DNA of 64,000 bases, from the NCBI GenBank assembly GCA_017460885.1, contig JAFUAB010000018.1, positions 119,931 to 183,930 on the forward strand, read 5' to 3'. The position numbers and the translations under genes are program-made. This document shows positions 1 to 64,000 of this stretch, in pieces. Source of the stretch: Lachnospiraceae bacterium. GTDB taxonomy: Bacteria > Bacillota > Clostridia > Lachnospirales > Lachnospiraceae. Each line of letters starts with the position of its first letter. The first letter of the stretch is position 1. Below the pieces are notes generated by a model, which was not told where the DNA came from, made no database searches, and saw only the letters and a list, made by a program, of their open reading frames with translations.

Positions 1-2
1 GC

Positions 3-623
3 GCTGCCCATGAACTGATCGAGGAGATGCGTGATCTGATCTCCGGTACCAGGATAAAGGGCATTTCGGTATCTTATTATGAGAACAGCGACGGATTGGG
101 AGAGTTTTTTGAGGCTGAGGGTTTTAGAACAATTCAGGGTGACCCCGTGTATGCGATGAAAATGAGTACCCTGATGGAAATGCCACTGACCAAGAGGCTG
201 ATGCAGCTGAATCCCAAACAGGAGGCCAATCCGATAGCGCATTTGATGCGTAAGGAAAAAAATATGCTGCAGGCATTTCTGTACCAGTCAACCGGTTCGG
301 CCGATTTCCTCAAGAAGAATGACGACAATCTGAGTGTATGCGCATTCGATCAGACAAACCCTGTCGGAGTCATCGTTACCGATGTTCTGGGTGAGGATAT
401 GCTTTCCATTGACCTGGTGTACAATTCATCCGCTCCGGTTTTCATGGCAGCGCTGATCAAACGCTTCTCCAAGGAACTGACGGACGCATCGCGAATGGAC
501 GATACGATCTATTTCCTGACCATCAACGAAAAGATCGATCTGTTTTTGCATGCGCTTTCCGAAGGAAATGAAGAGTTCCTGCCTTCAATAACATTGCACA
601 GGGCAGTTTGGACGGAAGAGTAA
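3..623 (+). CDS. GNAT-like protein, 5' end outside the window
   Basis: The frame is open to the left edge (residues AHELIEEM precede the first ATG at 27), so this is the C-terminal 206 residues of a longer protein. The first residues end in EAEGFRTIQGDPVYAMKM, which resembles the last strands of a GNAT acetyltransferase domain. The remaining 130 or so residues could be a second, degenerate GNAT-like half (VCAFDQTNPVGVIVTDVL, then LSIDLVYNS). This two-half layout recurs in the proteins at 16792, 32543 and 43722. No acetyl-CoA motif is visible in the part present. A strong ribosome-binding site follows and the next gene starts 30 bases on, so it probably heads the module A operon. The family is judged by layout, not by strong motifs; substrate unknown. 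Confidence 0.6.
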   Translation, partial: AAHELIEEMRDLISGTRIKGISVSYYENSDGLGEFFEAEGFRTIQGDPVYAMKMSTLMEMPLTKRLMQLNPKQEANPIAHLMRKEKNMLQAFLYQSTGSADFLKKNDDNLSVCAFDQTNPVGVIVTDVLGEDMLSIDLVYNSSAPVFMAALIKRFSKELTDASRMDDTIYFLTINEKIDLFLHALSEGNEEFLPSITLHRAVWTEE

Positions 624-653
624 AAATACAGGAATCCCAAAAGGAGGTAAACA

Positions 654-1028
654 ATGGCTGAACAATTAACCAAACAACAGCAGCAGATGGTCGAGATACA
701 GGTGGGCAATGTCCAGGAGGAACAGACCCGGACCAGAACCCGTACACGACGTGCGGATGCCGGAGACGGCGATACCCCTGTCATTCCCCGTGAACTTACC
801 AAAAAGATCTCGAAGATGAATGTTGAAGTACCCAAGGAGGAGTATCAGAATCCCGAGGTGCTCCGGACAATGTTTGCGGAGAGCTATATAGCCGATAAAT
901 TCAAGGATTTCGGCTCACCTGAGGATATGTATAATATCCTGCTTCCCTATCTGAACCAAAGCCAGATCAAAAAGACCGTATTCACGAATAAGCTTAAGGC
1001 AGACAGGAAACAGGCCTCAGGCATGTAA
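654..1028 (+). CDS. small hypothetical protein, Gln-rich start
   Basis: A 124-residue soluble protein I do not recognise. It starts at ATG 654 behind AAAGGAGG, one of the best ribosome sites in the window. The N-terminus is Gln-rich (QQQQ), followed by a basic Thr/Arg repeat (RTRTRTRR, about residues 26-33). The rest is predicted helical (LRTMFAESYIADKFKDFG, then YNILLPYLNQSQIKKT). There is no signal peptide or membrane segment. It lies between the partial GNAT-like gene and a 464-residue unknown protein and is likely co-transcribed with both. It could be a small partner or chaperone of the next protein, but nothing in the sequence proves this. Confidence 0.65.
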   Translation: MAEQLTKQQQQMVEIQVGNVQEEQTRTRTRTRRADAGDGDTPVIPRELTKKISKMNVEVPKEEYQNPEVLRTMFAESYIADKFKDFGSPEDMYNILLPYLNQSQIKKTVFTNKLKADRKQASGM

Positions 1029-1098
1029 GCACCGCAGGTTGAGAACGGGACGGCTTTCGGGCTGTCGTACCGGATCGTGATCCGACCGGGGAGTATTG

Positions 1099-2493
1099 AT
1101 GGATTTACGCGAGCTGTTTTCGGAGGATTACTCCGAAGAACGTAAAAAGAATAAGGATATTCAAAACGGAGATCCCGAATTTGATACCGAGGAGTCACGG
1201 AAGTCCGAGGAAAATTATGAAAATGATCCCGCGGAAAGGGAAAACACCCTGAACGAAATACGTGATGAGACCGAAAAAGAGGGCGCTTACAGGACTATCA
1301 TGAACTTCAATGAGAATGAGTCTGCCCTGACGCTGCACAGCGGTTCGGACGGGGAATACATGGATCGTGTGATGGAGGCCGTAGATCAATACAGGGCTGC
1401 CTTAAACAATGAGGTATGGCTTCCGGAGCATGGCATGAGGCTGGATCGTGACGCGGTCGATTTTGTGATCGAGAACCATGGAAAGAATGTATTAAGAGCC
1501 TGCAATGAGTATGAACAAAACGCTGATCCGTGGACTCCGCGGGGACATCAGCGGCTTAATACCGTCAAGGCTCTGCGTCATGCCATCAGACAGCAGCAGG
1601 AAATGATGGTCGGTGATATGTGCGTGTATGTCACCAGTGACGCTGCGGTTAAAGGAGGAAGCGTGACCTTCGAGCAGATGATCATCGAGTCTCAGTCCGG
1701 CGATCTGCAGGGCAGAAACAGGGCTGAAGCGATCCATCTGGTTGAAAGGAGCGGAGAAAAAACCGGAGCCGCCGACGATGAGGGCGCAAGAAGACGGGGC
1801 AGAAGAACCCAAAAACAGGAAGAGCTGCAGGCTACCGACGTGGAAGAGAAGAAGGATACCCAGGAGAAGAGGAATGACAGCCTGAAGATGCGCGGTAATA
1901 AGCTCGGATACAGCTTTGTGGTCAACTTCCTCGGTAAGGAAGGGGCAGGCCTGTTGCCGTTCAACCCCAATTCCATGGCTAACGCAAAGAGCGTGACCGA
2001 GCTGGAAGAGATCACCGACTTTGTGCCCTTTGATAAGCTTATGGGAAGCAACCCCGCTGATTACAACCTGCAGATGAGTGTAAATGCCCAGAATCAGATC
2101 AATACGATCAAAATGCTCGGACTTCTGATAGGGGTTTCCGATTTTGCAAATCTGGCAAATAACAGAAATCTTTTATTTAAGGCTCATAAACGTGGTAAAA
2201 TGGTTTATGTTGATTCGGTTGTGCTGCGTGATCCGATAGCTGCGTCGCAGTCTCTCAGCGGAAATCTGACCAAACCCGAATTTGAAGCTCTGGTTGATGA
2301 TATCGGTATAGACGGCGGCGGAGGAGAGGAGCTGATACAGAGGCTTGACAGGCTTATCAACAGCCTGAATCAGGACATGAATGCCAGGGATTCCAATGTG
2401 ATCAAGCGCGCACAGAGGCTGTTTGCCGTACTTGCAGTGTACCTGATGACGGGACGCAATGCCGATGCGATCCCCGACCGGTATTTTCTGTAG
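1099..2493 (+). CDS. hypothetical acidic protein of module A
   Basis: A 464-residue protein of unknown function. I place the start at ATG 1099, behind GGGGAG at 1089-1094; the TTG just before it is less likely. The first 60 residues are very acidic and charged. A basic patch (GARRRGRRTQKQ) lies near residue 235, followed by a charged linker. The C-terminal 200 residues look globular (SFVVNFLGKEGAGLLPFNPN near 275, then FVPFDKLMG and MLGLLIGVSDFANLANN) and end in helices. There is no signal peptide, membrane segment or enzyme motif I can name. Charged linkers joined to a folded C-terminal domain are also seen in the 782-residue protein at 10398. It may be the effector-like member of module A. 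Confidence 0.65.
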   Translation: MDLRELFSEDYSEERKKNKDIQNGDPEFDTEESRKSEENYENDPAERENTLNEIRDETEKEGAYRTIMNFNENESALTLHSGSDGEYMDRVMEAVDQYRAALNNEVWLPEHGMRLDRDAVDFVIENHGKNVLRACNEYEQNADPWTPRGHQRLNTVKALRHAIRQQQEMMVGDMCVYVTSDAAVKGGSVTFEQMIIESQSGDLQGRNRAEAIHLVERSGEKTGAADDEGARRRGRRTQKQEELQATDVEEKKDTQEKRNDSLKMRGNKLGYSFVVNFLGKEGAGLLPFNPNSMANAKSVTELEEITDFVPFDKLMGSNPADYNLQMSVNAQNQINTIKMLGLLIGVSDFANLANNRNLLFKAHKRGKMVYVDSVVLRDPIAASQSLSGNLTKPEFEALVDDIGIDGGGGEELIQRLDRLINSLNQDMNARDSNVIKRAQRLFAVLAVYLMTGRNADAIPDRYFL

Positions 2494-2598
2494 GAAGGGC
2501 TGATCGATCTATGTACCGGTCAGCGGTAAATACCTTTTGCCCCCGGCATCAAAACAAAAGTTTGCAGTATCCATGGTTTACCTGCGATTGGAGGATGT

Positions 2599-3249
2599 AT
2601 GAAACTCGAAGAAGATTACAATGAAGAGATAGTAATATTAGATGGAGAAGGCTTCGAAGCAGAGAGATCCGGAGAGGAGAATAACGGTGAAGAGAAGTCC
2701 TTTTCAGATCAGACCGGTGACAGTGGGGAGCCGGCAGAGTCCGCGTCCTCAGATGAAAATGAAACTCCTTTAAAGGTAAATGTCGTCCGCGCACAAAAGA
2801 ATTCTCCGAAGATCAACTGGAAAGCGGTGCTTATCGCTGTAGCTGTGGTGGCTGTAGCGGTATTTCTGATAGTGCGTATATATAAGGGATCCGCCGTGGA
2901 TCCCCAGACCATAGTCGGACAATGGACCGATCATGAGCATGATGATGCGTCTCTCGATATATGGGACACCGACGGAGAAACCTTTGTCGGGATGAGTTCA
3001 TGGCAGGTGGAATATAATTCGGCGGTATTTCTCGATTTCGAAGCGGTTGCCGACAGACAGGGACTTAAGGTCGTCAGCTGCAAGCGAACCGATATGGTAT
3101 TTGATGAGATAGGAGACGGCGAGGAAACCATTGTTTATGAGAATGCTACCGGTACGATCCGATTGGATCAGGACGGCCATGCCAGACTGACCATAGACGG
3201 AGATCCGGATACGGAGACGTTTGTATTTGAGCTTGAAGGAGCATATTGA
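2599..3249 (+). CDS. single-pass membrane protein, unknown
   Basis: A 216-residue protein starting at ATG 2599 behind GGAGG. The first 70 residues are acidic and probably cytoplasmic. One membrane segment follows at about residues 75-93 (VLIAVAVVAVAVFLIVRIY), leaving about 120 residues that should lie outside. The outer part opens with VGQWTDHEHDDASLDIWD and is rich in beta strands, which suggests a small lipocalin-like or immunoglobulin-like fold; that is a guess from pattern only. It is followed after 3 bases by another single-pass protein (3253), so the two probably act together at the membrane. No family recognised. Confidence 0.7.
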   Translation: MKLEEDYNEEIVILDGEGFEAERSGEENNGEEKSFSDQTGDSGEPAESASSDENETPLKVNVVRAQKNSPKINWKAVLIAVAVVAVAVFLIVRIYKGSAVDPQTIVGQWTDHEHDDASLDIWDTDGETFVGMSSWQVEYNSAVFLDFEAVADRQGLKVVSCKRTDMVFDEIGDGEETIVYENATGTIRLDQDGHARLTIDGDPDTETFVFELEGAY

Positions 3250-3252
3250 TAT

Positions 3253-4128
3253 ATGAAAAATATGTCTAAAGGCGGTATAGCGATGATGGTGGCCGCGGGT
3301 ATATATTTAGTCGCGGGGCTTGGAGCCGGCGCTTTCAGAGTCACTCAGAGCCGGACAACGGAGAATGTTTCTCAGGATCCCGAAACAGCTGATCAGGGAG
3401 ATCATGCTGCACTGGATGTTGACGCGTCGGAAGTGGAAGACCATACCATGACCGAAGAAGAGTATGAGGAATTTATGAAGCTCTACGGTTCACAGTTCCA
3501 GGATCCGGCTGAAACGGAAGCTTCATCGCAGTCGTCCGTTGCCACGCCTGCGACCGCTTCCGATACGACGAATGCGTCTGCCGGGAACACTGATACTGCC
3601 GCTGAAACCGCAGCCGGTGATGCGTTATCCGACACCGGGTCCGACGACAGCGTATCAGACACTGCCGCCGATACTGAGGATGCAGCCTCGACGGATGAAC
3701 TATCGCCCTTCGACCAGCTTGGCAATGACAGCAGCCTGCCGGCAGGCACCGCGGATGATACAACAGCTGACATCGATAAGGCCGGTAATTCGGCTGCGGC
3801 ATCGGCTGCCGATACGAGCCGGACTTACGCTACATATACGATAACCGGATATGACGGGGCTCTGACGCTCCACTCTACCAAGACCGAGAAGAATGACAGC
3901 GTAGGCAATGTTCCCGAGGGCTATACCGGTTATATCATTGCCGATCCCGCGCCCATAGATAAGCGGACCCTTGTCTTGTATCAGGGAACCCTTGGATACA
4001 TCAGTAATATGTATATCAAACGAACCGAGATTTCGGCGGATCAGTATCCGGCCGAATTATTGAAACTTACATCCGATGATGCCGGCAAGACCGTCCTTGA
4101 GGGTGCCGCCGGTCCATTGGAAAAATAA
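3253..4128 (+). CDS. membrane-anchored protein with SH3-like C-terminus
   Basis: A 291-residue protein behind AAGGAG. It has an N-terminal membrane anchor (MMVAAGIYLVAGLGAGAF, about residues 10-28), a long Ala/Thr/Asp-rich low-complexity linker (about 35-185) and a compact C-terminal domain (about 190-270, starting TYTITGYDGALTLHS and ending YISNMYIKRTEI). The C-terminal domain and the short tail after it match the layout of the protein at 13127 in module B, whose domain carries a clearer bacterial SH3 signature (LNLREEPSQDAGVVAKL). I therefore call both paralogous envelope-facing SH3b-like proteins. SH3b domains usually bind wall peptides or other proteins. The stop is 5 bases before the next start. 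Confidence 0.7.
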   Translation: MKNMSKGGIAMMVAAGIYLVAGLGAGAFRVTQSRTTENVSQDPETADQGDHAALDVDASEVEDHTMTEEEYEEFMKLYGSQFQDPAETEASSQSSVATPATASDTTNASAGNTDTAAETAAGDALSDTGSDDSVSDTAADTEDAASTDELSPFDQLGNDSSLPAGTADDTTADIDKAGNSAAASAADTSRTYATYTITGYDGALTLHSTKTEKNDSVGNVPEGYTGYIIADPAPIDKRTLVLYQGTLGYISNMYIKRTEISADQYPAELLKLTSDDAGKTVLEGAAGPLEK

Positions 4129-4133
4129 ACCAG

Positions 4134-4982
4134 ATGAACATCTTTGAGATCACGGAAGATAATATTGAACAGTACGGTTCATATATTGATCCCGATGCTG
4201 CCGAATACCTGGCCCGTGAATATTACCACGGGTTTGTAAACTGTGACGATGAAGAACCGGTCGCTGCTATAATCTACGAGATCCTCTACTCTGAGGATGA
4301 CAACAGGGATACGGAAGAAAGGGTGATCTGGCTTAGGATCGATGATGACGCTGCAGGTCAGGAGCTGCTTGACAGTTTTTGCGACTACTCCGATACGGAT
4401 AGTGTGTCGAAGATAATCTGCGATATCGAACCCGGTGACAAGGACAGGTATTCGGATTTTTTTGTAAGATCCGGTTTCAGCCTGCAGGAGATCGAGGACC
4501 AGAGCATCACCGTGACTCTCGGTGATTTCAGAGAGATCAGATTTGCCAGATCACTGTACAGCCCCGAGTTCATCAAGAGTCTCGATGAGATCGGACGCAG
4601 GACTTTCAGACGCGGTCTGGTGGATTGTGTATATAATATCAACAGGGTATTCCCGGACGACCTCACGATGCTTCCCATTGAATGGTTTGACACGGATATT
4701 TCGTGTTTTGACGAAGCTGACGGACAGAGTTACGGGTTTCTTTTATTTCATCGCAGTTATTCGGGGATCTATCATGTGGAGCTTCTGGCAGACTGGGGAA
4801 CCGATGCCAAACACAGTCTCCTTTTTATGATCAGATATTCCCTGAGCAAGGCTTATGAAACGCTCCCGGATGATACTAAGCTTGTGATCAACAGATACGA
4901 TGCCGGTTCAAAGGCACTATGTGATCTTGTATTCCCCGGCGTTCACGGAGCATCGTGTATACGTGCCGTCAGAACGCATTGA
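4134..4982 (+). CDS. GNAT-like two-half protein, probably non-catalytic
   Basis: A 282-residue soluble protein. Its N-terminal half follows the GNAT layout: a Met-x-Ile start, a strand with EEPVAAIIYEIL, a strand ERVIWLRIDDDAAGQEL where motif A should be, then SDFFVRSGFSLQEIEDQSIT resembling the last strands. The RxxGxG/A acetyl-CoA loop seen in 9817, 16792 and 43722 is missing (DDDAAG occupies that place), so I doubt acetyltransferase activity. The second half (about 135-282) may be another GNAT-like fold. It sits between the SH3-like membrane protein and two polytopic membrane proteins in module A. Assignment rests on layout and on analogy with the other modules. Confidence 0.55.
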   Translation: MNIFEITEDNIEQYGSYIDPDAAEYLAREYYHGFVNCDDEEPVAAIIYEILYSEDDNRDTEERVIWLRIDDDAAGQELLDSFCDYSDTDSVSKIICDIEPGDKDRYSDFFVRSGFSLQEIEDQSITVTLGDFREIRFARSLYSPEFIKSLDEIGRRTFRRGLVDCVYNINRVFPDDLTMLPIEWFDTDISCFDEADGQSYGFLLFHRSYSGIYHVELLADWGTDAKHSLLFMIRYSLSKAYETLPDDTKLVINRYDAGSKALCDLVFPGVHGASCIRAVRTH

Positions 4983-4992
4983 GGTGATCGAT

Positions 4993-5685
4993 ATGTATGA
5001 GTTTCTTTTTGATAAAAGTTCACAATTTGGATCTCTGGCGATCAATATAGCAGCCATAGTGATGCTTGCGACAGTGTTTATCCATACCGGGGCGTATCGT
5101 AAACGCGCACAGCTTGCCGATAAGCTCTTTTTTGCCGTATTATGTCTCAACATAGCAGCTGTGGTTCTTAACATTATATACGGAATCCTGATGCACGGAC
5201 TGAACGTAGTGCCGGTAATTTTGCAGATCATCCTGACATTAATATATATGGTTTATTCTTTTACACTACAGCTGATCGTTTATCTGATGGCAATGTTTCT
5301 GACGGTCATCTCGGGATATGAGGATAAAGTCAGGAAATACTGGCTGGCAATGGCTCTGCCGATGATGTTTCCTGTATTTCTCATCAGCAATTTATTTAAC
5401 GGATGGTTGTACGATGTTGCGGATCCTTTTGCAGAAATGATGAGCTACCGGTTCCATTTACTTCTGCTGGTTCCGATGCTGATCTATATTTTTTTATGCC
5501 TCCCCAATTTCTGGAAGCTCGGTAAACCGATGATCCTTTTGATGATAATACTGATCGCGACCAATTTTTCTATCAGCTATTATTTACCTGATATTCGTAT
5601 ATCGGCATTCATTATGACCTTGTTTGTGGTATTTTCCCACATATGCATGATGAACACTTCTTTCTATGAGGAGGTGAGGCCGTGA
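4993..5685 (+). CDS. polytopic (about 7 TM) membrane protein
   Basis: A 230-residue hydrophobic protein. ATG 4993 behind GAGGTGA (4981-4987) is a better start than in-frame starts further upstream, which would overlap the previous gene. About seven membrane segments fill the whole length (for example INIAAIVMLATVFIHTGAY, ILLMIILIATNFSISYYL, FIMTLFVVFSHICMM). No soluble domain follows. The arrangement resembles the sensor half of Lachnospiraceae 7TM-GGDEF proteins without the output domain. Its stop overlaps the next start in GTGA (5682-5685), so it is translationally coupled to a second 7TM protein that does carry a C-terminal domain; the two may form a complex. Confidence 0.7.
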   Translation: MYEFLFDKSSQFGSLAINIAAIVMLATVFIHTGAYRKRAQLADKLFFAVLCLNIAAVVLNIIYGILMHGLNVVPVILQIILTLIYMVYSFTLQLIVYLMAMFLTVISGYEDKVRKYWLAMALPMMFPVFLISNLFNGWLYDVADPFAEMMSYRFHLLLLVPMLIYIFLCLPNFWKLGKPMILLMIILIATNFSISYYLPDIRISAFIMTLFVVFSHICMMNTSFYEEVRP

Positions 5686-6755
5686 TCGCAAAGCTGCTTG
5701 GAATTCCCCTGCTTCAGGTCTCCATATTCCTTGATCTGGCCTCTTTCTATCTGATCGGAGGGCTGCTGCTTTTGTCCAATAAACTCAGTCTGAAGGAGAA
5801 TAATCCCAGAGCGAAGTTTTTTGTACTGCTGTGCATCTTTAATCTGCTGGATTCACTGCTGTCAATTATATGGTATGGTTCCATGTTTATCACGGGCAGA
5901 ACCGTCAGCTTCCTTGCCACTGTGGATACATTTGCATCGGAACTGTCATTTATCGGATTCTGTGCCGGATGGTCCGCATATGTATTGTACATGCTGTATG
6001 AGAGCAAAGACATGGTGAAGCGCGGATTTAAAAAGGCGATCATGCCCGCAACCGGATGTCTGGTCGTACTGGTATTGATAAACGGAGTCGCTTCCCATTA
6101 CACCGAGAGTTCTCCGAAGCTTTTGGGAGTGGTCACTGTTACCAGCTCTCTGATCCATCTGATCGAACTCGGATTCTTTATCGGATCCGGAGTTGTGATC
6201 TACAGATACAGGCGATCCCATCTGAATTCGCCGACGATCCGGGTCATGCCCTTTATAGTACCGATGGTTCTGACGATGGGTCTCACGGAGTATATGAGCT
6301 TCTCGGTTATGTCGTTTGGGTGTTCCGTGGCTCTTATCGATCTGTATTTCTCGATGATAGAGATCTGGAAATATAAGGACAGCGATCAAAGCTATTATAA
6401 GTCGGAGTACACAGAAGAGATCGTAAAGGAAGCCGAATCGGGCAAAAGGACTCTCGGAAGCGCTCTTTATATCGATGTTTCCGGCAATGCCGACGAGCTG
6501 CCAAACATTGTGAATGCAGAGCTTCCCCATAGAATGGAGCTTGTCAGGATCAATACCGATGATTTCGTGGTCTTCGTTGAGAGCCGCAAGCAGACCTTCC
6601 TCAAATCTCTCTGCGATATCATCGAGGATGTGATCCTCGAGTACGACGAAGAGCATCCGGATGATCTGATCAACGTCGAGATCAGCGTCCTCAGGATAGA
6701 TGACAACGAACCCCCGGGGGATTTTGTAAGACGTGTGATGCAGGGGGTGAAGTGA
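5682..6755 (+). CDS. 7TM sensor with degenerate GGDEF-like domain
   Basis: A 357-residue protein starting at GTG 5682, overlapping the previous stop by 4 bases. About seven membrane segments cover residues 10-230. The last 120 or so residues are cytoplasmic (LGSALYIDVSGN, RMELVRINTDDFVVFV, LINVEISVLRIDDN) and follow the strand-helix order of a GGDEF domain; in particular INTDDFVVFV sits where active enzymes have GGDEF. The catalytic motif is absent, so this may be a receptor or partner rather than a diguanylate cyclase. It closes module A. The GGDEF relationship is a weak fold-level reading. Confidence 0.6.
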   Translation: MIAKLLGIPLLQVSIFLDLASFYLIGGLLLLSNKLSLKENNPRAKFFVLLCIFNLLDSLLSIIWYGSMFITGRTVSFLATVDTFASELSFIGFCAGWSAYVLYMLYESKDMVKRGFKKAIMPATGCLVVLVLINGVASHYTESSPKLLGVVTVTSSLIHLIELGFFIGSGVVIYRYRRSHLNSPTIRVMPFIVPMVLTMGLTEYMSFSVMSFGCSVALIDLYFSMIEIWKYKDSDQSYYKSEYTEEIVKEAESGKRTLGSALYIDVSGNADELPNIVNAELPHRMELVRINTDDFVVFVESRKQTFLKSLCDIIEDVILEYDEEHPDDLINVEISVLRIDDNEPPGDFVRRVMQGVK

Positions 6756-7002
6756 GGGCGTGACAAATCCCCATGAATTCCTCGCTCGTGAGATGAGGAT
6801 AGAGTGTTAAGTGACGGTGGCGCAAAGTCACACATAGAGACGTTAGAGTATAGTATAATATAAAGATGATCTGTTGGAGAATAAGGTGCTTAAAGAGCAG
6901 GTTTTACTGCGCCGGGATTATGGAGCAACAGTCGGAACAGGCACGCATAAGTTCGGTATAGTAAATTTGATCATGTATTGATTTTTAGTACGGAGAATGT
7001 AT
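6756..7002 (+). other. intergenic region with weak promoter-like site
   Basis: A 247-base gap between module A and a surface-protein gene. A TATAAT hexamer lies at 6854-6859, but no convincing -35 sequence is spaced correctly upstream. A short inverted pair GTGAC/GTCAC lies near 6812-6832. No open frame with a ribosome-binding site is visible. Confidence 0.3.
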
Positions 7003-8928
7003 ATGAAAAATAAGAGATTGATAGGACAACACAGACTGTTAACTTCAGCATTGGCTGTCATCCTGAGTATATCAATGGCGGTGCCGGTACCTGCTATGGC
7101 ACAGGAAATCAACGTGGGTGATTCGGCTTTCATAAGCGAGACGGATATTGCGGATGGGAGCAGCGCCGTGTATGACGGTGACCTTTCGGATGTGAGTGTC
7201 GTTGCGAATGATACGGATGCGGAAGCTGCGGATGAGTCCGCCGATATTGACGCACTCGGTGCTCCGGGAACCGACCTGACTGACAACACACTTTTTGATG
7301 TAAGCTTTAAGGATGAGGCTGCGGATCCCTATGAAGGCATGTGCTACAACGACGAAAAGAAGCACTACGAGATAGTGTATCAGGGAGATGATTATAAGCC
7401 TTCGATCTATGTGCAGGGCAAGTACGGCAGACTCAGCGAGGACACTGATTATACCATTTCCTATGAGGATAAGCCCAGGATCAACAAGGATGGTTTATGT
7501 TACAGGCTCGCCATCACCGGCAAGGGCAATTTCACAGGCTCCAAAACCGTTGATTATTATATTATCCCCGCGGATCTTTCGGTAGCAAAGGAAAAAGGTC
7601 TGCTTTTTGCTCCGGATACGATCTGCGTAACCGCAGGAAGCACCGTGACCCCGCTTGTGGTATATCGCGGACAGAAGCTGACTGATGAGGATATCTTTTA
7701 CAAGAAGCTTTACAAGTATTACTCTGACGAGAAGCTGACGATCACTCCGGTTCAAAACAGCCTGTATTTCAGCGGTTCACTTGAGGATATCGATGTGAAG
7801 ATCGTTACGAAGGATTATCTGGATAAGTATTCGATCAAGCCGTCCTACAAATTGCAGAAGCATTGTTACAACGGTGAGGAACAGACCCTTGGCACCACGG
7901 CTCCGGAGGACTATCTGACACCGTCCGAGCTGACCGTCAAGATCGCAAACAATATCACTCCGCTTAAGGAGGATGTGGATTACAAGGTGTATTATTATAA
8001 GAATCTGGATGCCGGCACTGCCTGTGCGGTAATCTACGGAACAGGCGATTATTACGGCTTTGCTACTAAGCAGTTCAAGATCCTGCCGGATAAGACGAGT
8101 GAGATCACGGCTGAGCTTACTGATCCCGAGACAGTCAATTACTATACTTCCGCAGGTGCCAAACCCGATGTCACGGTGTCGATCCATCGTGAATCCGGCG
8201 ACGAGATCCTGACTAAGAATGTGGATTACAAGGTTTCGTATTCCGGCAATAAAAAGGTGGGTACAGCCACATATACCGTGTCATTTATCAAGAATTTCAG
8301 CGGACATCCGGCGATCAAGAAGGTACCCTTTGAGGTATCCGCAGCGCGTATAGAGGAAGCTACGGTCATCTGTCCGAATCTTTTCTATGGCAAAAAGCCC
8401 GCGGCCTATCGTTCAAAGCCTATCGTAGTCATCGACGGCAGGACCATAGGCACCGCGGAATATACCGTCACTTACCTGGACGGAGAGACGGAGCTTGGCA
8501 AAAAGGACAAGATAGCACTGGCGGATGATGAGAATTCAAAGGTCATCACGGTCAGGATCACGGGACGGAAACATTATGCCGGAGTTGTCGACGGTACTTA
8601 CATGGTCGTCAAAAAGACCGCCGATGCCGTGAATATGTCCAAGGTCAAGATCGTAGCATTCGAAAAGAACGGCAAGGGCAAGGACGTATCCATCCCCAAA
8701 CAGACCTATACCGCCGATCCGATATGCCCGGAGCTCCGTGTGCTCTATAAGGTTGGCAAGGTATGGCTCGAGCTGGATCCCGACGAGTACGAGGTATACT
8801 ATTACGCCAATATCAACAAGGGTACCGGCCGTATCATCCTGAACGGTAAAGGCTCAGCGGCCATCGGATGTAAGAAAGGCTCCTTCGGAATAAGCGCCAA
8901 GGATATAACGATGCTGAAGCTGGATTGA
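7003..8928 (+). CDS. secreted repeat-built surface protein
   Basis: A 641-residue exported protein. I choose ATG 7003 because GGAG (6992-6995) is well spaced for it and too close for ATG 6997. A signal peptide is clear (positive start, then ALAVILSISMAVPVPAMA). After an acidic spacer of about 70 residues there are roughly five divergent repeats of 85-110 residues, each with the pattern 'DYTISY ... N ... GTA ... I-G-G-x-Y-G ... F-I' (for example EDVDYKVYYYKNLDAGTA). The same repeat type ends the metalloprotease at 26302. Such repeats are common in clostridial surface proteins and are thought to be immunoglobulin-like. No LPxTG or SLH anchor is visible, so it may be released or held non-covalently. 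Confidence 0.75.
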   Translation: MKNKRLIGQHRLLTSALAVILSISMAVPVPAMAQEINVGDSAFISETDIADGSSAVYDGDLSDVSVVANDTDAEAADESADIDALGAPGTDLTDNTLFDVSFKDEAADPYEGMCYNDEKKHYEIVYQGDDYKPSIYVQGKYGRLSEDTDYTISYEDKPRINKDGLCYRLAITGKGNFTGSKTVDYYIIPADLSVAKEKGLLFAPDTICVTAGSTVTPLVVYRGQKLTDEDIFYKKLYKYYSDEKLTITPVQNSLYFSGSLEDIDVKIVTKDYLDKYSIKPSYKLQKHCYNGEEQTLGTTAPEDYLTPSELTVKIANNITPLKEDVDYKVYYYKNLDAGTACAVIYGTGDYYGFATKQFKILPDKTSEITAELTDPETVNYYTSAGAKPDVTVSIHRESGDEILTKNVDYKVSYSGNKKVGTATYTVSFIKNFSGHPAIKKVPFEVSAARIEEATVICPNLFYGKKPAAYRSKPIVVIDGRTIGTAEYTVTYLDGETELGKKDKIALADDENSKVITVRITGRKHYAGVVDGTYMVVKKTADAVNMSKVKIVAFEKNGKGKDVSIPKQTYTADPICPELRVLYKVGKVWLELDPDEYEVYYYANINKGTGRIILNGKGSAAIGCKKGSFGISAKDITMLKLD

Positions 8929-9007
8929 TAAAAGCCGGCCTGACAACGGATTACCGAAATATGGTCGTACAGAATGAGCGACGATTGACGAATAAGGATT
9001 CAATGAA

Positions 9008-9736
9008 ATGGACAGGGACAATTACGAGGTGATCGACCGTTTCGAGGGAAGCGAGTATAATCCGAATATCGAGATAGTATTAAAGAAATATGACGACAGA
9101 CCTATCAAGGCACTTTTTGTAAACGAAGTCTGTCAGTCAGGAATGTGGCTTGACCCTATGGTAAGGGGCGAGGCTACGCTGCATTATTCCAGAAGATTAA
9201 GGGAATGTGTTCATATCTATTTTGATGAGAAGAAGCCGAAGAATATGCTGGTCATAGGCGGTGCGGGTTTTGAGATAGCCAAGTATCTGCTCAGAGATTA
9301 TCCTACGGCCCGGCTTACGGTAGTCGAGATCGACCCGGTAATGTTAGAGGCTGCCAAAGCACATTTTTATCTGGATGAGATGATGGAATTCGGCAGGCTG
9401 ACGGTTATAAATGACGATGGCTTCAACTTCATGGAGGAAACAGATGAGATCTTTGATCTCGTGGTCAATGATGCTTTCCTGGGAGGTATAAAGGCGGATA
9501 CCAATATGCTCACGGATCTGGCGGCGGAGGCAGTTCACAGGATCCTGAGTGATGATGGGCTCTACGTGATCAACCTGATCGCTGCCCTTGAGGGATCGGA
9601 TTCTTTTACGTTCCTGATGGAAAGGGATATGCTGCTGAGGTATTACGATGCTATCCGCGTTTATCCCACTTATCCGGACATGGAGGCTGATAAACACCAG
9701 AATCTTATAGTGGCTGCCTTTGAAAAGAAGGTATAA
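9008..9736 (+). CDS. spermidine-synthase-like methyltransferase fold
   Basis: A 242-residue protein with a class I nucleotide-cofactor fold. MLVIGGAGFEIAKYL near residue 80 is the glycine loop, LTVVEIDPVMLEAAKAHF follows as the acidic strand-2 end, and FDLVVNDAFLGG is strand 4. The order and N-terminal part (SGMWLDPMVRGEATLHYS) match the spermidine synthase family. In true enzymes the strand-4 motif is D-x-x-D-P; here it reads LVVNDAF, so polyamine synthesis is not certain and a related transferase is possible. It lies alone between a surface-protein gene and module B, behind AAGGA. Confidence 0.75.
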   Translation: MDRDNYEVIDRFEGSEYNPNIEIVLKKYDDRPIKALFVNEVCQSGMWLDPMVRGEATLHYSRRLRECVHIYFDEKKPKNMLVIGGAGFEIAKYLLRDYPTARLTVVEIDPVMLEAAKAHFYLDEMMEFGRLTVINDDGFNFMEETDEIFDLVVNDAFLGGIKADTNMLTDLAAEAVHRILSDDGLYVINLIAALEGSDSFTFLMERDMLLRYYDAIRVYPTYPDMEADKHQNLIVAAFEKKV

Positions 9737-9816
9737 GGATTATTCATTTACAGAAGTGAACACATCCCTTGTTATCCGTGATGGCAGGGGAACTCATATA
9801 GTATGAAAGGGAACAT

Positions 9817-10263
9817 ATGGAAGCACATCTTTTAAACAATTACGAAGACAGGGAAATGATCAGCGAGATCTTTCCCGATGAGGTCAGAAAACGTTCAACC
9901 GAATTTTTCGTGGCGACGGATCCTTTTTATGGGGTCTGCGGAGCGGCATCGCTCGGATTCGAGGAGGATACCCTGATAATCCAGTATCTTTTTGTTCCCG
10001 AGGAGTATCGCAGAAAAGGAGCCGCTACAGCGATCTTTGACGATATATCCGGGCGCCTTTCGGGACTGACGGATTTCTTTATGGAGGCATATTTTGATGC
10101 CGGATATGGATCGGATCTCGCCAGATTCTTTATGAGCAGGCCCGACTTTATAGTAGAGGATTACGGTGATTACTGTACGGTTCACTGGCTTTTTGTCTCC
10201 AAGGAGGATATCGGTTGTAAACAGGACTTGACGACTCCGGAGGTGGCCGCCACGCAGGGGTAA
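9817..10263 (+). CDS. GNAT acetyltransferase, module B
   Basis: A 148-residue single-domain GNAT protein behind AAAGGGA. Motif A is visible: a strand LIIQYLFVPEEY followed by the acetyl-CoA loop RRKGAA near residues 67-72 and a helix (TAIFDDISGRLS). The C-terminal part (FFMSRPDFIVEDYGDYCTVHW) is the usual last pair of strands. It lies 134 bases upstream of the 782-residue papain-like protein. Its substrate is unknown. Similar GNAT-fold proteins precede the large proteins of modules C, D and E, which suggests that it modifies or escorts its neighbour. Confidence 0.75.
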   Translation: MEAHLLNNYEDREMISEIFPDEVRKRSTEFFVATDPFYGVCGAASLGFEEDTLIIQYLFVPEEYRRKGAATAIFDDISGRLSGLTDFFMEAYFDAGYGSDLARFFMSRPDFIVEDYGDYCTVHWLFVSKEDIGCKQDLTTPEVAATQG

Positions 10264-10282
10264 GGCAAGACTGATCGATCCG

Positions 10283-10308
10283 GGGAAATGCTTTCATCAG
10301 CGTTTTCT
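10283..10308 (+). repeat. REP-like palindrome, degenerate copy
   Basis: GGGAAATGCT, then a TTCATC loop, then AGCGTTTTC. It is a mismatched copy of the palindrome at 48082-48105 (GGAAACGCT / AGCGTTTCC). It lies between the GNAT gene and the papain-like gene of module B. Confidence 0.5.
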
Positions 10309-10397
10309 AAACTGATCGTTCCGGTGATACTGATGATAATGATGATGAAGAGTGGGGGCATCTGACGGGATGCCGGTATACAGGAGGATTAGAGAGT

Positions 10398-12746
10398 ATG
10401 TCACAGCAGGAGTATAAAAACGGAGAATTGCTGTACCAGGAGCGTGTTGACCTGAAGAAGCAGATGGAAGGTCACATCCGGATGAACAAAGAGGAGGGAG
10501 AGCTCATCCTTGCCACCAAAAAGGAAGATCCGAATATGCCCGATCCCGAACAGCAGAAGAAGGATTTTCAGGTCAAAAATCTGGATAACCTCATGCGCAA
10601 AAAGAAAAAAGTTGCCATGAACAAAAAGCTCCTGGCGAAGGTATATAATCCCACTGTTTTTAAGCCTCTTAGCATATACGGTACTCCCGTGGGAGAGACG
10701 AAAACAAAAGGCGGTACACCGACTCCCGCATATCAGGAGACCAAGAAGGAGTTCCTTAAGAGCGGATCCAGGGTAGTTAACGAGATCGCCCGCAAGAATA
10801 TCGAGACAAACAAAAAAATAGCCCGGGACGCCAAAAACGACAGTGAGATAGTTTCTCTTATCATGGAGGAGCTTGAACATGCTTCCTCTCTTAAGCTTAA
10901 GCATATGCTGGCTGCCAATACCGACAAAGCGTCGGAGGATTATATCAGACACTGTGTGACACTGGATAAGCTGGTGAAGGCCAAGGCTGCCTGCCTGGAG
11001 CGTATCAAGGACGAGAAGCAGCAGAAGGCTGCCCTGAGCAAGATACAGACCCTGATAGACGAAGAGGTGATCAGGATACAGAACACCGCATCCAAAGCCG
11101 GCAAGGCCAAAAAGAAGAAGACTGTCAAAAATGTGACGACGATAGTCCAACAAGAGGAGACTGTCATTGAAAAGGATCCGATAAAGAAGGAAGAGCAGGT
11201 CGTTAAAAAGGAAGAGGTCGTCAAAAAAGAAGAGATCGTCAAAGAAGAGGTCGACAAAAAAGAAGAGGTCGTCAAAAAGGAAGAGGTCGTTAAAAAGGAA
11301 GAAAAGGTCGTCAGAAAAGAAGAGACCCTCGATACAGTCAAGGTCGGCACCAATAAAGTCATTCAAAAGCATGTTGACCGTCCTGAGATGATAAATGTTA
11401 ATAATCAGCAGGGCGTTTTGGATATTATTTATTTTTCGTACAATAAAGTTGATTATACCATCGTCAAGCGCAAGCCGAAGGATCTGAAGGAGGCTCTGGA
11501 ACTGCGCGGACAGATCACCAGAAATTTTGATGTTGTTAACGGAGCAATTCCCGATAATCTTGTGGAAATATATGCATATTATCAGGATTTTGTCGATCGG
11601 TTTGCCGAGACTCAGGATATAGTGTTTGATCAGAAGGTCATAACACCGGTACAGGCTGAAGATCTGGATTTTGAAACAGTGGTTTCACTCAGGAACAGGA
11701 TCACCGACGGCGGTCTGCTCTATTCCGATCTGAAAGGTCAGGCCAGGACAACCTACGATTATTATGACAACATCGTAAAGCGGCTTATAAAGGGCGAATA
11801 TCATGATGTTGTGCAGCATCAGAAGAGACAGCTGCCGAAATACAGCGTCAGACTGAATACAAACCTTGGCGGTAATAATGGTTTGTACGAAAAACAGGCT
11901 CTCGGCTCCAATGACTGCTGGTCATGCGCCGGAGCGGGGCTGTTTAATCAGTTTGTTGCGAATGATGCTAATTTCAGCAAGCTTAAGACCGATCAGAAGA
12001 AATTCCGTGCCTTCAAACCGGATCTGCAGACTTATGAGGATATGGGACTTGATAATGAAACATATTTAAAGCTGAAGCAGGATGTAGAGAGTTTTACGGT
12101 AAATAATAAGAATCAGAACAGATCGGGTTCTCCAATGGGTAATCCGTATATGCTTGCGGATTTCTTTCTCCGGAAGTTCTCGCAATCCCGTTCCCACAAG
12201 AACACTGCCGTGCGCAAGATGGTCCTTCAGCCGGGTCGTGCATACAAGTTTGCTAACGGTATTGCGAACAGCAACGGCGGTATCGGACAGGATGTAAACG
12301 CGATCCATAACCTGACTGTTAAGTTTATGGATACGGTATACAGGGCGCTTAGCGACGGAAGTGCTCTTACCCTGCTGTCAGGTTTGCATTACTACACCAT
12401 CGTGGGCATCGATGAGGGAGAGCTTATTGTGCACAATTCCATGAGTGAGGATCCCAAGACTACTCACAGACTGAGTATTTCAAGTGTGATGCGTGCTTAT
12501 GACGGAGCCGGAAATGTCGAACTAACCTGGTTCGAGAAGATCAATGATCCCAAGCAGATCATCGATCAGTACAAGAACATCGGTTATGATCCGAATACCC
12601 GCAAGTTCACATCCAGGAAGCGCAACTTCTCCGAAAATATAGCCCAGAAGAATGGTGTAGGTGCCTGGAAGGAACGCGACGAAAAAGAGGACGATATCTC
12701 CGGCCTGGTCGCTGACGGCATCTACCTCCCCCAGCAGCTGGCATGA
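10398..12746 (+). CDS. large protein with papain-like cysteine-protease fold
   Basis: A 782-residue protein behind AGGAGG, with no signal peptide or membrane segment. Residues 1-260 are helical and charged. About 265-311 is a tandem repeat of KKEEVV-type hexapeptides (18-base DNA repeats near 11190-11330). The C-terminal part looks like a papain-fold hydrolase: Cys507 in NDCWSCAGAGLFNQF, His664 in SGLHYYTIVGID and Asn680 in LIVHNS, in the order and spacing of C39-like and papain-like enzymes. Catalysis is inferred, not proven. The start MSQQEYK resembles MSQQEEH of the 1099-residue protein at 17737, which suggests a shared targeting or GNAT-recognition end. A GNAT gene precedes it and a membrane SH3-like protein follows. 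Confidence 0.65.
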   Translation: MSQQEYKNGELLYQERVDLKKQMEGHIRMNKEEGELILATKKEDPNMPDPEQQKKDFQVKNLDNLMRKKKKVAMNKKLLAKVYNPTVFKPLSIYGTPVGETKTKGGTPTPAYQETKKEFLKSGSRVVNEIARKNIETNKKIARDAKNDSEIVSLIMEELEHASSLKLKHMLAANTDKASEDYIRHCVTLDKLVKAKAACLERIKDEKQQKAALSKIQTLIDEEVIRIQNTASKAGKAKKKKTVKNVTTIVQQEETVIEKDPIKKEEQVVKKEEVVKKEEIVKEEVDKKEEVVKKEEVVKKEEKVVRKEETLDTVKVGTNKVIQKHVDRPEMINVNNQQGVLDIIYFSYNKVDYTIVKRKPKDLKEALELRGQITRNFDVVNGAIPDNLVEIYAYYQDFVDRFAETQDIVFDQKVITPVQAEDLDFETVVSLRNRITDGGLLYSDLKGQARTTYDYYDNIVKRLIKGEYHDVVQHQKRQLPKYSVRLNTNLGGNNGLYEKQALGSNDCWSCAGAGLFNQFVANDANFSKLKTDQKKFRAFKPDLQTYEDMGLDNETYLKLKQDVESFTVNNKNQNRSGSPMGNPYMLADFFLRKFSQSRSHKNTAVRKMVLQPGRAYKFANGIANSNGGIGQDVNAIHNLTVKFMDTVYRALSDGSALTLLSGLHYYTIVGIDEGELIVHNSMSEDPKTTHRLSISSVMRAYDGAGNVELTWFEKINDPKQIIDQYKNIGYDPNTRKFTSRKRNFSENIAQKNGVGAWKERDEKEDDISGLVADGIYLPQQLA

Positions 12747-12825
12747 CACCCGGGGACGGAGTCACGGTGTCATTTTGCCACCGGGGTGACACTCGGGGAC
12801 GGAGTCACGGTGTCATTTTGCCACC
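12744..12825 (+). repeat. two tandem GGGGACGG repeats overlapping a stop codon
   Basis: Two 39-base copies (12744-12782 and 12787-12825, period 43) differing at one base (TGACACC versus TGACACT). Each begins TGACAC-CGGGGACGGAGTC and ends GGTGTCATTTTGCC. TGACACC and GGTGTCA can pair as a stem followed by TTTT, so the repeat may work as a terminator. The first copy starts exactly at the TGA stop of the papain-like gene. A third copy starts 8 bases after the stop of the kinase-like gene at 47963. Confidence 0.75.
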
Positions 12826-12830
12826 GCGAT

Positions 12831-13101
12831 GGTTCTGCCGACACATTTGTTCGATGCAAACCGAATATATAATCCCGGTAACACGCTACCGATTTTCTAA
12901 ATCAGAAAACTCATCCTCTTGATCCGTAGCACGAAACCGCAAACGCGCTACGCTTGAACGGTGCGGTTTCGTAGCACGTATCTGCGACGATTCGTTACTG
13001 ATTTAACGAAAATCGAGCTGATCGTTACCGTGATCATATATTCGGCCTGCATCTACGATAAAGATGGATTGGTGTGTCACCGGATCGGTTCTGCCGATAC
13101 A
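12831..13101 (+). repeat. long imperfect hairpin element flanked by 15-base direct repeats
   Basis: This fills most of the 380-base gap before 13127. Two arms of about 90 bases (12854-12941 and 12962-13052) are imperfect reverse complements around a 20-base centre; the inner ends ACGAAACCGCA (12931-12941) and TGCGGTTTCGT (12962-12972) are perfect. Outside the arms, GGTTCTGCCGAYACA occurs at 12831-12845 and 13087-13101 (14 of 15 identical), like a target duplication or an element end. No protein is encoded. It looks like a MITE or a structured repeat. Confidence 0.65.
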
Positions 13102-13126
13102 AATAATAAAAAGAAGGAAAGCAACT

Positions 13127-14020
13127 ATGGACAAAGAAAACAAAGAATACAAACCCTTTCCGATGTTTTTCGGATTGATAGCTTCGTTTTACATCTTCAT
13201 CACGATGGTGGTGCTCTTTCTGGTAGGAAGCATGGGCTCGGATTTCGGCAAAAAAGGACTTGCCCTGTTTTCATCGGAAGAACCTTCTGAAATAACGGAG
13301 CTCAAAGCAGAAGCACCCGATGAGGAAGCCGATGCCGGATCTGAGATCATAGGTTTTCAGGCGGAGGAAGATTATGCATCCGACTCTGCAATCGGGGGGA
13401 CAGATACTATCGGTACGGCTGATGCAGGTGCTGCGGCAGAAGTGACAGCCTCAGGAACCGAAACAGCGGTTACTCCGACAACGGCTGCAGACGCAACAGC
13501 AGATACATCTGCGACAGCGCAGACAACTGAAACCGGGACTGATTCGGCGCTTACCACGGACACCGAGAGTGAACCGATTGCCCAGACCAAATATTATTCC
13601 TTTACCATTAATACTCAGGGCACCACATTGAATCTCCGTGAAGAGCCTTCGCAGGATGCCGGAGTTGTAGCCAAGCTTGCCAGGACGGCCACAGGTTATG
13701 TCATTACTCCGGGCAATGAATGGACGCAGGTTGTAATGCCCACAGGAGTCACCGGATTCTGCGCTACCGAATTTCTGACAATCACAGAAATACGCGAAGA
13801 GGATTTTCCCGAGAACTTCCGCTCCATGATCGAGGCTCCCGGAGAGGAGATCACGGCAGATCAGTATACAACTCTGCTTATCGATGGCGCGACGGAAACT
13901 GCTGCAGATACGGCTGATGCGGCCACCGCAGATACAACTGCAACCGATGCGACATCAACCGATGCGACCGCCGCAGGCACAGCCTCAGCTGCAACCGATG
14001 CGACCGCCGCAGGCTTCTAA
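13127..14020 (+). CDS. membrane-anchored SH3b-like protein, module B
   Basis: A 297-residue protein. I choose ATG 13127 behind AAGGAAA; starts upstream would run into repeat DNA. One membrane segment (FFGLIASFYIFITMVVLFLV, about residues 11-30) is followed by an acidic, Ala/Thr-rich linker. A domain at about 155-225 carries the bacterial SH3 pattern LNLREEPSQDAGVVAKL. The last 50 residues are Ala/Thr/Asp repeats (TDATAAG units). It is a paralogue of the protein at 3253: same order, similar domain and similar tail (FPENFRSM versus YPAELLKL). Orientation is probably C-terminus outside. It may anchor or receive the large module protein upstream. Confidence 0.7.
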   Translation: MDKENKEYKPFPMFFGLIASFYIFITMVVLFLVGSMGSDFGKKGLALFSSEEPSEITELKAEAPDEEADAGSEIIGFQAEEDYASDSAIGGTDTIGTADAGAAAEVTASGTETAVTPTTAADATADTSATAQTTETGTDSALTTDTESEPIAQTKYYSFTINTQGTTLNLREEPSQDAGVVAKLARTATGYVITPGNEWTQVVMPTGVTGFCATEFLTITEIREEDFPENFRSMIEAPGEEITADQYTTLLIDGATETAADTADAATADTTATDATSTDATAAGTASAATDATAAGF

Positions 14021-14046
14021 GGAAATGCTGATTAATTAAACCTTTC
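14019..14046 (+). repeat. REP-like repeat, degenerate copy
   Basis: AAGGAAATGCTGATTAATTA followed by AACCTTTC, directly at the stop of the SH3-like gene. It shares GGAAATGCT with the copies at 10283, 16735 and 48082, but the right arm is degenerate. Confidence 0.4.
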
Positions 14047-14206
14047 TTAGAAACTGTAGCGAATTAACATAGTCATTTCGCTTGCCTGCTTTCCCGATAT
14101 CTGCATCAGAAAGCCTCGCCGTAGCCTGCTACGGCTACGTTTTCTTCTTTGATATCGAAAAAGCATCCTGCGTGAAATGATTAAGTAATTCTGCTACAGT
14201 TCCTTA
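14047..14206 (+). repeat. TTAGGAACTGT-family hairpin element
   Basis: Ends TTAGAAACTGTAGC (14047-14060) and GCTACAGTTCCTTA (14193-14206) are inverted. The arms of about 75 bases are imperfectly complementary, with further matches such as TCATTTCG with TGAAATGA and CGATATC with GATATCG, around a centre near 14125 (GTAGCCTGCTACGGCTAC). It codes for no protein and lies directly upstream of the copA promoter. It is the same family as 43030-43191, with different interior sequence. Confidence 0.7.
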
Positions 14207-14209
14207 GAC

Positions 14210-14239
14210 TTGAAGTATACGGGCAAAAAGTAGTATATT
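14210..14239 (+). promoter_or_regulatory. candidate copA promoter
   Basis: TTGAAG (14210-14215) and TATATT (14234-14239) are 18 bases apart, a plausible sigma-A promoter 33 bases before the copA start. No clear CopY or CsoR operator was recognised. Confidence 0.5.
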
Positions 14240-14272
14240 ATACAGAACAAACAAGTTAGAAGAGGTTAACTC

Positions 14273-16597
14273 ATGGATCAGTATAATGTAAAAGGAATGA
14301 GCTGCGCCGCGTGTCAGGCCAGAGTGGAAAAGGCAGTGTCAAAGGTACCCGGAGTGGAAAGCTGTGCAGTCAGTCTGCTCACCAATTCCATGGGGGTAGA
14401 GGGGACTGCGGATCCCGCGACGATCATTAAGGCGGTAAAGGACGCCGGATATAAAGCCAGTCTTAAGAAAAACCAGGGAAACAGAAAGGCATCCGCATCA
14501 GCTGCGATGGGAAGCTCTGCAGAATCCGGATCAATGAGCGTAAGTGAGGCAGTGTACTCCGCCGACGAGGATCCCCTCGCAGATACGGAAACTCCCGTTA
14601 TCCGAGGCAGACTGATCGCATCCCTGGTTCTGCTCATACCGCTTATGTATGTTTCAATGGGGCATATGATGTGGAACTGGCCGATTCCGGCTTTTCTTGT
14701 GGACAACCACATCGCGATGGGACTCTATGAGCTTCTGCTCGCCGCCGGTGTTATGGTCATCAATCAGAAGTTTTTTGTCAGCGGCTTCAACGGACTGATA
14801 CACCGGGCACCGAATATGGATACTCTTGTCGCCATGGGATCGGCGGCATCTTTTATATACAGCGTCTATGCCCTTTTTGCCATGACGATCGCTGATAAGG
14901 CCGGCGATTCTGCTCGTGTAGCGGAGCTGATGGATGAGTTCTATTTTGAATCGGCAGCCATGATCCTGTCGCTTATCACTGTGGGCAAGCTTCTGGAATC
15001 AATCTCCAAAGGCCGTACTACCAACGCACTCAAAGAGCTGATGAAGCTGGCACCGAAGACAGCACTGCTCATAGAGGATGGCGTCCAAAAGGAGGTTCCC
15101 ATCGATCAGGTCAAAGTCCATGACTGGTTTGCGGTACGCCCCGGCAGCAGCATTCCGGTAGACGGGATTGTAGTGGAGGGCAGCAGCGCGGTAAACGAAT
15201 CAGCGCTTACCGGTGAGAGCATCCCCGTGGATAAGACCGTCGGTGATACTGTTTCGTCTGCGACGATAAACGAAAACGGTTATCTGATCTGCGAGGCGAC
15301 CCGCGTGGGAGAGGATACAACTCTTTCACAGATAATCAAAATGGTCAGCGATGCGGCGGCGACCAAGGCACCCATAGCAAAGATCGCCGATAAGGTCTCG
15401 GGAATTTTTGTACCTGCTGTTATAGGAATAGCTATTGTGACATTTGTTATATGGCTGCTGGTTGGACGTGAACTCGGCTTTTCTTTGGCAAGAGCGATAT
15501 CCGTGCTTGTTATCAGCTGTCCATGTGCTCTGGGGCTTGCCACTCCTGTGGCTATCATGGTGGGCAACGGAGTCGGTGCCAGAAACGGCATACTTTTTAA
15601 GACTGCGGTCTCTCTGGAGGAAACCGGCAAGGTGAGCACCGTAGTGCTGGACAAGACCGGAACCGTTACAAAAGGTGAACCGAAGGTGCGCGGGGTATAT
15701 CCGTCAGCCGGCATCAGCGAAAAGGAGCTTATGGATACAGCGTATCTGCTGGAAAGCCGCTCCGAGCATCCGCTGGCAAAGGCTGTTGTGGAGTACTTCA
15801 AGGAGAGTTCTTCAAACAATACAGGCTCCGGTGATATCACCGATTTCGAAGCTCTTTCCGGAAATGGTCTCTGTGCCAGATCGCACGGAACCGAGATTCT
15901 CGGCGGCAACCGTGAACTCATATCCTCCAGGGTCACAGTTGATGAGGAAAGCCTTTCGCTGGCAGACGGGCTTGCAGAAAAAGGCGAGACCCCGCTGTTT
16001 TTTGCATCGGGTGACAGATCCCTCGGGATCATTTCTGTGGCTGATGTGATAAAGGATGATTCTGCCGCTGCGATCAGCTCATTACGTGACATGGGTCTTA
16101 AAGTAGTCATGCTTACCGGAGATAATGAGAAAACCGCCTCCGCAATAGCTGCCGAAGCGGGAGTGGACAAGGTGATAGCCGGAGTTAAGCCTGACGGAAA
16201 GGAAGCCGTCATCGCCGATCTGCAGAAAACCGGCAAGGTTGCAATGGTCGGCGACGGCATCAATGACGCACCGGCACTGACGCGTGCGGACATTGGTATC
16301 GCCATCGGAGCAGGCAATGATGTGGCGATCGACGCCGCTGACGTGGTTCTGATGAAAAGCAGTCTGAGGGATGTTGTAGCTGCCGTCAAACTCAGCCGCG
16401 CAACACTTCGAAATATACACCAAAACCTCTTTTGGGCATTCTTCTATAATGTTGTCGGCATTCCGCTGGCTGCCGGAGCATACATACATGCCTTCGGATG
16501 GACATTAAATCCCATGTTCGGTGCCGCAGCCATGAGCCTGTCGAGCTTTTGTGTGGTGACCAATGCACTCAGACTCAATCTGGTGAAGTTGGACTGA
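14273..16597 (+). CDS. copA: copper-exporting P1B-type ATPase
   Basis: A 774-residue inner-membrane pump that exports Cu(I). One N-terminal heavy-metal domain carries GMSCAAC (Cys11 and Cys14). A spacer rich in Ser/Ala leads to eight membrane segments. The metal-site motif CPC (Cys416-Pro417-Cys418) sits in CPCALGLATP, the phosphorylated Asp460 in DKTGTVTKGE, the actuator loop in SALTGES, and the hinge in GDGINDAPAL. Length and order fit Gram-positive CopA. It has its own promoter behind a hairpin repeat and no copper chaperone or repressor gene beside it. Silver may also be a substrate, as is common in the family. Confidence 0.93.
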   Translation: MDQYNVKGMSCAACQARVEKAVSKVPGVESCAVSLLTNSMGVEGTADPATIIKAVKDAGYKASLKKNQGNRKASASAAMGSSAESGSMSVSEAVYSADEDPLADTETPVIRGRLIASLVLLIPLMYVSMGHMMWNWPIPAFLVDNHIAMGLYELLLAAGVMVINQKFFVSGFNGLIHRAPNMDTLVAMGSAASFIYSVYALFAMTIADKAGDSARVAELMDEFYFESAAMILSLITVGKLLESISKGRTTNALKELMKLAPKTALLIEDGVQKEVPIDQVKVHDWFAVRPGSSIPVDGIVVEGSSAVNESALTGESIPVDKTVGDTVSSATINENGYLICEATRVGEDTTLSQIIKMVSDAAATKAPIAKIADKVSGIFVPAVIGIAIVTFVIWLLVGRELGFSLARAISVLVISCPCALGLATPVAIMVGNGVGARNGILFKTAVSLEETGKVSTVVLDKTGTVTKGEPKVRGVYPSAGISEKELMDTAYLLESRSEHPLAKAVVEYFKESSSNNTGSGDITDFEALSGNGLCARSHGTEILGGNRELISSRVTVDEESLSLADGLAEKGETPLFFASGDRSLGIISVADVIKDDSAAAISSLRDMGLKVVMLTGDNEKTASAIAAEAGVDKVIAGVKPDGKEAVIADLQKTGKVAMVGDGINDAPALTRADIGIAIGAGNDVAIDAADVVLMKSSLRDVVAAVKLSRATLRNIHQNLFWAFFYNVVGIPLAAGAYIHAFGWTLNPMFGAAAMSLSSFCVVTNALRLNLVKLD

Positions 16598-16734
16598 TGG
16601 CATTTGCGTCACCAGAACAATGATGAGGAAGAACCCGGATTCAAGGTTGAGAGAACGGGAGCCGGTTCCATGTCAATATGATGGATATTGATGGTATGAT
16701 GAAGAATATAAAGGCAAAGCAGGGTAAGGAACCT

Positions 16735-16763
16735 GAGGAAATGCTTGATTGATCAACATTTCC
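16735..16763 (+). repeat. REP-like palindrome
   Basis: GGAAATG, then a CTTGATTGATCAA loop, then CATTTCC: a perfect 7-base inverted pair inside GAGGAAATGCTTGATTGATC. It lies 29 bases before the module C GNAT gene, and related copies lie before or after other genes of the window. Confidence 0.5.
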
Positions 16764-16791
16764 ACGAAAAGGATTAAAGGAGTGTTTGTTT

Positions 16792-17673
16792 ATGACAGCA
16801 ACAATTATCGATGAGAGCAATATCAGTGCCTTTATCCCCGGCTTCGAGGGAGAGATCGGGGACGATGATCTTTTTATCGGTGTTTATGACGAGGAATCCG
16901 ACACCGCAGTAGGTGCCATGGCTGTATCCCGCGTTTCCGATACGGAGGCGGAGATCCGGGACGTATTTGTGAGTGAGGATTACCGTGATCAGGGTGCCGG
17001 CTCCGAGATGATTGCCTATTTGCAGGATTTTGCCTATGATGCCGGGATCGAGGCGCTGCTGTGTATTCACGAACGTGAATATGATGGAGATCCTGTATCC
17101 AGATTTCTGGAAAGGAACGGGTTTGCCGAAAACGAAGATGTCACAACGGGTGTATATTCCACAACGGTCGGCGAGCTGATGGAGCTTGATTTTACAAAGG
17201 TGGCTATCAGGGTGAACGAACTGGCCGACAGCCTCGGAGTCAGGGTCAGATCCCTTGACAAGGTTGATGATGATTTCTGGAAGACTATGGAAGAGCAGTG
17301 GGGCGAGGTGCCGGAGCTGTCGGATGACGCGTTGTTTTTCACCGGGGTAAAGGACAGACTTGTCCCGGAATACAGCTTTGCCGCCATCGATCCCGAGGGA
17401 GTGGTGGGAGTGCTTGCGGTTTCACGCGAGGATGAAGACTACAGACTCGAGGGGCTCCGTGTCCGCGGTGAGCATGCCAACGATATGAGCTACCTGCTGA
17501 TGAAAAAGGCCATCGGTACCGCTAAGGACAATATCGATGCGGACGCCCGCGTGCTGGTCAGCCCAATGACAAAGGAGTCAATGGAGCTGATGGAGTACGT
17601 TACCGAAGGCAACTATATCATGGAGCGCGAGAACGTGCTCTATGTCTGGGAAGCCGAAGAACCGATATCGTAA
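16792..17673 (+). CDS. double-GNAT protein, module C
   Basis: A 293-residue protein starting at ATG 16792 behind AAGGAG. The first GNAT domain (residues 1-125) has a good motif A: IRDVFVSEDY, then the acetyl-CoA loop RDQGAG and a helix. The second half (about 140-293) repeats the GNAT layout (EYSFAAIDPEGVVGVLAVS, then RLEGLRVRGEHANDMSYLL) without a canonical loop. One active and one degenerate half is typical of bidomain GNATs. The gene ends 63 bases before the 1099-residue kinase-like protein, so the two are probably co-transcribed. Substrate unknown; the neighbour is the obvious candidate by position. Confidence 0.78.
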   Translation: MTATIIDESNISAFIPGFEGEIGDDDLFIGVYDEESDTAVGAMAVSRVSDTEAEIRDVFVSEDYRDQGAGSEMIAYLQDFAYDAGIEALLCIHEREYDGDPVSRFLERNGFAENEDVTTGVYSTTVGELMELDFTKVAIRVNELADSLGVRVRSLDKVDDDFWKTMEEQWGEVPELSDDALFFTGVKDRLVPEYSFAAIDPEGVVGVLAVSREDEDYRLEGLRVRGEHANDMSYLLMKKAIGTAKDNIDADARVLVSPMTKESMELMEYVTEGNYIMERENVLYVWEAEEPIS

Positions 17674-17736
17674 CGACGTCAACACGTTTTGTGTCACCGT
17701 CCCGGCGACACACCGGCAGCACAGAAAGGAGAAGAT

Positions 17737-20700
17737 ATGTCACAACAGGAAGAACACCTGCAAAGGCAATATGAGCCGATCAGAGTTGATCTGAACGAAG
17801 AACTGCAGGAAGAAAATCGGTTACGCACAGGGATTGACATACTTGATGATGAGGCTGACATTCTCAATATCCAGAAGCGTGAGGGGGATATCTGGCGCAG
17901 AGCCAAAAAGGAGCGTCTGAAATACTATCCCAAGCAGACCACCATGGTCACGGAATTCGGTTCTGTATTCCGAGACAGAAATATCACAGGTAAGGTCAGA
18001 GCCGCAAAACGCAGAAATAAAAAATCCATGCTGTATCAGAAACTGCAGAATCAGAATAAGCTTAAGAATATCGAGGCTGATTCGGAAAAGAAACAGCTGG
18101 ACAGGCTTAATTCGATCATCTCTGAAAACGATCGGCTCACGGATGCGGAATACAGAGCACTTGCCTCGTTTATGACCGCAGATGTCAGACATATGGAGGT
18201 CAATTCCGCCCTGTTTGCCGAATATATGGATGAAGACAGGCGTGTGGATGCGCTCCGTAATATGTACAGGCAGCTGGCTGACATCAATATAAGCGAGCTT
18301 AAACTGGATACGGATGCCGATATCGTCCGAAATGCGGAATTCTATGAGAGTATGTCCAGGCGCATTGTGGCGTTTGAACGTCTTGCCCAGCAAAATCGAT
18401 TTTTTACCATTATTTCAAAGGAAGAACAGAAGTCGATAACCAACAAGCTTGATGCGCTCAGATCTATAGCCGCCTACTATCAGATCCGTAAGGAGATCAT
18501 CAGGATGCCCGAATATGCGCTGCATTATAATGATGAACTGTCCATGAATTATGAACAGGGTGCCAGCGAGAACCAGAAGGAACTGGCAGAAAAACTGATG
18601 CAGTCCTTTGTGCTGGGCAAGACCATGATGAAGATCAACGGCGTATCGGACAAGAGCCTCAGAAACAGACGTGCTCCGGCTTTTACAAATGAGAGTGCCA
18701 GGGAACAGTTTGGCGGGATCGAGAGGACGTATTCCACCAAGTCCGGAGCTAAGGAAATTCTAAACAGCTTCTATGATTCCGGAGCTGAGAAAGCTTATGT
18801 GCAGCGCAAAGCTGAAGAGACCGAATACGACAGGCTTGACATCACCGAACGGGGCAGACTGGGAGAAGCAGAAGCTATGTTCAGAGAGCTTGGCAGTATG
18901 CCAAAGAAGGGGTTGATGTCCAAACTATTTTTCTGGCGTAAGAATCTCACCACGTGCATCGCTGCCAGGAATATGGGCTGGAAAGAATATACGTCCAGGT
19001 ACATTCCCAGGGAAGATGTCAGGGAGTATGCTGATCTGCTGGTGGATTTCAGCACTCAGATCGACAAGCTGAATTACGGCTCGAACGGCGATAAGACAGA
19101 AGACAGCTTTTCGCACAGATGGGATCAGATGAGACAGCTTCTGATACGTATCGATGCCAATCCGTATCACGGGAATGAAACAAAGCTGTTTCCGTCGTAT
19201 TTCAAAAAACAGATCGTAAACAAGGTAGTGCCATATATGAAGCGTTTCCGGAATATGGCCAGTGATATTGACTTTACGGAGGAGAAGCCGGTTAACGGCG
19301 CTTATCGCCTTAACAGACTTGAAAATACCGACGAGAAGTGGAGACATATCTATGTTCCCGAGACCGGCGGGGAAATGATTTCTGCGGCAAGACGTCAGTA
19401 TGCGGCTTACAACCTGGCGGATAAGCTGGGGATGAAAAATAATGTCACTGAGTCAGAGTATGCCTATGCCACAGATCGGGAGGGTAATATCCATTGGGGG
19501 TTCAAATACAGGAACTGGGCGCATGAAAATATCAGCTGGATGCATGACCTGAAGGATATGATGACACAGATCCGGGAGGGTAAGTCAGAGAAATACACGA
19601 AGGATGGAATAGGTAAAAAATGCGTGCTGGAGTGGAGCGCAGACAGCCTCAGGCAGCTGACGAATCTGCAGCTGTTAAATGCTCTGATGGGCAAAACCGA
19701 TTGTGATCCCGATGAATGCTATTCCTTCATGTGGCAGTCGGTTGAGACAGACGGTGCCGTAATACTTAAGATAGTCGGAGTACGGCTTAATATGGTTAAC
19801 GATGGCTTTTCCGAAGACATCAAAGCATCGGAGCTCAAAGAACAGAATGACAGACTTCCTTCTTTTGACAGTATAGACATGCCCTTCCTGGATGCGGATC
19901 TTGTAAATAAGATCATGAGTATAACACAGGATAATATTTTTGAATATATGGGAGGCTCCCTGAATCCGGGCGAAGGGTATGCCTTTATGCGCAGAGTCAG
20001 ACATATCCAGAAGCGGCTCAGGAAACGTATGGAAGCGGAGGCGAATCTCGAAAATGATCAGAAGACGATCTTAAGCAGGGATGAATGGGAGAAGCCGGAG
20101 AATAAGTCCAGATTGTTCAGCGAGCTTAATAACGAAGTGAATTACCAGTTATTCCCCGATCTGATCTATGAGAACGAGGCTGTGTTTGTGGAAGGTGTCT
20201 CAGGCGAGGCCTCCGGACTGCAGGACGAGGAGCTTGAACAGTATAGGTTTTCGCAAAAATGTATGGATACTCTTAAAGTTAAATTTGATTCTCTGCCCAC
20301 TCTTTCCGAAAAGATCAGTTTTCTGGTGCGTTTCAGACATGCTGCCGAGCCGCAGGAGATTGATGAAGATAAAAAAACATATTACGCTATAGCCAAAGAA
20401 GCAAGGACAGATTTTCTGGAGAGATATATCTCCAGGGATTTCCTGGATCAGTTTGTACGTGACAAGCTCCGGACGGCGGCAGAGTTCAAAAAAGATGTTG
20501 ATAATATGATGAATGCTGTTGCGAAGGTTCCCGATGATTGTATAGACTGGGATGAGCTTAATGAGAGAATAGATCGTAAGGTTTATAATGCCGGGAAAGC
20601 AGCACGTGACGCAAAGCAGGATTTCGATGAAGACGCGTACAGAGAGCAGGCTGTTGAAGAAGAGAAAAAGGTACTCAAAAAGCAATACGCCGTATATCTT

Positions 20701-21036
20701 ACATTGAAGGCTCATCCGGACAAGTCTGCTTATGCATATCTCATGGATAATGCAAGCGGAGAATTCGAAAGGATTTCGAACAGCTCCATGGATATGGATC
20801 AGATAGAGCCGGAACAATATGTAAACAGGATCACTCCGAAGTTGAAAGAAGAGGATCGTCAGTTGTTTGATAATGCAACTGTCGGACAGGATTATCTGGG
20901 TGTGTTTAATCGCAGCTATCTGAGTAAGGATATCAAAAATAATATGAAAGATATATTCTCGGATATCGGCACCAATATAGCAAATGATCTTGATAAGGAG
21001 TTTGGATTAAAATTCAGTTACATCAAAAAACAATAA
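17737..21036 (+). CDS. 1099-residue protein with PI3K/HipA-like pseudokinase region
   Basis: A very large soluble protein from ATG 17737 behind AAAGGAG. Residues 1-520 are mostly charged helices. Around 545-690 a kinase-like region can be aligned with the protein at 44694: RRQYAAYNLADKLGMKNNV here against NTATYRVANLFGFSDVV there, and LQLLNALMGKTDCDPDEC here against LQMFDTACMQTDRHWRNF there, without gaps. The catalytic-loop Asp is kept (Asp655), but Arg, His and Asn are replaced by Cys656, Asp657 and Glu660. The metal-binding DHD of the relative is absent in VGVRLNMVNDG. It is therefore probably an inactive pseudokinase. The C-terminal 350 residues are helical and unassigned. No signal peptide. 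Confidence 0.65.
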   Translation: MSQQEEHLQRQYEPIRVDLNEELQEENRLRTGIDILDDEADILNIQKREGDIWRRAKKERLKYYPKQTTMVTEFGSVFRDRNITGKVRAAKRRNKKSMLYQKLQNQNKLKNIEADSEKKQLDRLNSIISENDRLTDAEYRALASFMTADVRHMEVNSALFAEYMDEDRRVDALRNMYRQLADINISELKLDTDADIVRNAEFYESMSRRIVAFERLAQQNRFFTIISKEEQKSITNKLDALRSIAAYYQIRKEIIRMPEYALHYNDELSMNYEQGASENQKELAEKLMQSFVLGKTMMKINGVSDKSLRNRRAPAFTNESAREQFGGIERTYSTKSGAKEILNSFYDSGAEKAYVQRKAEETEYDRLDITERGRLGEAEAMFRELGSMPKKGLMSKLFFWRKNLTTCIAARNMGWKEYTSRYIPREDVREYADLLVDFSTQIDKLNYGSNGDKTEDSFSHRWDQMRQLLIRIDANPYHGNETKLFPSYFKKQIVNKVVPYMKRFRNMASDIDFTEEKPVNGAYRLNRLENTDEKWRHIYVPETGGEMISAARRQYAAYNLADKLGMKNNVTESEYAYATDREGNIHWGFKYRNWAHENISWMHDLKDMMTQIREGKSEKYTKDGIGKKCVLEWSADSLRQLTNLQLLNALMGKTDCDPDECYSFMWQSVETDGAVILKIVGVRLNMVNDGFSEDIKASELKEQNDRLPSFDSIDMPFLDADLVNKIMSITQDNIFEYMGGSLNPGEGYAFMRRVRHIQKRLRKRMEAEANLENDQKTILSRDEWEKPENKSRLFSELNNEVNYQLFPDLIYENEAVFVEGVSGEASGLQDEELEQYRFSQKCMDTLKVKFDSLPTLSEKISFLVRFRHAAEPQEIDEDKKTYYAIAKEARTDFLERYISRDFLDQFVRDKLRTAAEFKKDVDNMMNAVAKVPDDCIDWDELNERIDRKVYNAGKAARDAKQDFDEDAYREQAVEEEKKVLKKQYAVYLTLKAHPDKSAYAYLMDNASGEFERISNSSMDMDQIEPEQYVNRITPKLKEEDRQLFDNATVGQDYLGVFNRSYLSKDIKNNMKDIFSDIGTNIANDLDKEFGLKFSYIKKQ

Positions 21037-21077
21037 TGTGTCCGTTGGTAAGGAACAAAAAACAAAGGAGAAAAACA

Positions 21078-22268
21078 ATGAACTACGCAGAAGAATCTTT
21101 AAAACTACACGGAGAATGGAAGGGAAAGATCGAGGTCATCTCAAGGGTACCGGTTAAGTCCAGGGACGACCTGTCTCTGGCATACACTCCCGGCGTGGCA
21201 CAGCCCTGTCTGGAGATACAGAAGGACATTGACAAATCCTATGAACTGACCCGCCGCCATAACCTGTGTGCGGTCATCACCGACGGCAGCGCAGTTCTCG
21301 GTCTGGGAGATATCGGCCCCGAAGCCGGTATGCCGGTTATGGAGGGCAAGTGTGTGCTGTTCAAATCCTTCGGGGACGTGGATGCCTTTCCTCTTTGCGT
21401 TAAGACTCAGGACGTGGATGAGTTCGTCAATACGGTTGCTCTGATATCGGGCTCCTTCGGAGGCATCAATCTGGAGGATATCGCAGCTCCCCGCTGCTTC
21501 GAGATAGAGCGTAAGCTCAAGGAAAGGACCGATATCCCGATCTTCCACGACGACCAGCACGGTACCGCAGTCATCACTCTGGCCGGTCTGACCAATGCCC
21601 TCAAGGTTGTGGGCAAAAAGAAGGAGGATGTAAAGGTCGTTACCTCCGGCGCCGGTGCTGCAGCCATAGCCATAGTCAAGCTTCTGCTTTCCGCAGGATT
21701 TAAGGATATCACGATGTGTGACCGCAAGGGAGCCATCTACGAGGGACGCGAGGGCCTCAACTGGATCAAGGAGGAAATGGCGCGTGTGACCAATCTTGAC
21801 AAGCGGGCCGGAAGTCTGGCAGACGTACTTGCAGGAGCAGATGTATTTATAGGAGTATCCGCTCCCGGCACTGTGACCACAGAGATGGTTAAGACCATGA
21901 ATAAGGACGCTATCGTATTTGCCTGTGCAAACCCCACTCCCGAGATCTTCCCGGATGATGCCAAAGCAGGCGGAGCGGCAGTCATATCCACGGGACGGAG
22001 CGATTTTCCCAATCAGATCAATAACGTGCTCGCTTTCCCTGGAATATTCCGCGGAGCCTTTGACGTGCGCGCAAGTGATATCAACGAGGAGATGAAGATG
22101 GCGGCAGCCAAAGCACTCGCGGAGCTGATCCCCGACGATGAGCTGAGCGCTGACTACATCATTCCGCAGGCGTTCGATCCCAAGGTCGGCCCCGCCGTAG
22201 CCAAAGCCGTGGCACAGGCCGCAATCGATTCCGGAGTAGCACGTATTTATAGTAAACGAATTAATTAA
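21078..22268 (+). CDS. malic enzyme (oxaloacetate-decarboxylating)
   Basis: A 396-residue cytoplasmic enzyme that oxidatively decarboxylates malate to pyruvate and CO2 with NAD or NADP. ATG 21078 lies behind AAAGGAG. Motifs of the short bacterial form are clear: [10 protein letters not shown] (active Tyr), [17 protein letters not shown] (catalytic Lys), [10 protein letters not shown] (metal-binding Asp residues) and the dinucleotide loop [13 protein letters not shown]. Length is normal for a form without the C-terminal phosphotransacetylase-like domain. Codon use is more GC-rich than in the preceding gene, as expected for a well-expressed central enzyme. The cofactor cannot be told from sequence alone. 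Confidence 0.93.
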
Positions 22269-22276
22269 TTGCACTT

Positions 22277-22320
22277 TGGCGAGCCATAACTGCCATAAAT
22301 TCCAGCATTATGGCTCGCCA
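22277..22320 (+). terminator. perfect 13-base inverted repeat after the malic enzyme gene
   Basis: TGGCGAGCCATAA (22277-22289) and TTATGGCTCGCCA (22308-22320) are exact complements around an 18-base loop. Outer bases AATTGC and GCAATT extend the symmetry loosely. There is no T run on the + strand, so it is either a weak terminator or an RNA-processing or regulatory hairpin between two genes. Confidence 0.5.
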
Positions 22321-22379
22321 TACGGCAATTACTAAATTCGTTGACTATAGAAGAAAAGAACCGTACATCGGAGGAAAAC

Positions 22380-23780
22380 ATGAATCAAGACAGACACTCA
22401 TTCAGCAACTCGATAGGATTCGTGCTGGCGGCAGCAGGCAGCGCCGTCGGTCTCGGCAATATCTGGCGTTTCCCGTACCTGGCCGCCAAGGACGGAGGAG
22501 GCCTTTTCCTGGTGATATACCTGATACTGGCACTCACCTTCGGCTTCACTCTGCTTACCACCGAGATCGCCATCGGGCGCAAGACAAGACAGAGCCCTCT
22601 GACCGCATACGGTACACTCAGAAAGGGATGGCGTAAGCTCGGTATCCTGGCCTGCATCGTACCCATGATGATCATGCCCTATTACTGTGTCATCGGAGGC
22701 TGGGTTCTCAGATATGCCGTGGAATTTATCATACACGGCTGGACGAATGCCGCCACTGACGGATTCTTTACTTCATTTATCACGGATAGCACATCGCCGC
22801 TGATATACGGCATTATATTCCTGTTAGTGACCTGCTTTATCATCTACAGGGGTGTCAACAAGGGCATAGAAGCCTTTTCGCGCATACTCATGCCGATACT
22901 GATCGTGCTTGTGGTCGGCATCGCGGTCTTTTCACTGACACTGCGTCATGACGACGGCACCGGAGTACGTACCGGACTGCAGGGACTTAAGATCTTTGCG
23001 ATCCCCCGGATCAGCGGCATGAAAATATCGGATCTTCTGATAGTTACGATGGACGCCATGGGACAGCTTTTCTACAGTCTGAGCATCGCAATGGGCATCA
23101 TGATAGCCTACGGCTCCTATGTCAAAGATGAGGACAATCTGATGCGATCCATCAACCAGATCGAGATATTCGATACGGCGGTAGCCGTGCTCGCGGGCGT
23201 CATGGTCATCCCCGCGGTATACGTGTTTATGGGAGAGGAGGGCATGTCCGCTTCGGGTCCGGGACTGATGTTCATTTCCATCCCCAAGGTCTTTATGTCA
23301 ATGGGAGGCATTGGACGGATCCTTGGTATCCTGTTTTTCCTGATGGTGCTTTTTGCGGCTCTGACCAGCTCCATTTCCATACTCGAGGCGATAGTCTCAA
23401 GCTTTATGGACGAATTCGGTTTCACGAGAAAAAGGGCTACGATAGTGGAGTTCTTCATCGCTCTGGTATTTGTCGTGCTGGTATGCCTCGGTTACAATAA
23501 GCTTTACTTTGAGGTGAACCTGCCAAACGGTGCGGTAGCCCAGATCCTGGATATCATGGATTACATCAGCAACAATGTACTGATGCCGGTGGTATCGATC
23601 TCGACCTGCGTACTGGTCGGATGGATAACAGGTCCCGAAATGATCATAGACGAGGTGACCAAGGGCGGTGCAAGATTCGGCAGACGAAGCCTCTATATCG
23701 TGATGATCAGATATGTTGCGCCGGTACTTCTGCTGATCCTGTTCCTGCAGTCCTTCGGCGTGTTCTCGTTCCTTAAATAA
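22380..23780 (+). CDS. sodium-dependent transporter of the NSS family
   Basis: A 466-residue membrane protein that should couple sodium entry to uptake of an amino acid or related solute. ATG 22380 stands behind GGAGG. The family signature GSAVGLGNIWRFPYL is at about residues 20-34 in the first membrane segment, followed by the GGGLFL and TTEIAIGRK regions and about 11-12 segments in all. Bacterial members of this length often have 11 segments. Substrate cannot be assigned. It follows the malic enzyme after a hairpin; joint transcription is possible, and a role in amino-acid or dicarboxylate economy is only a guess. Confidence 0.9.
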   Translation: MNQDRHSFSNSIGFVLAAAGSAVGLGNIWRFPYLAAKDGGGLFLVIYLILALTFGFTLLTTEIAIGRKTRQSPLTAYGTLRKGWRKLGILACIVPMMIMPYYCVIGGWVLRYAVEFIIHGWTNAATDGFFTSFITDSTSPLIYGIIFLLVTCFIIYRGVNKGIEAFSRILMPILIVLVVGIAVFSLTLRHDDGTGVRTGLQGLKIFAIPRISGMKISDLLIVTMDAMGQLFYSLSIAMGIMIAYGSYVKDEDNLMRSINQIEIFDTAVAVLAGVMVIPAVYVFMGEEGMSASGPGLMFISIPKVFMSMGGIGRILGILFFLMVLFAALTSSISILEAIVSSFMDEFGFTRKRATIVEFFIALVFVVLVCLGYNKLYFEVNLPNGAVAQILDIMDYISNNVLMPVVSISTCVLVGWITGPEMIIDEVTKGGARFGRRSLYIVMIRYVAPVLLLILFLQSFGVFSFLK

Positions 23781-23906
23781 CAGTATATTTCGATCGATCC
23801 GATAATACTGATATTTGATTTAAGATCCGGAAACGTTTAAAGTATATCAGGTCAGGCTGCCTGATCCGGGCTTTAACTGATACAACAAATCAATAGGAGA
23901 TTTTCA

Positions 23907-25220
23907 ATGGATAACAGTGCTGCTATATCGGAAATTCTAAGTTATATCCTTCTGTCACTGGGCTGCTGGGGCGTATTCAGAAAGTGCGGCATCCCGGTCG
24001 TATGGGCATTTGTGCCGATAGCCAGGGAGTATTATCTCGGACTTTGTGCCGACCGTGAAAGAGACGGACGCAATATGGCCTTTCTGTCGATCTCGATGAA
24101 TATCATCTCGATCGCTGCCCTGCTCATGCAGAATAATACGGAACTGGAGATGCTTCTGGGCATAACCGCTCTGGTTCTGATCATCGGCAAGATCGTATAC
24201 TGCGCGAGGGTGTATCTCGGACTTACCAAGGTCTTTAACAGAAGAAAACGCTGGGTATTTCTTTTTCTCTTCTTTGAGGATATAGTACTGATCCTGTGGG
24301 GCTGGCATCCTGCTTTCAAGGTGGATGAGAACCTCGAACACCTGCAGAAGACTAAGGCCGCCGAAGGTCTGAATCAGGATATTACCGGAGATTCGGACGC
24401 GCTTACGATCAATATCAACGAGAGAAAGGTTAAGGATTTCATCAGGACCAAAACTCTGCTCAGGGATATCCATATGGTGATTCCCAAGGGACATATGGTC
24501 CTGCTGCTGGGAGGCTCCGGCGCCGGCAAGACCACGTTTGTAAATGCTGTAACCGGATATGAAAAGGCTGATGCGAAGATCGAACTCGGTAATAATGATG
24601 TCTACAGGGACTACGACAAGATGATGTATGATATCGGCTTTGTTCCGCAGCAGGATCTGATGAGAGTAAGCGATACCGTGAGCGCCACACTGGCCGATGC
24701 TGCCGGTATGCGCCTTCCCACCAATGTACATATCCTGGAACGCAGAAAACGTGTCGATGAAGCACTTGAGGAGTTCGGTCTTTCCGCGGTCAGGACCAGC
24801 CTCGCCGAGAAGCTTTCCGGAGGGCAGCGTAAGAGGCTATCCATCGCTATGGAATTCATATCCGACCCGACGCTGTTCTTTCTTGATGAGCCCGATTCGG
24901 GACTCGATGGCATAGTCGCCAGAGGTCTTTTTGAAAAGCTCAGAGCCATCGCTGATCAGAACAAGATAGTAATAGTCATAACGCATACACCCGACAGGGT
25001 CATCGATCTCTTTGATGATGTGATCGTGCTTGCCAAGGATTCCGAGAGGACCGGCAGGCTTGCATATTACGGCCCCGTATCCGAGGCCTATGGATTCTTC
25101 GGCAAGGATTCCATGGAGGACATACTCCGCTCGATCAACCAGAAGGAAGAAGGCGGCGAAGGCCGCGCCGAAGAATTTGTTGAAAAGTATGCCGAAATGA
25201 TCAGGGAAAAGGTGGGGTGA
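23907..25220 (+). CDS. ABC transporter ATPase with N-terminal membrane region
   Basis: A 437-residue protein. The first 135 or so residues contain about four membrane segments (for example YILLSLGCWGVF, FLFLFFEDIVLILWGW). An ABC ATPase domain follows: Walker A GGSGAGKTT (residues 202-210, Lys208), signature LSGGQRKRL, and Walker B LFFLDEPDSGLD. The ATPase is of the ABCG/ABC-2 exporter type. An N-terminal membrane region fused to this ATPase is unusual; the full permease is the next gene, 6 bases downstream. The pair probably exports a substrate I cannot name. Confidence 0.85.
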   Translation: MDNSAAISEILSYILLSLGCWGVFRKCGIPVVWAFVPIAREYYLGLCADRERDGRNMAFLSISMNIISIAALLMQNNTELEMLLGITALVLIIGKIVYCARVYLGLTKVFNRRKRWVFLFLFFEDIVLILWGWHPAFKVDENLEHLQKTKAAEGLNQDITGDSDALTININERKVKDFIRTKTLLRDIHMVIPKGHMVLLLGGSGAGKTTFVNAVTGYEKADAKIELGNNDVYRDYDKMMYDIGFVPQQDLMRVSDTVSATLADAAGMRLPTNVHILERRKRVDEALEEFGLSAVRTSLAEKLSGGQRKRLSIAMEFISDPTLFFLDEPDSGLDGIVARGLFEKLRAIADQNKIVIVITHTPDRVIDLFDDVIVLAKDSERTGRLAYYGPVSEAYGFFGKDSMEDILRSINQKEEGGEGRAEEFVEKYAEMIREKVG

Positions 25221-25226
25221 GCTGAT

Positions 25227-26171
25227 ATGGAAATAATGAATTTAAAACACAAGGGCCGCTTGGGTCAGACTCTGATATATCTCGGCAAGCTGTTTCGGCT
25301 TTTCCTTTTTCAGAACGACTGGAAGGTGCTTCCGATGTCCGCGATCATAGCTGCGCTGGTTTCGTTTGCGGTCGGCGGCAATCTGTTCAAGACCATGGAG
25401 GGTACCATGATGGGCTCCTTCGCACTGGCCTGTGTCTGTGTCTGGAACGGTTTCTTCAATTCCATACAGTCGGTCTGCCGGGAAAGGGCGATCGTCAAAA
25501 GGGAGCACAGGGCAGGACTGCACATAACCGCGTATGTGGCCGCCCACATGATATACCAGGCCGTTCTCTGTCTGATGCAGGCGATCATCACCATAGTCAT
25601 CTGCGGTTATATGAATGTGGAGATGCCAACGAAAAGTCTTATCACTCCATGGCCGTTGTTTGATTTCGGGATCACCCTTTTCCTGATAACCTATTGTGCG
25701 GATATGCTGGCACTGCTGATATCATCCTTTTCCAAAACGACCACCGCCGCAATGACCGTTATGCCATTCCTGCTGATCGTTGAGCTGCTGTTCTCGGGGT
25801 CGTTTTTCAATCTGCCCGCAGAAGCAATGCCGCTCACGAACCTTACGGCGACCAAATGGGGACTCACGGCCATCTGCTCCCAGGGAGATTACAATTCGCT
25901 CCCGATGGTGAGCATCTGGAACAGTGCGGCCAAGCTTAAGGATATTGAAGTCGAAGGGATGAAACCGGTGCGTGAGATCCTTGTGTATGCGGAAGAAAAC
26001 GGTCTGAAGGATGAGATCCTGCTTGAGTCGGGCAGAGTCAACCAGAATCCGGATCTCGCTCATGAAGCGTCCGTGATGATCAAGTGCTGGCAATGGCTGG
26101 TATTCTGGACAGTTGTTTACGTTGTGATATCCGTCTTGATACTTGAATTAATAGATAAGGATAAGCGATAG
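25227..26171 (+). CDS. ABC-2 type permease
   Basis: A 314-residue membrane protein coupled to the ATPase gene. It has about six membrane segments in the ABC-2 order: two after the N-terminal amphipathic helix (VLPMSAIIAALVSFAVGGN), two around residue 115-160, a pair near 170-190 (MTVMPFLLIVELLFSGSFF) and one at the C-terminus (WLVFWTVVYVVISVLILEL). The ABC-2/ABCG-like arrangement fits the partner ATPase. The large loop near 200-285 is probably outside. Substrate unknown. Confidence 0.82.
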   Translation: MEIMNLKHKGRLGQTLIYLGKLFRLFLFQNDWKVLPMSAIIAALVSFAVGGNLFKTMEGTMMGSFALACVCVWNGFFNSIQSVCRERAIVKREHRAGLHITAYVAAHMIYQAVLCLMQAIITIVICGYMNVEMPTKSLITPWPLFDFGITLFLITYCADMLALLISSFSKTTTAAMTVMPFLLIVELLFSGSFFNLPAEAMPLTNLTATKWGLTAICSQGDYNSLPMVSIWNSAAKLKDIEVEGMKPVREILVYAEENGLKDEILLESGRVNQNPDLAHEASVMIKCWQWLVFWTVVYVVISVLILELIDKDKR

Positions 26172-26192
26172 CCGAATCCGGGTTATACGGGG

Positions 26193-26234
26193 ATCGACCA
26201 ATAATGATATACGGAATCGACCAATAATGATATA
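26193..26234 (+). repeat. 19-base direct repeat upstream of the metalloprotease promoter
   Basis: ATCGACCAATAATGATATA occurs exactly at 26193-26211 and 26216-26234, a 23-base period (about two helical turns). It ends 4 bases before a strong promoter, a position suited to an activator or repressor site. Confidence 0.6.
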
Positions 26235-26238
26235 TCCT

Positions 26239-26267
26239 TTGACCTTAAGAATGAGAAGTTTTATAAT
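26239..26267 (+). promoter_or_regulatory. sigma-A promoter for the M6 metalloprotease
   Basis: TTGACC (26239-26244), 17 bases, then TATAAT (26262-26267). It lies 35 bases before the gene start and directly after the direct repeats. Confidence 0.75.
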
Positions 26268-26301
26268 ACTTTAACTGAATTTTTTATACGAGGAGGCTAA
26301 A

Positions 26302-29300
26302 ATGAAGAAACGTACAATATCTCTTTTTCTCTCGGCAGTGCTTGTTGTGACCGGGCTCTGGACGGGTGCTATACCCGCAGAGGCTGCGGAAGCTCAGACT
26401 GTCCCTGCAGAGGAACAGACAGCAGAATGGATCGAAACAAATGAGCAGGACTTTGAGATCGCCCTGCCGGATGGTGTGGAATCTCTAATTGCAAATGCGG
26501 CAGAGCAGGGAGAAAGCGTATCATACGGGGATCAGGAGGATAAGGCATTCGACAGCCTGATAGACAACCTGTGGAAGTATGATCCCGAAGTTACTGCAGA
26601 GGGTGAAGACGGAGCAGCTATAGATGCCCTGAGCGGTCCTCGGGAGAAAGTTACCGGTATCGATCCGATCATGCCTAATGAGGGAGACATAAAGACGCTG
26701 GTGATCATCGCAGGGTTCGAGGATTACAAGTATACTGATGAGTTTAAGGCAGAGATCAAGGCGAGGATGTTCAAGGATAATACTGAGGGATCCAAAAATG
26801 ATAAGGACTATCCCAAGGAAAGTCTCAGAGCCTATTATCAGAGAGCATCATACGGCAAGCTCAATATAGGCGGAGAGTTTTTTGAGTATGATATTCCTCA
26901 CAAGCGTTCCTGGTACGACAATGATGCCAAGGACAACGGGCAGCTCTATGAGGATCTGCTGGATGCCTGGGAGAATGAGAAGACCTCGGAATGGAATGAG
27001 ATATTATCGGATGCCGAGGCAAAAGGTACTCCCGTGCCCGATGGGGCGGTTCCCTATGGCAATACGGATGTTGAGAGACTGGATAATTACCTTGATGAAT
27101 TTGATCATGACAATGACGGACGCATCGACTGTGTATATTTCCTTTGCCCCGGCGGAAATACCGGCTGGAATGGCCAGTGGTGGGCCTATCGGGTCAACAG
27201 CTACAATACGGTCGGCAATTATTCCGTTCCGTATGTGATCCAGCTTGTGGATGCCATATCGGAACGGGGTGTTTCCGGTCAGGATAATGTGAGTGATTAT
27301 CTGGAAACTTATATCCATGAGACCGGTCATCAGCTTGGACTGGATGATTATTATACCTATGAGTCCAATGATATGAATAAAACCCGTACCTTTGCCATGA
27401 TGCATGGAAATAACGGAGATCAGGACGGCTTCGCCAAGATGCTTCTCGGATGGCTGGATGCGGAAAACATACATTGGGTGACCTCTGATCAGGAGGTTTC
27501 GCTGAGATCATTTTCGGAAAACGGCGATGTCGCTCTGATCACCCTTCCGGATGAAAAAGAGAGCCATGGCATTTATTCGGAGTTCATTCTTGCGGAGTAT
27601 TTTACCAAAACCGGGAATGATTCTGTCACAATACCGATATATGATTATGAGGCCCAAAAGGAAATCGGTAATTATCCGGTACCGGAAAAGGGTTTCAGGT
27701 TCTACCATATCTACGCCAGACTGAATGATGCCGGGGACAGCTTCCTGGCCAGCAACACACTGGATAAAAAACTGCCCCTGATCTCCGGATACAGGAAGCC
27801 GGAGGATGAGGAATGCGGCTTTTCCATTTATCAGACCGGAGAAACACTAACCCCGGATACGGATCCGGATACCTCATTCTTTGATAATTACCTTTCAGAT
27901 GGCCTGTATGAGAACACGGATCTGTTTGATTCCGGAATCTCCATCACTGACCTGGATGCGGAAGCAGGTACCTTCAAGGTAAGTTTCAGCAATGAAACCA
28001 GTCAGGCTCCCAATCTCCAGAAGGCCGTATGGAAGTGGAACAAAACCGAGGGATACTATATCGAATGCACCTTTGACCGGTCCGTAGAGCCCGGCGGAAA
28101 GGGTACGGCTTTCCTGTATGACACCTTCAAGGATAGTGAAGGGAATACTCAGATAGACTTAAAAGAAAAGTGGGGCGATGTAACCGAAATACGCAGGGAA
28201 TTAAGATCGCGCTACAGTACCAGCTCCAATAAGCTGTATTTCATGGTGAATGCAGGGATTTACCGTGACTGTCCCGGCGGACTTGTGATCCCTAAGGGGA
28301 GCATTGTATCCAGCAAAGGCATTGCGTCGGATTATATCCAGATGCCGGTTGATTACACTGCGGATCCGAAAGACGGTAATCCGCATATTCCGGATGCGGA
28401 GCTGACGGTATCGGTGGTGGAAAATACTACAGAACAGGGACAGGTACAACGCGTCATAACGGTTGCCGGTATCCCGGAGAACACGGACGTTTATTATACC
28501 ATTGACGGGTCAGAGCCCAATGCACAAAGCACGAAGTACGAAGCCCCCATTCCTGTCTTTACCGGTAAGCTCAAGGCTGTTGCGCTGGACAGCGACGGCT
28601 ATGCTACAACCGTCCGGTACTCTCAGGAATATGATTATCGACAGCTACAGGTTTTTTACGGATCGGGACTTACAGATAATCTGGATGTTACTCTTGCTCC
28701 GGGAGAATATTTATGCACCTATCCGAATATTGAGAATCAGGGCAGCGAGATACCGGTAATAAGCTATAAGAGCACCGATCCCACGATAGCCATGGTGGAT
28801 CATAATGGGATGATATATACAAGAAAAGCGGGAAATGCAAAGATCATCCTTACGGCAAAGGGATTTACAGAGGATCAGCAGGCAGTATGCAATATCACAG
28901 TTACCGAGGATGAAGCTAAAACACAGGGGCTTAAGCTTCTCAAGGATAAGTTGAAGGATCTGTATCCCAGTGAAAATGTGGAAACAAAGTGCAGGGAGCT
29001 GGCAACCGACCTTGTCGGCAGGGAGCTTCTCTCGGGATTAATGAGCAGCTCTGATTTCAGTGGTTACTGGACTGGAGGCGTGTTGCCGCAGGCATATACC
29101 GGTAAAGCCGTCAAACCCGTAATAAACGTATATAAAGGCATAAAAAAGCTTAAGGAAAAGACAGATTATACGATCACCTTCAAGAACAATGTTAACGCCG
29201 GTACAGCAAAAATCAGGATCAAACCGAAGGAAAAAGGGCAGAAGATTATCGAGGATGACTTCCGGATAGCGCCTGCCGCACTTAACACTTCTGTTGTACT

Positions 29301-29856
29301 GCTGCCGCAGTCCGTGAAATACACCGGAAAGGCGCTGAAGCCGAAGCCGGTGATGATATGGAAGGAGACCGGAGTCAGGCTTCCGTTCAGTACAAAGAAC
29401 TTTACGCTGTACTATGTAGATAACAGCACCGGACAGGAGGTATCGTCCATAACGAAGGAAGGTACCTATACGATGAATGTAGAGGCAAAGGGCGCAAACT
29501 ATTCAGGCTATCTGCAGACGATGGTCACAGTGACGTCCAAAAATATGATCGAGAAGCTGAAATTCAAGTTTAAGACAAAGAGTTTCCAGCCCGCAGCTGA
29601 CAGCAGCGGAAATATAGCAGAGCCGGTGATCCCCGTATTTAACACGGATTATACCATCACGATCCCCAAAGGGTACTTTGACGGCAAGGATGCATCGGAC
29701 AGTACAAAGCCTTCGTCCCTGGAGGATCTTGGACTCAAGGCTACCTGCTACAATAACAGGGTGCCCGGCAAGATGGCGTTTGTGATTGAGCCCACAGCCG
29801 AGAGTGAATACGCCGGAGCACAGATCATCTATCTGACCATCAGGAAACCTAAGTAA
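26302..29856 (+). CDS. secreted M6-family metalloprotease with C-terminal repeat domains
   Basis: An 1184-residue exported protease behind GAGGAGG. The signal peptide (FLSAVLVVTGLWTGAIPAEA) is clear, followed by an acidic propeptide-like region to about 120. The zinc site is HETGHQLGLDD (His339, Glu340, His343, Asp349), the HExxHxxGxxD pattern of M6 (immune inhibitor A-like) peptidases. Calcium-type Asp loops precede it (FDHDNDGRID). Further on are a chitobiase-like strand domain (VYYTIDGSEPN, near residue 730), a Big_2-like domain (ISYKSTDPTIAMVD, near 820) and one or two repeats of the type found in the surface protein at 7003 (DYTITFKNNVNAGTA). Probably an extracellular protein-degrading enzyme. 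Confidence 0.88.
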   Translation: MKKRTISLFLSAVLVVTGLWTGAIPAEAAEAQTVPAEEQTAEWIETNEQDFEIALPDGVESLIANAAEQGESVSYGDQEDKAFDSLIDNLWKYDPEVTAEGEDGAAIDALSGPREKVTGIDPIMPNEGDIKTLVIIAGFEDYKYTDEFKAEIKARMFKDNTEGSKNDKDYPKESLRAYYQRASYGKLNIGGEFFEYDIPHKRSWYDNDAKDNGQLYEDLLDAWENEKTSEWNEILSDAEAKGTPVPDGAVPYGNTDVERLDNYLDEFDHDNDGRIDCVYFLCPGGNTGWNGQWWAYRVNSYNTVGNYSVPYVIQLVDAISERGVSGQDNVSDYLETYIHETGHQLGLDDYYTYESNDMNKTRTFAMMHGNNGDQDGFAKMLLGWLDAENIHWVTSDQEVSLRSFSENGDVALITLPDEKESHGIYSEFILAEYFTKTGNDSVTIPIYDYEAQKEIGNYPVPEKGFRFYHIYARLNDAGDSFLASNTLDKKLPLISGYRKPEDEECGFSIYQTGETLTPDTDPDTSFFDNYLSDGLYENTDLFDSGISITDLDAEAGTFKVSFSNETSQAPNLQKAVWKWNKTEGYYIECTFDRSVEPGGKGTAFLYDTFKDSEGNTQIDLKEKWGDVTEIRRELRSRYSTSSNKLYFMVNAGIYRDCPGGLVIPKGSIVSSKGIASDYIQMPVDYTADPKDGNPHIPDAELTVSVVENTTEQGQVQRVITVAGIPENTDVYYTIDGSEPNAQSTKYEAPIPVFTGKLKAVALDSDGYATTVRYSQEYDYRQLQVFYGSGLTDNLDVTLAPGEYLCTYPNIENQGSEIPVISYKSTDPTIAMVDHNGMIYTRKAGNAKIILTAKGFTEDQQAVCNITVTEDEAKTQGLKLLKDKLKDLYPSENVETKCRELATDLVGRELLSGLMSSSDFSGYWTGGVLPQAYTGKAVKPVINVYKGIKKLKEKTDYTITFKNNVNAGTAKIRIKPKEKGQKIIEDDFRIAPAALNTSVVLLPQSVKYTGKALKPKPVMIWKETGVRLPFSTKNFTLYYVDNSTGQEVSSITKEGTYTMNVEAKGANYSGYLQTMVTVTSKNMIEKLKFKFKTKSFQPAADSSGNIAEPVIPVFNTDYTITIPKGYFDGKDASDSTKPSSLEDLGLKATCYNNRVPGKMAFVIEPTAESEYAGAQIIYLTIRKPK

Positions 29857-29891
29857 ATAAGTATAGCACAGGAAGCTATTAGAGAGCACTT

Positions 29892-29923
29892 AGAGAGATT
29901 GGCTGAGCCAATCTCTCTTTTGT
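29892..29923 (+). terminator. rho-independent terminator
   Basis: AGAGAGATTGGC, loop TGA, GCCAATCTCTCT, then TTTTG: a perfect 12-base stem with a T tract, 36 bases after the metalloprotease stop. It isolates that gene from the next one. Confidence 0.9.
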
Positions 29924-30036
29924 TGTATTTTTAATATATATATGTTATGATGTATTACTGTTAGTGATAACTATTATATATTAGCAGCTGCTCATTTACT
30001 GTTATTTATCGGCGGCTGCCATACAGGAGGACAGAC

Positions 30037-30360
30037 ATGGGTTACACAAAATTATGCTTTTTCGCATTGGGAACATTATTCGGAGCCGAGGGTATCAGGG
30101 TTTTATCCGGTAAGGATGCCAAGAAGCTCTACACGCACTGTACCGCGGCCGTGCTCAGGGCTAAGGACTGCGTTCTCGATCAGGTTACCGTACTCAGGGA
30201 AAACTGCACGGATATTTACGAGGATGCCAAGGCCATTAATGAAGAAAGAGCAGCAAAGGAAGAGGAAATAAACGATCGGATAACCGATGAAGCACCTGCG
30301 CGGGACACGGAGAGTACGAAGGAGGATAAGGCGCAGGATGACGGTAAAACAGCAGAATAA
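30037..30360 (+). CDS. small membrane-associated partner of the P-type ATPase (DUF6110-like)
   Basis: A 107-residue protein behind AGGAGG. The N-terminus is a short hydrophobic segment (LCFFALGTLFGAEGIRVL) and is followed by KDAKKLYTHCTAAVLRAKD, a sequence I associate from memory with DUF6110, a family placed beside heavy-metal P-type ATPases in Firmicutes. The rest is a charged, helical tail. It ends 20 bases before the ATPase gene. A role as an accessory subunit or metal-delivery factor is inferred from position; the conserved His and Cys in YTHCTAAV could bind metal. Confidence 0.65.
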   Translation: MGYTKLCFFALGTLFGAEGIRVLSGKDAKKLYTHCTAAVLRAKDCVLDQVTVLRENCTDIYEDAKAINEERAAKEEEINDRITDEAPARDTESTKEDKAQDDGKTAE

Positions 30361-30380
30361 GGGGATCCGTCGGAGAAACT

Positions 30381-32468
30381 ATGAGATACATCATCAAACA
30401 TGAGACGAAAGCAAGAATAAGGGTACATCTTCCGATGAAGCGCATGACCTTCAGGGAGGCTGATACCCTTGAATATTATCTTCAGGGCTTCACTGAGATC
30501 ACTCAGATCACGATCTATGAGCGCACTGCCGACCTTGTTGTCAAATATTCCTGCGACAGGGACAGGGTCATAGATATCCTCAGAGGCTTTGATTTCGATC
30601 GTGTGGAAGTACCGGAGAGAGTATATGAAACCTCCGGCAGGGAAATGGCGGCTAAATATAACGACCGCATAATCACATCGATCATACTCCATTACGGCAA
30701 GAGGCTCATTATCCCGCTTGAAATACGCAAATGGTGGGTGCTCCTCAAAACGGTCAGATATGTGTTCAGAGGACTTAAGACCTTGCGTGAGGGCAGGCTT
30801 AAGGTAGAGCTGTTGGACGCTGCGGCTATACTCGCGGCTGTACTTACGGGAGATTACAAGACCGCTTCAAGTGTAATGTTCCTGTTGAAGATAGGAGATA
30901 CGCTTGAGGAATGGACGCACAAGCGCTCGGTCGGCGATCTCGCAAGACGTATGTCGCTCAATGTCGATACCGTCTGGCTGCTTACCGACAGCGGAGAGGT
31001 ACTTACCGACAGCACTGAGGTAGTATGCGGTGACCGTGTGATTGTTCATATGGGCAATATGATCCCTTTTGACGGCACTGTTACAGATGGGGAGGCTATG
31101 GTCAATCAGGCGTCCATGACCGGTGAGTCTCTGCCTGTACGTAAGACTGAGGGATCTTCGGTATTTGCCGGTACGGTCGTGGAGGAGGGTGAGCTTACCC
31201 TTTGTGTGACACAGACCGGAGGCAGCGGACGGTTTGACCGTATAGTCAGGATGATAGAAGAATCCGAGAAGCTAAAGTCCGCCCTGGAGAGTAAGGCCGA
31301 GAGTCTTGCGGACAATCTGGTGCCCTATACATTGCTGGCATCCGCGGCCACATACCTGTTCAGCCGCAATGTGACCAAGGCTGTATCGGTACTTATGGTC
31401 GATTACTCCTGCGCTCTCAAGATGGCGATGCCGATATCGGTTCTCTCCGCCATAAATGAAGCCGCGGATTATGATATCACCGTCAAGGGCGGGAAATTCA
31501 TGGAGGCTGTGGCCGAAGCCGATACCATAGTATTCGATAAGACCGGCACGCTGACCATGGCAACGCCCCGTGTGGTGCGGGTGGTTTCTTTCTGTGATGA
31601 ATCCGAGGACGAGCTGCTCAGACAGGCGGCATGCCTCGAGGAACATTTCCCTCATTCCGTGGCCAATGCAGTGGTGGTGGCCGCCGTAGAAAAGAACCTG
31701 GATCATGAGGAGCTTCACACTAAGGTTGATTATATAGTCGCTCACGGAATAGCTTCACAGATAGACGGCAAAAAGGCTGTGATAGGAAGCTACCATTTTA
31801 TCTTTGAGGATGAAGAGGCCACCGTACCTGAGGACAAAAAGACACTTTTTGAGGAGCTTCCTCCGGAATATTCACATCTGTATTTCGCAAAAGAGGGAAG
31901 ACTCTGTGCCTGCATCCTGATCGAGGATCCTCTGAGAGAGGAGGCTGCCGACGTTACGGACAGACTAAGAGATCTGGGATTTAAGCATATAGTGATGATG
32001 ACCGGCGACAACGAACGGACCGCCGCATCGATAGCCTCCAGAGCGGGAATTGACGAGTATTATGCCGAAGTCCTGCCCGAGGATAAAGCCGGCTATATCG
32101 AAAAGGCCAGGGCCGAGGGAAGAAAGGTCATCATGGTCGGAGACGGCATCAATGATTCACCGGCACTCTCCGCAGCGGATGCGGGCATAGCCATCAGCGA
32201 AGGGGCTCAGATCGCCAGACAGATCGCCGATATCACGATCAGCGGGTCGGGGCTTGAAAGCATAGCAGTTCTGCGCGAGCTATCAGCCGGACTGATGAGA
32301 CGAATAACCTTCAATTACAGAACGATCGTCAGCTTCAATACAGCACTTATAATCCTCGGTATAGCCGGGGTTCTTCCGCCGGCCACATCGGCGCTTCTCC
32401 ATAACGGTTCAACCGTAGCTCTCGGACTAAAGAGCATGACCAGGCTGCTAAAGTCAAAGGACGAGTAA
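30381..32468 (+). CDS. heavy-metal P1B-type ATPase with YSC membrane motif
   Basis: A 695-residue pump. The N-terminal 80 residues resemble a metal-domain fold without a CxxC motif. Core motifs are present: actuator MTGESLPVRK, phosphorylated Asp386 in DKTGTLT, and GDGINDSPAL. The membrane metal site, normally CPC or SPC, reads Tyr342-Ser343-Cys344 in DYSCALKMAMP. The Pro is missing, so the metal is probably not copper; manganese, iron or zinc are possible and cannot be decided. The HP-like locus is EEHFPHSVANAVV. The small protein just upstream is a likely partner. Confidence 0.85.
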   Translation: MRYIIKHETKARIRVHLPMKRMTFREADTLEYYLQGFTEITQITIYERTADLVVKYSCDRDRVIDILRGFDFDRVEVPERVYETSGREMAAKYNDRIITSIILHYGKRLIIPLEIRKWWVLLKTVRYVFRGLKTLREGRLKVELLDAAAILAAVLTGDYKTASSVMFLLKIGDTLEEWTHKRSVGDLARRMSLNVDTVWLLTDSGEVLTDSTEVVCGDRVIVHMGNMIPFDGTVTDGEAMVNQASMTGESLPVRKTEGSSVFAGTVVEEGELTLCVTQTGGSGRFDRIVRMIEESEKLKSALESKAESLADNLVPYTLLASAATYLFSRNVTKAVSVLMVDYSCALKMAMPISVLSAINEAADYDITVKGGKFMEAVAEADTIVFDKTGTLTMATPRVVRVVSFCDESEDELLRQAACLEEHFPHSVANAVVVAAVEKNLDHEELHTKVDYIVAHGIASQIDGKKAVIGSYHFIFEDEEATVPEDKKTLFEELPPEYSHLYFAKEGRLCACILIEDPLREEAADVTDRLRDLGFKHIVMMTGDNERTAASIASRAGIDEYYAEVLPEDKAGYIEKARAEGRKVIMVGDGINDSPALSAADAGIAISEGAQIARQIADITISGSGLESIAVLRELSAGLMRRITFNYRTIVSFNTALIILGIAGVLPPATSALLHNGSTVALGLKSMTRLLKSKDE

Positions 32469-32542
32469 AATCTTGTATATTCTGCGGTTATCTGCGATAA
32501 TTAAGTCTATATGCAGTTTGTTTTTTGAAAGCAGGTACCTCT

Positions 32543-33430
32543 TTGAATAAGATCAGGATCACGAATATAGAGCCCGGCAAAACGGGGCCGTATGCCGCAT
32601 TCATCCCCGCGGATGAGCTTCCGTGGGTGGAATCCGGCAGGACGGTCTCGCTCGGCATCGAGTCGAGAGACGGACTAAAGATCGGGGCCCTTATTACGGA
32701 GCCCGGCGGTGAGCCTGACGGCGGACCTGGCAGGGTTCTGGTGATCACCGGCTTTCGCCTGAAGGAGGATTATCATACCGCGGATGTCGTTCTGGAGATC
32801 ATTGCCAATCTGGCGGTTTATTCCAAAACAAACGGGCTCACGGGTCTTATCGTCCAGACTCTGCACCCCGATGATTCATATTTGGAAAGTATACTTGACG
32901 GCCGATTCGAACGCCTTGAGGACGGTAATACCGTTTATGAGATCAGGCCGTCTCTGCTTCGCAATAAACCGATCATCCGAAGGGAATACCCTGAGATCTA
33001 TGACAATATCGTCAGCATATCAGACATGACCCTGGACGAACAGTCCGGTTTTCTCGATAAGTTCAGCGACCGTTTTCCGGCCGGTTTTACGAGAGAAGAG
33101 CTTCCCGCCAAATGGAAGCCGGACCTGAGCTTTGTATGCAAAAAGGGAGATGAATACATAGGTTATATCATATCCTCGGAGCTGTCAAAGCAAGAACTGT
33201 ATGTGGGATCACTCTATGTGGAGCAGGACAACGGGATCACCGCTGCCGCTATAGTAGGGAGATTCGGCAGAGAAGTGATATATATGACACGTTATAAGCA
33301 GGTAATGTTTGCTGCCGCGTCCCCGGAGGGAAGAAAACTCTGTGAATACCTGATAAAGGATATCACGGATGTGAAAATATGGGAGATTCATAATTATTAT
33401 CTGGAGGTAAAGAATGGCAAAAGAAGTTGA
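32543..33430 (+). CDS. GNAT-like two-half protein, module D
   Basis: About 295 residues. No ATG fits; I prefer TTG 32543 behind GCAGG (32531-32535), while TTG 32525 is an alternative that adds six residues. The N-terminal half (RTVSLGIESRDGLKIGALIT, then RVLVITGFRLKEDYHTADVVL) and the second half (LSFVCKKGDEYIGYIIS, then LYVGSLYVEQDNG) each follow the strand order of GNAT folds, but neither has a clear acetyl-CoA loop. The C-terminus overlaps the next start by 17 bases, so translation of the chaperone-like gene is coupled. Compared with 16792 and 43722 it is more degenerate; it may bind rather than acetylate. Confidence 0.55.
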   Translation: MNKIRITNIEPGKTGPYAAFIPADELPWVESGRTVSLGIESRDGLKIGALITEPGGEPDGGPGRVLVITGFRLKEDYHTADVVLEIIANLAVYSKTNGLTGLIVQTLHPDDSYLESILDGRFERLEDGNTVYEIRPSLLRNKPIIRREYPEIYDNIVSISDMTLDEQSGFLDKFSDRFPAGFTREELPAKWKPDLSFVCKKGDEYIGYIISSELSKQELYVGSLYVEQDNGITAAAIVGRFGREVIYMTRYKQVMFAAASPEGRKLCEYLIKDITDVKIWEIHNYYLEVKNGKRS

Positions 33431-33899
33431 GAATGATGTGATCGAATTCACGGACGAAGAGCTGTATGAGGCATCCGTGAATGCCAGGACGAACGGACTG
33501 CTTGATATATTGACTGAGGATCTTGGAGAAGAAGCGCAGCTGTCTGTAGGTGCTAACGGTTTCCCCTGTATAGATGCCGTGATCGGAGGACTTAGCTGCA
33601 AGCTGTCATATTTCCCGGTTGGAGATACGGACACCGACAGATTTATCCTGATGATCCGTACCGCCGTTCTGGCAGGCGGGGAAGATGCGGATCATACAGC
33701 CAGGTTGTTTGCCTGCGAATCCTATAACGTGGGGAGCGTATTTGGTATAGCTGTATTTATTCCCACGGACGGCAGCGTTGAATTCAGGGCTTCTTTTCCG
33801 GAGAGAGGCGGTATGCCGACAGCGGAGTTTTACAGCTTTGTATTTGATATGCTGATATCGAGTGTAGGTGAGCTTTCCGAACTGCTGGAGGAGATCTGA
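33414..33899 (+). CDS. small YbjN/secretion-chaperone-like protein
   Basis: A 161-residue acidic protein behind GGAGG. The order is helix, three strands (LSCKLSYFPVGD, RFILMIRTAVLAG), helix, strands (VGSVFGIAVFIPTDGSVEFRA), and a C-terminal helix (FYSFVFDMLISSVGELSELL). That is the fold order of YbjN and type III secretion chaperone-like proteins, which escort partner proteins. I infer the family from fold order only. It lies between a GNAT-like gene and the 1427-residue calpain-like gene, whose GTG start is one base after this stop, so the two are tightly coupled. A chaperone role for the neighbour is the natural guess. Confidence 0.5.
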   Translation: MAKEVENDVIEFTDEELYEASVNARTNGLLDILTEDLGEEAQLSVGANGFPCIDAVIGGLSCKLSYFPVGDTDTDRFILMIRTAVLAGGEDADHTARLFACESYNVGSVFGIAVFIPTDGSVEFRASFPERGGMPTAEFYSFVFDMLISSVGELSELLEEI

Positions 33900-33900
33900 A

Positions 33901-36900
33901 GTGTCAGAACTGTTCGAAAATAAGAATAAACAGGGGCAGAAGCAGCTTTATAAACCCATGGACCTCAATGCAAACACTTTTAAGGCTGTATCTTTTGTGA
34001 AGGATCCCGTCGAAAATACAAAGGTCATCGGCAGGGAAGGTCTTGCCATGCCCATTCCCAAAGAGGCAAAAGAAAAGTCGGTAATGGGGTCGGTCAGGAG
34101 ATTCTTCGGTTTCAAAAGGATCAGCGACAGGGATTTGTCCGGAGTAAAGGGCAATATCGGTCTTAATGAAGAGAAAGAGGAAAATGAAACGGTCTTAAAG
34201 ACACCGATCACGGATCTTAGCGCTGAAGAGAGAAAAGGTGATTCTGTCAGACTGGATAAGGAAAAATGGATAGAAACAGAAAGGTGGATCGATGATATCA
34301 TCGCGTCCGACGAGTATATAAATGCCACCGAGGAAACCAAAAGGCTTGTCACTGATCTCAAAAGCGCCGTGACGAGCGGAAAGGATATCCGGAAATCCGA
34401 AGCGATCACTGGGATCCTGAATAACGAAACAAACAGACAGTTAAAGGAAGATCTTAAAATTCCGGAATGGTTGGAAGGGGAAGAAGCAGAAGCAGAGCGC
34501 CGGAAGATCATGGATAAGTATGCCGATGCGTCTTTGCGGATGAAGCTGTTTACCAGGCTGGAGGAACAGACCTCGGGTAGTCTGACCGTTCCTAATGGAG
34601 CGCAGATCATCGACCGTACCGATGACAGTTATTTTACAGGCAGGTTTAAACTGGATCAGAAGCTCCATGCAGGTGACGGGCACACATATGATCATATCGA
34701 ATACAATATGGAAAATAAAAACAGTGACCGCACCAAAAACGTCCTGTTTTTGAATAATCCGAGTACCGGTGACATTGAACAGGGCGGAGTCGGAGACTGC
34801 TATCTGATGTCTGCCGTATCGGCGATAGTCGAGAAAGATCCCGATATAATTAAGAAATGTATGAAGGATGAGGGAAAGACCGTACTGGTACGGTTCTATT
34901 CCATGCATACCGGTGAGCCGGTGTATGTCCGGGTTAAAAAGACATCCGTTTATGCCAGATTTTCCGTAACCGAGAACGGACAGAAGGTCACTTCGGTCAA
35001 TCAGACCATCGGAGCAAAACGATCAGTATGGATCAACCTGCTGGAAAAGGCTTTTTCGGCGGTAAGGGAAAAGATCGATGCAGACATTGATGATGCTCAC
35101 AGCAAACCTCTTTTTGGGTCAAGACCTAAGGGCTACGCTATTCTGGAGCGTGGCTCTGCCTCAAGCGCTTATATGATGCTTACCGGAAAAAGAATGAAAA
35201 AACGAATCCTTCCTTCGCAGAACAAAAAGGTTTTCGTGGGGATAAACACCCTTTTCTCTCACGTTCATTATGGGGAGAAGGAAAGCTTTATGAAGGGGAA
35301 GAAGGAAGGAGATGTTAAAAGAAACGCAGATGACTGGAACAGATACAAGGCTAAGCAGATCTTCGGCATCGATGTTCCGGAGGGCGATAATGCCCTGATG
35401 GAGGTCTTTAAGAAAAACCGGGTGCTTAATGCTTATCAGGATTATCTCGCAAAATATCTTAAGGATAATTTTGAATCCAAATCCAATAAAGATTCCTTCA
35501 GTCTGACGGGGAGCACTACAGCTGCTTTCAGGACCATGACGGATCTCAATCTGTTTCTGGACAGTGTGGATCTGGCAAAGATGCCCACGATCGAACTTCG
35601 GGGTGTCGATCAGACAAAGATGAAGAGACATTATATCGAATACTTCAGGAGATCGATCGCTGCTTCGGGACTCCTTCTTAACGGCGTAAATACCAACGGA
35701 TGCTACAGCGAGGAAGAGAAACAGATCTGGAAGGAATTAAACTACAGTCTGACGGATAAGGATGGCAATAAAAGGGTTGTTTTAGCCGATACATCAAAGC
35801 ATGATCTGGAGCAGAAAAAGGGATCGGCACAGCTCGGTAATTCCGGAGAGACTGTGATGGGAGGCATAGCAGGCACACATGCATACTCGATACAGGGTAC
35901 CTGTATAAGGGAGGTAAACGTATGCGGCAAACCTGTTAAGCTCAGGTTTGTCATCGTGCGAAATCCCTGGAGGGACAACAGGGTTCGTCTGTATGAGCCG
36001 GATACCATGAAACCCTATATGGATACATCCAAAAAGAACGAGGATGGTACCGAGCGCAGAGCGCAGGGTGTCTTTTTGATGGAGTTTTCGGATTTCTGTC
36101 AGACCTTCAAAAGCTATGAGTACGAGGATATGGCTCCGGAGGAGCAGCAGAAGACCGAAAAGGAGAGCCTTAAGGTCGAAAAGCTGCGTGATCAGTATAA
36201 GCCTGCCCTGGATATGACGGCAGATGAACGTGAGTCCGAGTCGGTGAAGAAGAGAAACGTGATTCTTGACGAACTGTTTAAAATGTCGGATGAATCGCTC
36301 AACTCTCCGGAGTATCTTAAATTTTCCGATAATACGCAGATCATCGTCGGAAAGATCAATATGATGTCCATGAAGTCAATTACGCCTGAGACCAGATCCA
36401 AGCTGATGTCGGAGATATTTCCCACTCTCGAGAAGCTGCGGAAGGATTACGAATCATATGAAAAGATCGAGGATGAGGAACTTAAAAAAGCTGCACACGA
36501 TAAGCTGGTTGCGGACTATGGAGAGCCGGATCTTCTGATCAAATACGCCGCGATAATGCTTCCCGTGACCGGAGGAGCTCTGGAGGTTCCGGAGAATGCC
36601 CGGATCATGGAAGGAACGGACGATAACCTCTTTGTTTCGGATGAGGATCTGAAGAATAAATTATACCGGGAAGACGGATCTGTCCTGAATCACGAAAAAG
36701 TATATTTCGATGAGGCGAAGAGTGACATGACGGCTCATCCGCTTTTTGCGACCGAGCCTTCAACCGAAGATGTGGCTCAGGGTAATATCGGAGATTGTTA
36801 TATGATCTCCGGATTAAACGCTATGCTTGAGCAGGATCCTGCTTATATCAAAAGCTGCATGAAGGACGAGGGTGATACGGTTGTTGTCCGGTTCTTTAAA

Positions 36901-38184
36901 TACAAATCAGGAGATCCTGTTTATGTGCGCGTCAAAAAGACCGTTGCATTCAGCAAGTATACCGGTAAGAAGGACGGGGAGGACTTCTCTCATGAGTGCA
37001 GAAAGGGCGCACGAAGGGCACTTTGGGTTCATATGTTTGAAAAGGCTTTTGTAATTGCCAGAGACAGTCTCGAAGACCCGTCACGCACTAAGGGTGCTAC
37101 AGGCTTCGCAAAGATCAGAGGCGGAAAAGCCAGGATCTTTATCAGGATGATCACGAAAAAGAAATTTAATCTTACGAAAGCTTACGGAAGTTTGTATGAG
37201 AGTCGGAAATACATCAACTTTGGAACTCTGGCCTATCATGTACACTATGATGAAAAAAATGAATTCATGAAAGGGAAAAACGAGGATGGATCCGTCAGGA
37301 CCGCTAAGGACTGGAATCTGTACAAGGCAAAGCAGATATTCGGACTGGACCTCATTCCTTCACAGGATACCAAACTGTATGATCTGTTCCGTACAAATAA
37401 GATATTTGAAAAATATAACGGATTTATGCTTAAGCATCTGCTTAAGTATTTCAAGTCCGAAGGTAATAATGGTTACTATCAAGCCACTCCGGCATTTGTC
37501 ACTACCAACGATCTGGAGATGTTCCTTGACTCCATTGATATTAAGAAGATGCCGGTATTAAATCTCAAAAGCGGGATAGATGAGGATGTGCTCAGGGAAA
37601 GGTATATTGCGTATTTCAGAAGGAGTGCCCTGGCCACCGGGCTTCTCAAAAACAACGTATGTACGGACGGAAATTACAGTGATCTGGAGAATGAAGCGTT
37701 TAAGCAGATCCAGGATGCGGTTCATCAGACAAGCGGTACAAATAAAATGGTTCTGGCCAGTACCGGAGCCGCTACCCTTGCCTGGAAAAGCGGAGAGGAG
37801 ACCGGAGAGAGCGGTGAGTCGCTGATTTCGGGTATGGCTTCGGATCATGCATATACGATTCACGGAGTCAAAACCGAGAAGCGTAATATAGGCGGCAGGG
37901 AAGTGACGCTTAAATTTGTCCATGTTCTGAATCCGTGGAATGCCAACAGGATAAGACTTTATGACAATGATACCTTTAAACCCTACAAGGCTGATATCCA
38001 AAAAAACGAGGACGGCACAGAATATGATGCAAAGGGTATGTGCTGGATGGAACTGCGTGACTTCTATGAGACCTTCTACAGTTTCTCGATAGAGGAAGAG
38101 GAGAATGTAGAGAAGGAAAAGACAGAAACTAAAAAGACAGTAAAGAAAAAATCGGTAAAGAAAAAGACAGAAAAGAAACAGTAG
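33901..38184 (+). CDS. giant protein with two calpain-like protease domains
   Basis: A 1427-residue soluble protein starting at GTG 33901 behind GGAGGAG. It carries two complete calpain-type triads. First: Cys300 in QGGVGDCYLMSA, His660 in GTHAYSIQG, Asn688 in VRNPWRDNRVRL. Second: Cys966 in QGNIGDCYMISG, His1316 in SDHAYTIHG, Asn1344 in VLNPWNANRIRL. Cys-His spacing is 360 and 350 and His-Asn is 28 in both, so the halves are an internal duplication. Classical calpains have a shorter Cys-His distance, so each domain contains an insertion. The C-terminus is a Lys-rich tail (KKKSVKKKTEKKQ). No signal peptide. With calcium-dependent calpains as reference, calcium sites were not identified. Confidence 0.8.
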   Translation: MSELFENKNKQGQKQLYKPMDLNANTFKAVSFVKDPVENTKVIGREGLAMPIPKEAKEKSVMGSVRRFFGFKRISDRDLSGVKGNIGLNEEKEENETVLKTPITDLSAEERKGDSVRLDKEKWIETERWIDDIIASDEYINATEETKRLVTDLKSAVTSGKDIRKSEAITGILNNETNRQLKEDLKIPEWLEGEEAEAERRKIMDKYADASLRMKLFTRLEEQTSGSLTVPNGAQIIDRTDDSYFTGRFKLDQKLHAGDGHTYDHIEYNMENKNSDRTKNVLFLNNPSTGDIEQGGVGDCYLMSAVSAIVEKDPDIIKKCMKDEGKTVLVRFYSMHTGEPVYVRVKKTSVYARFSVTENGQKVTSVNQTIGAKRSVWINLLEKAFSAVREKIDADIDDAHSKPLFGSRPKGYAILERGSASSAYMMLTGKRMKKRILPSQNKKVFVGINTLFSHVHYGEKESFMKGKKEGDVKRNADDWNRYKAKQIFGIDVPEGDNALMEVFKKNRVLNAYQDYLAKYLKDNFESKSNKDSFSLTGSTTAAFRTMTDLNLFLDSVDLAKMPTIELRGVDQTKMKRHYIEYFRRSIAASGLLLNGVNTNGCYSEEEKQIWKELNYSLTDKDGNKRVVLADTSKHDLEQKKGSAQLGNSGETVMGGIAGTHAYSIQGTCIREVNVCGKPVKLRFVIVRNPWRDNRVRLYEPDTMKPYMDTSKKNEDGTERRAQGVFLMEFSDFCQTFKSYEYEDMAPEEQQKTEKESLKVEKLRDQYKPALDMTADERESESVKKRNVILDELFKMSDESLNSPEYLKFSDNTQIIVGKINMMSMKSITPETRSKLMSEIFPTLEKLRKDYESYEKIEDEELKKAAHDKLVADYGEPDLLIKYAAIMLPVTGGALEVPENARIMEGTDDNLFVSDEDLKNKLYREDGSVLNHEKVYFDEAKSDMTAHPLFATEPSTEDVAQGNIGDCYMISGLNAMLEQDPAYIKSCMKDEGDTVVVRFFKYKSGDPVYVRVKKTVAFSKYTGKKDGEDFSHECRKGARRALWVHMFEKAFVIARDSLEDPSRTKGATGFAKIRGGKARIFIRMITKKKFNLTKAYGSLYESRKYINFGTLAYHVHYDEKNEFMKGKNEDGSVRTAKDWNLYKAKQIFGLDLIPSQDTKLYDLFRTNKIFEKYNGFMLKHLLKYFKSEGNNGYYQATPAFVTTNDLEMFLDSIDIKKMPVLNLKSGIDEDVLRERYIAYFRRSALATGLLKNNVCTDGNYSDLENEAFKQIQDAVHQTSGTNKMVLASTGAATLAWKSGEETGESGESLISGMASDHAYTIHGVKTEKRNIGGREVTLKFVHVLNPWNANRIRLYDNDTFKPYKADIQKNEDGTEYDAKGMCWMELRDFYETFYSFSIEEEENVEKEKTETKKTVKKKSVKKKTEKKQ

Positions 38185-38199
38185 GAGGATATGCAGCCG

Positions 38200-41100
38200 A
38201 TGAAGAACTGGAAACAAACTCATATCGTGCTGTTTGTCGCACTGTGTGTATGCCTGAACGTCGGAGGCAAGCTGCTGTCGTTCAATCTTGAGCTGCCCAT
38301 GTGGGCTGATTCCTTCGGGACGGTATTGTGCGCTTACATAGCGGGACCAATTTGCGGTGCCATGGTGGGTTTGACAGGAAATATTATATACGGAGCCATC
38401 GACAATACTTCCGTAGCATATTCGATCACCAGTATTGCGCTTGCCTTTATAGTCAGTTATGCGGCGCGGAACAACTGGTTTGACAGATTTTACGGTTTTA
38501 TGAAGGCCGCCACTCTGGCTTTTTTAACCGCTCTTATCGTATCAGTGCCGCTCAATTTTATTCTTGCAGAGGGCTTTACCGGCAACAGATGGGGCGACGG
38601 AGTGATCAATTATCTGACAGACAGGGAATGGCCGTTTTCTGTGTGTGCCATTCTTGGTCAGCTGGTGCTGGAGTTTGCGGATAAAGTACTTACGATCGCC
38701 GCAGTGTATCTTGTCATTGGGATCCGTCGGCATTACGAAGGACGAAATGACCATAACACGAACAATAAGAACATAGCCGAAGCGGCTGCCCTGCTGATAG
38801 GACTGTCTGTTTTGGGGTCAATGCTGGTTCCGGGGGAGGCTGTGGCGGCCGACAACCGCAATGCGACCGATTATAACGATTATGTCCAGACCGTATACAG
38901 CAGCAACAATGGTCTTCCCTGCGGCGAAGCCAATGATATCGCTCAGACCAATGACGGAGTGTTGTGGATCGGCACATATGCGGGACTGTACCGTTATAAC
39001 GGACGGGAGTTCAGGTGGGTGGATGATTACGAATCGGTTAAGAACGTTAACTGCCTGTATGTGGATGAGGAAGGGCGTTTGTGGATCGGTACCAACGATA
39101 ACGGTCTGTCCATCGTGATCCGGGAGGAGGTTGTAAATGTTCTCGATCATTCCAGCGGCCTGCCGTCCAATTCCGTCAGATGCATAATCCGCGCTTCGGA
39201 CGGATATTATTATGTCGGTACCTCCGGCAGCATGCAGATCCTGGTTATGAACAACGGCCTCAAGGCAGCCAATACCCTGACGGAGATCAATTATGCGGAC
39301 AGCATAACGGCCGATGAGTACGGTCGTGTTGCCTCCATTTCCAGCGATGGCACTCTTTTTCTGATGAGTCATGGGGAGATCCTGAGCTCCATGCAGCTTC
39401 CGGACGAGGAGGAGCAGTTCAACTGCTGTGATTTCGCTCCTGACGGTACTCTGATGGTCGGAACCTCATCCGATCATATATACTGCTATGATGTTTCCGG
39501 AGACGGTTTTAAACAGGAAAGGATCATAAACTGTGAGGAAGCCGGCAGCATCAATAATCTGAATTATCTCAGTGACGGTACGCTGTTCATATCCTCGGAT
39601 AACGGAGTTTACTACCGGGACAGCAGCGGATATCGTCATCTCAATACCAATGAATTCAACAATTCCATAGATCATATGCTGTGTGACTATCAGGGAAATC
39701 TGTGGTTTACGTCCTCGAGACTGGGGCTTTTGCGTCTGGCCAAGTCGCCGTTTAAGGATGTCTACGGAGCCATCGGTATGGAGAGAAGGGTAGTCAATGC
39801 CATCGTCCTGTGGCAGGATGCTTATTATATCGGTACCGACAGGGGACTTGATGTGGTAGACAAGGCCTGCAGGCATCAGATCACCAATGACCTGACGGAG
39901 GAACTTGACGGCAAGCGTATACGCTGCATGTATGTGGACAGCAGGGATCACCTGTGGGTATGCACCTACGGAAGCGGGCTGATGGAGTTTTCACCTGACG
40001 GCGAAAGCTGGATCTATAATGCTGAGAACGGCGGCTTCGGCAACCGTGCGCGTATAGTGACCGGACTCTCCGACGGGACGATCCTGGCTGCCGGCGATAC
40101 CGGTATCAGCTATATCGAGGATCATAAGATCACAAGAACAATTCGCAACGAGGACGGTCTTATCAATTCCATGATCCTCACAGTGACAGAGATGAGTGAC
40201 GGAACGATCCTGGCAGGTACGGACGGTGACGGCATAGCCCTGCTGAAGGACGGTGAGATAGAGGGTATGTATACCCGTGACGACGGTTTGAGCAGTGACG
40301 TGATCCTGCGCACGATCAAGGATCCCAAGGCAGAGGGAGTATTTGTGGTTACCAGCAACAGTCTCTGTTATCTGGAGCCTGAGGGAACCATTCGGGTCCT
40401 GGAGAACTTCCCGTATTTCAATAACTATGATATCTGGGTCAAGGATGAGGATACGCTTTTTGTCATGTCCAGTGCCGGTATCTATGTAGTGGAACGGGAT
40501 GAACTGGTGTCTGACGGAGAGATCGTATGGGAACTGCTGGATGCACGCAGGGGCCTGGGAACATCGCTGACCGCGAATTCCTGGAATTATGACAATGAAA
40601 ACGGAGAGCTTTTCCTGCCATGTGATACTGGAGTCTACATCATAGATGTGGATAAATACAACAGTGACGTACGATCCTACAGGATGCAGCTTGCATCGGT
40701 CACGATGGACGGCGTATCCCAGCCCATAGACCGGCTGGGAGCTATCACTGCCGGAGAGGGTGTGAGCCGTATAGAACTTTCTCCCGAGATACTTAACTAT
40801 ACGATACAGGAACCCAATGTGGGTTACTACCTTGAGGGCTATGACACCCAGTGGACAACGGTTCCCCAGAGCAGCCTGACCAATATTATCTACGTTAATC
40901 TGCCATCGGGTGATTACACCTTCCACCTGGCCATATTTGACAGTGCGGGAGACCGTGTACTTGAGGAGCGTACATTTGAGATCATCAAGGCCGGTGAATT
41001 TTATGAACAGCCCGGTTTCTTTGTATACATGCTGCTGCTGCTGATCCTGTTTATTATCTGGATCACGTGGTTTATAGTTCAGAGACAGCTTAACAATCAG

Positions 41101-41835
41101 CAGATCAAGCTGAATATGGCCAATGAGACCGTAATGGCCATAGCCAACGCAGTCGATGCCAAGGATGTGCGTACGCATGAGCATTCGCAGCGTGTGGCGG
41201 AATATTCCGTATTGATCGCGCGGGAGATGAACTGTTTCAAATGGTGGGAGCGGAACAAGGCTCTGGCCAATCTGAAGAAGGCGGCCCAGATGCATGATAT
41301 CGGTAAGATCGGGGTTCCCGACAGTGTACTCAACAAGGTAGGGCGGCTGACGGACGAGGAGTATGCGCAGATGAAATCCCATGTGACCAGGGGAGCGGAG
41401 ATACTCAAGGATTTTACTCTGGTGGAGCATGTTGTAGACGGTACCCTGTATCATCATGAGAGATATGACGGCAAGGGTTATCCTTACGGACTCAAAGGCG
41501 AGGAGATCCCTTTGTTTGCCAGGATCATTGGCGTGGCCGATGCTCTGGATGCCATGACCTCTAACCGTGTGTACCGTAATCATATGGACACGGATTATGT
41601 CATGAATGAAATGAAGCGCGGGCGCGGAACCCAGTTCGATCCGGATGCCCTCGACGCATTCCTGCGGCTCGTGGACAAGGGAGTGATCGATATGAACGCT
41701 ATCTACACCCAGAAGAGTGAAGAACTCAAACAGGTTGAGAAGGAGGGCAAGGAGATACAGGAGGAACTGCTCAGACGCGTGGAGGAGGATAAAAAGATCC
41801 AGGCTGAGCAGATGCAGAAGGAAAGGAACCGATAA
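38200..41835 (+). CDS. membrane sensor with beta-propeller and HD-GYP output
   Basis: About 1211 residues. ATG 38200 is better spaced from AGGAGG (38183-38188) than ATG 38191. Domains in order: an ECF-substrate-component-like membrane region (to about 185; LPMWADSFGTVLCAYIAGP), a further membrane segment near 200, a two-component-type propeller (about 220-770; repeats such as DGVLWIGTYAGLYRYNG), a Y_Y_Y domain (about 870-935), a membrane segment near 945, and HD-GYP (HDIGKIG, then HHERYDGKGYPYGLKGEEIP). HD-GYP domains usually hydrolyse cyclic di-GMP. A charged coil ends the protein. The ECF-like head on such a receptor is unusual. The BMP gene follows directly. Confidence 0.85.
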   Translation: MKNWKQTHIVLFVALCVCLNVGGKLLSFNLELPMWADSFGTVLCAYIAGPICGAMVGLTGNIIYGAIDNTSVAYSITSIALAFIVSYAARNNWFDRFYGFMKAATLAFLTALIVSVPLNFILAEGFTGNRWGDGVINYLTDREWPFSVCAILGQLVLEFADKVLTIAAVYLVIGIRRHYEGRNDHNTNNKNIAEAAALLIGLSVLGSMLVPGEAVAADNRNATDYNDYVQTVYSSNNGLPCGEANDIAQTNDGVLWIGTYAGLYRYNGREFRWVDDYESVKNVNCLYVDEEGRLWIGTNDNGLSIVIREEVVNVLDHSSGLPSNSVRCIIRASDGYYYVGTSGSMQILVMNNGLKAANTLTEINYADSITADEYGRVASISSDGTLFLMSHGEILSSMQLPDEEEQFNCCDFAPDGTLMVGTSSDHIYCYDVSGDGFKQERIINCEEAGSINNLNYLSDGTLFISSDNGVYYRDSSGYRHLNTNEFNNSIDHMLCDYQGNLWFTSSRLGLLRLAKSPFKDVYGAIGMERRVVNAIVLWQDAYYIGTDRGLDVVDKACRHQITNDLTEELDGKRIRCMYVDSRDHLWVCTYGSGLMEFSPDGESWIYNAENGGFGNRARIVTGLSDGTILAAGDTGISYIEDHKITRTIRNEDGLINSMILTVTEMSDGTILAGTDGDGIALLKDGEIEGMYTRDDGLSSDVILRTIKDPKAEGVFVVTSNSLCYLEPEGTIRVLENFPYFNNYDIWVKDEDTLFVMSSAGIYVVERDELVSDGEIVWELLDARRGLGTSLTANSWNYDNENGELFLPCDTGVYIIDVDKYNSDVRSYRMQLASVTMDGVSQPIDRLGAITAGEGVSRIELSPEILNYTIQEPNVGYYLEGYDTQWTTVPQSSLTNIIYVNLPSGDYTFHLAIFDSAGDRVLEERTFEIIKAGEFYEQPGFFVYMLLLLILFIIWITWFIVQRQLNNQQIKLNMANETVMAIANAVDAKDVRTHEHSQRVAEYSVLIAREMNCFKWWERNKALANLKKAAQMHDIGKIGVPDSVLNKVGRLTDEEYAQMKSHVTRGAEILKDFTLVEHVVDGTLYHHERYDGKGYPYGLKGEEIPLFARIIGVADALDAMTSNRVYRNHMDTDYVMNEMKRGRGTQFDPDALDAFLRLVDKGVIDMNAIYTQKSEELKQVEKEGKEIQEELLRRVEEDKKIQAEQMQKERNR

Positions 41836-43029
41836 ATGAAGCGCGTATATATCACAACGGCATTGACATGTCTTGTAATACTCGCCGTTTTCATTGGATG
41901 CTTCAGAGTGCTGAATCTGGACGGCGGAAAAGATACCCTGACGGTGGGTTTTATCTATGACAATGATGAGAGCACGGCCTATACATATAATTTCTCACTG
42001 GCGAGAGATGCCGTGGAAAAGACGTACGGTGATAAGGTTGATATATTCACATGCAGCAACGTGCTGGATGATGAGATGGAGGAACCGCTCAGGATGCTGG
42101 CATATAAAGGATGCGATATCATCTTCTTTAACGGCTACAGTAAGATGGTAATGGAACTTGCACCGGAATATCCCGATATCCAGTTCTGCCAGACTTCATA
42201 CATGGATATGAGCGGACAGAAGGTTCCCGATAATTATCATACCTTCAAGGGCGAGGCGTATCAGGGCAGATATGTCAGCGGTATCGTTGCAGGCATGAAG
42301 ATCAAACAGATGATCTCGGAGGGAACCATTACCGATGATCAGGCACTGGTCGGCTTCGTAGCCGCTTTTCCCACATCGGAGGTCATATCGGGCTACACGG
42401 CTTTTTTGCTTGGGGTTCGTTCGATAGTGCCGCAGGCTGTGATGCAGGTTCGATATACGCAGACCTGGAGCAGCTACGCCCAGGAGAAGAATGCTGCCGA
42501 GCAACTGATAGAAAGCGGCTGTGTGATCATTTCACAGCATACGGATACCATAGGTCCGGCCATAGCCTGTGAGGAGGCAGCCGAAAGCCGTAAGGTTTAT
42601 TTTGTGGGTTATAATCAGTCCATGTCTGAGGTGGCTCCGATAAGCTCACTCGTCACCTCGCGGATCTGCTGGGAACCCTATGTACTTGGAGCAGTCAGTG
42701 CCGTCATGTCAAACAGGAGCATAGAATCCGTGGTACAGGGACGTATTCACGGAACGGATATTTCCGCGGGCTTTGATATGGGCTGGGTGGAAATTCTTGA
42801 CTTAAACCAGCAGGCGGCGGCTCCGGGAACACAAAAGGCCATAGACAATTCAGTGGAGCAGTTCAGACGTGGATATACCGACTTTGTATTCAGAGGAAAC
42901 TACACGGGCATAAATCCCGATGATCCGAACGATACCATAAACCTGAGCGAGGGCTACAGGGAGAACGAAAATACGTCCTTCCCGTTGTTTAAATATATGC
43001 TTTCGGATATTATCACTGTTATTGAATAG
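41836..43029 (+). CDS. BMP/PnrA-type substrate-binding protein
   Basis: A 397-residue exported protein starting on the base after the previous stop (TAA then ATG). An N-terminal hydrophobic segment ends in FIGC (Cys22), a weak lipobox, so it may be a lipoprotein or membrane-anchored. The mature part follows the basic membrane protein family: LTVGFIYDNDESTAYTYNF, GCDIIFFNGYSKMVMELAPEYPD, VSGIVAGMKI, and VYFVGYNQSMSE. Many family members bind nucleosides. No ABC permease or ATPase genes lie beside it; its partner is instead the propeller/HD-GYP receptor, so I infer that it presents a ligand to that receptor. Confidence 0.82.
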   Translation: MKRVYITTALTCLVILAVFIGCFRVLNLDGGKDTLTVGFIYDNDESTAYTYNFSLARDAVEKTYGDKVDIFTCSNVLDDEMEEPLRMLAYKGCDIIFFNGYSKMVMELAPEYPDIQFCQTSYMDMSGQKVPDNYHTFKGEAYQGRYVSGIVAGMKIKQMISEGTITDDQALVGFVAAFPTSEVISGYTAFLLGVRSIVPQAVMQVRYTQTWSSYAQEKNAAEQLIESGCVIISQHTDTIGPAIACEEAAESRKVYFVGYNQSMSEVAPISSLVTSRICWEPYVLGAVSAVMSNRSIESVVQGRIHGTDISAGFDMGWVEILDLNQQAAAPGTQKAIDNSVEQFRRGYTDFVFRGNYTGINPDDPNDTINLSEGYRENENTSFPLFKYMLSDIITVIE

Positions 43030-43191
43030 TTAGGAACTGTGCATCAATAAATTTACATATTGTTTGTCTTTCCCACCGATAGCACAGGCGCAAAATTGCT
43101 TGCATAGCCCACTATGCGCGCAATTTTGTACCTGCACTCTCGACGGGAAATCCATCACAATATTGTAAATTTATTTTCGCACAGTTCCTTA
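43030..43191 (+). repeat. TTAGGAACTGT-family hairpin element, best copy
   Basis: 162 bases between TTAGGAACTGTGC and GCACAGTTCCTTA. The two arms of about 75 bases pair almost throughout, including ATAAATTTACA with TGTAAATTTAT and CAAAATTGC with GCAATTTTG, around a centre near 43110. No protein is encoded. Its right end supplies the AGGAG ribosome site in front of the gene fragment at 43202. Confidence 0.8.
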
Positions 43192-43201
43192 GGAGACGAT
43201 A

Positions 43202-43495
43202 ATGAAGATCCCCGTAGTCATTCAGATGCAGCCCGGAGAGAATGGGGCGGCGGCACTGTGCATGATGCTAGGGTATCACAGGAAATATGTTCCGATGGAG
43301 GAGCTTCGGGAGAAGTGTGTGACATCCCGTAACGGCTCCAGTCCGGAACAGATCATCCGTGCTGCGCAGCTGTACGGCATATACTTTTTTGATATAACGG
43401 TCGAATTCGAGTATCCAAATATGTTATTATTATATTGGGATCGGGGGTGCGTCCGTTTCGGATGCGTCCGTAGGAAAATGCTCCCGTACCCATAA
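43202..43495 (+). pseudogene. truncated C39-like peptidase domain, interrupted
   Basis: A 97-residue frame resembling the start of a C39 (bacteriocin-processing) peptidase domain: VVIQMQPGENGAAALCMMLG, then YHRKYVPMEELREKC and a helix. The usual pattern has Cys where this has Asn (ENGAA instead of ECGAA), so it could not cleave as written. The C39-like sequence stops at NMLLLYWD exactly where the inverted-repeat element at 43437 begins; the last 15 or so residues are encoded by the element. The His of the family is missing. I read it as a decayed gene broken by an insertion, but a short functional peptide cannot be excluded. Confidence 0.6.
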
Positions 43496-43566
43496 AAAGG
43501 CTTTACGGACGGCCGGGTACGAGGAACATTTTTGAGCGTGTGCTTTCAGGCATTTCCCCCGATCCC
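43437..43566 (+). repeat. 130-base inverted-repeat element inside the C39-like gene
   Basis: Perfect terminal inverted repeats GGGATCGGGGG (43437-43447) and CCCCCGATCCC (43556-43566). The inner arms also pair imperfectly (AAAATGCTCCCGTACCC with GGGTACGAGGAACATTTT) around a centre near 43500. Too small to encode a transposase, it fits a MITE-like insertion. No related copy was seen elsewhere in the window. Confidence 0.65.
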
Positions 43567-43629
43567 TTTATTGGGAGGCTTTGCTAAACAGCACGTTTTT
43601 CCGGGAGGTAATATATGGACGGAAATGGT

Positions 43630-43666
43630 TTAGGAACTGTTCAAGTTATTTTGCAACAGTTCCTTA
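43630..43666 (+). repeat. short derivative of the TTAGGAACTGT family
   Basis: TTAGGAACTGTT, a 13-base loop, AACAGTTCCTTA: a perfect 12-base inverted pair of 37 bases in all, like the element at 43030 with its interior deleted. It lies 55 bases before the module E GNAT gene. Confidence 0.65.
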
Positions 43667-43721
43667 CTCCACAAGCAAAAAGAACAGTTTGAGATAAATA
43701 CGGAGCAGGAGGAGAAGCGGA

Positions 43722-44681
43722 ATGGATATTGTAAGGATTAAAAAAGAAGAACTGAAGTATTTTTCCGGTCTTGCGCCGGTCGAGGCATTGGGGATAATGA
43801 CACTTCCGAATGCTGCGGCTATCGGTGCGGTGGAAAAACATGATGCAGCCGGACTTTTGTTATTTACAAAGCAGGGCGAAGAGAGCATAACCATTGAATG
43901 GCTTTATGTGGATGAACTCTTCCGGGGAACCGGAGTCGGCGGAATGCTGATGGAGACGATATTTGATATCGCCCGCCAGCTTAAGGTAAAAAGAGTCTGT
44001 GCCAGACTTATACAGGATGAATTATTTGAGGCATGGCAGATCTACCTTATGCAATGGGGGTTTTCCTGGAGGAAAACTCTTCCCGGAGAGTGGAACATCA
44101 CTGCTGAAGAGTTACTGAGCGTGCCGCTTTCTACTTCCTCCATCAAAATGAAGGATGAGCTCCGGCATATCCGTCCACTTTCAAAGGTTGCCTCCGGAGA
44201 TCTGGCGAGAGCTGTAAAGAATGCCGAAAATGAGGGTGAATCCATTCTCTATGATGTGATCGGGGATGGCAGATATCTGGATCCGGAATTGTCTGTAGTA
44301 TATATGAAGGATGAGAAGATAACCGGAATGCTTCTGATACATAAGAGTGCAAATATCGTTTATCCGGCGGTTTTCTGGGCAGAGGGGAGAGATCGGTCCG
44401 TTATGTCCGCTCTTGTTGAGGGAAGCCTTAAATTCGGCGAAAAGAATCTTAAGGATCATGATATGATCAGGATTACCGCCTCAGATGACGATCTGTATGG
44501 TTTTGAGAGGGAACTTCTTGCAAATATACCGGGGATCCGTGAAAACACAGTGTATATGATGCAGGCTTCTCCCAATGCACCGTATGAGTCCGGGGAGGAA
44601 GACACGGAACTTAAGGATTTGTTTATGCCGGCAGACATCCCCACGGGCGGATTTACGGTGACGGATATCGAAGTAAGATAA
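43722..44681 (+). CDS. double-GNAT protein, module E
   Basis: A 319-residue protein behind GGAGAAG. The N-terminal GNAT domain is canonical: ITIEWLYVDELF, then the acetyl-CoA loop RGTGVGG and helix GMLMETIFDIARQ, then YLMQWGFSWRKTL. The second half (about 145-290; LSVVYMKDEKITGMLLIH, then YPAVFWAEGRDRSVMSALV) repeats the fold without the loop. This is the same architecture as 16792. The gene ends 12 bases before the 1089-residue kinase-like protein, so they form an operon. It probably acetylates something, but the substrate is not evident; the neighbour is the candidate by position. Confidence 0.8.
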   Translation: MDIVRIKKEELKYFSGLAPVEALGIMTLPNAAAIGAVEKHDAAGLLLFTKQGEESITIEWLYVDELFRGTGVGGMLMETIFDIARQLKVKRVCARLIQDELFEAWQIYLMQWGFSWRKTLPGEWNITAEELLSVPLSTSSIKMKDELRHIRPLSKVASGDLARAVKNAENEGESILYDVIGDGRYLDPELSVVYMKDEKITGMLLIHKSANIVYPAVFWAEGRDRSVMSALVEGSLKFGEKNLKDHDMIRITASDDDLYGFERELLANIPGIRENTVYMMQASPNAPYESGEEDTELKDLFMPADIPTGGFTVTDIEVR

Positions 44682-44693
44682 GGAGGCCGCAGA

Positions 44694-47600
44694 ATGGATT
44701 TTAAAACAAAAACAAAAGTAACAAAGGAAAATGTATCCACATTTAATCCTATGGAATATACCCAGGAGGAAATGCATTTCGATCAGTTCAAAAAGGACAG
44801 TCAGTCAACCCTGGATAACAGAAGCCGCACGCTGCAGCAGGAGCTGGAATCCACGAATCTCGGTCAGATTCAGGGACAGATGAATGCTCCCATGTCTTTT
44901 GCCGAGAGAGTAGAAAAGACCAAAAGCCTTTCACGGACAATGGCATCATCTCTGTCCAAGACCTGGAAACTCTTCGGAAACAGCAAGGAAATGGATGCCG
45001 TGATCAAAAATGTGAATGGCCTGAATGCCCTTCTGGAGGGGAATATACCCAGGACACAGGACGGCAGGATAAATGCGGATACGCTGAAGCAGCGTCACTT
45101 AAAAGGCTATGAGGCAGCCCTCAGTGCCTGTCAGTACTATCTGGATGTGAAGACTCCCAAGCATTCCTGGACTAAGAAGCGTTACCGCCGTGTGGAAGCC
45201 ATGAAGGCAGCACTTGAAAAAGAAAGGGAGCTTCTGGAGGTTGTCATCTCAAACATTGCGGATCAGAAATATAAGGCAGAGGATCTCGAGGATATCCAGA
45301 CTCCCCGTGATCTCTTAAGCAAGATACGTACCGTAGAAGTTCAGGGGGAGGCAGAGCTTCAGATCGAAGGAAACTCTACCGATGTCTACAGGGTCAGGCT
45401 TAACATCAACGGAAAAGAAGGCTGGTATTATTTCAAGCAGAATTTAAAGCCTGTGGGTGATGATCTGCCGGGATTTGTAAAAAGACGTTTAAGACAGCTG
45501 AATAACAGCTCCTCCCATATCGGTGATGAAAAGAAGGAGGAAGCCAGGCTCTTCGGAAGGATCGATAAGCAGGATTATGAACTCGGAACGCAGTTCCTGA
45601 ACGGCATGTCCTCGTCAATATCAAAAGCTGCAGACAGTATAAGTGATACAAAGGAACTGAACAAACGCCTGCTGACATTTCTGGGTCATGATTTCGACAG
45701 GATCTTCAAGGAACTTGACGAGTATAACACCAGGGCCGAACAGTCCGAAAGGGAGAGGGTACAGCTGTCTGCGGAGCTCCAGAATGCCAAGAATCAGATG
45801 AATAACGATGCAACCGTACAGTCTCTGACCAACCGGCTTAAATATCATAAGGTCCTTCCAAAGATGACGGAATATGAGTGGCTGGTCAGGCTTTCAAAGG
45901 ATAAGACGAATCCTCTGGGGATCACTGTGAAGAAGGACAAGAATCTATTTAATATCCTGAAGAGAATGTCCGAAACAGAGGATGGCCTTGCGAAGATACA
46001 GGGAGGCAATAACCGCATCCGCAGATTCTTCACCAGAACCCTCGGCAAGGAGATCGAGGCATACGGACAGCAGAGGGAGAGGAGCAATGCCTCCGAAAAC
46101 GAGGTTATGGCAAAGAACAACACCGCCACCTACAGGGTTGCCAATCTCTTTGGCTTCAGTGATGTGGTGACTTCGTCTGAAAGTGCCGTACTCAATATCA
46201 GGCTTGCGGGAGCGCAGCAGGCGGATAATGTCTCCGGAACGATCTCCGTGGAGGCACCGGGACTTGAAATGCTCAAGCTTGTTGAGATCGCCGAACAGCA
46301 GAATAAGAAGATACACTATTCGCCTAAGGCCATGAGACAGCTCGTAAGGCTTCAGATGTTTGACACTGCCTGCATGCAGACGGACAGGCACTGGAGAAAC
46401 TTTAAATGCATGACGAATCCGGATCTTCAAAACTGGGATGGTGTGACACCGCTCAAGGAGGACATCGTGATCGAGAGCATCGGTTCATATGACCACGATA
46501 TGTCCTTCGGAAATGTACTCTTAAAGGATGCTTTCAAGGATAAAAATGACCCTGAGGGCGCTTCCGTCAAAAACGGTATGCTTCCGCCTGTCATAAGGAA
46601 AATAAAGAGTGTGGGCGCAGAAAGCTCTTATTTCAGAAATCAGATCATGGGAGAGATCAATCTTTCACTTTTTGAGAATATGCAAATGCCATTGCCCCGG
46701 AGGGAATGCGGCTATTATCAGACACATGAAAAGAACAGACGCAGTGGTCGCTATGCAAATAAGACTATCGCAGTGAGTGAGCTGGGAGTTGACATTAAAG
46801 AGCTTCCGACTAAGAGAATGAAGGTCGGTGATGATATGATAACCTTTTATGTATTCAACGGGATGCTCCTTAAGAAATCGGTTTTCGGTATTGATAACCT
46901 TGACATATGTGATAATGAGGGAAATACGATCGGACTTAACATTCTGGACAAAATGGGCTTTTCCGAGCGTGCTCTGGGTCTCGGCTATATGAGCGACAGT
47001 ATTAATAATACAGAGGAAATGCTACGGTCTTCCAAAATGGTCATTGGAGGCGGAGCGGTTCCCACCAATCTGGTACACAGCATACTCGACGACTGTCAGG
47101 AAATAAGCCAATACCTCAAAACAAAGGACAAAGATGGTTATACGGTTCCCAAACGTCTTTCGGAGCTTAAGCCGGAGGATCAGATAGAGGTTCTGGCGTG
47201 CGCGATGAGACTTCATGATTCCTTAAGCAAGATAGATTTTTCAGATAATGAATATGAAACGAAAAACATATCGCACGGGACCGGATACATAGAATTCAGG
47301 CTCAGAGCCATAGTCTATTACTTAAAGCAGGAGGTTGACTGCCTTGCCCCCGCAGAAAAGGACGCACTGCTTGACAAAGTAAAGAAAAAAGTACTTAAGG
47401 GACCTCAGAAAAAAGATAAGGACAAGCCGGCAGATCAGAAGAATAAAACTGCAGATGATTATATCGAAGTTCCCACCATGCTGCATATGGACAGGCAGGC
47501 TTATCTCGATATCTGTAAGATGAGAGATAACTTTGAAACCGATGTGCGCTATTCCCTCCAGGATCTGGGATGGGAGGAGGATAAGATCAAGGCCTTTAAG

Positions 47601-47963
47601 GCAAGGATCGATGAACAGCTCGAGCAGATCGAGAAATGCCGGACGGCCGCTGAAAAGGTTCTCGCATTGAAATATCCGGATGAGAACAACCCGTTAAGGA
47701 ATTTCTTCCTCAATGAAAAGGATTACGATAGTATCACTGATATCCGCGACATTGCCTGGGATCCCGGAATGAGCTATTTTGCGACCGAGGATGAAAACTT
47801 CCTGATGTCGGATGCGAATTATACAGCATTCCTGACCGATGAGGAAAAGAACTCGAAGCTTGATGTTACGAACAAGCATCGAAAGATCGAGCGTCTCCAC
47901 GGTCTGAAGCAGGATATGAAAACCTATAGCACCATGATAAGCGGCGTGGTAAAGACCGCCTGA
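44694..47963 (+). CDS. 1089-residue protein with PI3K/HipA-like kinase motifs
   Basis: A large soluble protein behind AGGAGG, no signal peptide. N-terminal helices occupy residues 1-215. A strand with VYRVRLNINGKEGWYYFKQN places a candidate ATP-binding Lys248. NTATYRVANLFGFSDVV near residue 485 begins the core. The catalytic loop is LQMFDTACMQTDRHWRNF (Asp564, Arg565, His566, Asn569), followed by a metal site IGSYDHDMSFGN (Asp600, Asp602). DRHxxN with a later D-x-x-F/G is the hallmark of PI3K, HipA and Fam20-like kinases. I infer an active kinase of unknown substrate. It is homologous with the inactive-looking protein at 17737. A charged C-terminal segment follows the core. Confidence 0.7.
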   Translation: MDFKTKTKVTKENVSTFNPMEYTQEEMHFDQFKKDSQSTLDNRSRTLQQELESTNLGQIQGQMNAPMSFAERVEKTKSLSRTMASSLSKTWKLFGNSKEMDAVIKNVNGLNALLEGNIPRTQDGRINADTLKQRHLKGYEAALSACQYYLDVKTPKHSWTKKRYRRVEAMKAALEKERELLEVVISNIADQKYKAEDLEDIQTPRDLLSKIRTVEVQGEAELQIEGNSTDVYRVRLNINGKEGWYYFKQNLKPVGDDLPGFVKRRLRQLNNSSSHIGDEKKEEARLFGRIDKQDYELGTQFLNGMSSSISKAADSISDTKELNKRLLTFLGHDFDRIFKELDEYNTRAEQSERERVQLSAELQNAKNQMNNDATVQSLTNRLKYHKVLPKMTEYEWLVRLSKDKTNPLGITVKKDKNLFNILKRMSETEDGLAKIQGGNNRIRRFFTRTLGKEIEAYGQQRERSNASENEVMAKNNTATYRVANLFGFSDVVTSSESAVLNIRLAGAQQADNVSGTISVEAPGLEMLKLVEIAEQQNKKIHYSPKAMRQLVRLQMFDTACMQTDRHWRNFKCMTNPDLQNWDGVTPLKEDIVIESIGSYDHDMSFGNVLLKDAFKDKNDPEGASVKNGMLPPVIRKIKSVGAESSYFRNQIMGEINLSLFENMQMPLPRRECGYYQTHEKNRRSGRYANKTIAVSELGVDIKELPTKRMKVGDDMITFYVFNGMLLKKSVFGIDNLDICDNEGNTIGLNILDKMGFSERALGLGYMSDSINNTEEMLRSSKMVIGGGAVPTNLVHSILDDCQEISQYLKTKDKDGYTVPKRLSELKPEDQIEVLACAMRLHDSLSKIDFSDNEYETKNISHGTGYIEFRLRAIVYYLKQEVDCLAPAEKDALLDKVKKKVLKGPQKKDKDKPADQKNKTADDYIEVPTMLHMDRQAYLDICKMRDNFETDVRYSLQDLGWEEDKIKAFKARIDEQLEQIEKCRTAAEKVLALKYPDENNPLRNFFLNEKDYDSITDIRDIAWDPGMSYFATEDENFLMSDANYTAFLTDEEKNSKLDVTNKHRKIERLHGLKQDMKTYSTMISGVVKTA

Positions 47964-47970
47964 ATGAAAA

Positions 47971-48008
47971 TGACACTCGGGGACGGAGTCAGAGGTTCAT
48001 TTTTTGAC
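47971..48008 (+). repeat. third GGGGACGG repeat, diverged
   Basis: TGACACTCGGGGACGGAGTC followed by AGAGGTTCATTTTTTGAC, starting 8 bases after the stop of the kinase-like gene. It has lost part of the GGTGTCA right arm but keeps a T tract. Confidence 0.65.
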
Positions 48009-48032
48009 AATCAACGTAATTGATGGCATTAT
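48004..48032 (+). promoter_or_regulatory. candidate upstream promoter of the cobalamin operon
   Basis: TTGACA (48004-48009), 17 bases, CATTAT (48027-48032). A good sigma-A match about 90 bases before the riboswitch. Confidence 0.6.
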
Positions 48033-48039
48033 ACACGAT

Positions 48040-48068
48040 TTGCATGGGCACGGTTAATGTGATAATAT
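48040..48068 (+). promoter_or_regulatory. second candidate promoter of the cobalamin operon
   Basis: TTGCAT (48040-48045), 17 bases, TAATAT (48063-48068). Downstream alternative to the promoter at 48004; either would transcribe the riboswitch. Confidence 0.45.
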
Positions 48069-48081
48069 AATGCCGAACTAA

Positions 48082-48105
48082 GGAAACGCTTTAATCAGCG
48101 TTTCC
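48082..48105 (+). repeat. REP-like palindrome, perfect copy
   Basis: GGAAACGCT, TTAATC, AGCGTTTCC: a perfect 9-base inverted pair between the promoters and the riboswitch. Degenerate relatives lie at 10283, 14019, 16735 and 62819. Confidence 0.6.
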
Positions 48106-48119
48106 CTGACTAAATGATA

Positions 48120-48385
48120 AACGGTGCCCGTAGAGATCCGGATCGCAAAAACTTAAGCGGACGGGTTTTGGTACGGGATAATAGGGAAACAGGTGAAAAA
48201 CCTGTGCGAACTCGTCACTGTGACAGCGGAGCATACAAACAGGTTGGGGACTTAGACCGGTAAACCTGGTCTAAGTCCCCGGCAGTCACTGGGAATACCG
48301 GGAAGGCGTTTTGCATGCGTTGATGCTCAAGCCAGGAGACCTGCCGTTTGTCGGTACTGGAAGTGATTCCGGGTCACGAGTAATT
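48120..48385 (+). ncRNA. cobalamin (adenosylcobalamin) riboswitch
   Basis: The core motifs of the B12 riboswitch are in order: AATAGGGAA and AGGTG near 48174-48195, GTCACTGTGACAGCGG near 48215, GTCACTGGGAATACCGGGAA near 48285-48304, and the B12 box AGCCAGGAGACCTGCC at 48330-48345. A perfect 13-base peripheral stem (GGGGACTTAGACC 48246-48258 with GGTCTAAGTCCCC 48268-48280) is a large variable arm. It sits in the leader of cbiK, the first gene of the corrinoid operon, and is followed by a terminator. High corrinoid should therefore stop transcription. Confidence 0.95.
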
Positions 48386-48447
48386 GGCCGTACCAGTAAA
48401 GATAGCTGTCCGTCTGGCGGATGAGCCTGTTTTTGGTGTGTTCAATT

Positions 48448-48483
48448 ACTCATTTCGATAATGATTCGGAATGAGTTTTTTTT
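48448..48483 (+). terminator. riboswitch-controlled terminator
   Basis: ACTCATTTCG (48448-48457) pairs with CGGAATGAGT (48467-48476), one G-T pair, followed by a run of T to 48483. It is the natural OFF hairpin of the upstream riboswitch. Confidence 0.85.
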
Positions 48484-48490
48484 ATGCGCA

Positions 48491-48568
48491 GGCCCGTGTA
48501 TGGAGTTATCCCGGCAAAGCCGGGCACGGGCCGCGCGGCAAGTAGGGTGCGATTTCATCTTCCCTACT
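48491..48568 (+). promoter_or_regulatory. two hairpins between terminator and cbiK start
   Basis: First, GGCCCGTG (48491-48498) pairs with CACGGGCC (48525-48532), enclosing CCCGGC-AAA-GCCGGG. Second, AGTAGGG (48541-48547) pairs with CCCTACT (48562-48568). The ribosome site GGAGG follows at 48581. They could stabilise the mRNA or add a second level of control; function not shown. Confidence 0.45.
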
Positions 48569-48590
48569 CGATTATGCATTGGAGGAGATT

Positions 48591-50258
48591 ATGAAAAAAA
48601 GAGTTTTGAGAACAGTGGTCGCGCTGGCAGTATCCGCCGCAATGCTTGCGGGCTGCGGGAGCGCCGCTAACGAAGCCACGGAACAGACATCGCAGGAGGA
48701 GGTAACCGAAGCTCAGGCTCCGGTCACGATCGAAGCACGGGAGGAGACGGAAAAAGTGACGGAAGAGACGGCAGAAATAAGCGATGAAGAGAAAGCCTCT
48801 GAGGTTGCAGCTCTCATCGATGCGATCTATGTACAAAAATGGACCGAAGAAACCGATGATCTGTGCGCACAGGCTCGCGCGGCTTGGGATGCTTTGAGCG
48901 ATGCTCAAAAGGATATGGTTGAGGGCGAATTTGCCGATCCCGATTATTTCGGACGTGATACAGGGGATGCATCGGCTGATGATCCGCTTAATTCAGATGA
49001 TATCGGAGAAAATGAGATCCTTGTTGTAAGCTTTGGTACATCCTTTAATGAGAGCCGTACAGAGGATATCGGTTCTGTGGAAAAGGCACTTGTCGCTGCC
49101 TTCCCCGACTGGTCGGTAAGAAGAGCGTTTACGGCTCAGATCATCATAAACCATGTGCTTGCAAGAGACGGTGAGAAGATCGACAACATTGATCAGGCAC
49201 TTCAAAGAGCGGTTGACAACGGGGTAAAGAATCTCGTCATCCAGCCGACTCACCTTATGCATGGTGCGGAATACGATGAGATAGTGGAGGCGGTGAACGG
49301 TTTTTCGGATAAATTCGATACCGTAACCATAGCAGAGCCTCTTCTTGGCGAAGTGGGATCTGACGCCACGGTCATAAACGACGATAAAAAAGCAGTTGCC
49401 GAGTCGATCACGGCTGAGGCAGTGAAGGAAGCGGGATATGACAGCCTTGATGCGGCCGCTGACGACGGTACGGCATTTGTCTTCATGGGACACGGTACCG
49501 CACATACAGCCAAGGTCAGCTACTCACAGATGGCTACCCAGATGGATAATCTGGGATATAAAAATGTGTTTGTCGGTACTGTAGAAGGTGAACCCGAAGA
49601 AACCGCATGTGAAGTTATCATTGATAAGGTTAAAGAAGCAGGATACAAAAAAGTAATTTTACGTCCGCTCATGGTTGTTGCGGGCGATCATGCAAATAAC
49701 GATATGGCCGGAGATGATGAGGATTCATGGAAGAGCATGTTTACGGCAACCGGTGCTTTTGACAGTATTGACTGCCAGATAGCGGGACTCGGACGCATCG
49801 ACAGCATTGAGGAACAGTATGTATCACACACCGCCGATGCGATAGCAACACTTCAAGACGCCGGTTCTTCCGCCGAAGCAGGGGGAGAAACCTCCGAGCT
49901 TTCGGACGGTACTTATTCCGCAATATTTACTACAGACGGTTCCATGTTTCATGTAAGTGAAGCATTAAACGATATGGGTGAACTGACGGTTAAGGACGGA
50001 AAGATGACGATACACGTAAGTCTTTCATCCAAAAACATTGTGAATCTTTTCCCCGGAAGTGCAGAGGATGCCAGGAAAAGCGGCGCAAAGCTTCTTGAGC
50101 CTGTCGTGGATACCGTAAAATTCGATGACGGTACCACGGAAGAGGTCAACGGTTTTGATGTTCCGGTGCCGGCGCTTGATGAGGAATTTGACCTCGCACT
50201 AATCGGCACAAAGGGTGTATGGTATGACCATAAGGTTAAGGTTACGCTGGCCGATTGA
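48591..50258 (+). CDS. cbiK: exported cobaltochelatase CbiK with extra C-terminal domain
   Basis: A 555-residue protein behind GGAGG. The N-terminus is a lipoprotein signal ending LAGC (Cys22). The chelatase part (about 140-425) is clear: ILVVSFGTSFNESR, QPTHLMHGAEYDE (His221) and FMGHGTAH (His301). CbiK inserts cobalt into sirohydrochlorin at the start of anaerobic corrin synthesis. The last 115 or so residues (SDGTYSAIFTTDGSMFHV onward) form a separate domain resembling the N-terminal domain of the next protein. An exported chelatase is odd for a cytoplasmic pathway; periplasmic forms are known in Desulfovibrio. It may act in cobalt or tetrapyrrole handling at the surface instead. First gene after the riboswitch. 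Confidence 0.88.
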   Translation: MKKRVLRTVVALAVSAAMLAGCGSAANEATEQTSQEEVTEAQAPVTIEAREETEKVTEETAEISDEEKASEVAALIDAIYVQKWTEETDDLCAQARAAWDALSDAQKDMVEGEFADPDYFGRDTGDASADDPLNSDDIGENEILVVSFGTSFNESRTEDIGSVEKALVAAFPDWSVRRAFTAQIIINHVLARDGEKIDNIDQALQRAVDNGVKNLVIQPTHLMHGAEYDEIVEAVNGFSDKFDTVTIAEPLLGEVGSDATVINDDKKAVAESITAEAVKEAGYDSLDAAADDGTAFVFMGHGTAHTAKVSYSQMATQMDNLGYKNVFVGTVEGEPEETACEVIIDKVKEAGYKKVILRPLMVVAGDHANNDMAGDDEDSWKSMFTATGAFDSIDCQIAGLGRIDSIEEQYVSHTADAIATLQDAGSSAEAGGETSELSDGTYSAIFTTDGSMFHVSEALNDMGELTVKDGKMTIHVSLSSKNIVNLFPGSAEDARKSGAKLLEPVVDTVKFDDGTTEEVNGFDVPVPALDEEFDLALIGTKGVWYDHKVKVTLAD

Positions 50259-50272
50259 CGGCAGGTAATGCG

Positions 50273-51859
50273 ATGAAGATATCGGACAGGATCAGACTGA
50301 TAATAATTCTTATAGGAATAGTGCTTACGGTGACCTCCTGCGGAACGCAGGGGGTTACTTCGTATGAAGTTGAGATCACCATGGAGGGCGGCTCCGGCAA
50401 AGCATATATTGAATCTCCGGTCACGATCACCGAGACTGACGGCCGCATGAGTGCCAGGCTGATATGGAGCAGCCCGAATTACGATTACATGATCGTGGAC
50501 GGGATAAGGTATGACAATGAGACTCCCGGTGAAAACTCCACATTTACGATACCCGTAGAATCTCTTGATAAACCACTGACGGTAACGGGCGATACGGTTG
50601 CCATGAGCACGGCTCATGAGATCGAGTACGTGATCCACTGGGGAGGAGAGGTTGAGGATAAGCCTGCTTGGGATAAGGCTTCCCAGGATAATACTTCTCA
50701 GGATAAGGCTTCCCGGGATAATACCAGGGCAGCCGGCAGCCCTGCGGAAAACTCGTGGCCGGATGATCATGAAAGCTCATCCAAAGCATCTGCTGACGAA
50801 GCGGGCACGGTGTCTTTTACAGAACTTCAGCCGACCGGAACAAAGAAGCTTGAATATGCCAAAAAGTTCAGCATAACCCTGTACGGCGATTACAAACTGA
50901 TACATATCGATGAGGACAGGGACTATCTGCTTATTCCCGGAGGAATGGAGGTACCATCTGATGTACCGGGAGAGATATGTATACTTAAAATGCCTCTTGA
51001 TTCATCCTACATAGTATCCACATCCGCAATGGATCTTGTCAGTAAGGCGGGAGCGCTCGGAATGGTAAGGATGGTGTCCCTGGAAGCGGATGACTGGCAT
51101 GTGGATGAGGTTCGTCAGGCTATGGAGAGCGGTGACATCGTATATGCCGGCAAATACAGGGCGCCGGATTATGAGCTTATCATGGGAGAAGGGTGTGATC
51201 TTGCTGTGGAAAACACCATGATCTTTCATGAGCCTGCAGTACAGGAGAAACTTGAGGAACTCGGGATACCCGTAATGGTTGAGATGTCAAGCTATGAAGA
51301 ACATCCCCTCGGACGGCTTGAGTGGATCAGGCTGTACGGAGTGCTTTTCGGGACAGAAGAGATCGCCGATGAGTATTTTGAGGAGCAGATGAAAAAAGCG
51401 CAGTTTATAATGGAACAGCCCGATACGGGCTTAAGCGTTGCCTTTTTTCATATAACCGCGGATGGTATGATAAATGTCAGAAAGCCGGGAGATTATATAT
51501 CCAAAATGATAGAAATGTCCGGCGGACATTATATAATAGAAAATAAAGAGAATGATGATATGATGTCGGTCATGAATATACAGATGGAGGATTTCTATGC
51601 TGTTGCCAGGGATGCGGATGTTATCATATACAACAGCACCATCGGCGGAGAAATAACGTCGCTTGATGATCTGATATCAAGAAACGGATTGTTTTACGAT
51701 TTTAAAGCTGTCCGCACGGGCAGAGTGTACTGTACTGCAAATGATTTTTTCCAAAAAACGACGGGTATGGCGGGTTTTATGAATGATCTGCATAACGCTC
51801 TCACCGGAGAAAGCGATGATTTTGTTTATCTGAAACGGGTACGTGATCATGAACCGTAA
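50273..51859 (+). CDS. lipoprotein binding protein for corrinoid or metal-chelate ABC transport
   Basis: A 528-residue lipoprotein (VTSC, Cys23), starting 14 bases after cbiK. Residues 30-130 form a NEAT-like or iron-transport-associated domain (MEGGSGKAYIESPVTITE, SSPNYDYMIVDGIRYD). A linker with tandem DKASQDN-type repeats follows (about 140-170). The C-terminal 330 residues are a FecB/BtuF-like periplasmic-binding fold (LEKLEELGIPVMVEMS-like region, then YISKMIEMSGGHYI). With the FecCD permease and ATPase downstream it should bind a corrinoid; iron-siderophore is the family alternative. Operon and riboswitch favour cobalamin or cobinamide. Confidence 0.82.
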   Translation: MKISDRIRLIIILIGIVLTVTSCGTQGVTSYEVEITMEGGSGKAYIESPVTITETDGRMSARLIWSSPNYDYMIVDGIRYDNETPGENSTFTIPVESLDKPLTVTGDTVAMSTAHEIEYVIHWGGEVEDKPAWDKASQDNTSQDKASRDNTRAAGSPAENSWPDDHESSSKASADEAGTVSFTELQPTGTKKLEYAKKFSITLYGDYKLIHIDEDRDYLLIPGGMEVPSDVPGEICILKMPLDSSYIVSTSAMDLVSKAGALGMVRMVSLEADDWHVDEVRQAMESGDIVYAGKYRAPDYELIMGEGCDLAVENTMIFHEPAVQEKLEELGIPVMVEMSSYEEHPLGRLEWIRLYGVLFGTEEIADEYFEEQMKKAQFIMEQPDTGLSVAFFHITADGMINVRKPGDYISKMIEMSGGHYIIENKENDDMMSVMNIQMEDFYAVARDADVIIYNSTIGGEITSLDDLISRNGLFYDFKAVRTGRVYCTANDFFQKTTGMAGFMNDLHNALTGESDDFVYLKRVRDHEP

Positions 51860-52859
51860 AAGATGTACGCTTGTGTTCGTATTGCTTGCGACAGTTCTTA
51901 TCGTGCTTATATGTGTCAATCTCCTGACCGGCAGCGTGAATATGACGCCCGGTGAGGTTCTCGATGCGCTTATGGGAAGGTCGGACAGCAGGATGCTGAC
52001 CAATATAATTATGAATATCAGACTTCCCCGTATGCTGGCTGCGATCGTTCTCGGAGGATGCCTGGCTTTATCGGGATATCTGCTTCAGACCTTTTTTGAT
52101 AACCCGATAGTAGGTCCTTTTGTACTTGGCATTTCATCGGGAGCAAAGCTTACCGTGGCTCTTGCGCTTATATTTGCTCTTTCAAGAGGCAGAAGCATCG
52201 GTTCGGCCGGTATGATCGGTTCGGCTTTTGCCGGCGCGATCATGGTCATGTCTTTTGTACTTGTGATCTCGTCCAAAACACGGAGCATGAGCATACTCGT
52301 GATCTGCGGGATAATGACCGGATATATCTGTTCGGCAGTCACTGATTTTGTCATAACGTTCGCCGATGATTCCAATATAGTCAATCTTCATAACTGGTCA
52401 ATGGGATCGTTAAACGGTATTAATATGACGCAGGTAAAGATTATGAGCGCAGTGGCTCTTTTCTGCTTTGCGGCAGCGGTGTGCATGATCAAACCCATGA
52501 GTGCATACAGACTCGGACCGGCATATGCTGACAGTATGGGTGTGAATGTGGGCGCGCTTAAGATAATGCTGATAGTCACATCAAGCCTGCTTGCGGCCTC
52601 GGTGACCGCTTTTGCCGGCCCGATATCCTTTGTGGGTGTGGCCGTACCGCATCTGACCGGCAGTCTTGTCAAAACCTCCTCGCCTTCGGTTATGATTCCG
52701 GTGTGCTTCATAGGCGGTGCGGCGGTGACACTTTTGTGTGACTGCATAGCAAGGAGTGCATTTGCGCCGACCGAGGTGAGTATAAGCTCGGTTACCGCCG
52801 TGCTTCTGGTACCTGTAGTGATATGGATGATGCTTGGGAGAGCCCAAAATGCCAAATGA
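51849..52859 (+). CDS. FecCD/BtuC-type ABC permease
   Basis: A 336-residue polytopic membrane protein overlapping the binding-protein gene by 11 bases (GTG 51843 is an alternative start). About ten membrane segments match the FecCD family, with characteristic LPRMLAAIVLGGCLALSGYL near residue 55-75 and GPISFVGVAVPHL near 257-269. Within this operon it most likely moves corrinoids inward. Its stop overlaps the start of the ATPase-CbiP fusion by 11 bases, so the three transport genes are coupled. Confidence 0.9.
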   Translation: MNRKRCTLVFVLLATVLIVLICVNLLTGSVNMTPGEVLDALMGRSDSRMLTNIIMNIRLPRMLAAIVLGGCLALSGYLLQTFFDNPIVGPFVLGISSGAKLTVALALIFALSRGRSIGSAGMIGSAFAGAIMVMSFVLVISSKTRSMSILVICGIMTGYICSAVTDFVITFADDSNIVNLHNWSMGSLNGINMTQVKIMSAVALFCFAAAVCMIKPMSAYRLGPAYADSMGVNVGALKIMLIVTSSLLAASVTAFAGPISFVGVAVPHLTGSLVKTSSPSVMIPVCFIGGAAVTLLCDCIARSAFAPTEVSISSVTAVLLVPVVIWMMLGRAQNAK

Positions 52860-55362
52860 CCGGGTTCAAAACGGAAAAATAATACAAACGGATGAACTTG
52901 CCATTGGATACGATACGGATCTGATACGGGGGATAACTCTTGAGATTGAAGCCGGAAGGATAGTTACGCTCATAGGCCCAAACGGAAGCGGTAAATCCAC
53001 GCTGCTTAAGACCCTGTCCGGACAGCTTGATGTGCGCGGTGGATGCGTATATCTTGACGGCCGTGACATATCGGGGATGAATGTGCTTGATAAAGCCAAA
53101 AGCATGTCCATGGTCATGACCGTGTCCGTGCGTCCGAGAATGATGACGTGCCGCGAAGTGATCGGTATGGGCAGATATCCCTATACCGGCAGATTCGGGA
53201 GGCTTGGTGTTGAAGATCTGAAAGAGATCGATCACGCCGTGGAACTGACCGGAACTCTGGAGATTTTGGACAGGCCCTTTGACAGGATAAGTGACGGACA
53301 AAGACAACGGGTCATGCTTGCCAGAGCCATTGCCCAAAAACCGAAGGTGATGATTCTGGATGAACCGACATCTTTTCTGGATATCAGATACAGGCTGGAT
53401 ATTCTTAATACGATAAGAACCATTGCAGATAAGGAGAATGTTGCCATCGTGATGTCGCTGCATGAACTTGAGCCTGCAATGCGCATATCCGATAAAGTGG
53501 TTGCCATCGGCGAAGGAAAGATATTAAGGACAGGTACGCCGCGTGTGGTTTTTGAGGAAAGCTTCATACGCAGACTCTACGGGATCGAGGACAGGGACTT
53601 AAGGCTTCTCGGACCGGGGCCGTGGATTACCGATGAAACCGTGTCCGAAGTGATGACTGCAGTAAACGAGGAGTCTCCTGCGTCAACCGGTGAGATTCCT
53701 GCGGCGGATCGGGAGTTGACTGCGGTATCAGGGGAGGCATCTGCGGCGGATTGGGAGTCACCTGCGGTAACCGGAGAGACGGCTGTGACGATTTCAAAGA
53801 GGACTGGTGAGGAACCATTAGACAGGCGCAGAGCAAAAGCCATCATGATACAGGGAACCATGTCGGGAGCCGGCAAAAGTCTGATAACGGCGGGACTGTG
53901 CAGGATATTTGCACGGGACGGGTACAGCGTAGCTCCGTTTAAGTCGCAGAATATGGCCAATAATTCCTATGTGACTCACGATGGTCTGGAAATGGGGCGT
54001 GCCCAGGTCATGCAGGCAAGATGCTGCAACAGGGAGCCACTTTCGATCATGAATCCCATCTTGCTCAAACCCACCGATAACGTGGGATCACAGGTCATAG
54101 TAAACGGCAAATCTGTCGGTAACATGAGAGCGGCAGAGTATTATAAATTCAAAACCGAACTCATTCCCGAAATACGAAGTGCGTATGATAATCTTTCGGA
54201 GATGGCGGACGTCATCGTTATTGAAGGCGCGGGATCACCCGTTGAATTAAACCTTAAAGAAAACGACATAGTCAATATGGGTATCGCTAAGATGACTGAT
54301 GCGGCGGTTCTGCTCGTCGGGGACATAGACAGGGGCGGAGTGTTCGCTCAGCTTAAGGGAACCCTTGATCTGCTTGAAGCTGACGAGCGGGAGAAGGTGA
54401 AGGGAATCATCGTCAATAAGTTTCGCGGAGACAGGAGCCTTTTTGACGACGGAGTAAGGATACTCGAGGAAAAGACCGGGAAGCCGGTCATCGGAGTGGT
54501 TCCTTATCTTGATGTGAGACTTGAGGATGAGGATTCGCTTTCGGGCAGATTTGATCGCAGGTCCCCCGGAGCGTTTGACATATGCGTGATCAGATTTCCG
54601 AGAATATCCAATTATACGGACATGGACGTATTTGAACAGTCTCCGGACATATCCGTGAGGTATATAGACGATCCCGCCGATGTCGGGGATCCGGACGTGA
54701 TCATCCTGCCGGGATCCAAAAATACGATCGCCGACCTTAAATGGATGAGGGAGTGCGGACTCGACAGGACCGTAACCGGGTTTGCCAGGGCAGGCAAGGT
54801 CGTGATAGGCATCTGCGGGGGATATCAGATGCTTGGAGCTCGCATTGAGGATCCCGAAGGGGTTGAGAGCGGTGCAACGGCTAAGGGACTTGAGCTGCTT
54901 CCGGTAAGAACCGTAATGAGCGGGGATAAAACAAGAAGAGAATACAAAGGACACATTCATGAGCTGACCGGCGTGCTGGGCAGGTTGAGCGGGATGGCAA
55001 TAACGGGATACGAGATACACAACGGCATCACGACATTCATGAAAGAAGCTGTGGAAGCCGCAACGACCGGAGCAACCGGAGAGATCGGGGCACGCAAACA
55101 TATCCGAATGTCTTTTGCCGAAGACGGAAGCGGATGCAGTATGGGAAACGTATACGGTACGTACATCCACGGGATCTTTGACGAAGAGGGTGTGGCGCCG
55201 TGTCTGGTCAGGCTCGTGGCAGACCGGGCGGGCAAGGACGTGGACGTGAGCATGATGCGGACAAATAATGACGTCAGCATGGAAATGTACGACAGACTGG
55301 CTGACGGCTTAAGAGAGAGTCTCGATATGAATGCCATATATAAAATGATTGGGATAGTATAA
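52849..55362 (+). CDS. cbiP: fusion of corrinoid ABC ATPase and cobyric acid synthase
   Basis: An 837-residue protein from ATG 52849 behind GGGAG. Residues 1-260 are a BtuD/FecE-like ATPase: Walker A GPNGSGKST (Lys49), signature ISDGQRQRV, Walker B VMILDEPTS. A low-complexity linker of imperfect repeats follows (about 262-328). Residues 330-837 are cobyric acid synthase CbiP/CobQ: MIQGTMSGAGKSLI, FKSQNMANNSYV, glutaminase Cys656 in GICGGYQMLG and His774 in YIHGIFDEEGV. CobQ makes the four side-chain amides. One protein joining uptake and synthesis is unusual; a single open frame with no frameshift supports a true fusion. Confidence 0.9.
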   Translation: MPNDRVQNGKIIQTDELAIGYDTDLIRGITLEIEAGRIVTLIGPNGSGKSTLLKTLSGQLDVRGGCVYLDGRDISGMNVLDKAKSMSMVMTVSVRPRMMTCREVIGMGRYPYTGRFGRLGVEDLKEIDHAVELTGTLEILDRPFDRISDGQRQRVMLARAIAQKPKVMILDEPTSFLDIRYRLDILNTIRTIADKENVAIVMSLHELEPAMRISDKVVAIGEGKILRTGTPRVVFEESFIRRLYGIEDRDLRLLGPGPWITDETVSEVMTAVNEESPASTGEIPAADRELTAVSGEASAADWESPAVTGETAVTISKRTGEEPLDRRRAKAIMIQGTMSGAGKSLITAGLCRIFARDGYSVAPFKSQNMANNSYVTHDGLEMGRAQVMQARCCNREPLSIMNPILLKPTDNVGSQVIVNGKSVGNMRAAEYYKFKTELIPEIRSAYDNLSEMADVIVIEGAGSPVELNLKENDIVNMGIAKMTDAAVLLVGDIDRGGVFAQLKGTLDLLEADEREKVKGIIVNKFRGDRSLFDDGVRILEEKTGKPVIGVVPYLDVRLEDEDSLSGRFDRRSPGAFDICVIRFPRISNYTDMDVFEQSPDISVRYIDDPADVGDPDVIILPGSKNTIADLKWMRECGLDRTVTGFARAGKVVIGICGGYQMLGARIEDPEGVESGATAKGLELLPVRTVMSGDKTRREYKGHIHELTGVLGRLSGMAITGYEIHNGITTFMKEAVEAATTGATGEIGARKHIRMSFAEDGSGCSMGNVYGTYIHGIFDEEGVAPCLVRLVADRAGKDVDVSMMRTNNDVSMEMYDRLADGLRESLDMNAIYKMIGIV

Positions 55363-55392
55363 GACAAAGCCCGGACACTCGGGGCATTTATG

Positions 55393-55416
55393 AAGTTATT
55401 CTGTAACAGTTCCTAA
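55393..55416 (+). repeat. solo end of the TTAGGAACTGT family
   Basis: AAGTTATTCTGTAACAGTTC followed by CTAA resembles the right part of the element at 43630-43666 (AAGTTATTTTGCAACAGTTC then CTTA). Only one end is present, in the gap before cobT. Confidence 0.5.
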
Positions 55417-55466
55417 GACAGAGTCGGAACATACAGGCTATAATGAAGTAATAGGGATAAATAATC

Positions 55467-56639
55467 GTGAATTATGAGGAACTGATCAAAGTCAAAGTGG
55501 ACAAGCCATTGGAAACCGCCCGGGACCTGGCGCGCCTGAGGCTCGATGACATAGCCAAGCCGATAGACGGCCTCGGAAGTCTGGAAACGCTCCTTTGCCG
55601 TATTGCGGCGATCCGAAGGACTCCTGATTTTGATATGGACAAAAAAGCGCTTGTCATCATGTGTGCCGACAACGGTGTTGTAGGAGAGGGAGTCACCCAG
55701 ACCGACAGCAGCGTAACCGCAAGAGTAGCCGGGCTTATGGGGAAAAGAGCAAGCTCCGTAGGGGTCATGTGCAGCTCATATCCTGTAGATATTTATGCCG
55801 TCGACATAGGGATCGATTCCGAAGATAAAACAGAGGGCGTCATAGATAAGAAGATAAGGCAGGGAACCGGAAACATTGCGGAGACGGATGCCATGACGGC
55901 GGATGAGTGTTTAGATGCGATAAACACCGGAATAGATCTGGTCAGGGATCTGGCCGGTGATGGGTATTCGCTGATCGCGACCGGAGAAATGGGCATAGGC
56001 AATACGACGACTTCCACTGCCGTGTTGTGCGCGCTGCTCGGACTCAGGGCTCGAGAGGTCACGGGACGCGGAGCGGGACTGGATGATGAGAGGCTTGAGC
56101 GCAAGATCGGAGTCATAGAGAAAGCCCTTGAAAGACATGCGCATGGGAGAAATATGCGAGTCGGTACCGGTTTCACGGAGGGCAGCCTCACCACGGGCAG
56201 TTCCACGGATGGCAACCTCAAGGCGGGCAATTTCGCGGCGGAGGGCGTCACGCCTGAATACGCGTTTGAAGCGCTTCGCAGTCTGGGCGGACTGGACATT
56301 GCAGGATTGACCGGAGTATTCATCGGCGGAGCACTGTATCACATACCGGCGATCGTGGATGGACTGATCAGTGCGGTGGCGGCCCTGTGCGCCGAGGTGC
56401 TGGTTCCCGGATGCAGGGACTATATGATCGCTTCTCACGTCGGAAAGGAGAAGGGCTGTGCAATCGTGCTCGACCGACTGGGGCTGAAGGGGATAATTGA
56501 CGCTGACCTTGCCCTTGGGGAAGGGAGCGGAGCGGTTCTTTTGATGCCGCTGCTTGATATGGCATATTTGCTTTACCGAAACGGCACGAGGTTCGGAGCA
56601 GATGCCGGGATAGACAATTACGAAAGGTTTGATCATTAG
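55467..56639 (+). CDS. cobT: nicotinate-nucleotide:dimethylbenzimidazole phosphoribosyltransferase
   Basis: A 390-residue enzyme starting at GTG 55467 behind AGGGATAA. It makes alpha-ribazole phosphate for the lower ligand. Clear motifs: MCADNGVVGEGVTQTD, TGEMGIGNTTTSTA, and catalytic Glu in LGEGSGAVLLMPLLDMA. A low-complexity insert of about 30 residues (EGSLTTGSSTDGNLKAG, DNA near 56168-56250) lies in the surface region before LGGLDIAGLTGVFIGG; other CobT proteins lack it. The gene is preceded by a weak TATAAT-like site near 55439, so it may have an internal promoter. The lower base used cannot be told. Confidence 0.93.
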   Translation: MNYEELIKVKVDKPLETARDLARLRLDDIAKPIDGLGSLETLLCRIAAIRRTPDFDMDKKALVIMCADNGVVGEGVTQTDSSVTARVAGLMGKRASSVGVMCSSYPVDIYAVDIGIDSEDKTEGVIDKKIRQGTGNIAETDAMTADECLDAINTGIDLVRDLAGDGYSLIATGEMGIGNTTTSTAVLCALLGLRAREVTGRGAGLDDERLERKIGVIEKALERHAHGRNMRVGTGFTEGSLTTGSSTDGNLKAGNFAAEGVTPEYAFEALRSLGGLDIAGLTGVFIGGALYHIPAIVDGLISAVAALCAEVLVPGCRDYMIASHVGKEKGCAIVLDRLGLKGIIDADLALGEGSGAVLLMPLLDMAYLLYRNGTRFGADAGIDNYERFDH

Positions 56640-57200
56640 ATGACGGTGTTGATCGTTGGTAAACCGGACAGCGGCAAATCACGACGTGCAGAGGAATTGG
56701 TCATGTCGATGCCCGGTAAGCACAGATATTACGTCGCCACCATGCAGGTGGCAGATGCTGCCTCTGCCGGGCGTGTTGAAAAACACAGACGAATGAGGGA
56801 AGGCAAAGGATTTATCACGCTTGAGATACCTTTTGACGTCAACAAAGCCATTGAATGTATAGAGGATCCCGAACAGAGCGTCGTGCTGCTTGAGTGCATC
56901 TCAAACCTTGTGGGTAACGAGATGTATGACAATCCGGACAGGACCCGGCCGGACAGCGTATCCGATCAGGATATTTGGCTGCGGGACACAGCGGATGGCA
57001 TAGTCTCTGACATAAAGGCTCTTGCCGAAGCGGTGCAGGATCTCATCATTGTGGCGAACAGATTTGAAACGGATGATGAGGGGTATGATGATGAGACAGT
57101 ATTGTATGTCAGACTCAATAATGCTATTAATGACAGGATAGCGGGATTTGCAGACAGAGTTATAGATATGATGCCGGGGTCAAAAGTAATCTGCCCCTGA
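56640..57200 (+). CDS. cobU: bifunctional adenosylcobinamide kinase/guanylyltransferase
   Basis: A 186-residue protein whose ATG follows the cobT stop with no gap. It phosphorylates adenosylcobinamide and attaches GMP. The P-loop GKPDSGKS is near residue 7, and YYVATMQVAD and VLLECISNLVGNEMYD follow the CobU order. VLYVRLNNAINDRIAGFAD ends the fold. Length is normal. The usual GGARSGKS loop is altered, which is tolerated in the family. Confidence 0.92.
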   Translation: MTVLIVGKPDSGKSRRAEELVMSMPGKHRYYVATMQVADAASAGRVEKHRRMREGKGFITLEIPFDVNKAIECIEDPEQSVVLLECISNLVGNEMYDNPDRTRPDSVSDQDIWLRDTADGIVSDIKALAEAVQDLIIVANRFETDDEGYDDETVLYVRLNNAINDRIAGFADRVIDMMPGSKVICP

Positions 57201-57273
57201 ATCACAGATCCGGGCGATAGATCCGGGCGGGACATATAAGGATCAGGGATACGGACACGTACAGGAAATTATC

Positions 57274-58047
57274 ATGAAGCTTTTAAGATGGATGGCGGTA
57301 AGCTTTTCGATATATTCGCAGATTCCGATGCCGCATTTTGAATGGAGCGATGAGGATTACGGTCACAGCCTTGTCTTTTTTCCGATGGTTGGGGCGGTGA
57401 TCGGAGCACTTATTTATGCTGCCTACAGGCTGTGCCTCTACCCGGGGATCCCCGAGTTCGTAACGGGTATCGTATTTGTTCTGATACCGATACTGGTGAC
57501 GGGGGGCTTCCATCTGGACGGCTATATGGATACGATGGATGCGCGGAGATCCTACGGCTCAGTAGAGAAAAAACTGGAGATCCTTAAGGATCCGCATATA
57601 GGGGCTTTTGCGGTCATATGTCTTATCAGTACGGTGCTTATCTTTGTCGGGGCAGCAGGCGTGATCGTACATTCCGGTAGCGTAAAAGCCGTGCTTTCCT
57701 TTTGCATTCTCTTTGTGCTATCAAGAGCTTTAAGCGGGCTGCTTGCCGTTACCGCAAAGCCCGCAAAGAGCGATGGAATGTTAATTGCTGAGATCTCGGG
57801 CAGGCGCGGAGGACTGCTTTTTTCACTGTGGCTGTGGATAATTATCTCACTTTTGGCTCTTGGCTTTTTGGGGATAATTTATGCTTCTGCCATTGCTGTT
57901 ACGCTGATCGCGGTAAGTCTGTATTACAGGCATATGATCATAAGGGAATTCGGAGGCGCTACCGGTGATACCGCAGGATATTATCTTACAATGTGTGAAG
58001 TCCTGGGCAGTGTTTCGATTGCGGCCGTTACTTTGTTTATATCATGA
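57274..58047 (+). CDS. cobS: cobalamin synthase (adenosylcobinamide-GDP ribazoletransferase)
   Basis: A 257-residue membrane enzyme joining GDP-cobinamide to alpha-ribazole. The metal-binding motif GGFHLDGYMDTMDA is at about residues 74-87. About six or seven membrane segments follow. ATGA overlap joins it to the phosphatase gene. Confidence 0.93.
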   Translation: MKLLRWMAVSFSIYSQIPMPHFEWSDEDYGHSLVFFPMVGAVIGALIYAAYRLCLYPGIPEFVTGIVFVLIPILVTGGFHLDGYMDTMDARRSYGSVEKKLEILKDPHIGAFAVICLISTVLIFVGAAGVIVHSGSVKAVLSFCILFVLSRALSGLLAVTAKPAKSDGMLIAEISGRRGGLLFSLWLWIIISLLALGFLGIIYASAIAVTLIAVSLYYRHMIIREFGGATGDTAGYYLTMCEVLGSVSIAAVTLFIS

Positions 58048-58658
58048 AAAAAAGATCCATTTTGATAAGACATGCCAAAACACAGGGAAATGAATCCGGA
58101 AGATTCCTGGGGTGCCGGAGTGATGAACCTTTGTCTGATACCGGCCGAGCCGATACCCTTAATGCACGTAACGGGATCCGCAGGATCACGGGTGACGGCA
58201 TTTTACTTTTTACGAGTCCCATGATAAGGGCGAAGGAGACAGCCGGGCTTCTGTTTGATAATATGGACATGACCGTGATCGACGACCTTAAGGAACTGGA
58301 TTTCGGCATTCTCGACGGTCACACTCATATTGAAATGGACGGTGATCCAAGGTATCAGGCGTGGATCGACAGCGGTGGGCGCGACAGGGTTCCGGGCGGA
58401 GAGACCATGGATGAGCTGATAGAGAGAAGCATGCGCGCGTTTGCCCATATCATTAAGACCTCTTTGGGGAATGATAAGGATGCGGTGATCGTCTGTCATG
58501 GCGGAAACATAATGTCTGTGATGTGTACGCTTGCGGCTAATGATTTTTACAACAATATCGTTCCGAATCTGGATGGGTATATATTGGAATTAGAAACAAA
58601 GAATGAAAGAATTGATCTGTTATCATATGATCGCCTTAGCGATCGGGTGCGTGCTTGA
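58044..58658 (+). CDS. cobC: alpha-ribazole phosphatase-like histidine phosphatase
   Basis: A 204-residue histidine phosphatase starting in ATGA overlap with cobS. Active-site motif is LIRHAKTQGNESGRFLG with the phosphorylated His; later residues IVCHGGNIMSVM give the second His. In this operon it should remove phosphate from alpha-ribazole 5'-phosphate or cobalamin 5'-phosphate. General phosphoglycerate-mutase-like enzymes share the fold, but the context decides. Confidence 0.88.
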   Translation: MKKRSILIRHAKTQGNESGRFLGCRSDEPLSDTGRADTLNARNGIRRITGDGILLFTSPMIRAKETAGLLFDNMDMTVIDDLKELDFGILDGHTHIEMDGDPRYQAWIDSGGRDRVPGGETMDELIERSMRAFAHIIKTSLGNDKDAVIVCHGGNIMSVMCTLAANDFYNNIVPNLDGYILELETKNERIDLLSYDRLSDRVRA

Positions 58659-59685
58659 TCTCATTATAGGAGATTCCCACGGCATTCCCCACCCGGTAGT
58701 ATGGATCGGCAGGCTTATATCTTTTCTGGAAAAAAAGCTGTATCCGGACGTCGAAGCCGGGGATCCTGCCGGGGAGAAGGCTGCGAAAAGCAGTGGAAAG
58801 AAACTGTACCGACGCGATCGTCTGTCGGAGATAAGAGATGAAAAGAGATTGATATGTCGCGGAAGTCTGCTGGTGATCATTGTAGTTGTGGTTACTGTTG
58901 GATTGACCGCACTTGTCCTGACGTCCGCCTATGCGTTCCATGCTTATGCGGGAATAGCAGTGGAGGCGATCCTTACCTGTTATATAATGGCTTCGCGGAA
59001 CCTGTATGACGAGAGCATGATCGTGATGAAGGATCTTGAAGCAGATGATATATGCAGAGCAAGATCCGATCTGTCCATGATAGTCGGACGTGATACCATG
59101 AACCTGGATGAGGAGGGGATCATAAGGGCAACCGTTGAAACGGTAGCCGAAAATACATCCGACGGAGTGTGCGCTCCTTTGTTTTATACGATTTTGGGCG
59201 GCCCCGTTGCGGGGATGTTATATAAGGCTGTCAATACAATGGATTCGATGCTGGGATACAGGAACGAACGATATGAGTATTTCGGCCGTCCTGCCGCGAA
59301 GACTGATGACGTGGTAAATTTCATTCCGTCCAGGATAAGCGCGATGCTCATAATTGTTTCCTCCGACCTGCTTTCACTTGCAGATAAGAACTATTCTCCT
59401 TCGGGGGCATATCGCATCTGGAGGAGGGACAGACGTAATCATCCAAGTCCCAATTCCGCACAGACGGAGAGCGCATGCGCCGGAGCTCTGATGATAAGAC
59501 TCGGTGGTACTTCGTATTACGGCGGCAGGGCAGTGGACAAACCCACTATCGGTGATCCTCTTCGAAGGATCGACAGGGAACACGTGAGGATGTCTGATCA
59601 TCTGATGTTTGCGTCGGAATTCGTGATGCTCATCCTTGCGGAGATCGTGTTTTGTATTTGGTATGTTATCATAAGGCTTCCCTGA
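58603..59685 (+). CDS. cbiB: adenosylcobinamide-phosphate synthase
   Basis: About 360 residues. ATG 58603 overlaps cobC by 56 bases; ATG 58627 (MIALAIGCVLDLIIGD) matches the usual family start better and may be the true one. CbiB attaches aminopropanol phosphate to cobyric acid. The motif HPVVWIGRLISFLEK is early, and EGIIRATVETVAENTSDGV and YKAVNTMDSMLGYRNERY are characteristic. Four or so membrane segments. A charged insertion near residues 50-85 (AGEKAAKSSGKKLYRRDR) is longer than usual. Confidence 0.92.
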   Translation: MKELICYHMIALAIGCVLDLIIGDSHGIPHPVVWIGRLISFLEKKLYPDVEAGDPAGEKAAKSSGKKLYRRDRLSEIRDEKRLICRGSLLVIIVVVVTVGLTALVLTSAYAFHAYAGIAVEAILTCYIMASRNLYDESMIVMKDLEADDICRARSDLSMIVGRDTMNLDEEGIIRATVETVAENTSDGVCAPLFYTILGGPVAGMLYKAVNTMDSMLGYRNERYEYFGRPAAKTDDVVNFIPSRISAMLIIVSSDLLSLADKNYSPSGAYRIWRRDRRNHPSPNSAQTESACAGALMIRLGGTSYYGGRAVDKPTIGDPLRRIDREHVRMSDHLMFASEFVMLILAEIVFCIWYVIIRLP

Positions 59686-59825
59686 TGAAAAGTTGAACCT
59701 TGTGCTTTTGCATGGCTCTCCCCGGGAGAGGTTGTCAGTGAAGCCGGCTGATGAGGGGAATCCCATGCAGATGAGAGGGCAGCCCCGGCTGATGAGGGGC
59801 AAACTGAAAGGATGGATTTACGTTA
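59686..59825 (+). other. gap with duplicated 15-base sequence
   Basis: CCGGCTGATGAGGGG occurs at 59744-59758 and 59785-59799. No gene with a convincing start and domain lies here. Frames continue but have no recognisable product; it looks like spacer DNA with a small duplication. Confidence 0.4.
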
Positions 59826-60914
59826 ATGTCGCATGGCGGAGACATATACAGAAACCATATCCATACGGATCATTCCGTGAGCCTCAATCCGGCGGGAACG
59901 CCCGGAGAAATACTTGAAGCTCTCCGGCAGGGAATCGCCCGTTCTGAGCACTATCCGGACATCCGGCAGGAAAGCGTAAGACGCGCGTTGTCTGCCTCGG
60001 ACGGCGTATCTCCCGAAAATGTATGGGCAGGCAACGGGGCCAGCGAACTTATCATGGCCATTACCGGATTCATAAATCCCCGTAAGGCCGTTCTTTTTAC
60101 GCCGTGCTTTGAGGGTTACGTACATGCACTTGAAGCTATTGATGGCTGTGAGATCATCCGGATACCGCTTATGGCCGGCAAAGGCTTAAGTGAAACAGTG
60201 GATGACCGTGGTTTACATAACGTTGATCTTTGCCTGACTGAACTTATGCCGGATGATGCGGACATGGCATTCATCTGCGATCCCTGGAATCCGATCGGAC
60301 GAAACATTGATGAAAATGAGCTTATGAGTTTTCTAAGGATTACGTCCGCACGCGGCATAAAGGTCCTGCTTGACGAGAGTTTTTATCATTTGTCAGACAA
60401 GGCGGCAGAGGCAGACAAAAGAGCCGTGGACCGGCTCATTCGTGAGCATCCGGGCCTTTTTATCGTAAGATCCTATACCAAGCTTTTTGCGTTGCCCGGT
60501 ATTCGCATGGGTTACGTGATCACGAATGAAGAAAATATTGCCGGCATCAGACGCAGACTTCCCGAATGGAACCTGAGCCAGCCTGCGGCATACGCAATGG
60601 AAGCCGGTGCCGGGGTGATTGCGGACGGGACGTACATACGCACGTCGCTTGACTTGATCCGCAGGGAAAGGGCGTACCTGATGCATGAGCTTGACGAAGC
60701 CGGATGCAGGGTGTTCATGAGTGATTCCGTTTTCATCATGTTTCATTCGGACGTTGAGCTGTATGAGCCGCTTCTGTCGGAGGGCATCCTGATCCGTGAC
60801 CTTAAGGACGTGCCGGGGCTTGGAGACGGATGGTATCGCATAGGCATCAGGAACGGGAAAGAAAACGAACGTCTGGTCAGTGAGATAAGCAGGATAAGAA
60901 AAGCAGAAGGATAA
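59826..60914 (+). CDS. cobD: L-threonine-O-3-phosphate decarboxylase
   Basis: A 362-residue PLP enzyme that makes aminopropanol phosphate for CbiB. The aminotransferase-fold motifs are GNGASELIMAITGF, FICDPWNPIGRNI, VLLDESFYHL, and the PLP Lys in SYTKLFALPGIRMGY. Context makes CobD far more likely than histidinol-phosphate aminotransferase, its close relative. The usual N-terminal NPLG reads NPAG here. Confidence 0.9.
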   Translation: MSHGGDIYRNHIHTDHSVSLNPAGTPGEILEALRQGIARSEHYPDIRQESVRRALSASDGVSPENVWAGNGASELIMAITGFINPRKAVLFTPCFEGYVHALEAIDGCEIIRIPLMAGKGLSETVDDRGLHNVDLCLTELMPDDADMAFICDPWNPIGRNIDENELMSFLRITSARGIKVLLDESFYHLSDKAAEADKRAVDRLIREHPGLFIVRSYTKLFALPGIRMGYVITNEENIAGIRRRLPEWNLSQPAAYAMEAGAGVIADGTYIRTSLDLIRRERAYLMHELDEAGCRVFMSDSVFIMFHSDVELYEPLLSEGILIRDLKDVPGLGDGWYRIGIRNGKENERLVSEISRIRKAEG

Positions 60915-60999
60915 AGAAAAAGTGATCTGTGAAGCAGGAAAAGGACACACGACAGAGGATTGCTTCAGGATGCGGCTCATACAAGAGGTTATATAAGAA

Positions 61000-61662
61000 A
61001 TGAATAAATTATCAGAGTTTATGTGCACAAATCCTGCAGAAATCGAAACAGAGAGCTTCAGGATACTGACCGCGGAACTGGCAGAACGGGACATCGTGCT
61101 GACGGGTGATACGGCGCCCGTGATAAAGCGCTGTATACATACCACCGCTGATTTTGATTATGCAAAAACGCTTGTGTTCTCGGACGGAGCCGCCGACAGG
61201 TTCAGGGAGTTTGTCAGGTCGGGAGCTGATATCGTGACTGATACCAACATGGCACTTGCCGGCATCAGCAAAAAGGAGCTGGCCAAATACGGCGGCTCGG
61301 TTCATTGCTTTATGGCTGACGAAGAGATTGCCCGGGAGGCGAGCCTGCGTGGGGTCACCAGGGCATCGGTCAGCATGGAGCATGCCATGAGGCTGGAGGG
61401 ACCGGTGATATTTGTCATAGGAAATGCTCCTACCGCACTTATTACGCTCAGGGAAAAGTATGATTCGGGTGAATTTATTCCTGATTTTGTGATAGGCGTG
61501 CCGGTAGGCTTTGTGAACGTCGAAGCGGCTAAGGAACTGATAATCGAAACGGATATTCCTCATATAATAAACAGGGGACGAAAGGGAGGCAGCAACGTAG
61601 CTGCAGCGATATGCAATGCATTGCTGTATGCCATGAGGGACGACCGGGATACGCCGGATTAA
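61000..61662 (+). CDS. cbiC: cobalt-precorrin-8 methylmutase
   Basis: A 220-residue cytoplasmic enzyme that moves a methyl group to make cobyrinate. The family motif VIKRCIHTTADFDY holds catalytic His47, and VIGVPVGFVNVEAAKE follows near residue 166. AGAGG precedes ATG 61000. Length is normal. Confidence 0.93.
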   Translation: MNKLSEFMCTNPAEIETESFRILTAELAERDIVLTGDTAPVIKRCIHTTADFDYAKTLVFSDGAADRFREFVRSGADIVTDTNMALAGISKKELAKYGGSVHCFMADEEIAREASLRGVTRASVSMEHAMRLEGPVIFVIGNAPTALITLREKYDSGEFIPDFVIGVPVGFVNVEAAKELIIETDIPHIINRGRKGGSNVAAAICNALLYAMRDDRDTPD

Positions 61663-61704
61663 CGGACAGACATTCAAAAATGTCGTGATTCAGATCGGAG
61701 AAAA

Positions 61705-62802
61705 ATGAATTACGGATTTACGACCGGCAGCTGTGCCACAGCCGCAGCCAAGGCTGCCGCATACGCTCTGCTTGGAGGGATCAGACTGGAAAAGATAAAG
61801 ATAATGACTCCCGCCGGAATAGAATACGAACCTAAGGTTGAGGACGTGACGGTTACGTCTCGTGAGGCCCACTGTGCTGTCAGAAAATACTCGGGAGACG
61901 ATCCTGACGTAACGAATGGCACACTTATTTATGCGTCTGTTTCCATTATTCCTGATGGAAAGGAAGAGGTGATCATAGACGGCGGTATAGGTGTCGGAAG
62001 GGTGACACGCCCCGGTCTTGACCAGCCGGTCGGAAGTTCCGCCATCAATTCGGTTCCGAGAAAGATGATAAAAGATGAGGTCAGAAAAGTAATGAGAGAG
62101 TATGACTTCGAGGATTCTCTCAGCGTGATAATATCCGTTCCGGAAGGTGAAGAACTGGCTGGAAAGACTTTCAATCCCAGGCTTGGTATAGAAGGGGGCA
62201 TTTCGATCATAGGGACATCGGGGATAGTTGAACCGATGAGTACCAAAGCACTTATTGATACCATCAGGATCGAACTTAAGCAGATAAGAGCCGAAGGTGC
62301 CAAAACCGCCGTGATATCCCCGGGTAATTACGGCTTCGAATTCATGAGGGACAATTACGGGTACGATCTGGACAAAGCAGTCAAGTGTTCAAACCATATC
62401 GGAGAGACTCTTGACATGATCGTGGAACTGGGGTTTAAGAGTGTTCTTTTGACAGGACATATCGGAAAGCTTATCAAGCTGTCCGGCGGGATCATGAATA
62501 CGCACAGTCATGAGGCGGACTGCCGGATGGAACTTATGGCCGCCGCCGCAGTCAGGGGCGGAGCGGATATGAAGACTGTCCGCGGCATCCTGGATTCCCT
62601 GTCTACCGAAGAGGCATATCAGATCATGCAGGATGAGGGGACAGACGAGGCAGCCATGAAATACGTCATGGAACGGATCAGGTTTTACATGGATGCGAGA
62701 ACGGGCGGAAGGATACAAACGGAGTGCATCGTATACGCGAATAAGTGGGGACTTCTCGGAAAAACTCCGGGAGCCGAAGAACTGTTAAGACCGGATGTCT
62801 GA
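61705..62802 (+). CDS. cbiD: cobalt-precorrin-5B C1-methyltransferase
   Basis: A 365-residue enzyme of the anaerobic pathway; it methylates C1 of the ring. The start MNYGFTTGSCATAAAKAA is the CbiD signature, and VLLTGHIGKLIKLSGG and NTHSHEAD lie near the C-terminus. The stop overlaps the left arm of a hairpin (62793-62840). Confidence 0.94.
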   Translation: MNYGFTTGSCATAAAKAAAYALLGGIRLEKIKIMTPAGIEYEPKVEDVTVTSREAHCAVRKYSGDDPDVTNGTLIYASVSIIPDGKEEVIIDGGIGVGRVTRPGLDQPVGSSAINSVPRKMIKDEVRKVMREYDFEDSLSVIISVPEGEELAGKTFNPRLGIEGGISIIGTSGIVEPMSTKALIDTIRIELKQIRAEGAKTAVISPGNYGFEFMRDNYGYDLDKAVKCSNHIGETLDMIVELGFKSVLLTGHIGKLIKLSGGIMNTHSHEADCRMELMAAAAVRGGADMKTVRGILDSLSTEEAYQIMQDEGTDEAAMKYVMERIRFYMDARTGGRIQTECIVYANKWGLLGKTPGAEELLRPDV

Positions 62803-62840
62803 TCCGATCATTTTTTACGGAATGCTTTAATCAGACATCC
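62793..62840 (+). repeat. hairpin overlapping the cbiD stop, REP-like right half
   Basis: GGATGTCTGAT (62793-62803) and ATCAGACATCC (62830-62840) are exact complements. The right half (GGAATGCTTTAATCAGACAT, from 62819) resembles the REP-like palindrome at 48082. It separates cbiD from cbiF and may shape mRNA decay. Confidence 0.55.
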
Positions 62841-62863
62841 CATAAAGGACACATGGAGCAGAA

Positions 62864-63622
62864 ATGGTATATTTTGTCGGAGCCGGCCCCGGAGCCTTGG
62901 ATCTTATCACGGTTCGCGGGCTTAAGCTAATCGAAAAAGCAGACGTGATAATATACGCGGGCAGCCTGGTTAACCCGGAGTTGCTTAAATACGCAGATGC
63001 CAAAGCCGTCATCCATGACAGCTCACGAATGACGCTCGAAGAGGTTATTGAGGTCATTAGGGATGCGGAGGAAAAAGGTCTTGATACGGTAAGACTTCAT
63101 ACCGGAGACCCAAGTGTTTATGGCGCGGTCAGGGAGCAGATGGACGAACTTGACGGACTTGGGATAAGCTATGAGTCATGTCCCGGAGTCACTGCGGCTT
63201 TTGGCGCGGCGGCAGGTCTTAATCTTGAGTATACTCTGCCCGGTGTATCACAGACGTTTATCATAACCCGTATGGAGGGACGAACTCCCGTACCGGCATC
63301 CGAATCGATAGAGTCCCTTGCATCCCACCACGCATCAATGGCGGTATATCTTTCAGCCGGGATGCTTGAAGAACTGGCTGAAAGGCTTATAGCGGGCGGT
63401 TATGAGAAAGATACGCCTGCGGCGATCGCATGCAGGGCGACATGGCCGGATGAGATCACGGTCAGATGCACGGTTTCCGAGCTGGCCGAGGAGGCCGCAA
63501 AACACGGCATTACCAAAACCGCCGTGGTTCTTGTGGGAGATGCTATCGCGCATGCTTCGTATTTCAGGTCCAAATTATATGATCCTTCTTTTACGACCGG
63601 ATACAGACAGGGGTTTACGTGA
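62864..63622 (+). CDS. cbiF: cobalt-precorrin-4 C11-methyltransferase
   Basis: A 252-residue SAM-dependent methyltransferase. VYFVGAGPGALDLITVRG is the N-terminal family loop, YAGSLVNPELL is the CbiF/CobM-specific part, and RLHTGDPSVYGAVREQMD and YESCPGVTAAFGAAAG follow. It methylates C11 of the ring. Last recognisable corrinoid gene in the window; the remaining cbi genes must lie elsewhere. Confidence 0.93.
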   Translation: MVYFVGAGPGALDLITVRGLKLIEKADVIIYAGSLVNPELLKYADAKAVIHDSSRMTLEEVIEVIRDAEEKGLDTVRLHTGDPSVYGAVREQMDELDGLGISYESCPGVTAAFGAAAGLNLEYTLPGVSQTFIITRMEGRTPVPASESIESLASHHASMAVYLSAGMLEELAERLIAGGYEKDTPAAIACRATWPDEITVRCTVSELAEEAAKHGITKTAVVLVGDAIAHASYFRSKLYDPSFTTGYRQGFT

Positions 63623-63667
63623 ACAGTTCATAAACATATGGAGAGCAGAAACCTGCCGTTCTTGTTA

Positions 63668-63726
63668 GGGCGGTGTTTATTGTACATTGGGCGTAGAAAT
63701 ACATCCATGTATTTCTAAACACGCCC
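63668..63726 (+). repeat. palindromic hairpin after the corrinoid genes
   Basis: GGGCGT, AGAAATACAT, CC, ATGTATTTCT, AAAC, ACGCCC (63689-63726) form a stem with a perfect 10-base inner part. GGGCGGTGTTTA (63668-63679) could instead pair with TAAACACGCCC (63716-63726), an alternative fold. It may end the cbi operon or control the following gene; no T run follows. Confidence 0.5.
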
Positions 63727-63841
63727 TGTCCCATCCGTGGTACAATATCGGTATGTAAAAGAACGTCTTTGGGGAAAGCAAAGATCCAACGTGGGACGTC
63801 TCCGGAATCAGACGCATGCGGTAACATGGGAGGTACGTATA

Positions 63842-64000
63842 GTGAAGAAGATCGGCATCGGATACGAGGATTACAAAAGATTTATAGATGATGACATGTA
63901 TTACGTCGACAAGACGATGCTCATTGAAGATATCATTGAAAGAGGCGGAGAGGTGACTCTGTTCACCAGGCCGAGACGATTTGGAAAGACGCTTGCGCTT
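63842..64000 (+). CDS. AAA-ATPase-like protein, 3' end outside the window
   Basis: The first 53 residues only, starting at GTG 63842 behind GGGAGG. IGIGYEDYKRFIDDDMYYVD and FTRPRRFGKTLAL (P-loop-like) match the N-terminus of the AAA-ATPase-like family often joined to a PD-(D/E)XK nuclease domain. These are abundant, variable genes in gut Firmicutes and Bacteroidetes with no agreed role. The rest lies beyond the right edge. Confidence 0.8.
   Translation, partial: MKKIGIGYEDYKRFIDDDMYYVDKTMLIEDIIERGGEVTLFTRPRRFGKTLAL

Follow-up and report, generated by a model that had tools for sequence, protein, structure and literature searches.

The window analysed here, i.e., the whole stretch of 64,000 nucleotides from Lachnospiraceae bacterium (GCA_017460885.1, contig JAFUAB010000018.1, positions 119,931 to 183,930, forward strand), holds GNAT-like genes located close to genes for very large proteins, hereafter called giants (Table 1). 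Gene starts were adjusted with a script that seeks ribosome-binding sites, and single start codons may be wrong. Each gene of the four GNAT/giant pairs reported in a preliminary description of this DNA (modules B, C, D and E) was found as an open frame in its place. GNAT-like genes had also been claimed at both ends of module A, and A1 and A6 were indeed recovered with a profile derived from the sequences of C, D, E and A6 (A6 itself being part of the profile). Five of the six GNATs of the window are double, with C, D, E, A1 and A6 being tandem (two-lobed) and B single. The five modules described earlier are thus present, but they belong to a genome-wide set rather than standing as five modules: the same genome carries 19 tandem-GNAT genes, 11 of which directly adjoin a large soluble protein (assigned by script), and one of its GNAT matches, on contig C47, was missed by gene calling.

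Table 1. Genes of modules A to E, in positions of the window.
Feature	Position	Strand	Description
A1	1..623	+	Tandem GNAT, 5' end cut by window edge; N-lobe acetyl-CoA motif intact
A2	654..1028	+	124 aa, Q/E-rich N-terminus; possible small cargo, read by eye
A3	1096..2493	+	465 aa; possible pseudokinase-like cargo by eye, without Pfam match
A6	4134..4982	+	Tandem GNAT, 282 aa; acetyl-CoA loop deleted
A7 and A8	4900..6755	+	Two integral membrane proteins, after A6
B GNAT	9817..10263	+	Single GNAT, 148 aa; motif RRKGAA present by eye
B giant	10398..12746	+	782 aa; N-terminus hydrophilic; Cys core read by eye as papain-like
C GNAT	16792..17673	+	Tandem GNAT, 293 aa; N-lobe motif intact
C giant	17737..21036	+	1099 aa; helical N-terminal module (about 60-350) common to other giants; degenerate kinase-like region by eye
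D GNAT	32543..33430	+	Tandem GNAT, 295 aa; acetyl-CoA motif lost
D small protein	33414..33899	+	161 aa, between D GNAT and D giant; no significant family match in Pfam search
D giant	33901..38184	+	1427 aa; two predicted calpain-type peptidase domains with Cys, His, Asn motifs
E GNAT	43722..44681	+	Tandem GNAT, 319 aa; N-lobe motif intact
E giant	44694..47963	+	1089 aa, hydrophilic leader; putative HipA-like kinase domain with DRHxRN

Profile searches and a structure model place the window partners in the GNAT superfamily. In Pfam, the GNAT matches of C (7e-13) and E (1e-7) exceed the curated cut-off and those of B (1e-4) and D (0.047) fall short of it; A1 and A6 gave no Pfam match and are matched by the profile mentioned above. 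Profile searches also gave matches to solved GNATs (best 1.2e-8), and the AlphaFold2 model of the E GNAT (mean pLDDT 85.5) is ordered from residue 2, with the strand/helix order of a two-lobed protein.

Just left of the window, at contig positions 59192 to 119666, sheath, tube, gp25, baseplate, Pvc16 and AAA+ genes occur together, a gene content by which this locus is an extracellular contractile injection system (eCIS). Pvc16_N (1e-24), DUF4280, sheath, T4 gp19 tube, OB spike, gp25 and Baseplate_J are all above cut-off, a CIS13-like protein (2.9e-23) is below, and all three AAA+ ATPases have PF22977 matches, one of them above cut-off. Module A begins 65 bp past the third of these ATPase genes, with the whole A1 gene occupying contig positions 119732-120553 (273 aa). 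The PVC of Photorhabdus and the Afp of Serratia share the sheath, tube, spike, gp25, baseplate, Pvc16-like and AAA+ genes, and their cargos, encoded by genes adjoining the operon, likewise lack a signal peptide and have a hydrophilic N-terminus; they are described as carrying an N-terminal signal and as served by a Pvc15-type AAA+ loader (PMC11495950, PMC11297309). Differing from those systems, the locus studied here has three ATPase genes, its giants are scattered genome-wide, and a GNAT-fold partner adjoins them. GNAT/giant pairs are found on both flanks of this eCIS, cassettes lie within 7 kb of eCIS genes in three further genomes (G041, G129 and G180), and a tandem GNAT is the direct neighbour of five of the 11 eCIS-type ATPase genes in the stretches examined (G000, G006, G129, G146 and G180). 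In regard to A6, its subgroup as judged by eye is that of several GNATs adjoining integral membrane proteins, and in G041 a loop-deleted GNAT adjoining the eCIS is followed by a protein pair (229 and 349 aa) similar to that of the A6-A7-A8 arrangement.

Of 56 tandem GNATs, 21 have a gene for a soluble protein of at least 700 aa no more than 300 bp downstream on the same strand (two of the 21 being AAA+ ATPases), versus 6.3% of 442 other genes in the same stretches, which had been chosen by GNAT matches. The independent test of pairing is provided by the relatives of giant E, as GNATs played no part in finding them. A GNAT gene lies within 2.5 kb in 33 of 34 such loci, near-duplicates included (L132/L133, L135/L136, L140/L161 and L143/L146), and the sole exception (L156) is preceded by another large protein. 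Furthermore, GNAT and giant diverge in a correlated manner (r 0.92). The genome samples overlap: G223 and G180, with identical coordinates, are apparently one genome. Adjacency in relatives, the check set beforehand, was run for E without refuting the pair. For E the pairing is thus real and conserved, with both members diverging together, and the chaperone-effector relationship suggested earlier is still plausible.

The other giants present different patterns. Twelve of the 33 genomes, each of them with Pvc16_N, hold relatives of giant C, at a total of 16 places, and a GNAT is visible in eight of these 16 stretches, some of the rest being cut by ends. Three of them (L188, L192 and L199), which come from two strains closely related to each other, have a different gene upstream or lack a visible GNAT there, so pairing is not universal. 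Calpain relatives were found as eight open frames in four of the 33 genomes, all four holding Pvc16_N (4/20 versus 0/13, not significant, p 0.14), and a GNAT is visible in three of the eight stretches, while several of the remainder are truncated where the stretch or contig ends. A search of the 199 other genomes of the family returned no relative for giant D at E <= 1e-10 and, for giant B, a single partial match.

Abundance of GNATs follows the presence of the injection system. In the 33-genome sample, defined by the presence of an E-like giant and counted in matches rather than checked genes, the median number of GNAT matches per genome was 10.5 (3-54) in the 20 genomes with Pvc16_N versus 1 (1-3) in the 13 without it (p 7e-7); the largest tally, 54 matches, comes from one genome. 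Among 200 genomes of the family, 21 contain Pvc16_N, and these include all five genomes with at least four GNAT matches (p 8e-6, or 8e-5 without our own genome), where the cut of four was picked after seeing the data and the counts are lower bounds, again of matches rather than checked genes, with at most 11 candidates scored per genome. When any GNAT match is considered and our own genome is left out, five of ten such genomes have Pvc16_N (p 0.001), and 15 of the 21 sampled genomes with Pvc16_N gave no GNAT match. On the other hand, neither Pvc16_N nor the tube family was found in 13 of the 33 genomes with an E-like giant, and as the pair is present there, the tie of the GNAT to its giant does not need an eCIS. 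Short GNATs (180 and 209 aa) also occur at two loci that do have an eCIS (L155 and L157), so that the contrast based on short GNATs is not clean.

The N-termini of the giants share a hydrophilic, Q/N-rich leader. In 46 giants, the first 50 residues have a mean hydropathy of -1.29, compared with -0.70 in the remainder of the same proteins (p 3e-11), and in 49 giants the value is -1.24, compared with -0.36 in 175 controls; the set of 49 comprises 53 neighbours, some added by hand from gene maps, minus four AAA+ ATPases, and three more were dropped to reach 46. Known eCIS packaging signals are described as disordered and very hydrophilic (PMC11495950, PMC11297309), and the leader appears to resemble them, with the absence of a Sec signal being judged from hydropathy only. 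One of these studies reports that a conserved signal sequence was not detected (PMC11297309), and the other groups the signals by alignment (PMC11495950). A difference concerns charge: the first 30 residues of the giants are net negative (median -3), whereas signal residues 6-21 are described as slightly positive (PMC11297309). Among E-like giants, 14 of the 21 with an eCIS have the dipeptide MD somewhere in their first 14 residues, versus none of the 13 without (p 8e-5), but this contrast may reflect ancestry, as giants without an eCIS belong mainly to one clade. The effector role proposed earlier is now better founded, given the pairs located beside a contractile injection system and the eCIS-like leader common to the giants.

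Alternatively, the giants could serve, together with a GNAT partner, in conflict, defence or signalling inside the cell, and share genomic islands with the eCIS instead of being its cargo. The 13 genomes with the pair and without eCIS markers would fit such a scenario, as would the many GNAT/giant cassettes located on contigs other than the eCIS contig. However, the eCIS is tracked by GNAT copy number, by the leader and by gene order, and PADLOC, run on ten window proteins, returned two marginal matches, both to giant C (best 0.0028), so we regard this origin as improbable; an anti-phage defence system was rejected on the same PADLOC result.

Concerning the catalytic cores named in the preliminary description, those of D and E found further backing, while the pseudokinase of C and the papain-like core of B are readings by eye. 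Giant D matches Peptidase_C2 (1.2e-33, Pfam), and its first calpain copy aligns with calpain-8 at the GDC, HAY and NPW motifs, the triad of the second copy being assigned by eye; it is thus a predicted calpain-type peptidase in which the double calpain holds. Giant E looks like a HipA-like kinase, with HipA_C matches in nine of 27 family members, all below cut-off (best 1.7e-4), and with the residues DRH, R, N and YD.D invariant across all 27. For giant C, the reading is accompanied by an insignificant match to giant E (E 0.3). Sequences of the PDB gave no match for the giant E family or for giant B, and giant B had no Pfam match. Annotated domains are almost absent from the giants. DUF4157 is described as a recurrent cargo-associated domain that may aid folding or loading and is proposed as an eCIS toxin chaperone acting in cis or in trans (PMC11297309); the 14 giants of our genome scanned with Pfam gave no match to it, and the recurrent partner here is a GNAT, encoded as a separate gene in the loci read.

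HlyC-type toxin acyltransferases have a GNAT-like fold and are encoded directly before a very large protein. The window genes share both of these features, and on this model the GNATs could be active enzymes that acetylate or acylate their own giant as an on/off switch. The acetyl-CoA loop, scored as [RQ]xxGx[GA], is intact in the N-lobe of 34 of 55 tandem GNATs (one a false match by eye), and such genes adjoin a giant more often than those with a lost or altered motif (28/34 versus 11/21, p 0.03). This favours a role in catalysis or with the cofactor for some GNATs, as may the above-cut-off Pfam GNAT matches of C and E. In contrast, 53 of 54 readable tandem GNATs have no C-lobe loop, the single match being judged a chance one, and 21 of 55 have lost the N-lobe loop or carry an altered one, among them the D partner and genes next to giants in G041, G080 and G146. 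A shared acyl-transfer job for all of them is for this reason unlikely. Kinship to HlyC, a comparison drawn earlier from fold and gene order, is not upheld and was rejected: window proteins had no HlyC match in Pfam, nor did the C, D and E GNATs in NCBIfam, no RTX domain was found in the giants, most partners are two-lobed and many lack the cofactor loop. We therefore consider modification of the giants by active enzymes to be unlikely, and, as the C-lobe is devoid of its loop in 53 of 54 cases, an adaptor or chaperone role would be likelier on these motif data.

The two-lobed architecture is also known from VipF and MshD, whose C-lobe is catalytic and which carry two GNAT lobes per chain, with the acetyl-CoA loop of VipF present in both lobes (PMC10936415). 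VipF of Legionella is itself a tandem GNAT effector (PMC10936415), and the GNATs could by analogy be injected effectors grouped with others, to which the three consecutive GNAT genes of G180 may point. Nevertheless, the loop is missing in exactly the lobe that VipF uses, the model of the E GNAT leaves no disordered N-terminus, and the GNATs have no leader (first-50 hydropathy +0.05, n=55, versus -1.29 for giants), making this origin very improbable. Even less probable is that the GNATs are antidotes shielding the producer from its own giant: each giant does have an adjoining partner gene that diverges along with it, yet varied catalytic domains would call for varied antidotes, while the partner always has the GNAT fold.

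Taken as a whole, the reading we favour, at a probability of roughly 0.5, is that the giants are eCIS cargos with dedicated GNAT-fold partners. They would be effectors of the eCIS encoded directly upstream of the window, built in a modular way: the hydrophilic Q/N-rich leader would be combined with helical modules common to several giants and with catalytic domains of different kinds (calpain, papain-like, HipA-like or ABC1-like kinase), and the giants are indeed mosaic, with modules common to different proteins. Inside the producer, the dedicated partner made from each GNAT gene would bind its giant, maintain it in a soluble or silent state, and pass it on to the AAA+ ATPase, which would load it into the tube. 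We regard loading and injection of the giants by the eCIS as quite probable; given that they are cargo, the GNAT acting as an adaptor or chaperone rather than as an enzyme is slightly favoured. Where the two proteins bind, in which order the steps occur and which cells are targeted are likewise inferred, the targets being perhaps eukaryotic in view of the catalytic domains of the giants.

The choice and loading of eCIS cargos are still an open question in the field, and a cargo-pairing protein family would provide both a genome-wide cargo marker and a handle on loading. It is possible, as a more tentative proposal, that contractile injection systems use tandem pseudo-GNATs as adaptors for loading particular cargos, which would make them a new class, and that certain Lachnospiraceae have built with them large modular arsenals of giant injected proteins, perhaps against eukaryotic cells such as rumen protozoa or fungi. 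No description of such arsenals in Lachnospiraceae was found in the literature searched. The finding points to large contractile-injection arsenals in this family, several of them from ruminant guts, and to giant proteins with hardly any annotated domains.

Every gene of the preliminary description, in which GNAT genes were paired with giant signal-less proteins in five modules (A to E), was found as an open frame at the coordinates assigned to it, and the large proteins lack an N-terminal hydrophobic stretch. In regard to the GNATs, those of modules C and E pass the Pfam cut-off and those of B and D score under it, and a profile built from the C, D, E and A6 proteins places both GNAT-like proteins of module A (A1 and A6) in the same family as the others. 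A two-lobed (tandem) architecture of 273-319 aa is present in all window GNATs except the one of module B (148 aa). Giant D contains two calpain-type domains (Pfam, 1.2e-33). Giant E resembles HipA-like kinases, for which 9 of 27 family members give matches under the cut-off; the residues DRH, R, N and YD.D are conserved without exception in all 27.

The pairing is real, and the set is larger than first reported, being genome-wide rather than limited to the window. The 3.6 Mb genome, whose contig C51 carries the window at positions 119931-183930, gave 27 profile matches at E <= 10, of which 23 lie under 1e-3. When the surroundings of the matches were read, 19 tandem GNATs of at least 240 aa were counted, leaving out the duplicate on contig C35 and one match on contig C47 missed by the gene caller. 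Contigs C5 and C35 both carry the same region with a GNAT and a 2821 aa giant, probably an assembly duplication. A same-strand soluble protein of at least 350 aa directly adjoins 11 of the 19 GNATs according to the script, and three further pairs were recognized by eye: the D pair with a small gene in between, one divergent pair and a pair on contig C9. Signal-less neighbours include proteins of 2999, 2821, 2548, 1545, 1413, 1115, 1108, 1089 and 718 aa; furthermore, a 2617 aa giant sits downstream of a split tandem GNAT gene (Table), and a 131 aa frame is followed by a protein of 2221 aa. Among 10 giants outside the window, Pfam clearly matched just one, this 2221 aa protein, with an ABC1-type kinase (4e-14), and weakly matched HipA in the 1413 aa protein. 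All-against-all comparison revealed the giants as mosaics, with the same stretches combined differently within and between genomes.

Table. Coordinates of features in the window, on its contig C51 and in a related genome.
Sequence	Positions	Feature	Remark
Window	4900-6755	Integral membrane protein pair	After a GNAT with deleted acetyl-CoA loop
Genome G041, contig C7	91830-93565	Integral membrane protein pair	After a GNAT with deleted acetyl-CoA loop
Window	11182-11325	Short tandem repeat inside giant B	Encodes a K/E/V-rich stretch
Window	33414-33899	Small acidic protein between D GNAT and calpain giant	By eye recalls small effector chaperones; no family match in Pfam
Window	43202-43495	97 aa open frame just before module E	Partial peptidase C39 match (7e-11); perhaps a gene fragment
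Window	48152-48362	Cobalamin riboswitch RF00174	Precedes genes for cobalt chelatase and cobalamin biosynthesis at the right window end
C51	41108-41999	Tandem GNAT gene broken into two overlapping frames	Upstream of the 2617 aa giant
C51	59192-119666	Extracellular contractile injection system	Immediately left of the window
C51	117447-120553	eCIS-type AAA+ ATPase gene directly adjoining a GNAT gene	Also in genomes G006, G129, G146 and G180

The neighbour of the window is an extracellular contractile injection system (eCIS). Over the cut-off are Pvc16_N, used here as the marker of eCIS presence, DUF4280 (PAAR-like), sheath, tube, OB spike, gp25 and baseplate J; the hub and a CIS13-like protein (2.9e-23) match under it, and one of three AAA+ ATPases with PF22977 matches passes it. 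The eCIS is flanked on both sides by GNAT/giant pairs, since 65 bp separate the end of the last ATPase gene from A1 and, on the other side, 76 bp lie between the CIS13-like gene and the end of a 1108 aa relative of giant E that has a divergent tandem GNAT. In the fetched stretches, a tandem GNAT is the direct neighbour of 5 of 11 eCIS-type ATPase genes. With eCIS-type ATPase genes directly beside GNAT genes in several genomes, and three such ATPase genes in this eCIS, some ATPases may be cargo-specific loaders.

Among 200 genomes of the family, 11 gave matches to the tandem-GNAT profile (E <= 1e-8) and 21 to Pvc16_N (20 over the cut-off); six gave both. Pvc16_N occurs in every one of the five genomes that have at least four GNAT matches (p 8e-6; with the genome under study left out, 8e-5); if any GNAT match is counted and the genome under study again left out, 5 of 10 have it (p 0.001). 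GNAT-positive but Pvc16_N-negative are G023 (60% complete), G061, G083, G146 (68%) and G170 (79%); GNAT matches of G061 and G083 contain internal stop codons, and G146 holds two eCIS-type ATPase genes. As 15 genomes have Pvc16_N without any GNAT match, the GNAT partner is limited to some eCIS lineages. With gene names partly assigned by eye, cassettes of a GNAT and its neighbour genes lie <7 kb from eCIS genes in G041, G129 and G180, and a GNAT/giant pair ~12 kb beyond the ATPase gene in G080.

The giant E family was sought in one genome per species across 84,980 species, which yielded 34 loci, 32 of which are Lachnospiraceae, Butyrivibrio or Lachnoclostridium in the database record (six are Butyrivibrio), with a ruminant gut site named for seven. 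The proposed adjacency of the pair in relatives, checked for giant E, was borne out: 33 of the 34 loci have a GNAT gene no farther than 2.5 kb away, 32 found by script and one (L154) via gap translation. GNAT distances follow giant distances (r 0.92 in 28 pairs, with 0 of 2000 permutations as high; r 0.94 in 17 pairs, eCIS-negative loci left out), a correlation that shared ancestry alone would also yield. Three Butyrivibrio loci have a giant 59% identical to giant E next to a GNAT 45-48% identical to the E GNAT; other GNATs in two of these loci are 15-19% identical to it.

Pvc16_N is present in 20 of the 33 genomes holding giant E loci; the tube family is also absent from the 13 negatives and present in all three positives tested. 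GNAT matches per genome number 3-54 (median 10.5) with eCIS versus 1-3 (median 1) without, the highest count, 54 tandem-GNAT matches, being that of G205 (genome of locus L137). Giant C relatives occur in 12/20 genomes with eCIS versus 0/13 without, and giant D relatives in 4/20 versus 0/13, which is not significant. Since the pair is also present in eCIS-negative genomes, the GNAT appears tied to the giant and not to the eCIS. Another kind of N-terminus, common to them by eye, characterizes the giants of 12 of the 13 negatives, whose GNATs are short (187-214 aa in 11 measured); in the remaining one (L164) a leader-like start goes with a GNAT of 268 aa. The eCIS-negative loci look like one clade. 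GNATs of 322-361 aa are found at 17 of the 21 loci with eCIS; of the other four, two have short GNATs (180 and 209 aa), one is cut at a contig end and one lacks a GNAT.

The leader itself is hydrophilic: in 46 giants, the hydropathy of the first 50 residues is -1.29 versus -0.70 in the rest of the same proteins, and Q and N make up 18% of the first 30 residues versus 9% in the rest. Compared to 175 controls encoded in the same stretches, giants score -1.24 versus -0.36 and start with MD in 21 of 49 versus 9 of 175 cases. In E-like giants, MD lies within the first 14 residues at 14/21 loci with eCIS versus 0/13 without. As eCIS-negative giants mostly start differently, the leader seems tied to the eCIS. 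Excerpts of PMC11495950 describe eCIS signals as disordered and 50-70 aa long, and those of PMC11297309 ascribe to eCIS cargos very hydrophilic first 50 residues and a slight positive charge at residues 6-21. The hydrophilic start matches the giants, but the slight positive charge was not found in them, the median net charge of their first 30 residues being -3.

GNATs are unlikely to be cargo themselves, since the leader is absent from them and AlphaFold2 models the E GNAT as ordered from its start (mean pLDDT 85.5). Of 55 tandem GNATs, 34 were scored as having an intact N-lobe acetyl-CoA motif, including one false match by eye (in G180), 19 as having lost it and two as near. The C-lobe motif is absent from 53 of 54 readable ones, and the single match looks like chance. 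According to excerpts of PMC10936415, catalysis in VipF and MshD takes place in the C-lobe, and acetyl-CoA in the N-lobe is placed unfit for it. By this analogy, these tandem GNATs would be enzymatically inactive, and a binding role, as adaptor or chaperone, would be favoured. A point against this reading is that giants adjoin 28/34 GNATs with an intact N-lobe motif versus 11/21 of the others (p 0.03), so that the N-lobe site may matter.

Literature on contractile injection (with Lachnospiraceae, rumen or GNATs), eCIS effectors or their loading, and tandem GNATs showed no GNAT/giant pairs in titles or abstracts, with few subscription papers and no preprints covered, so that absence is unproven. 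The sole match for Lachnospiraceae and contractile injection names the latter in its reference list only, "acetyltransferase" is absent from the main text of PMC8213781 and PMC11297309, and PMC12210884 names neither Lachnospiraceae nor rumen. Altogether, the giants are probably eCIS cargos, and the GNAT is the dedicated partner of its giant, more likely as an adaptor or chaperone than as an enzyme.
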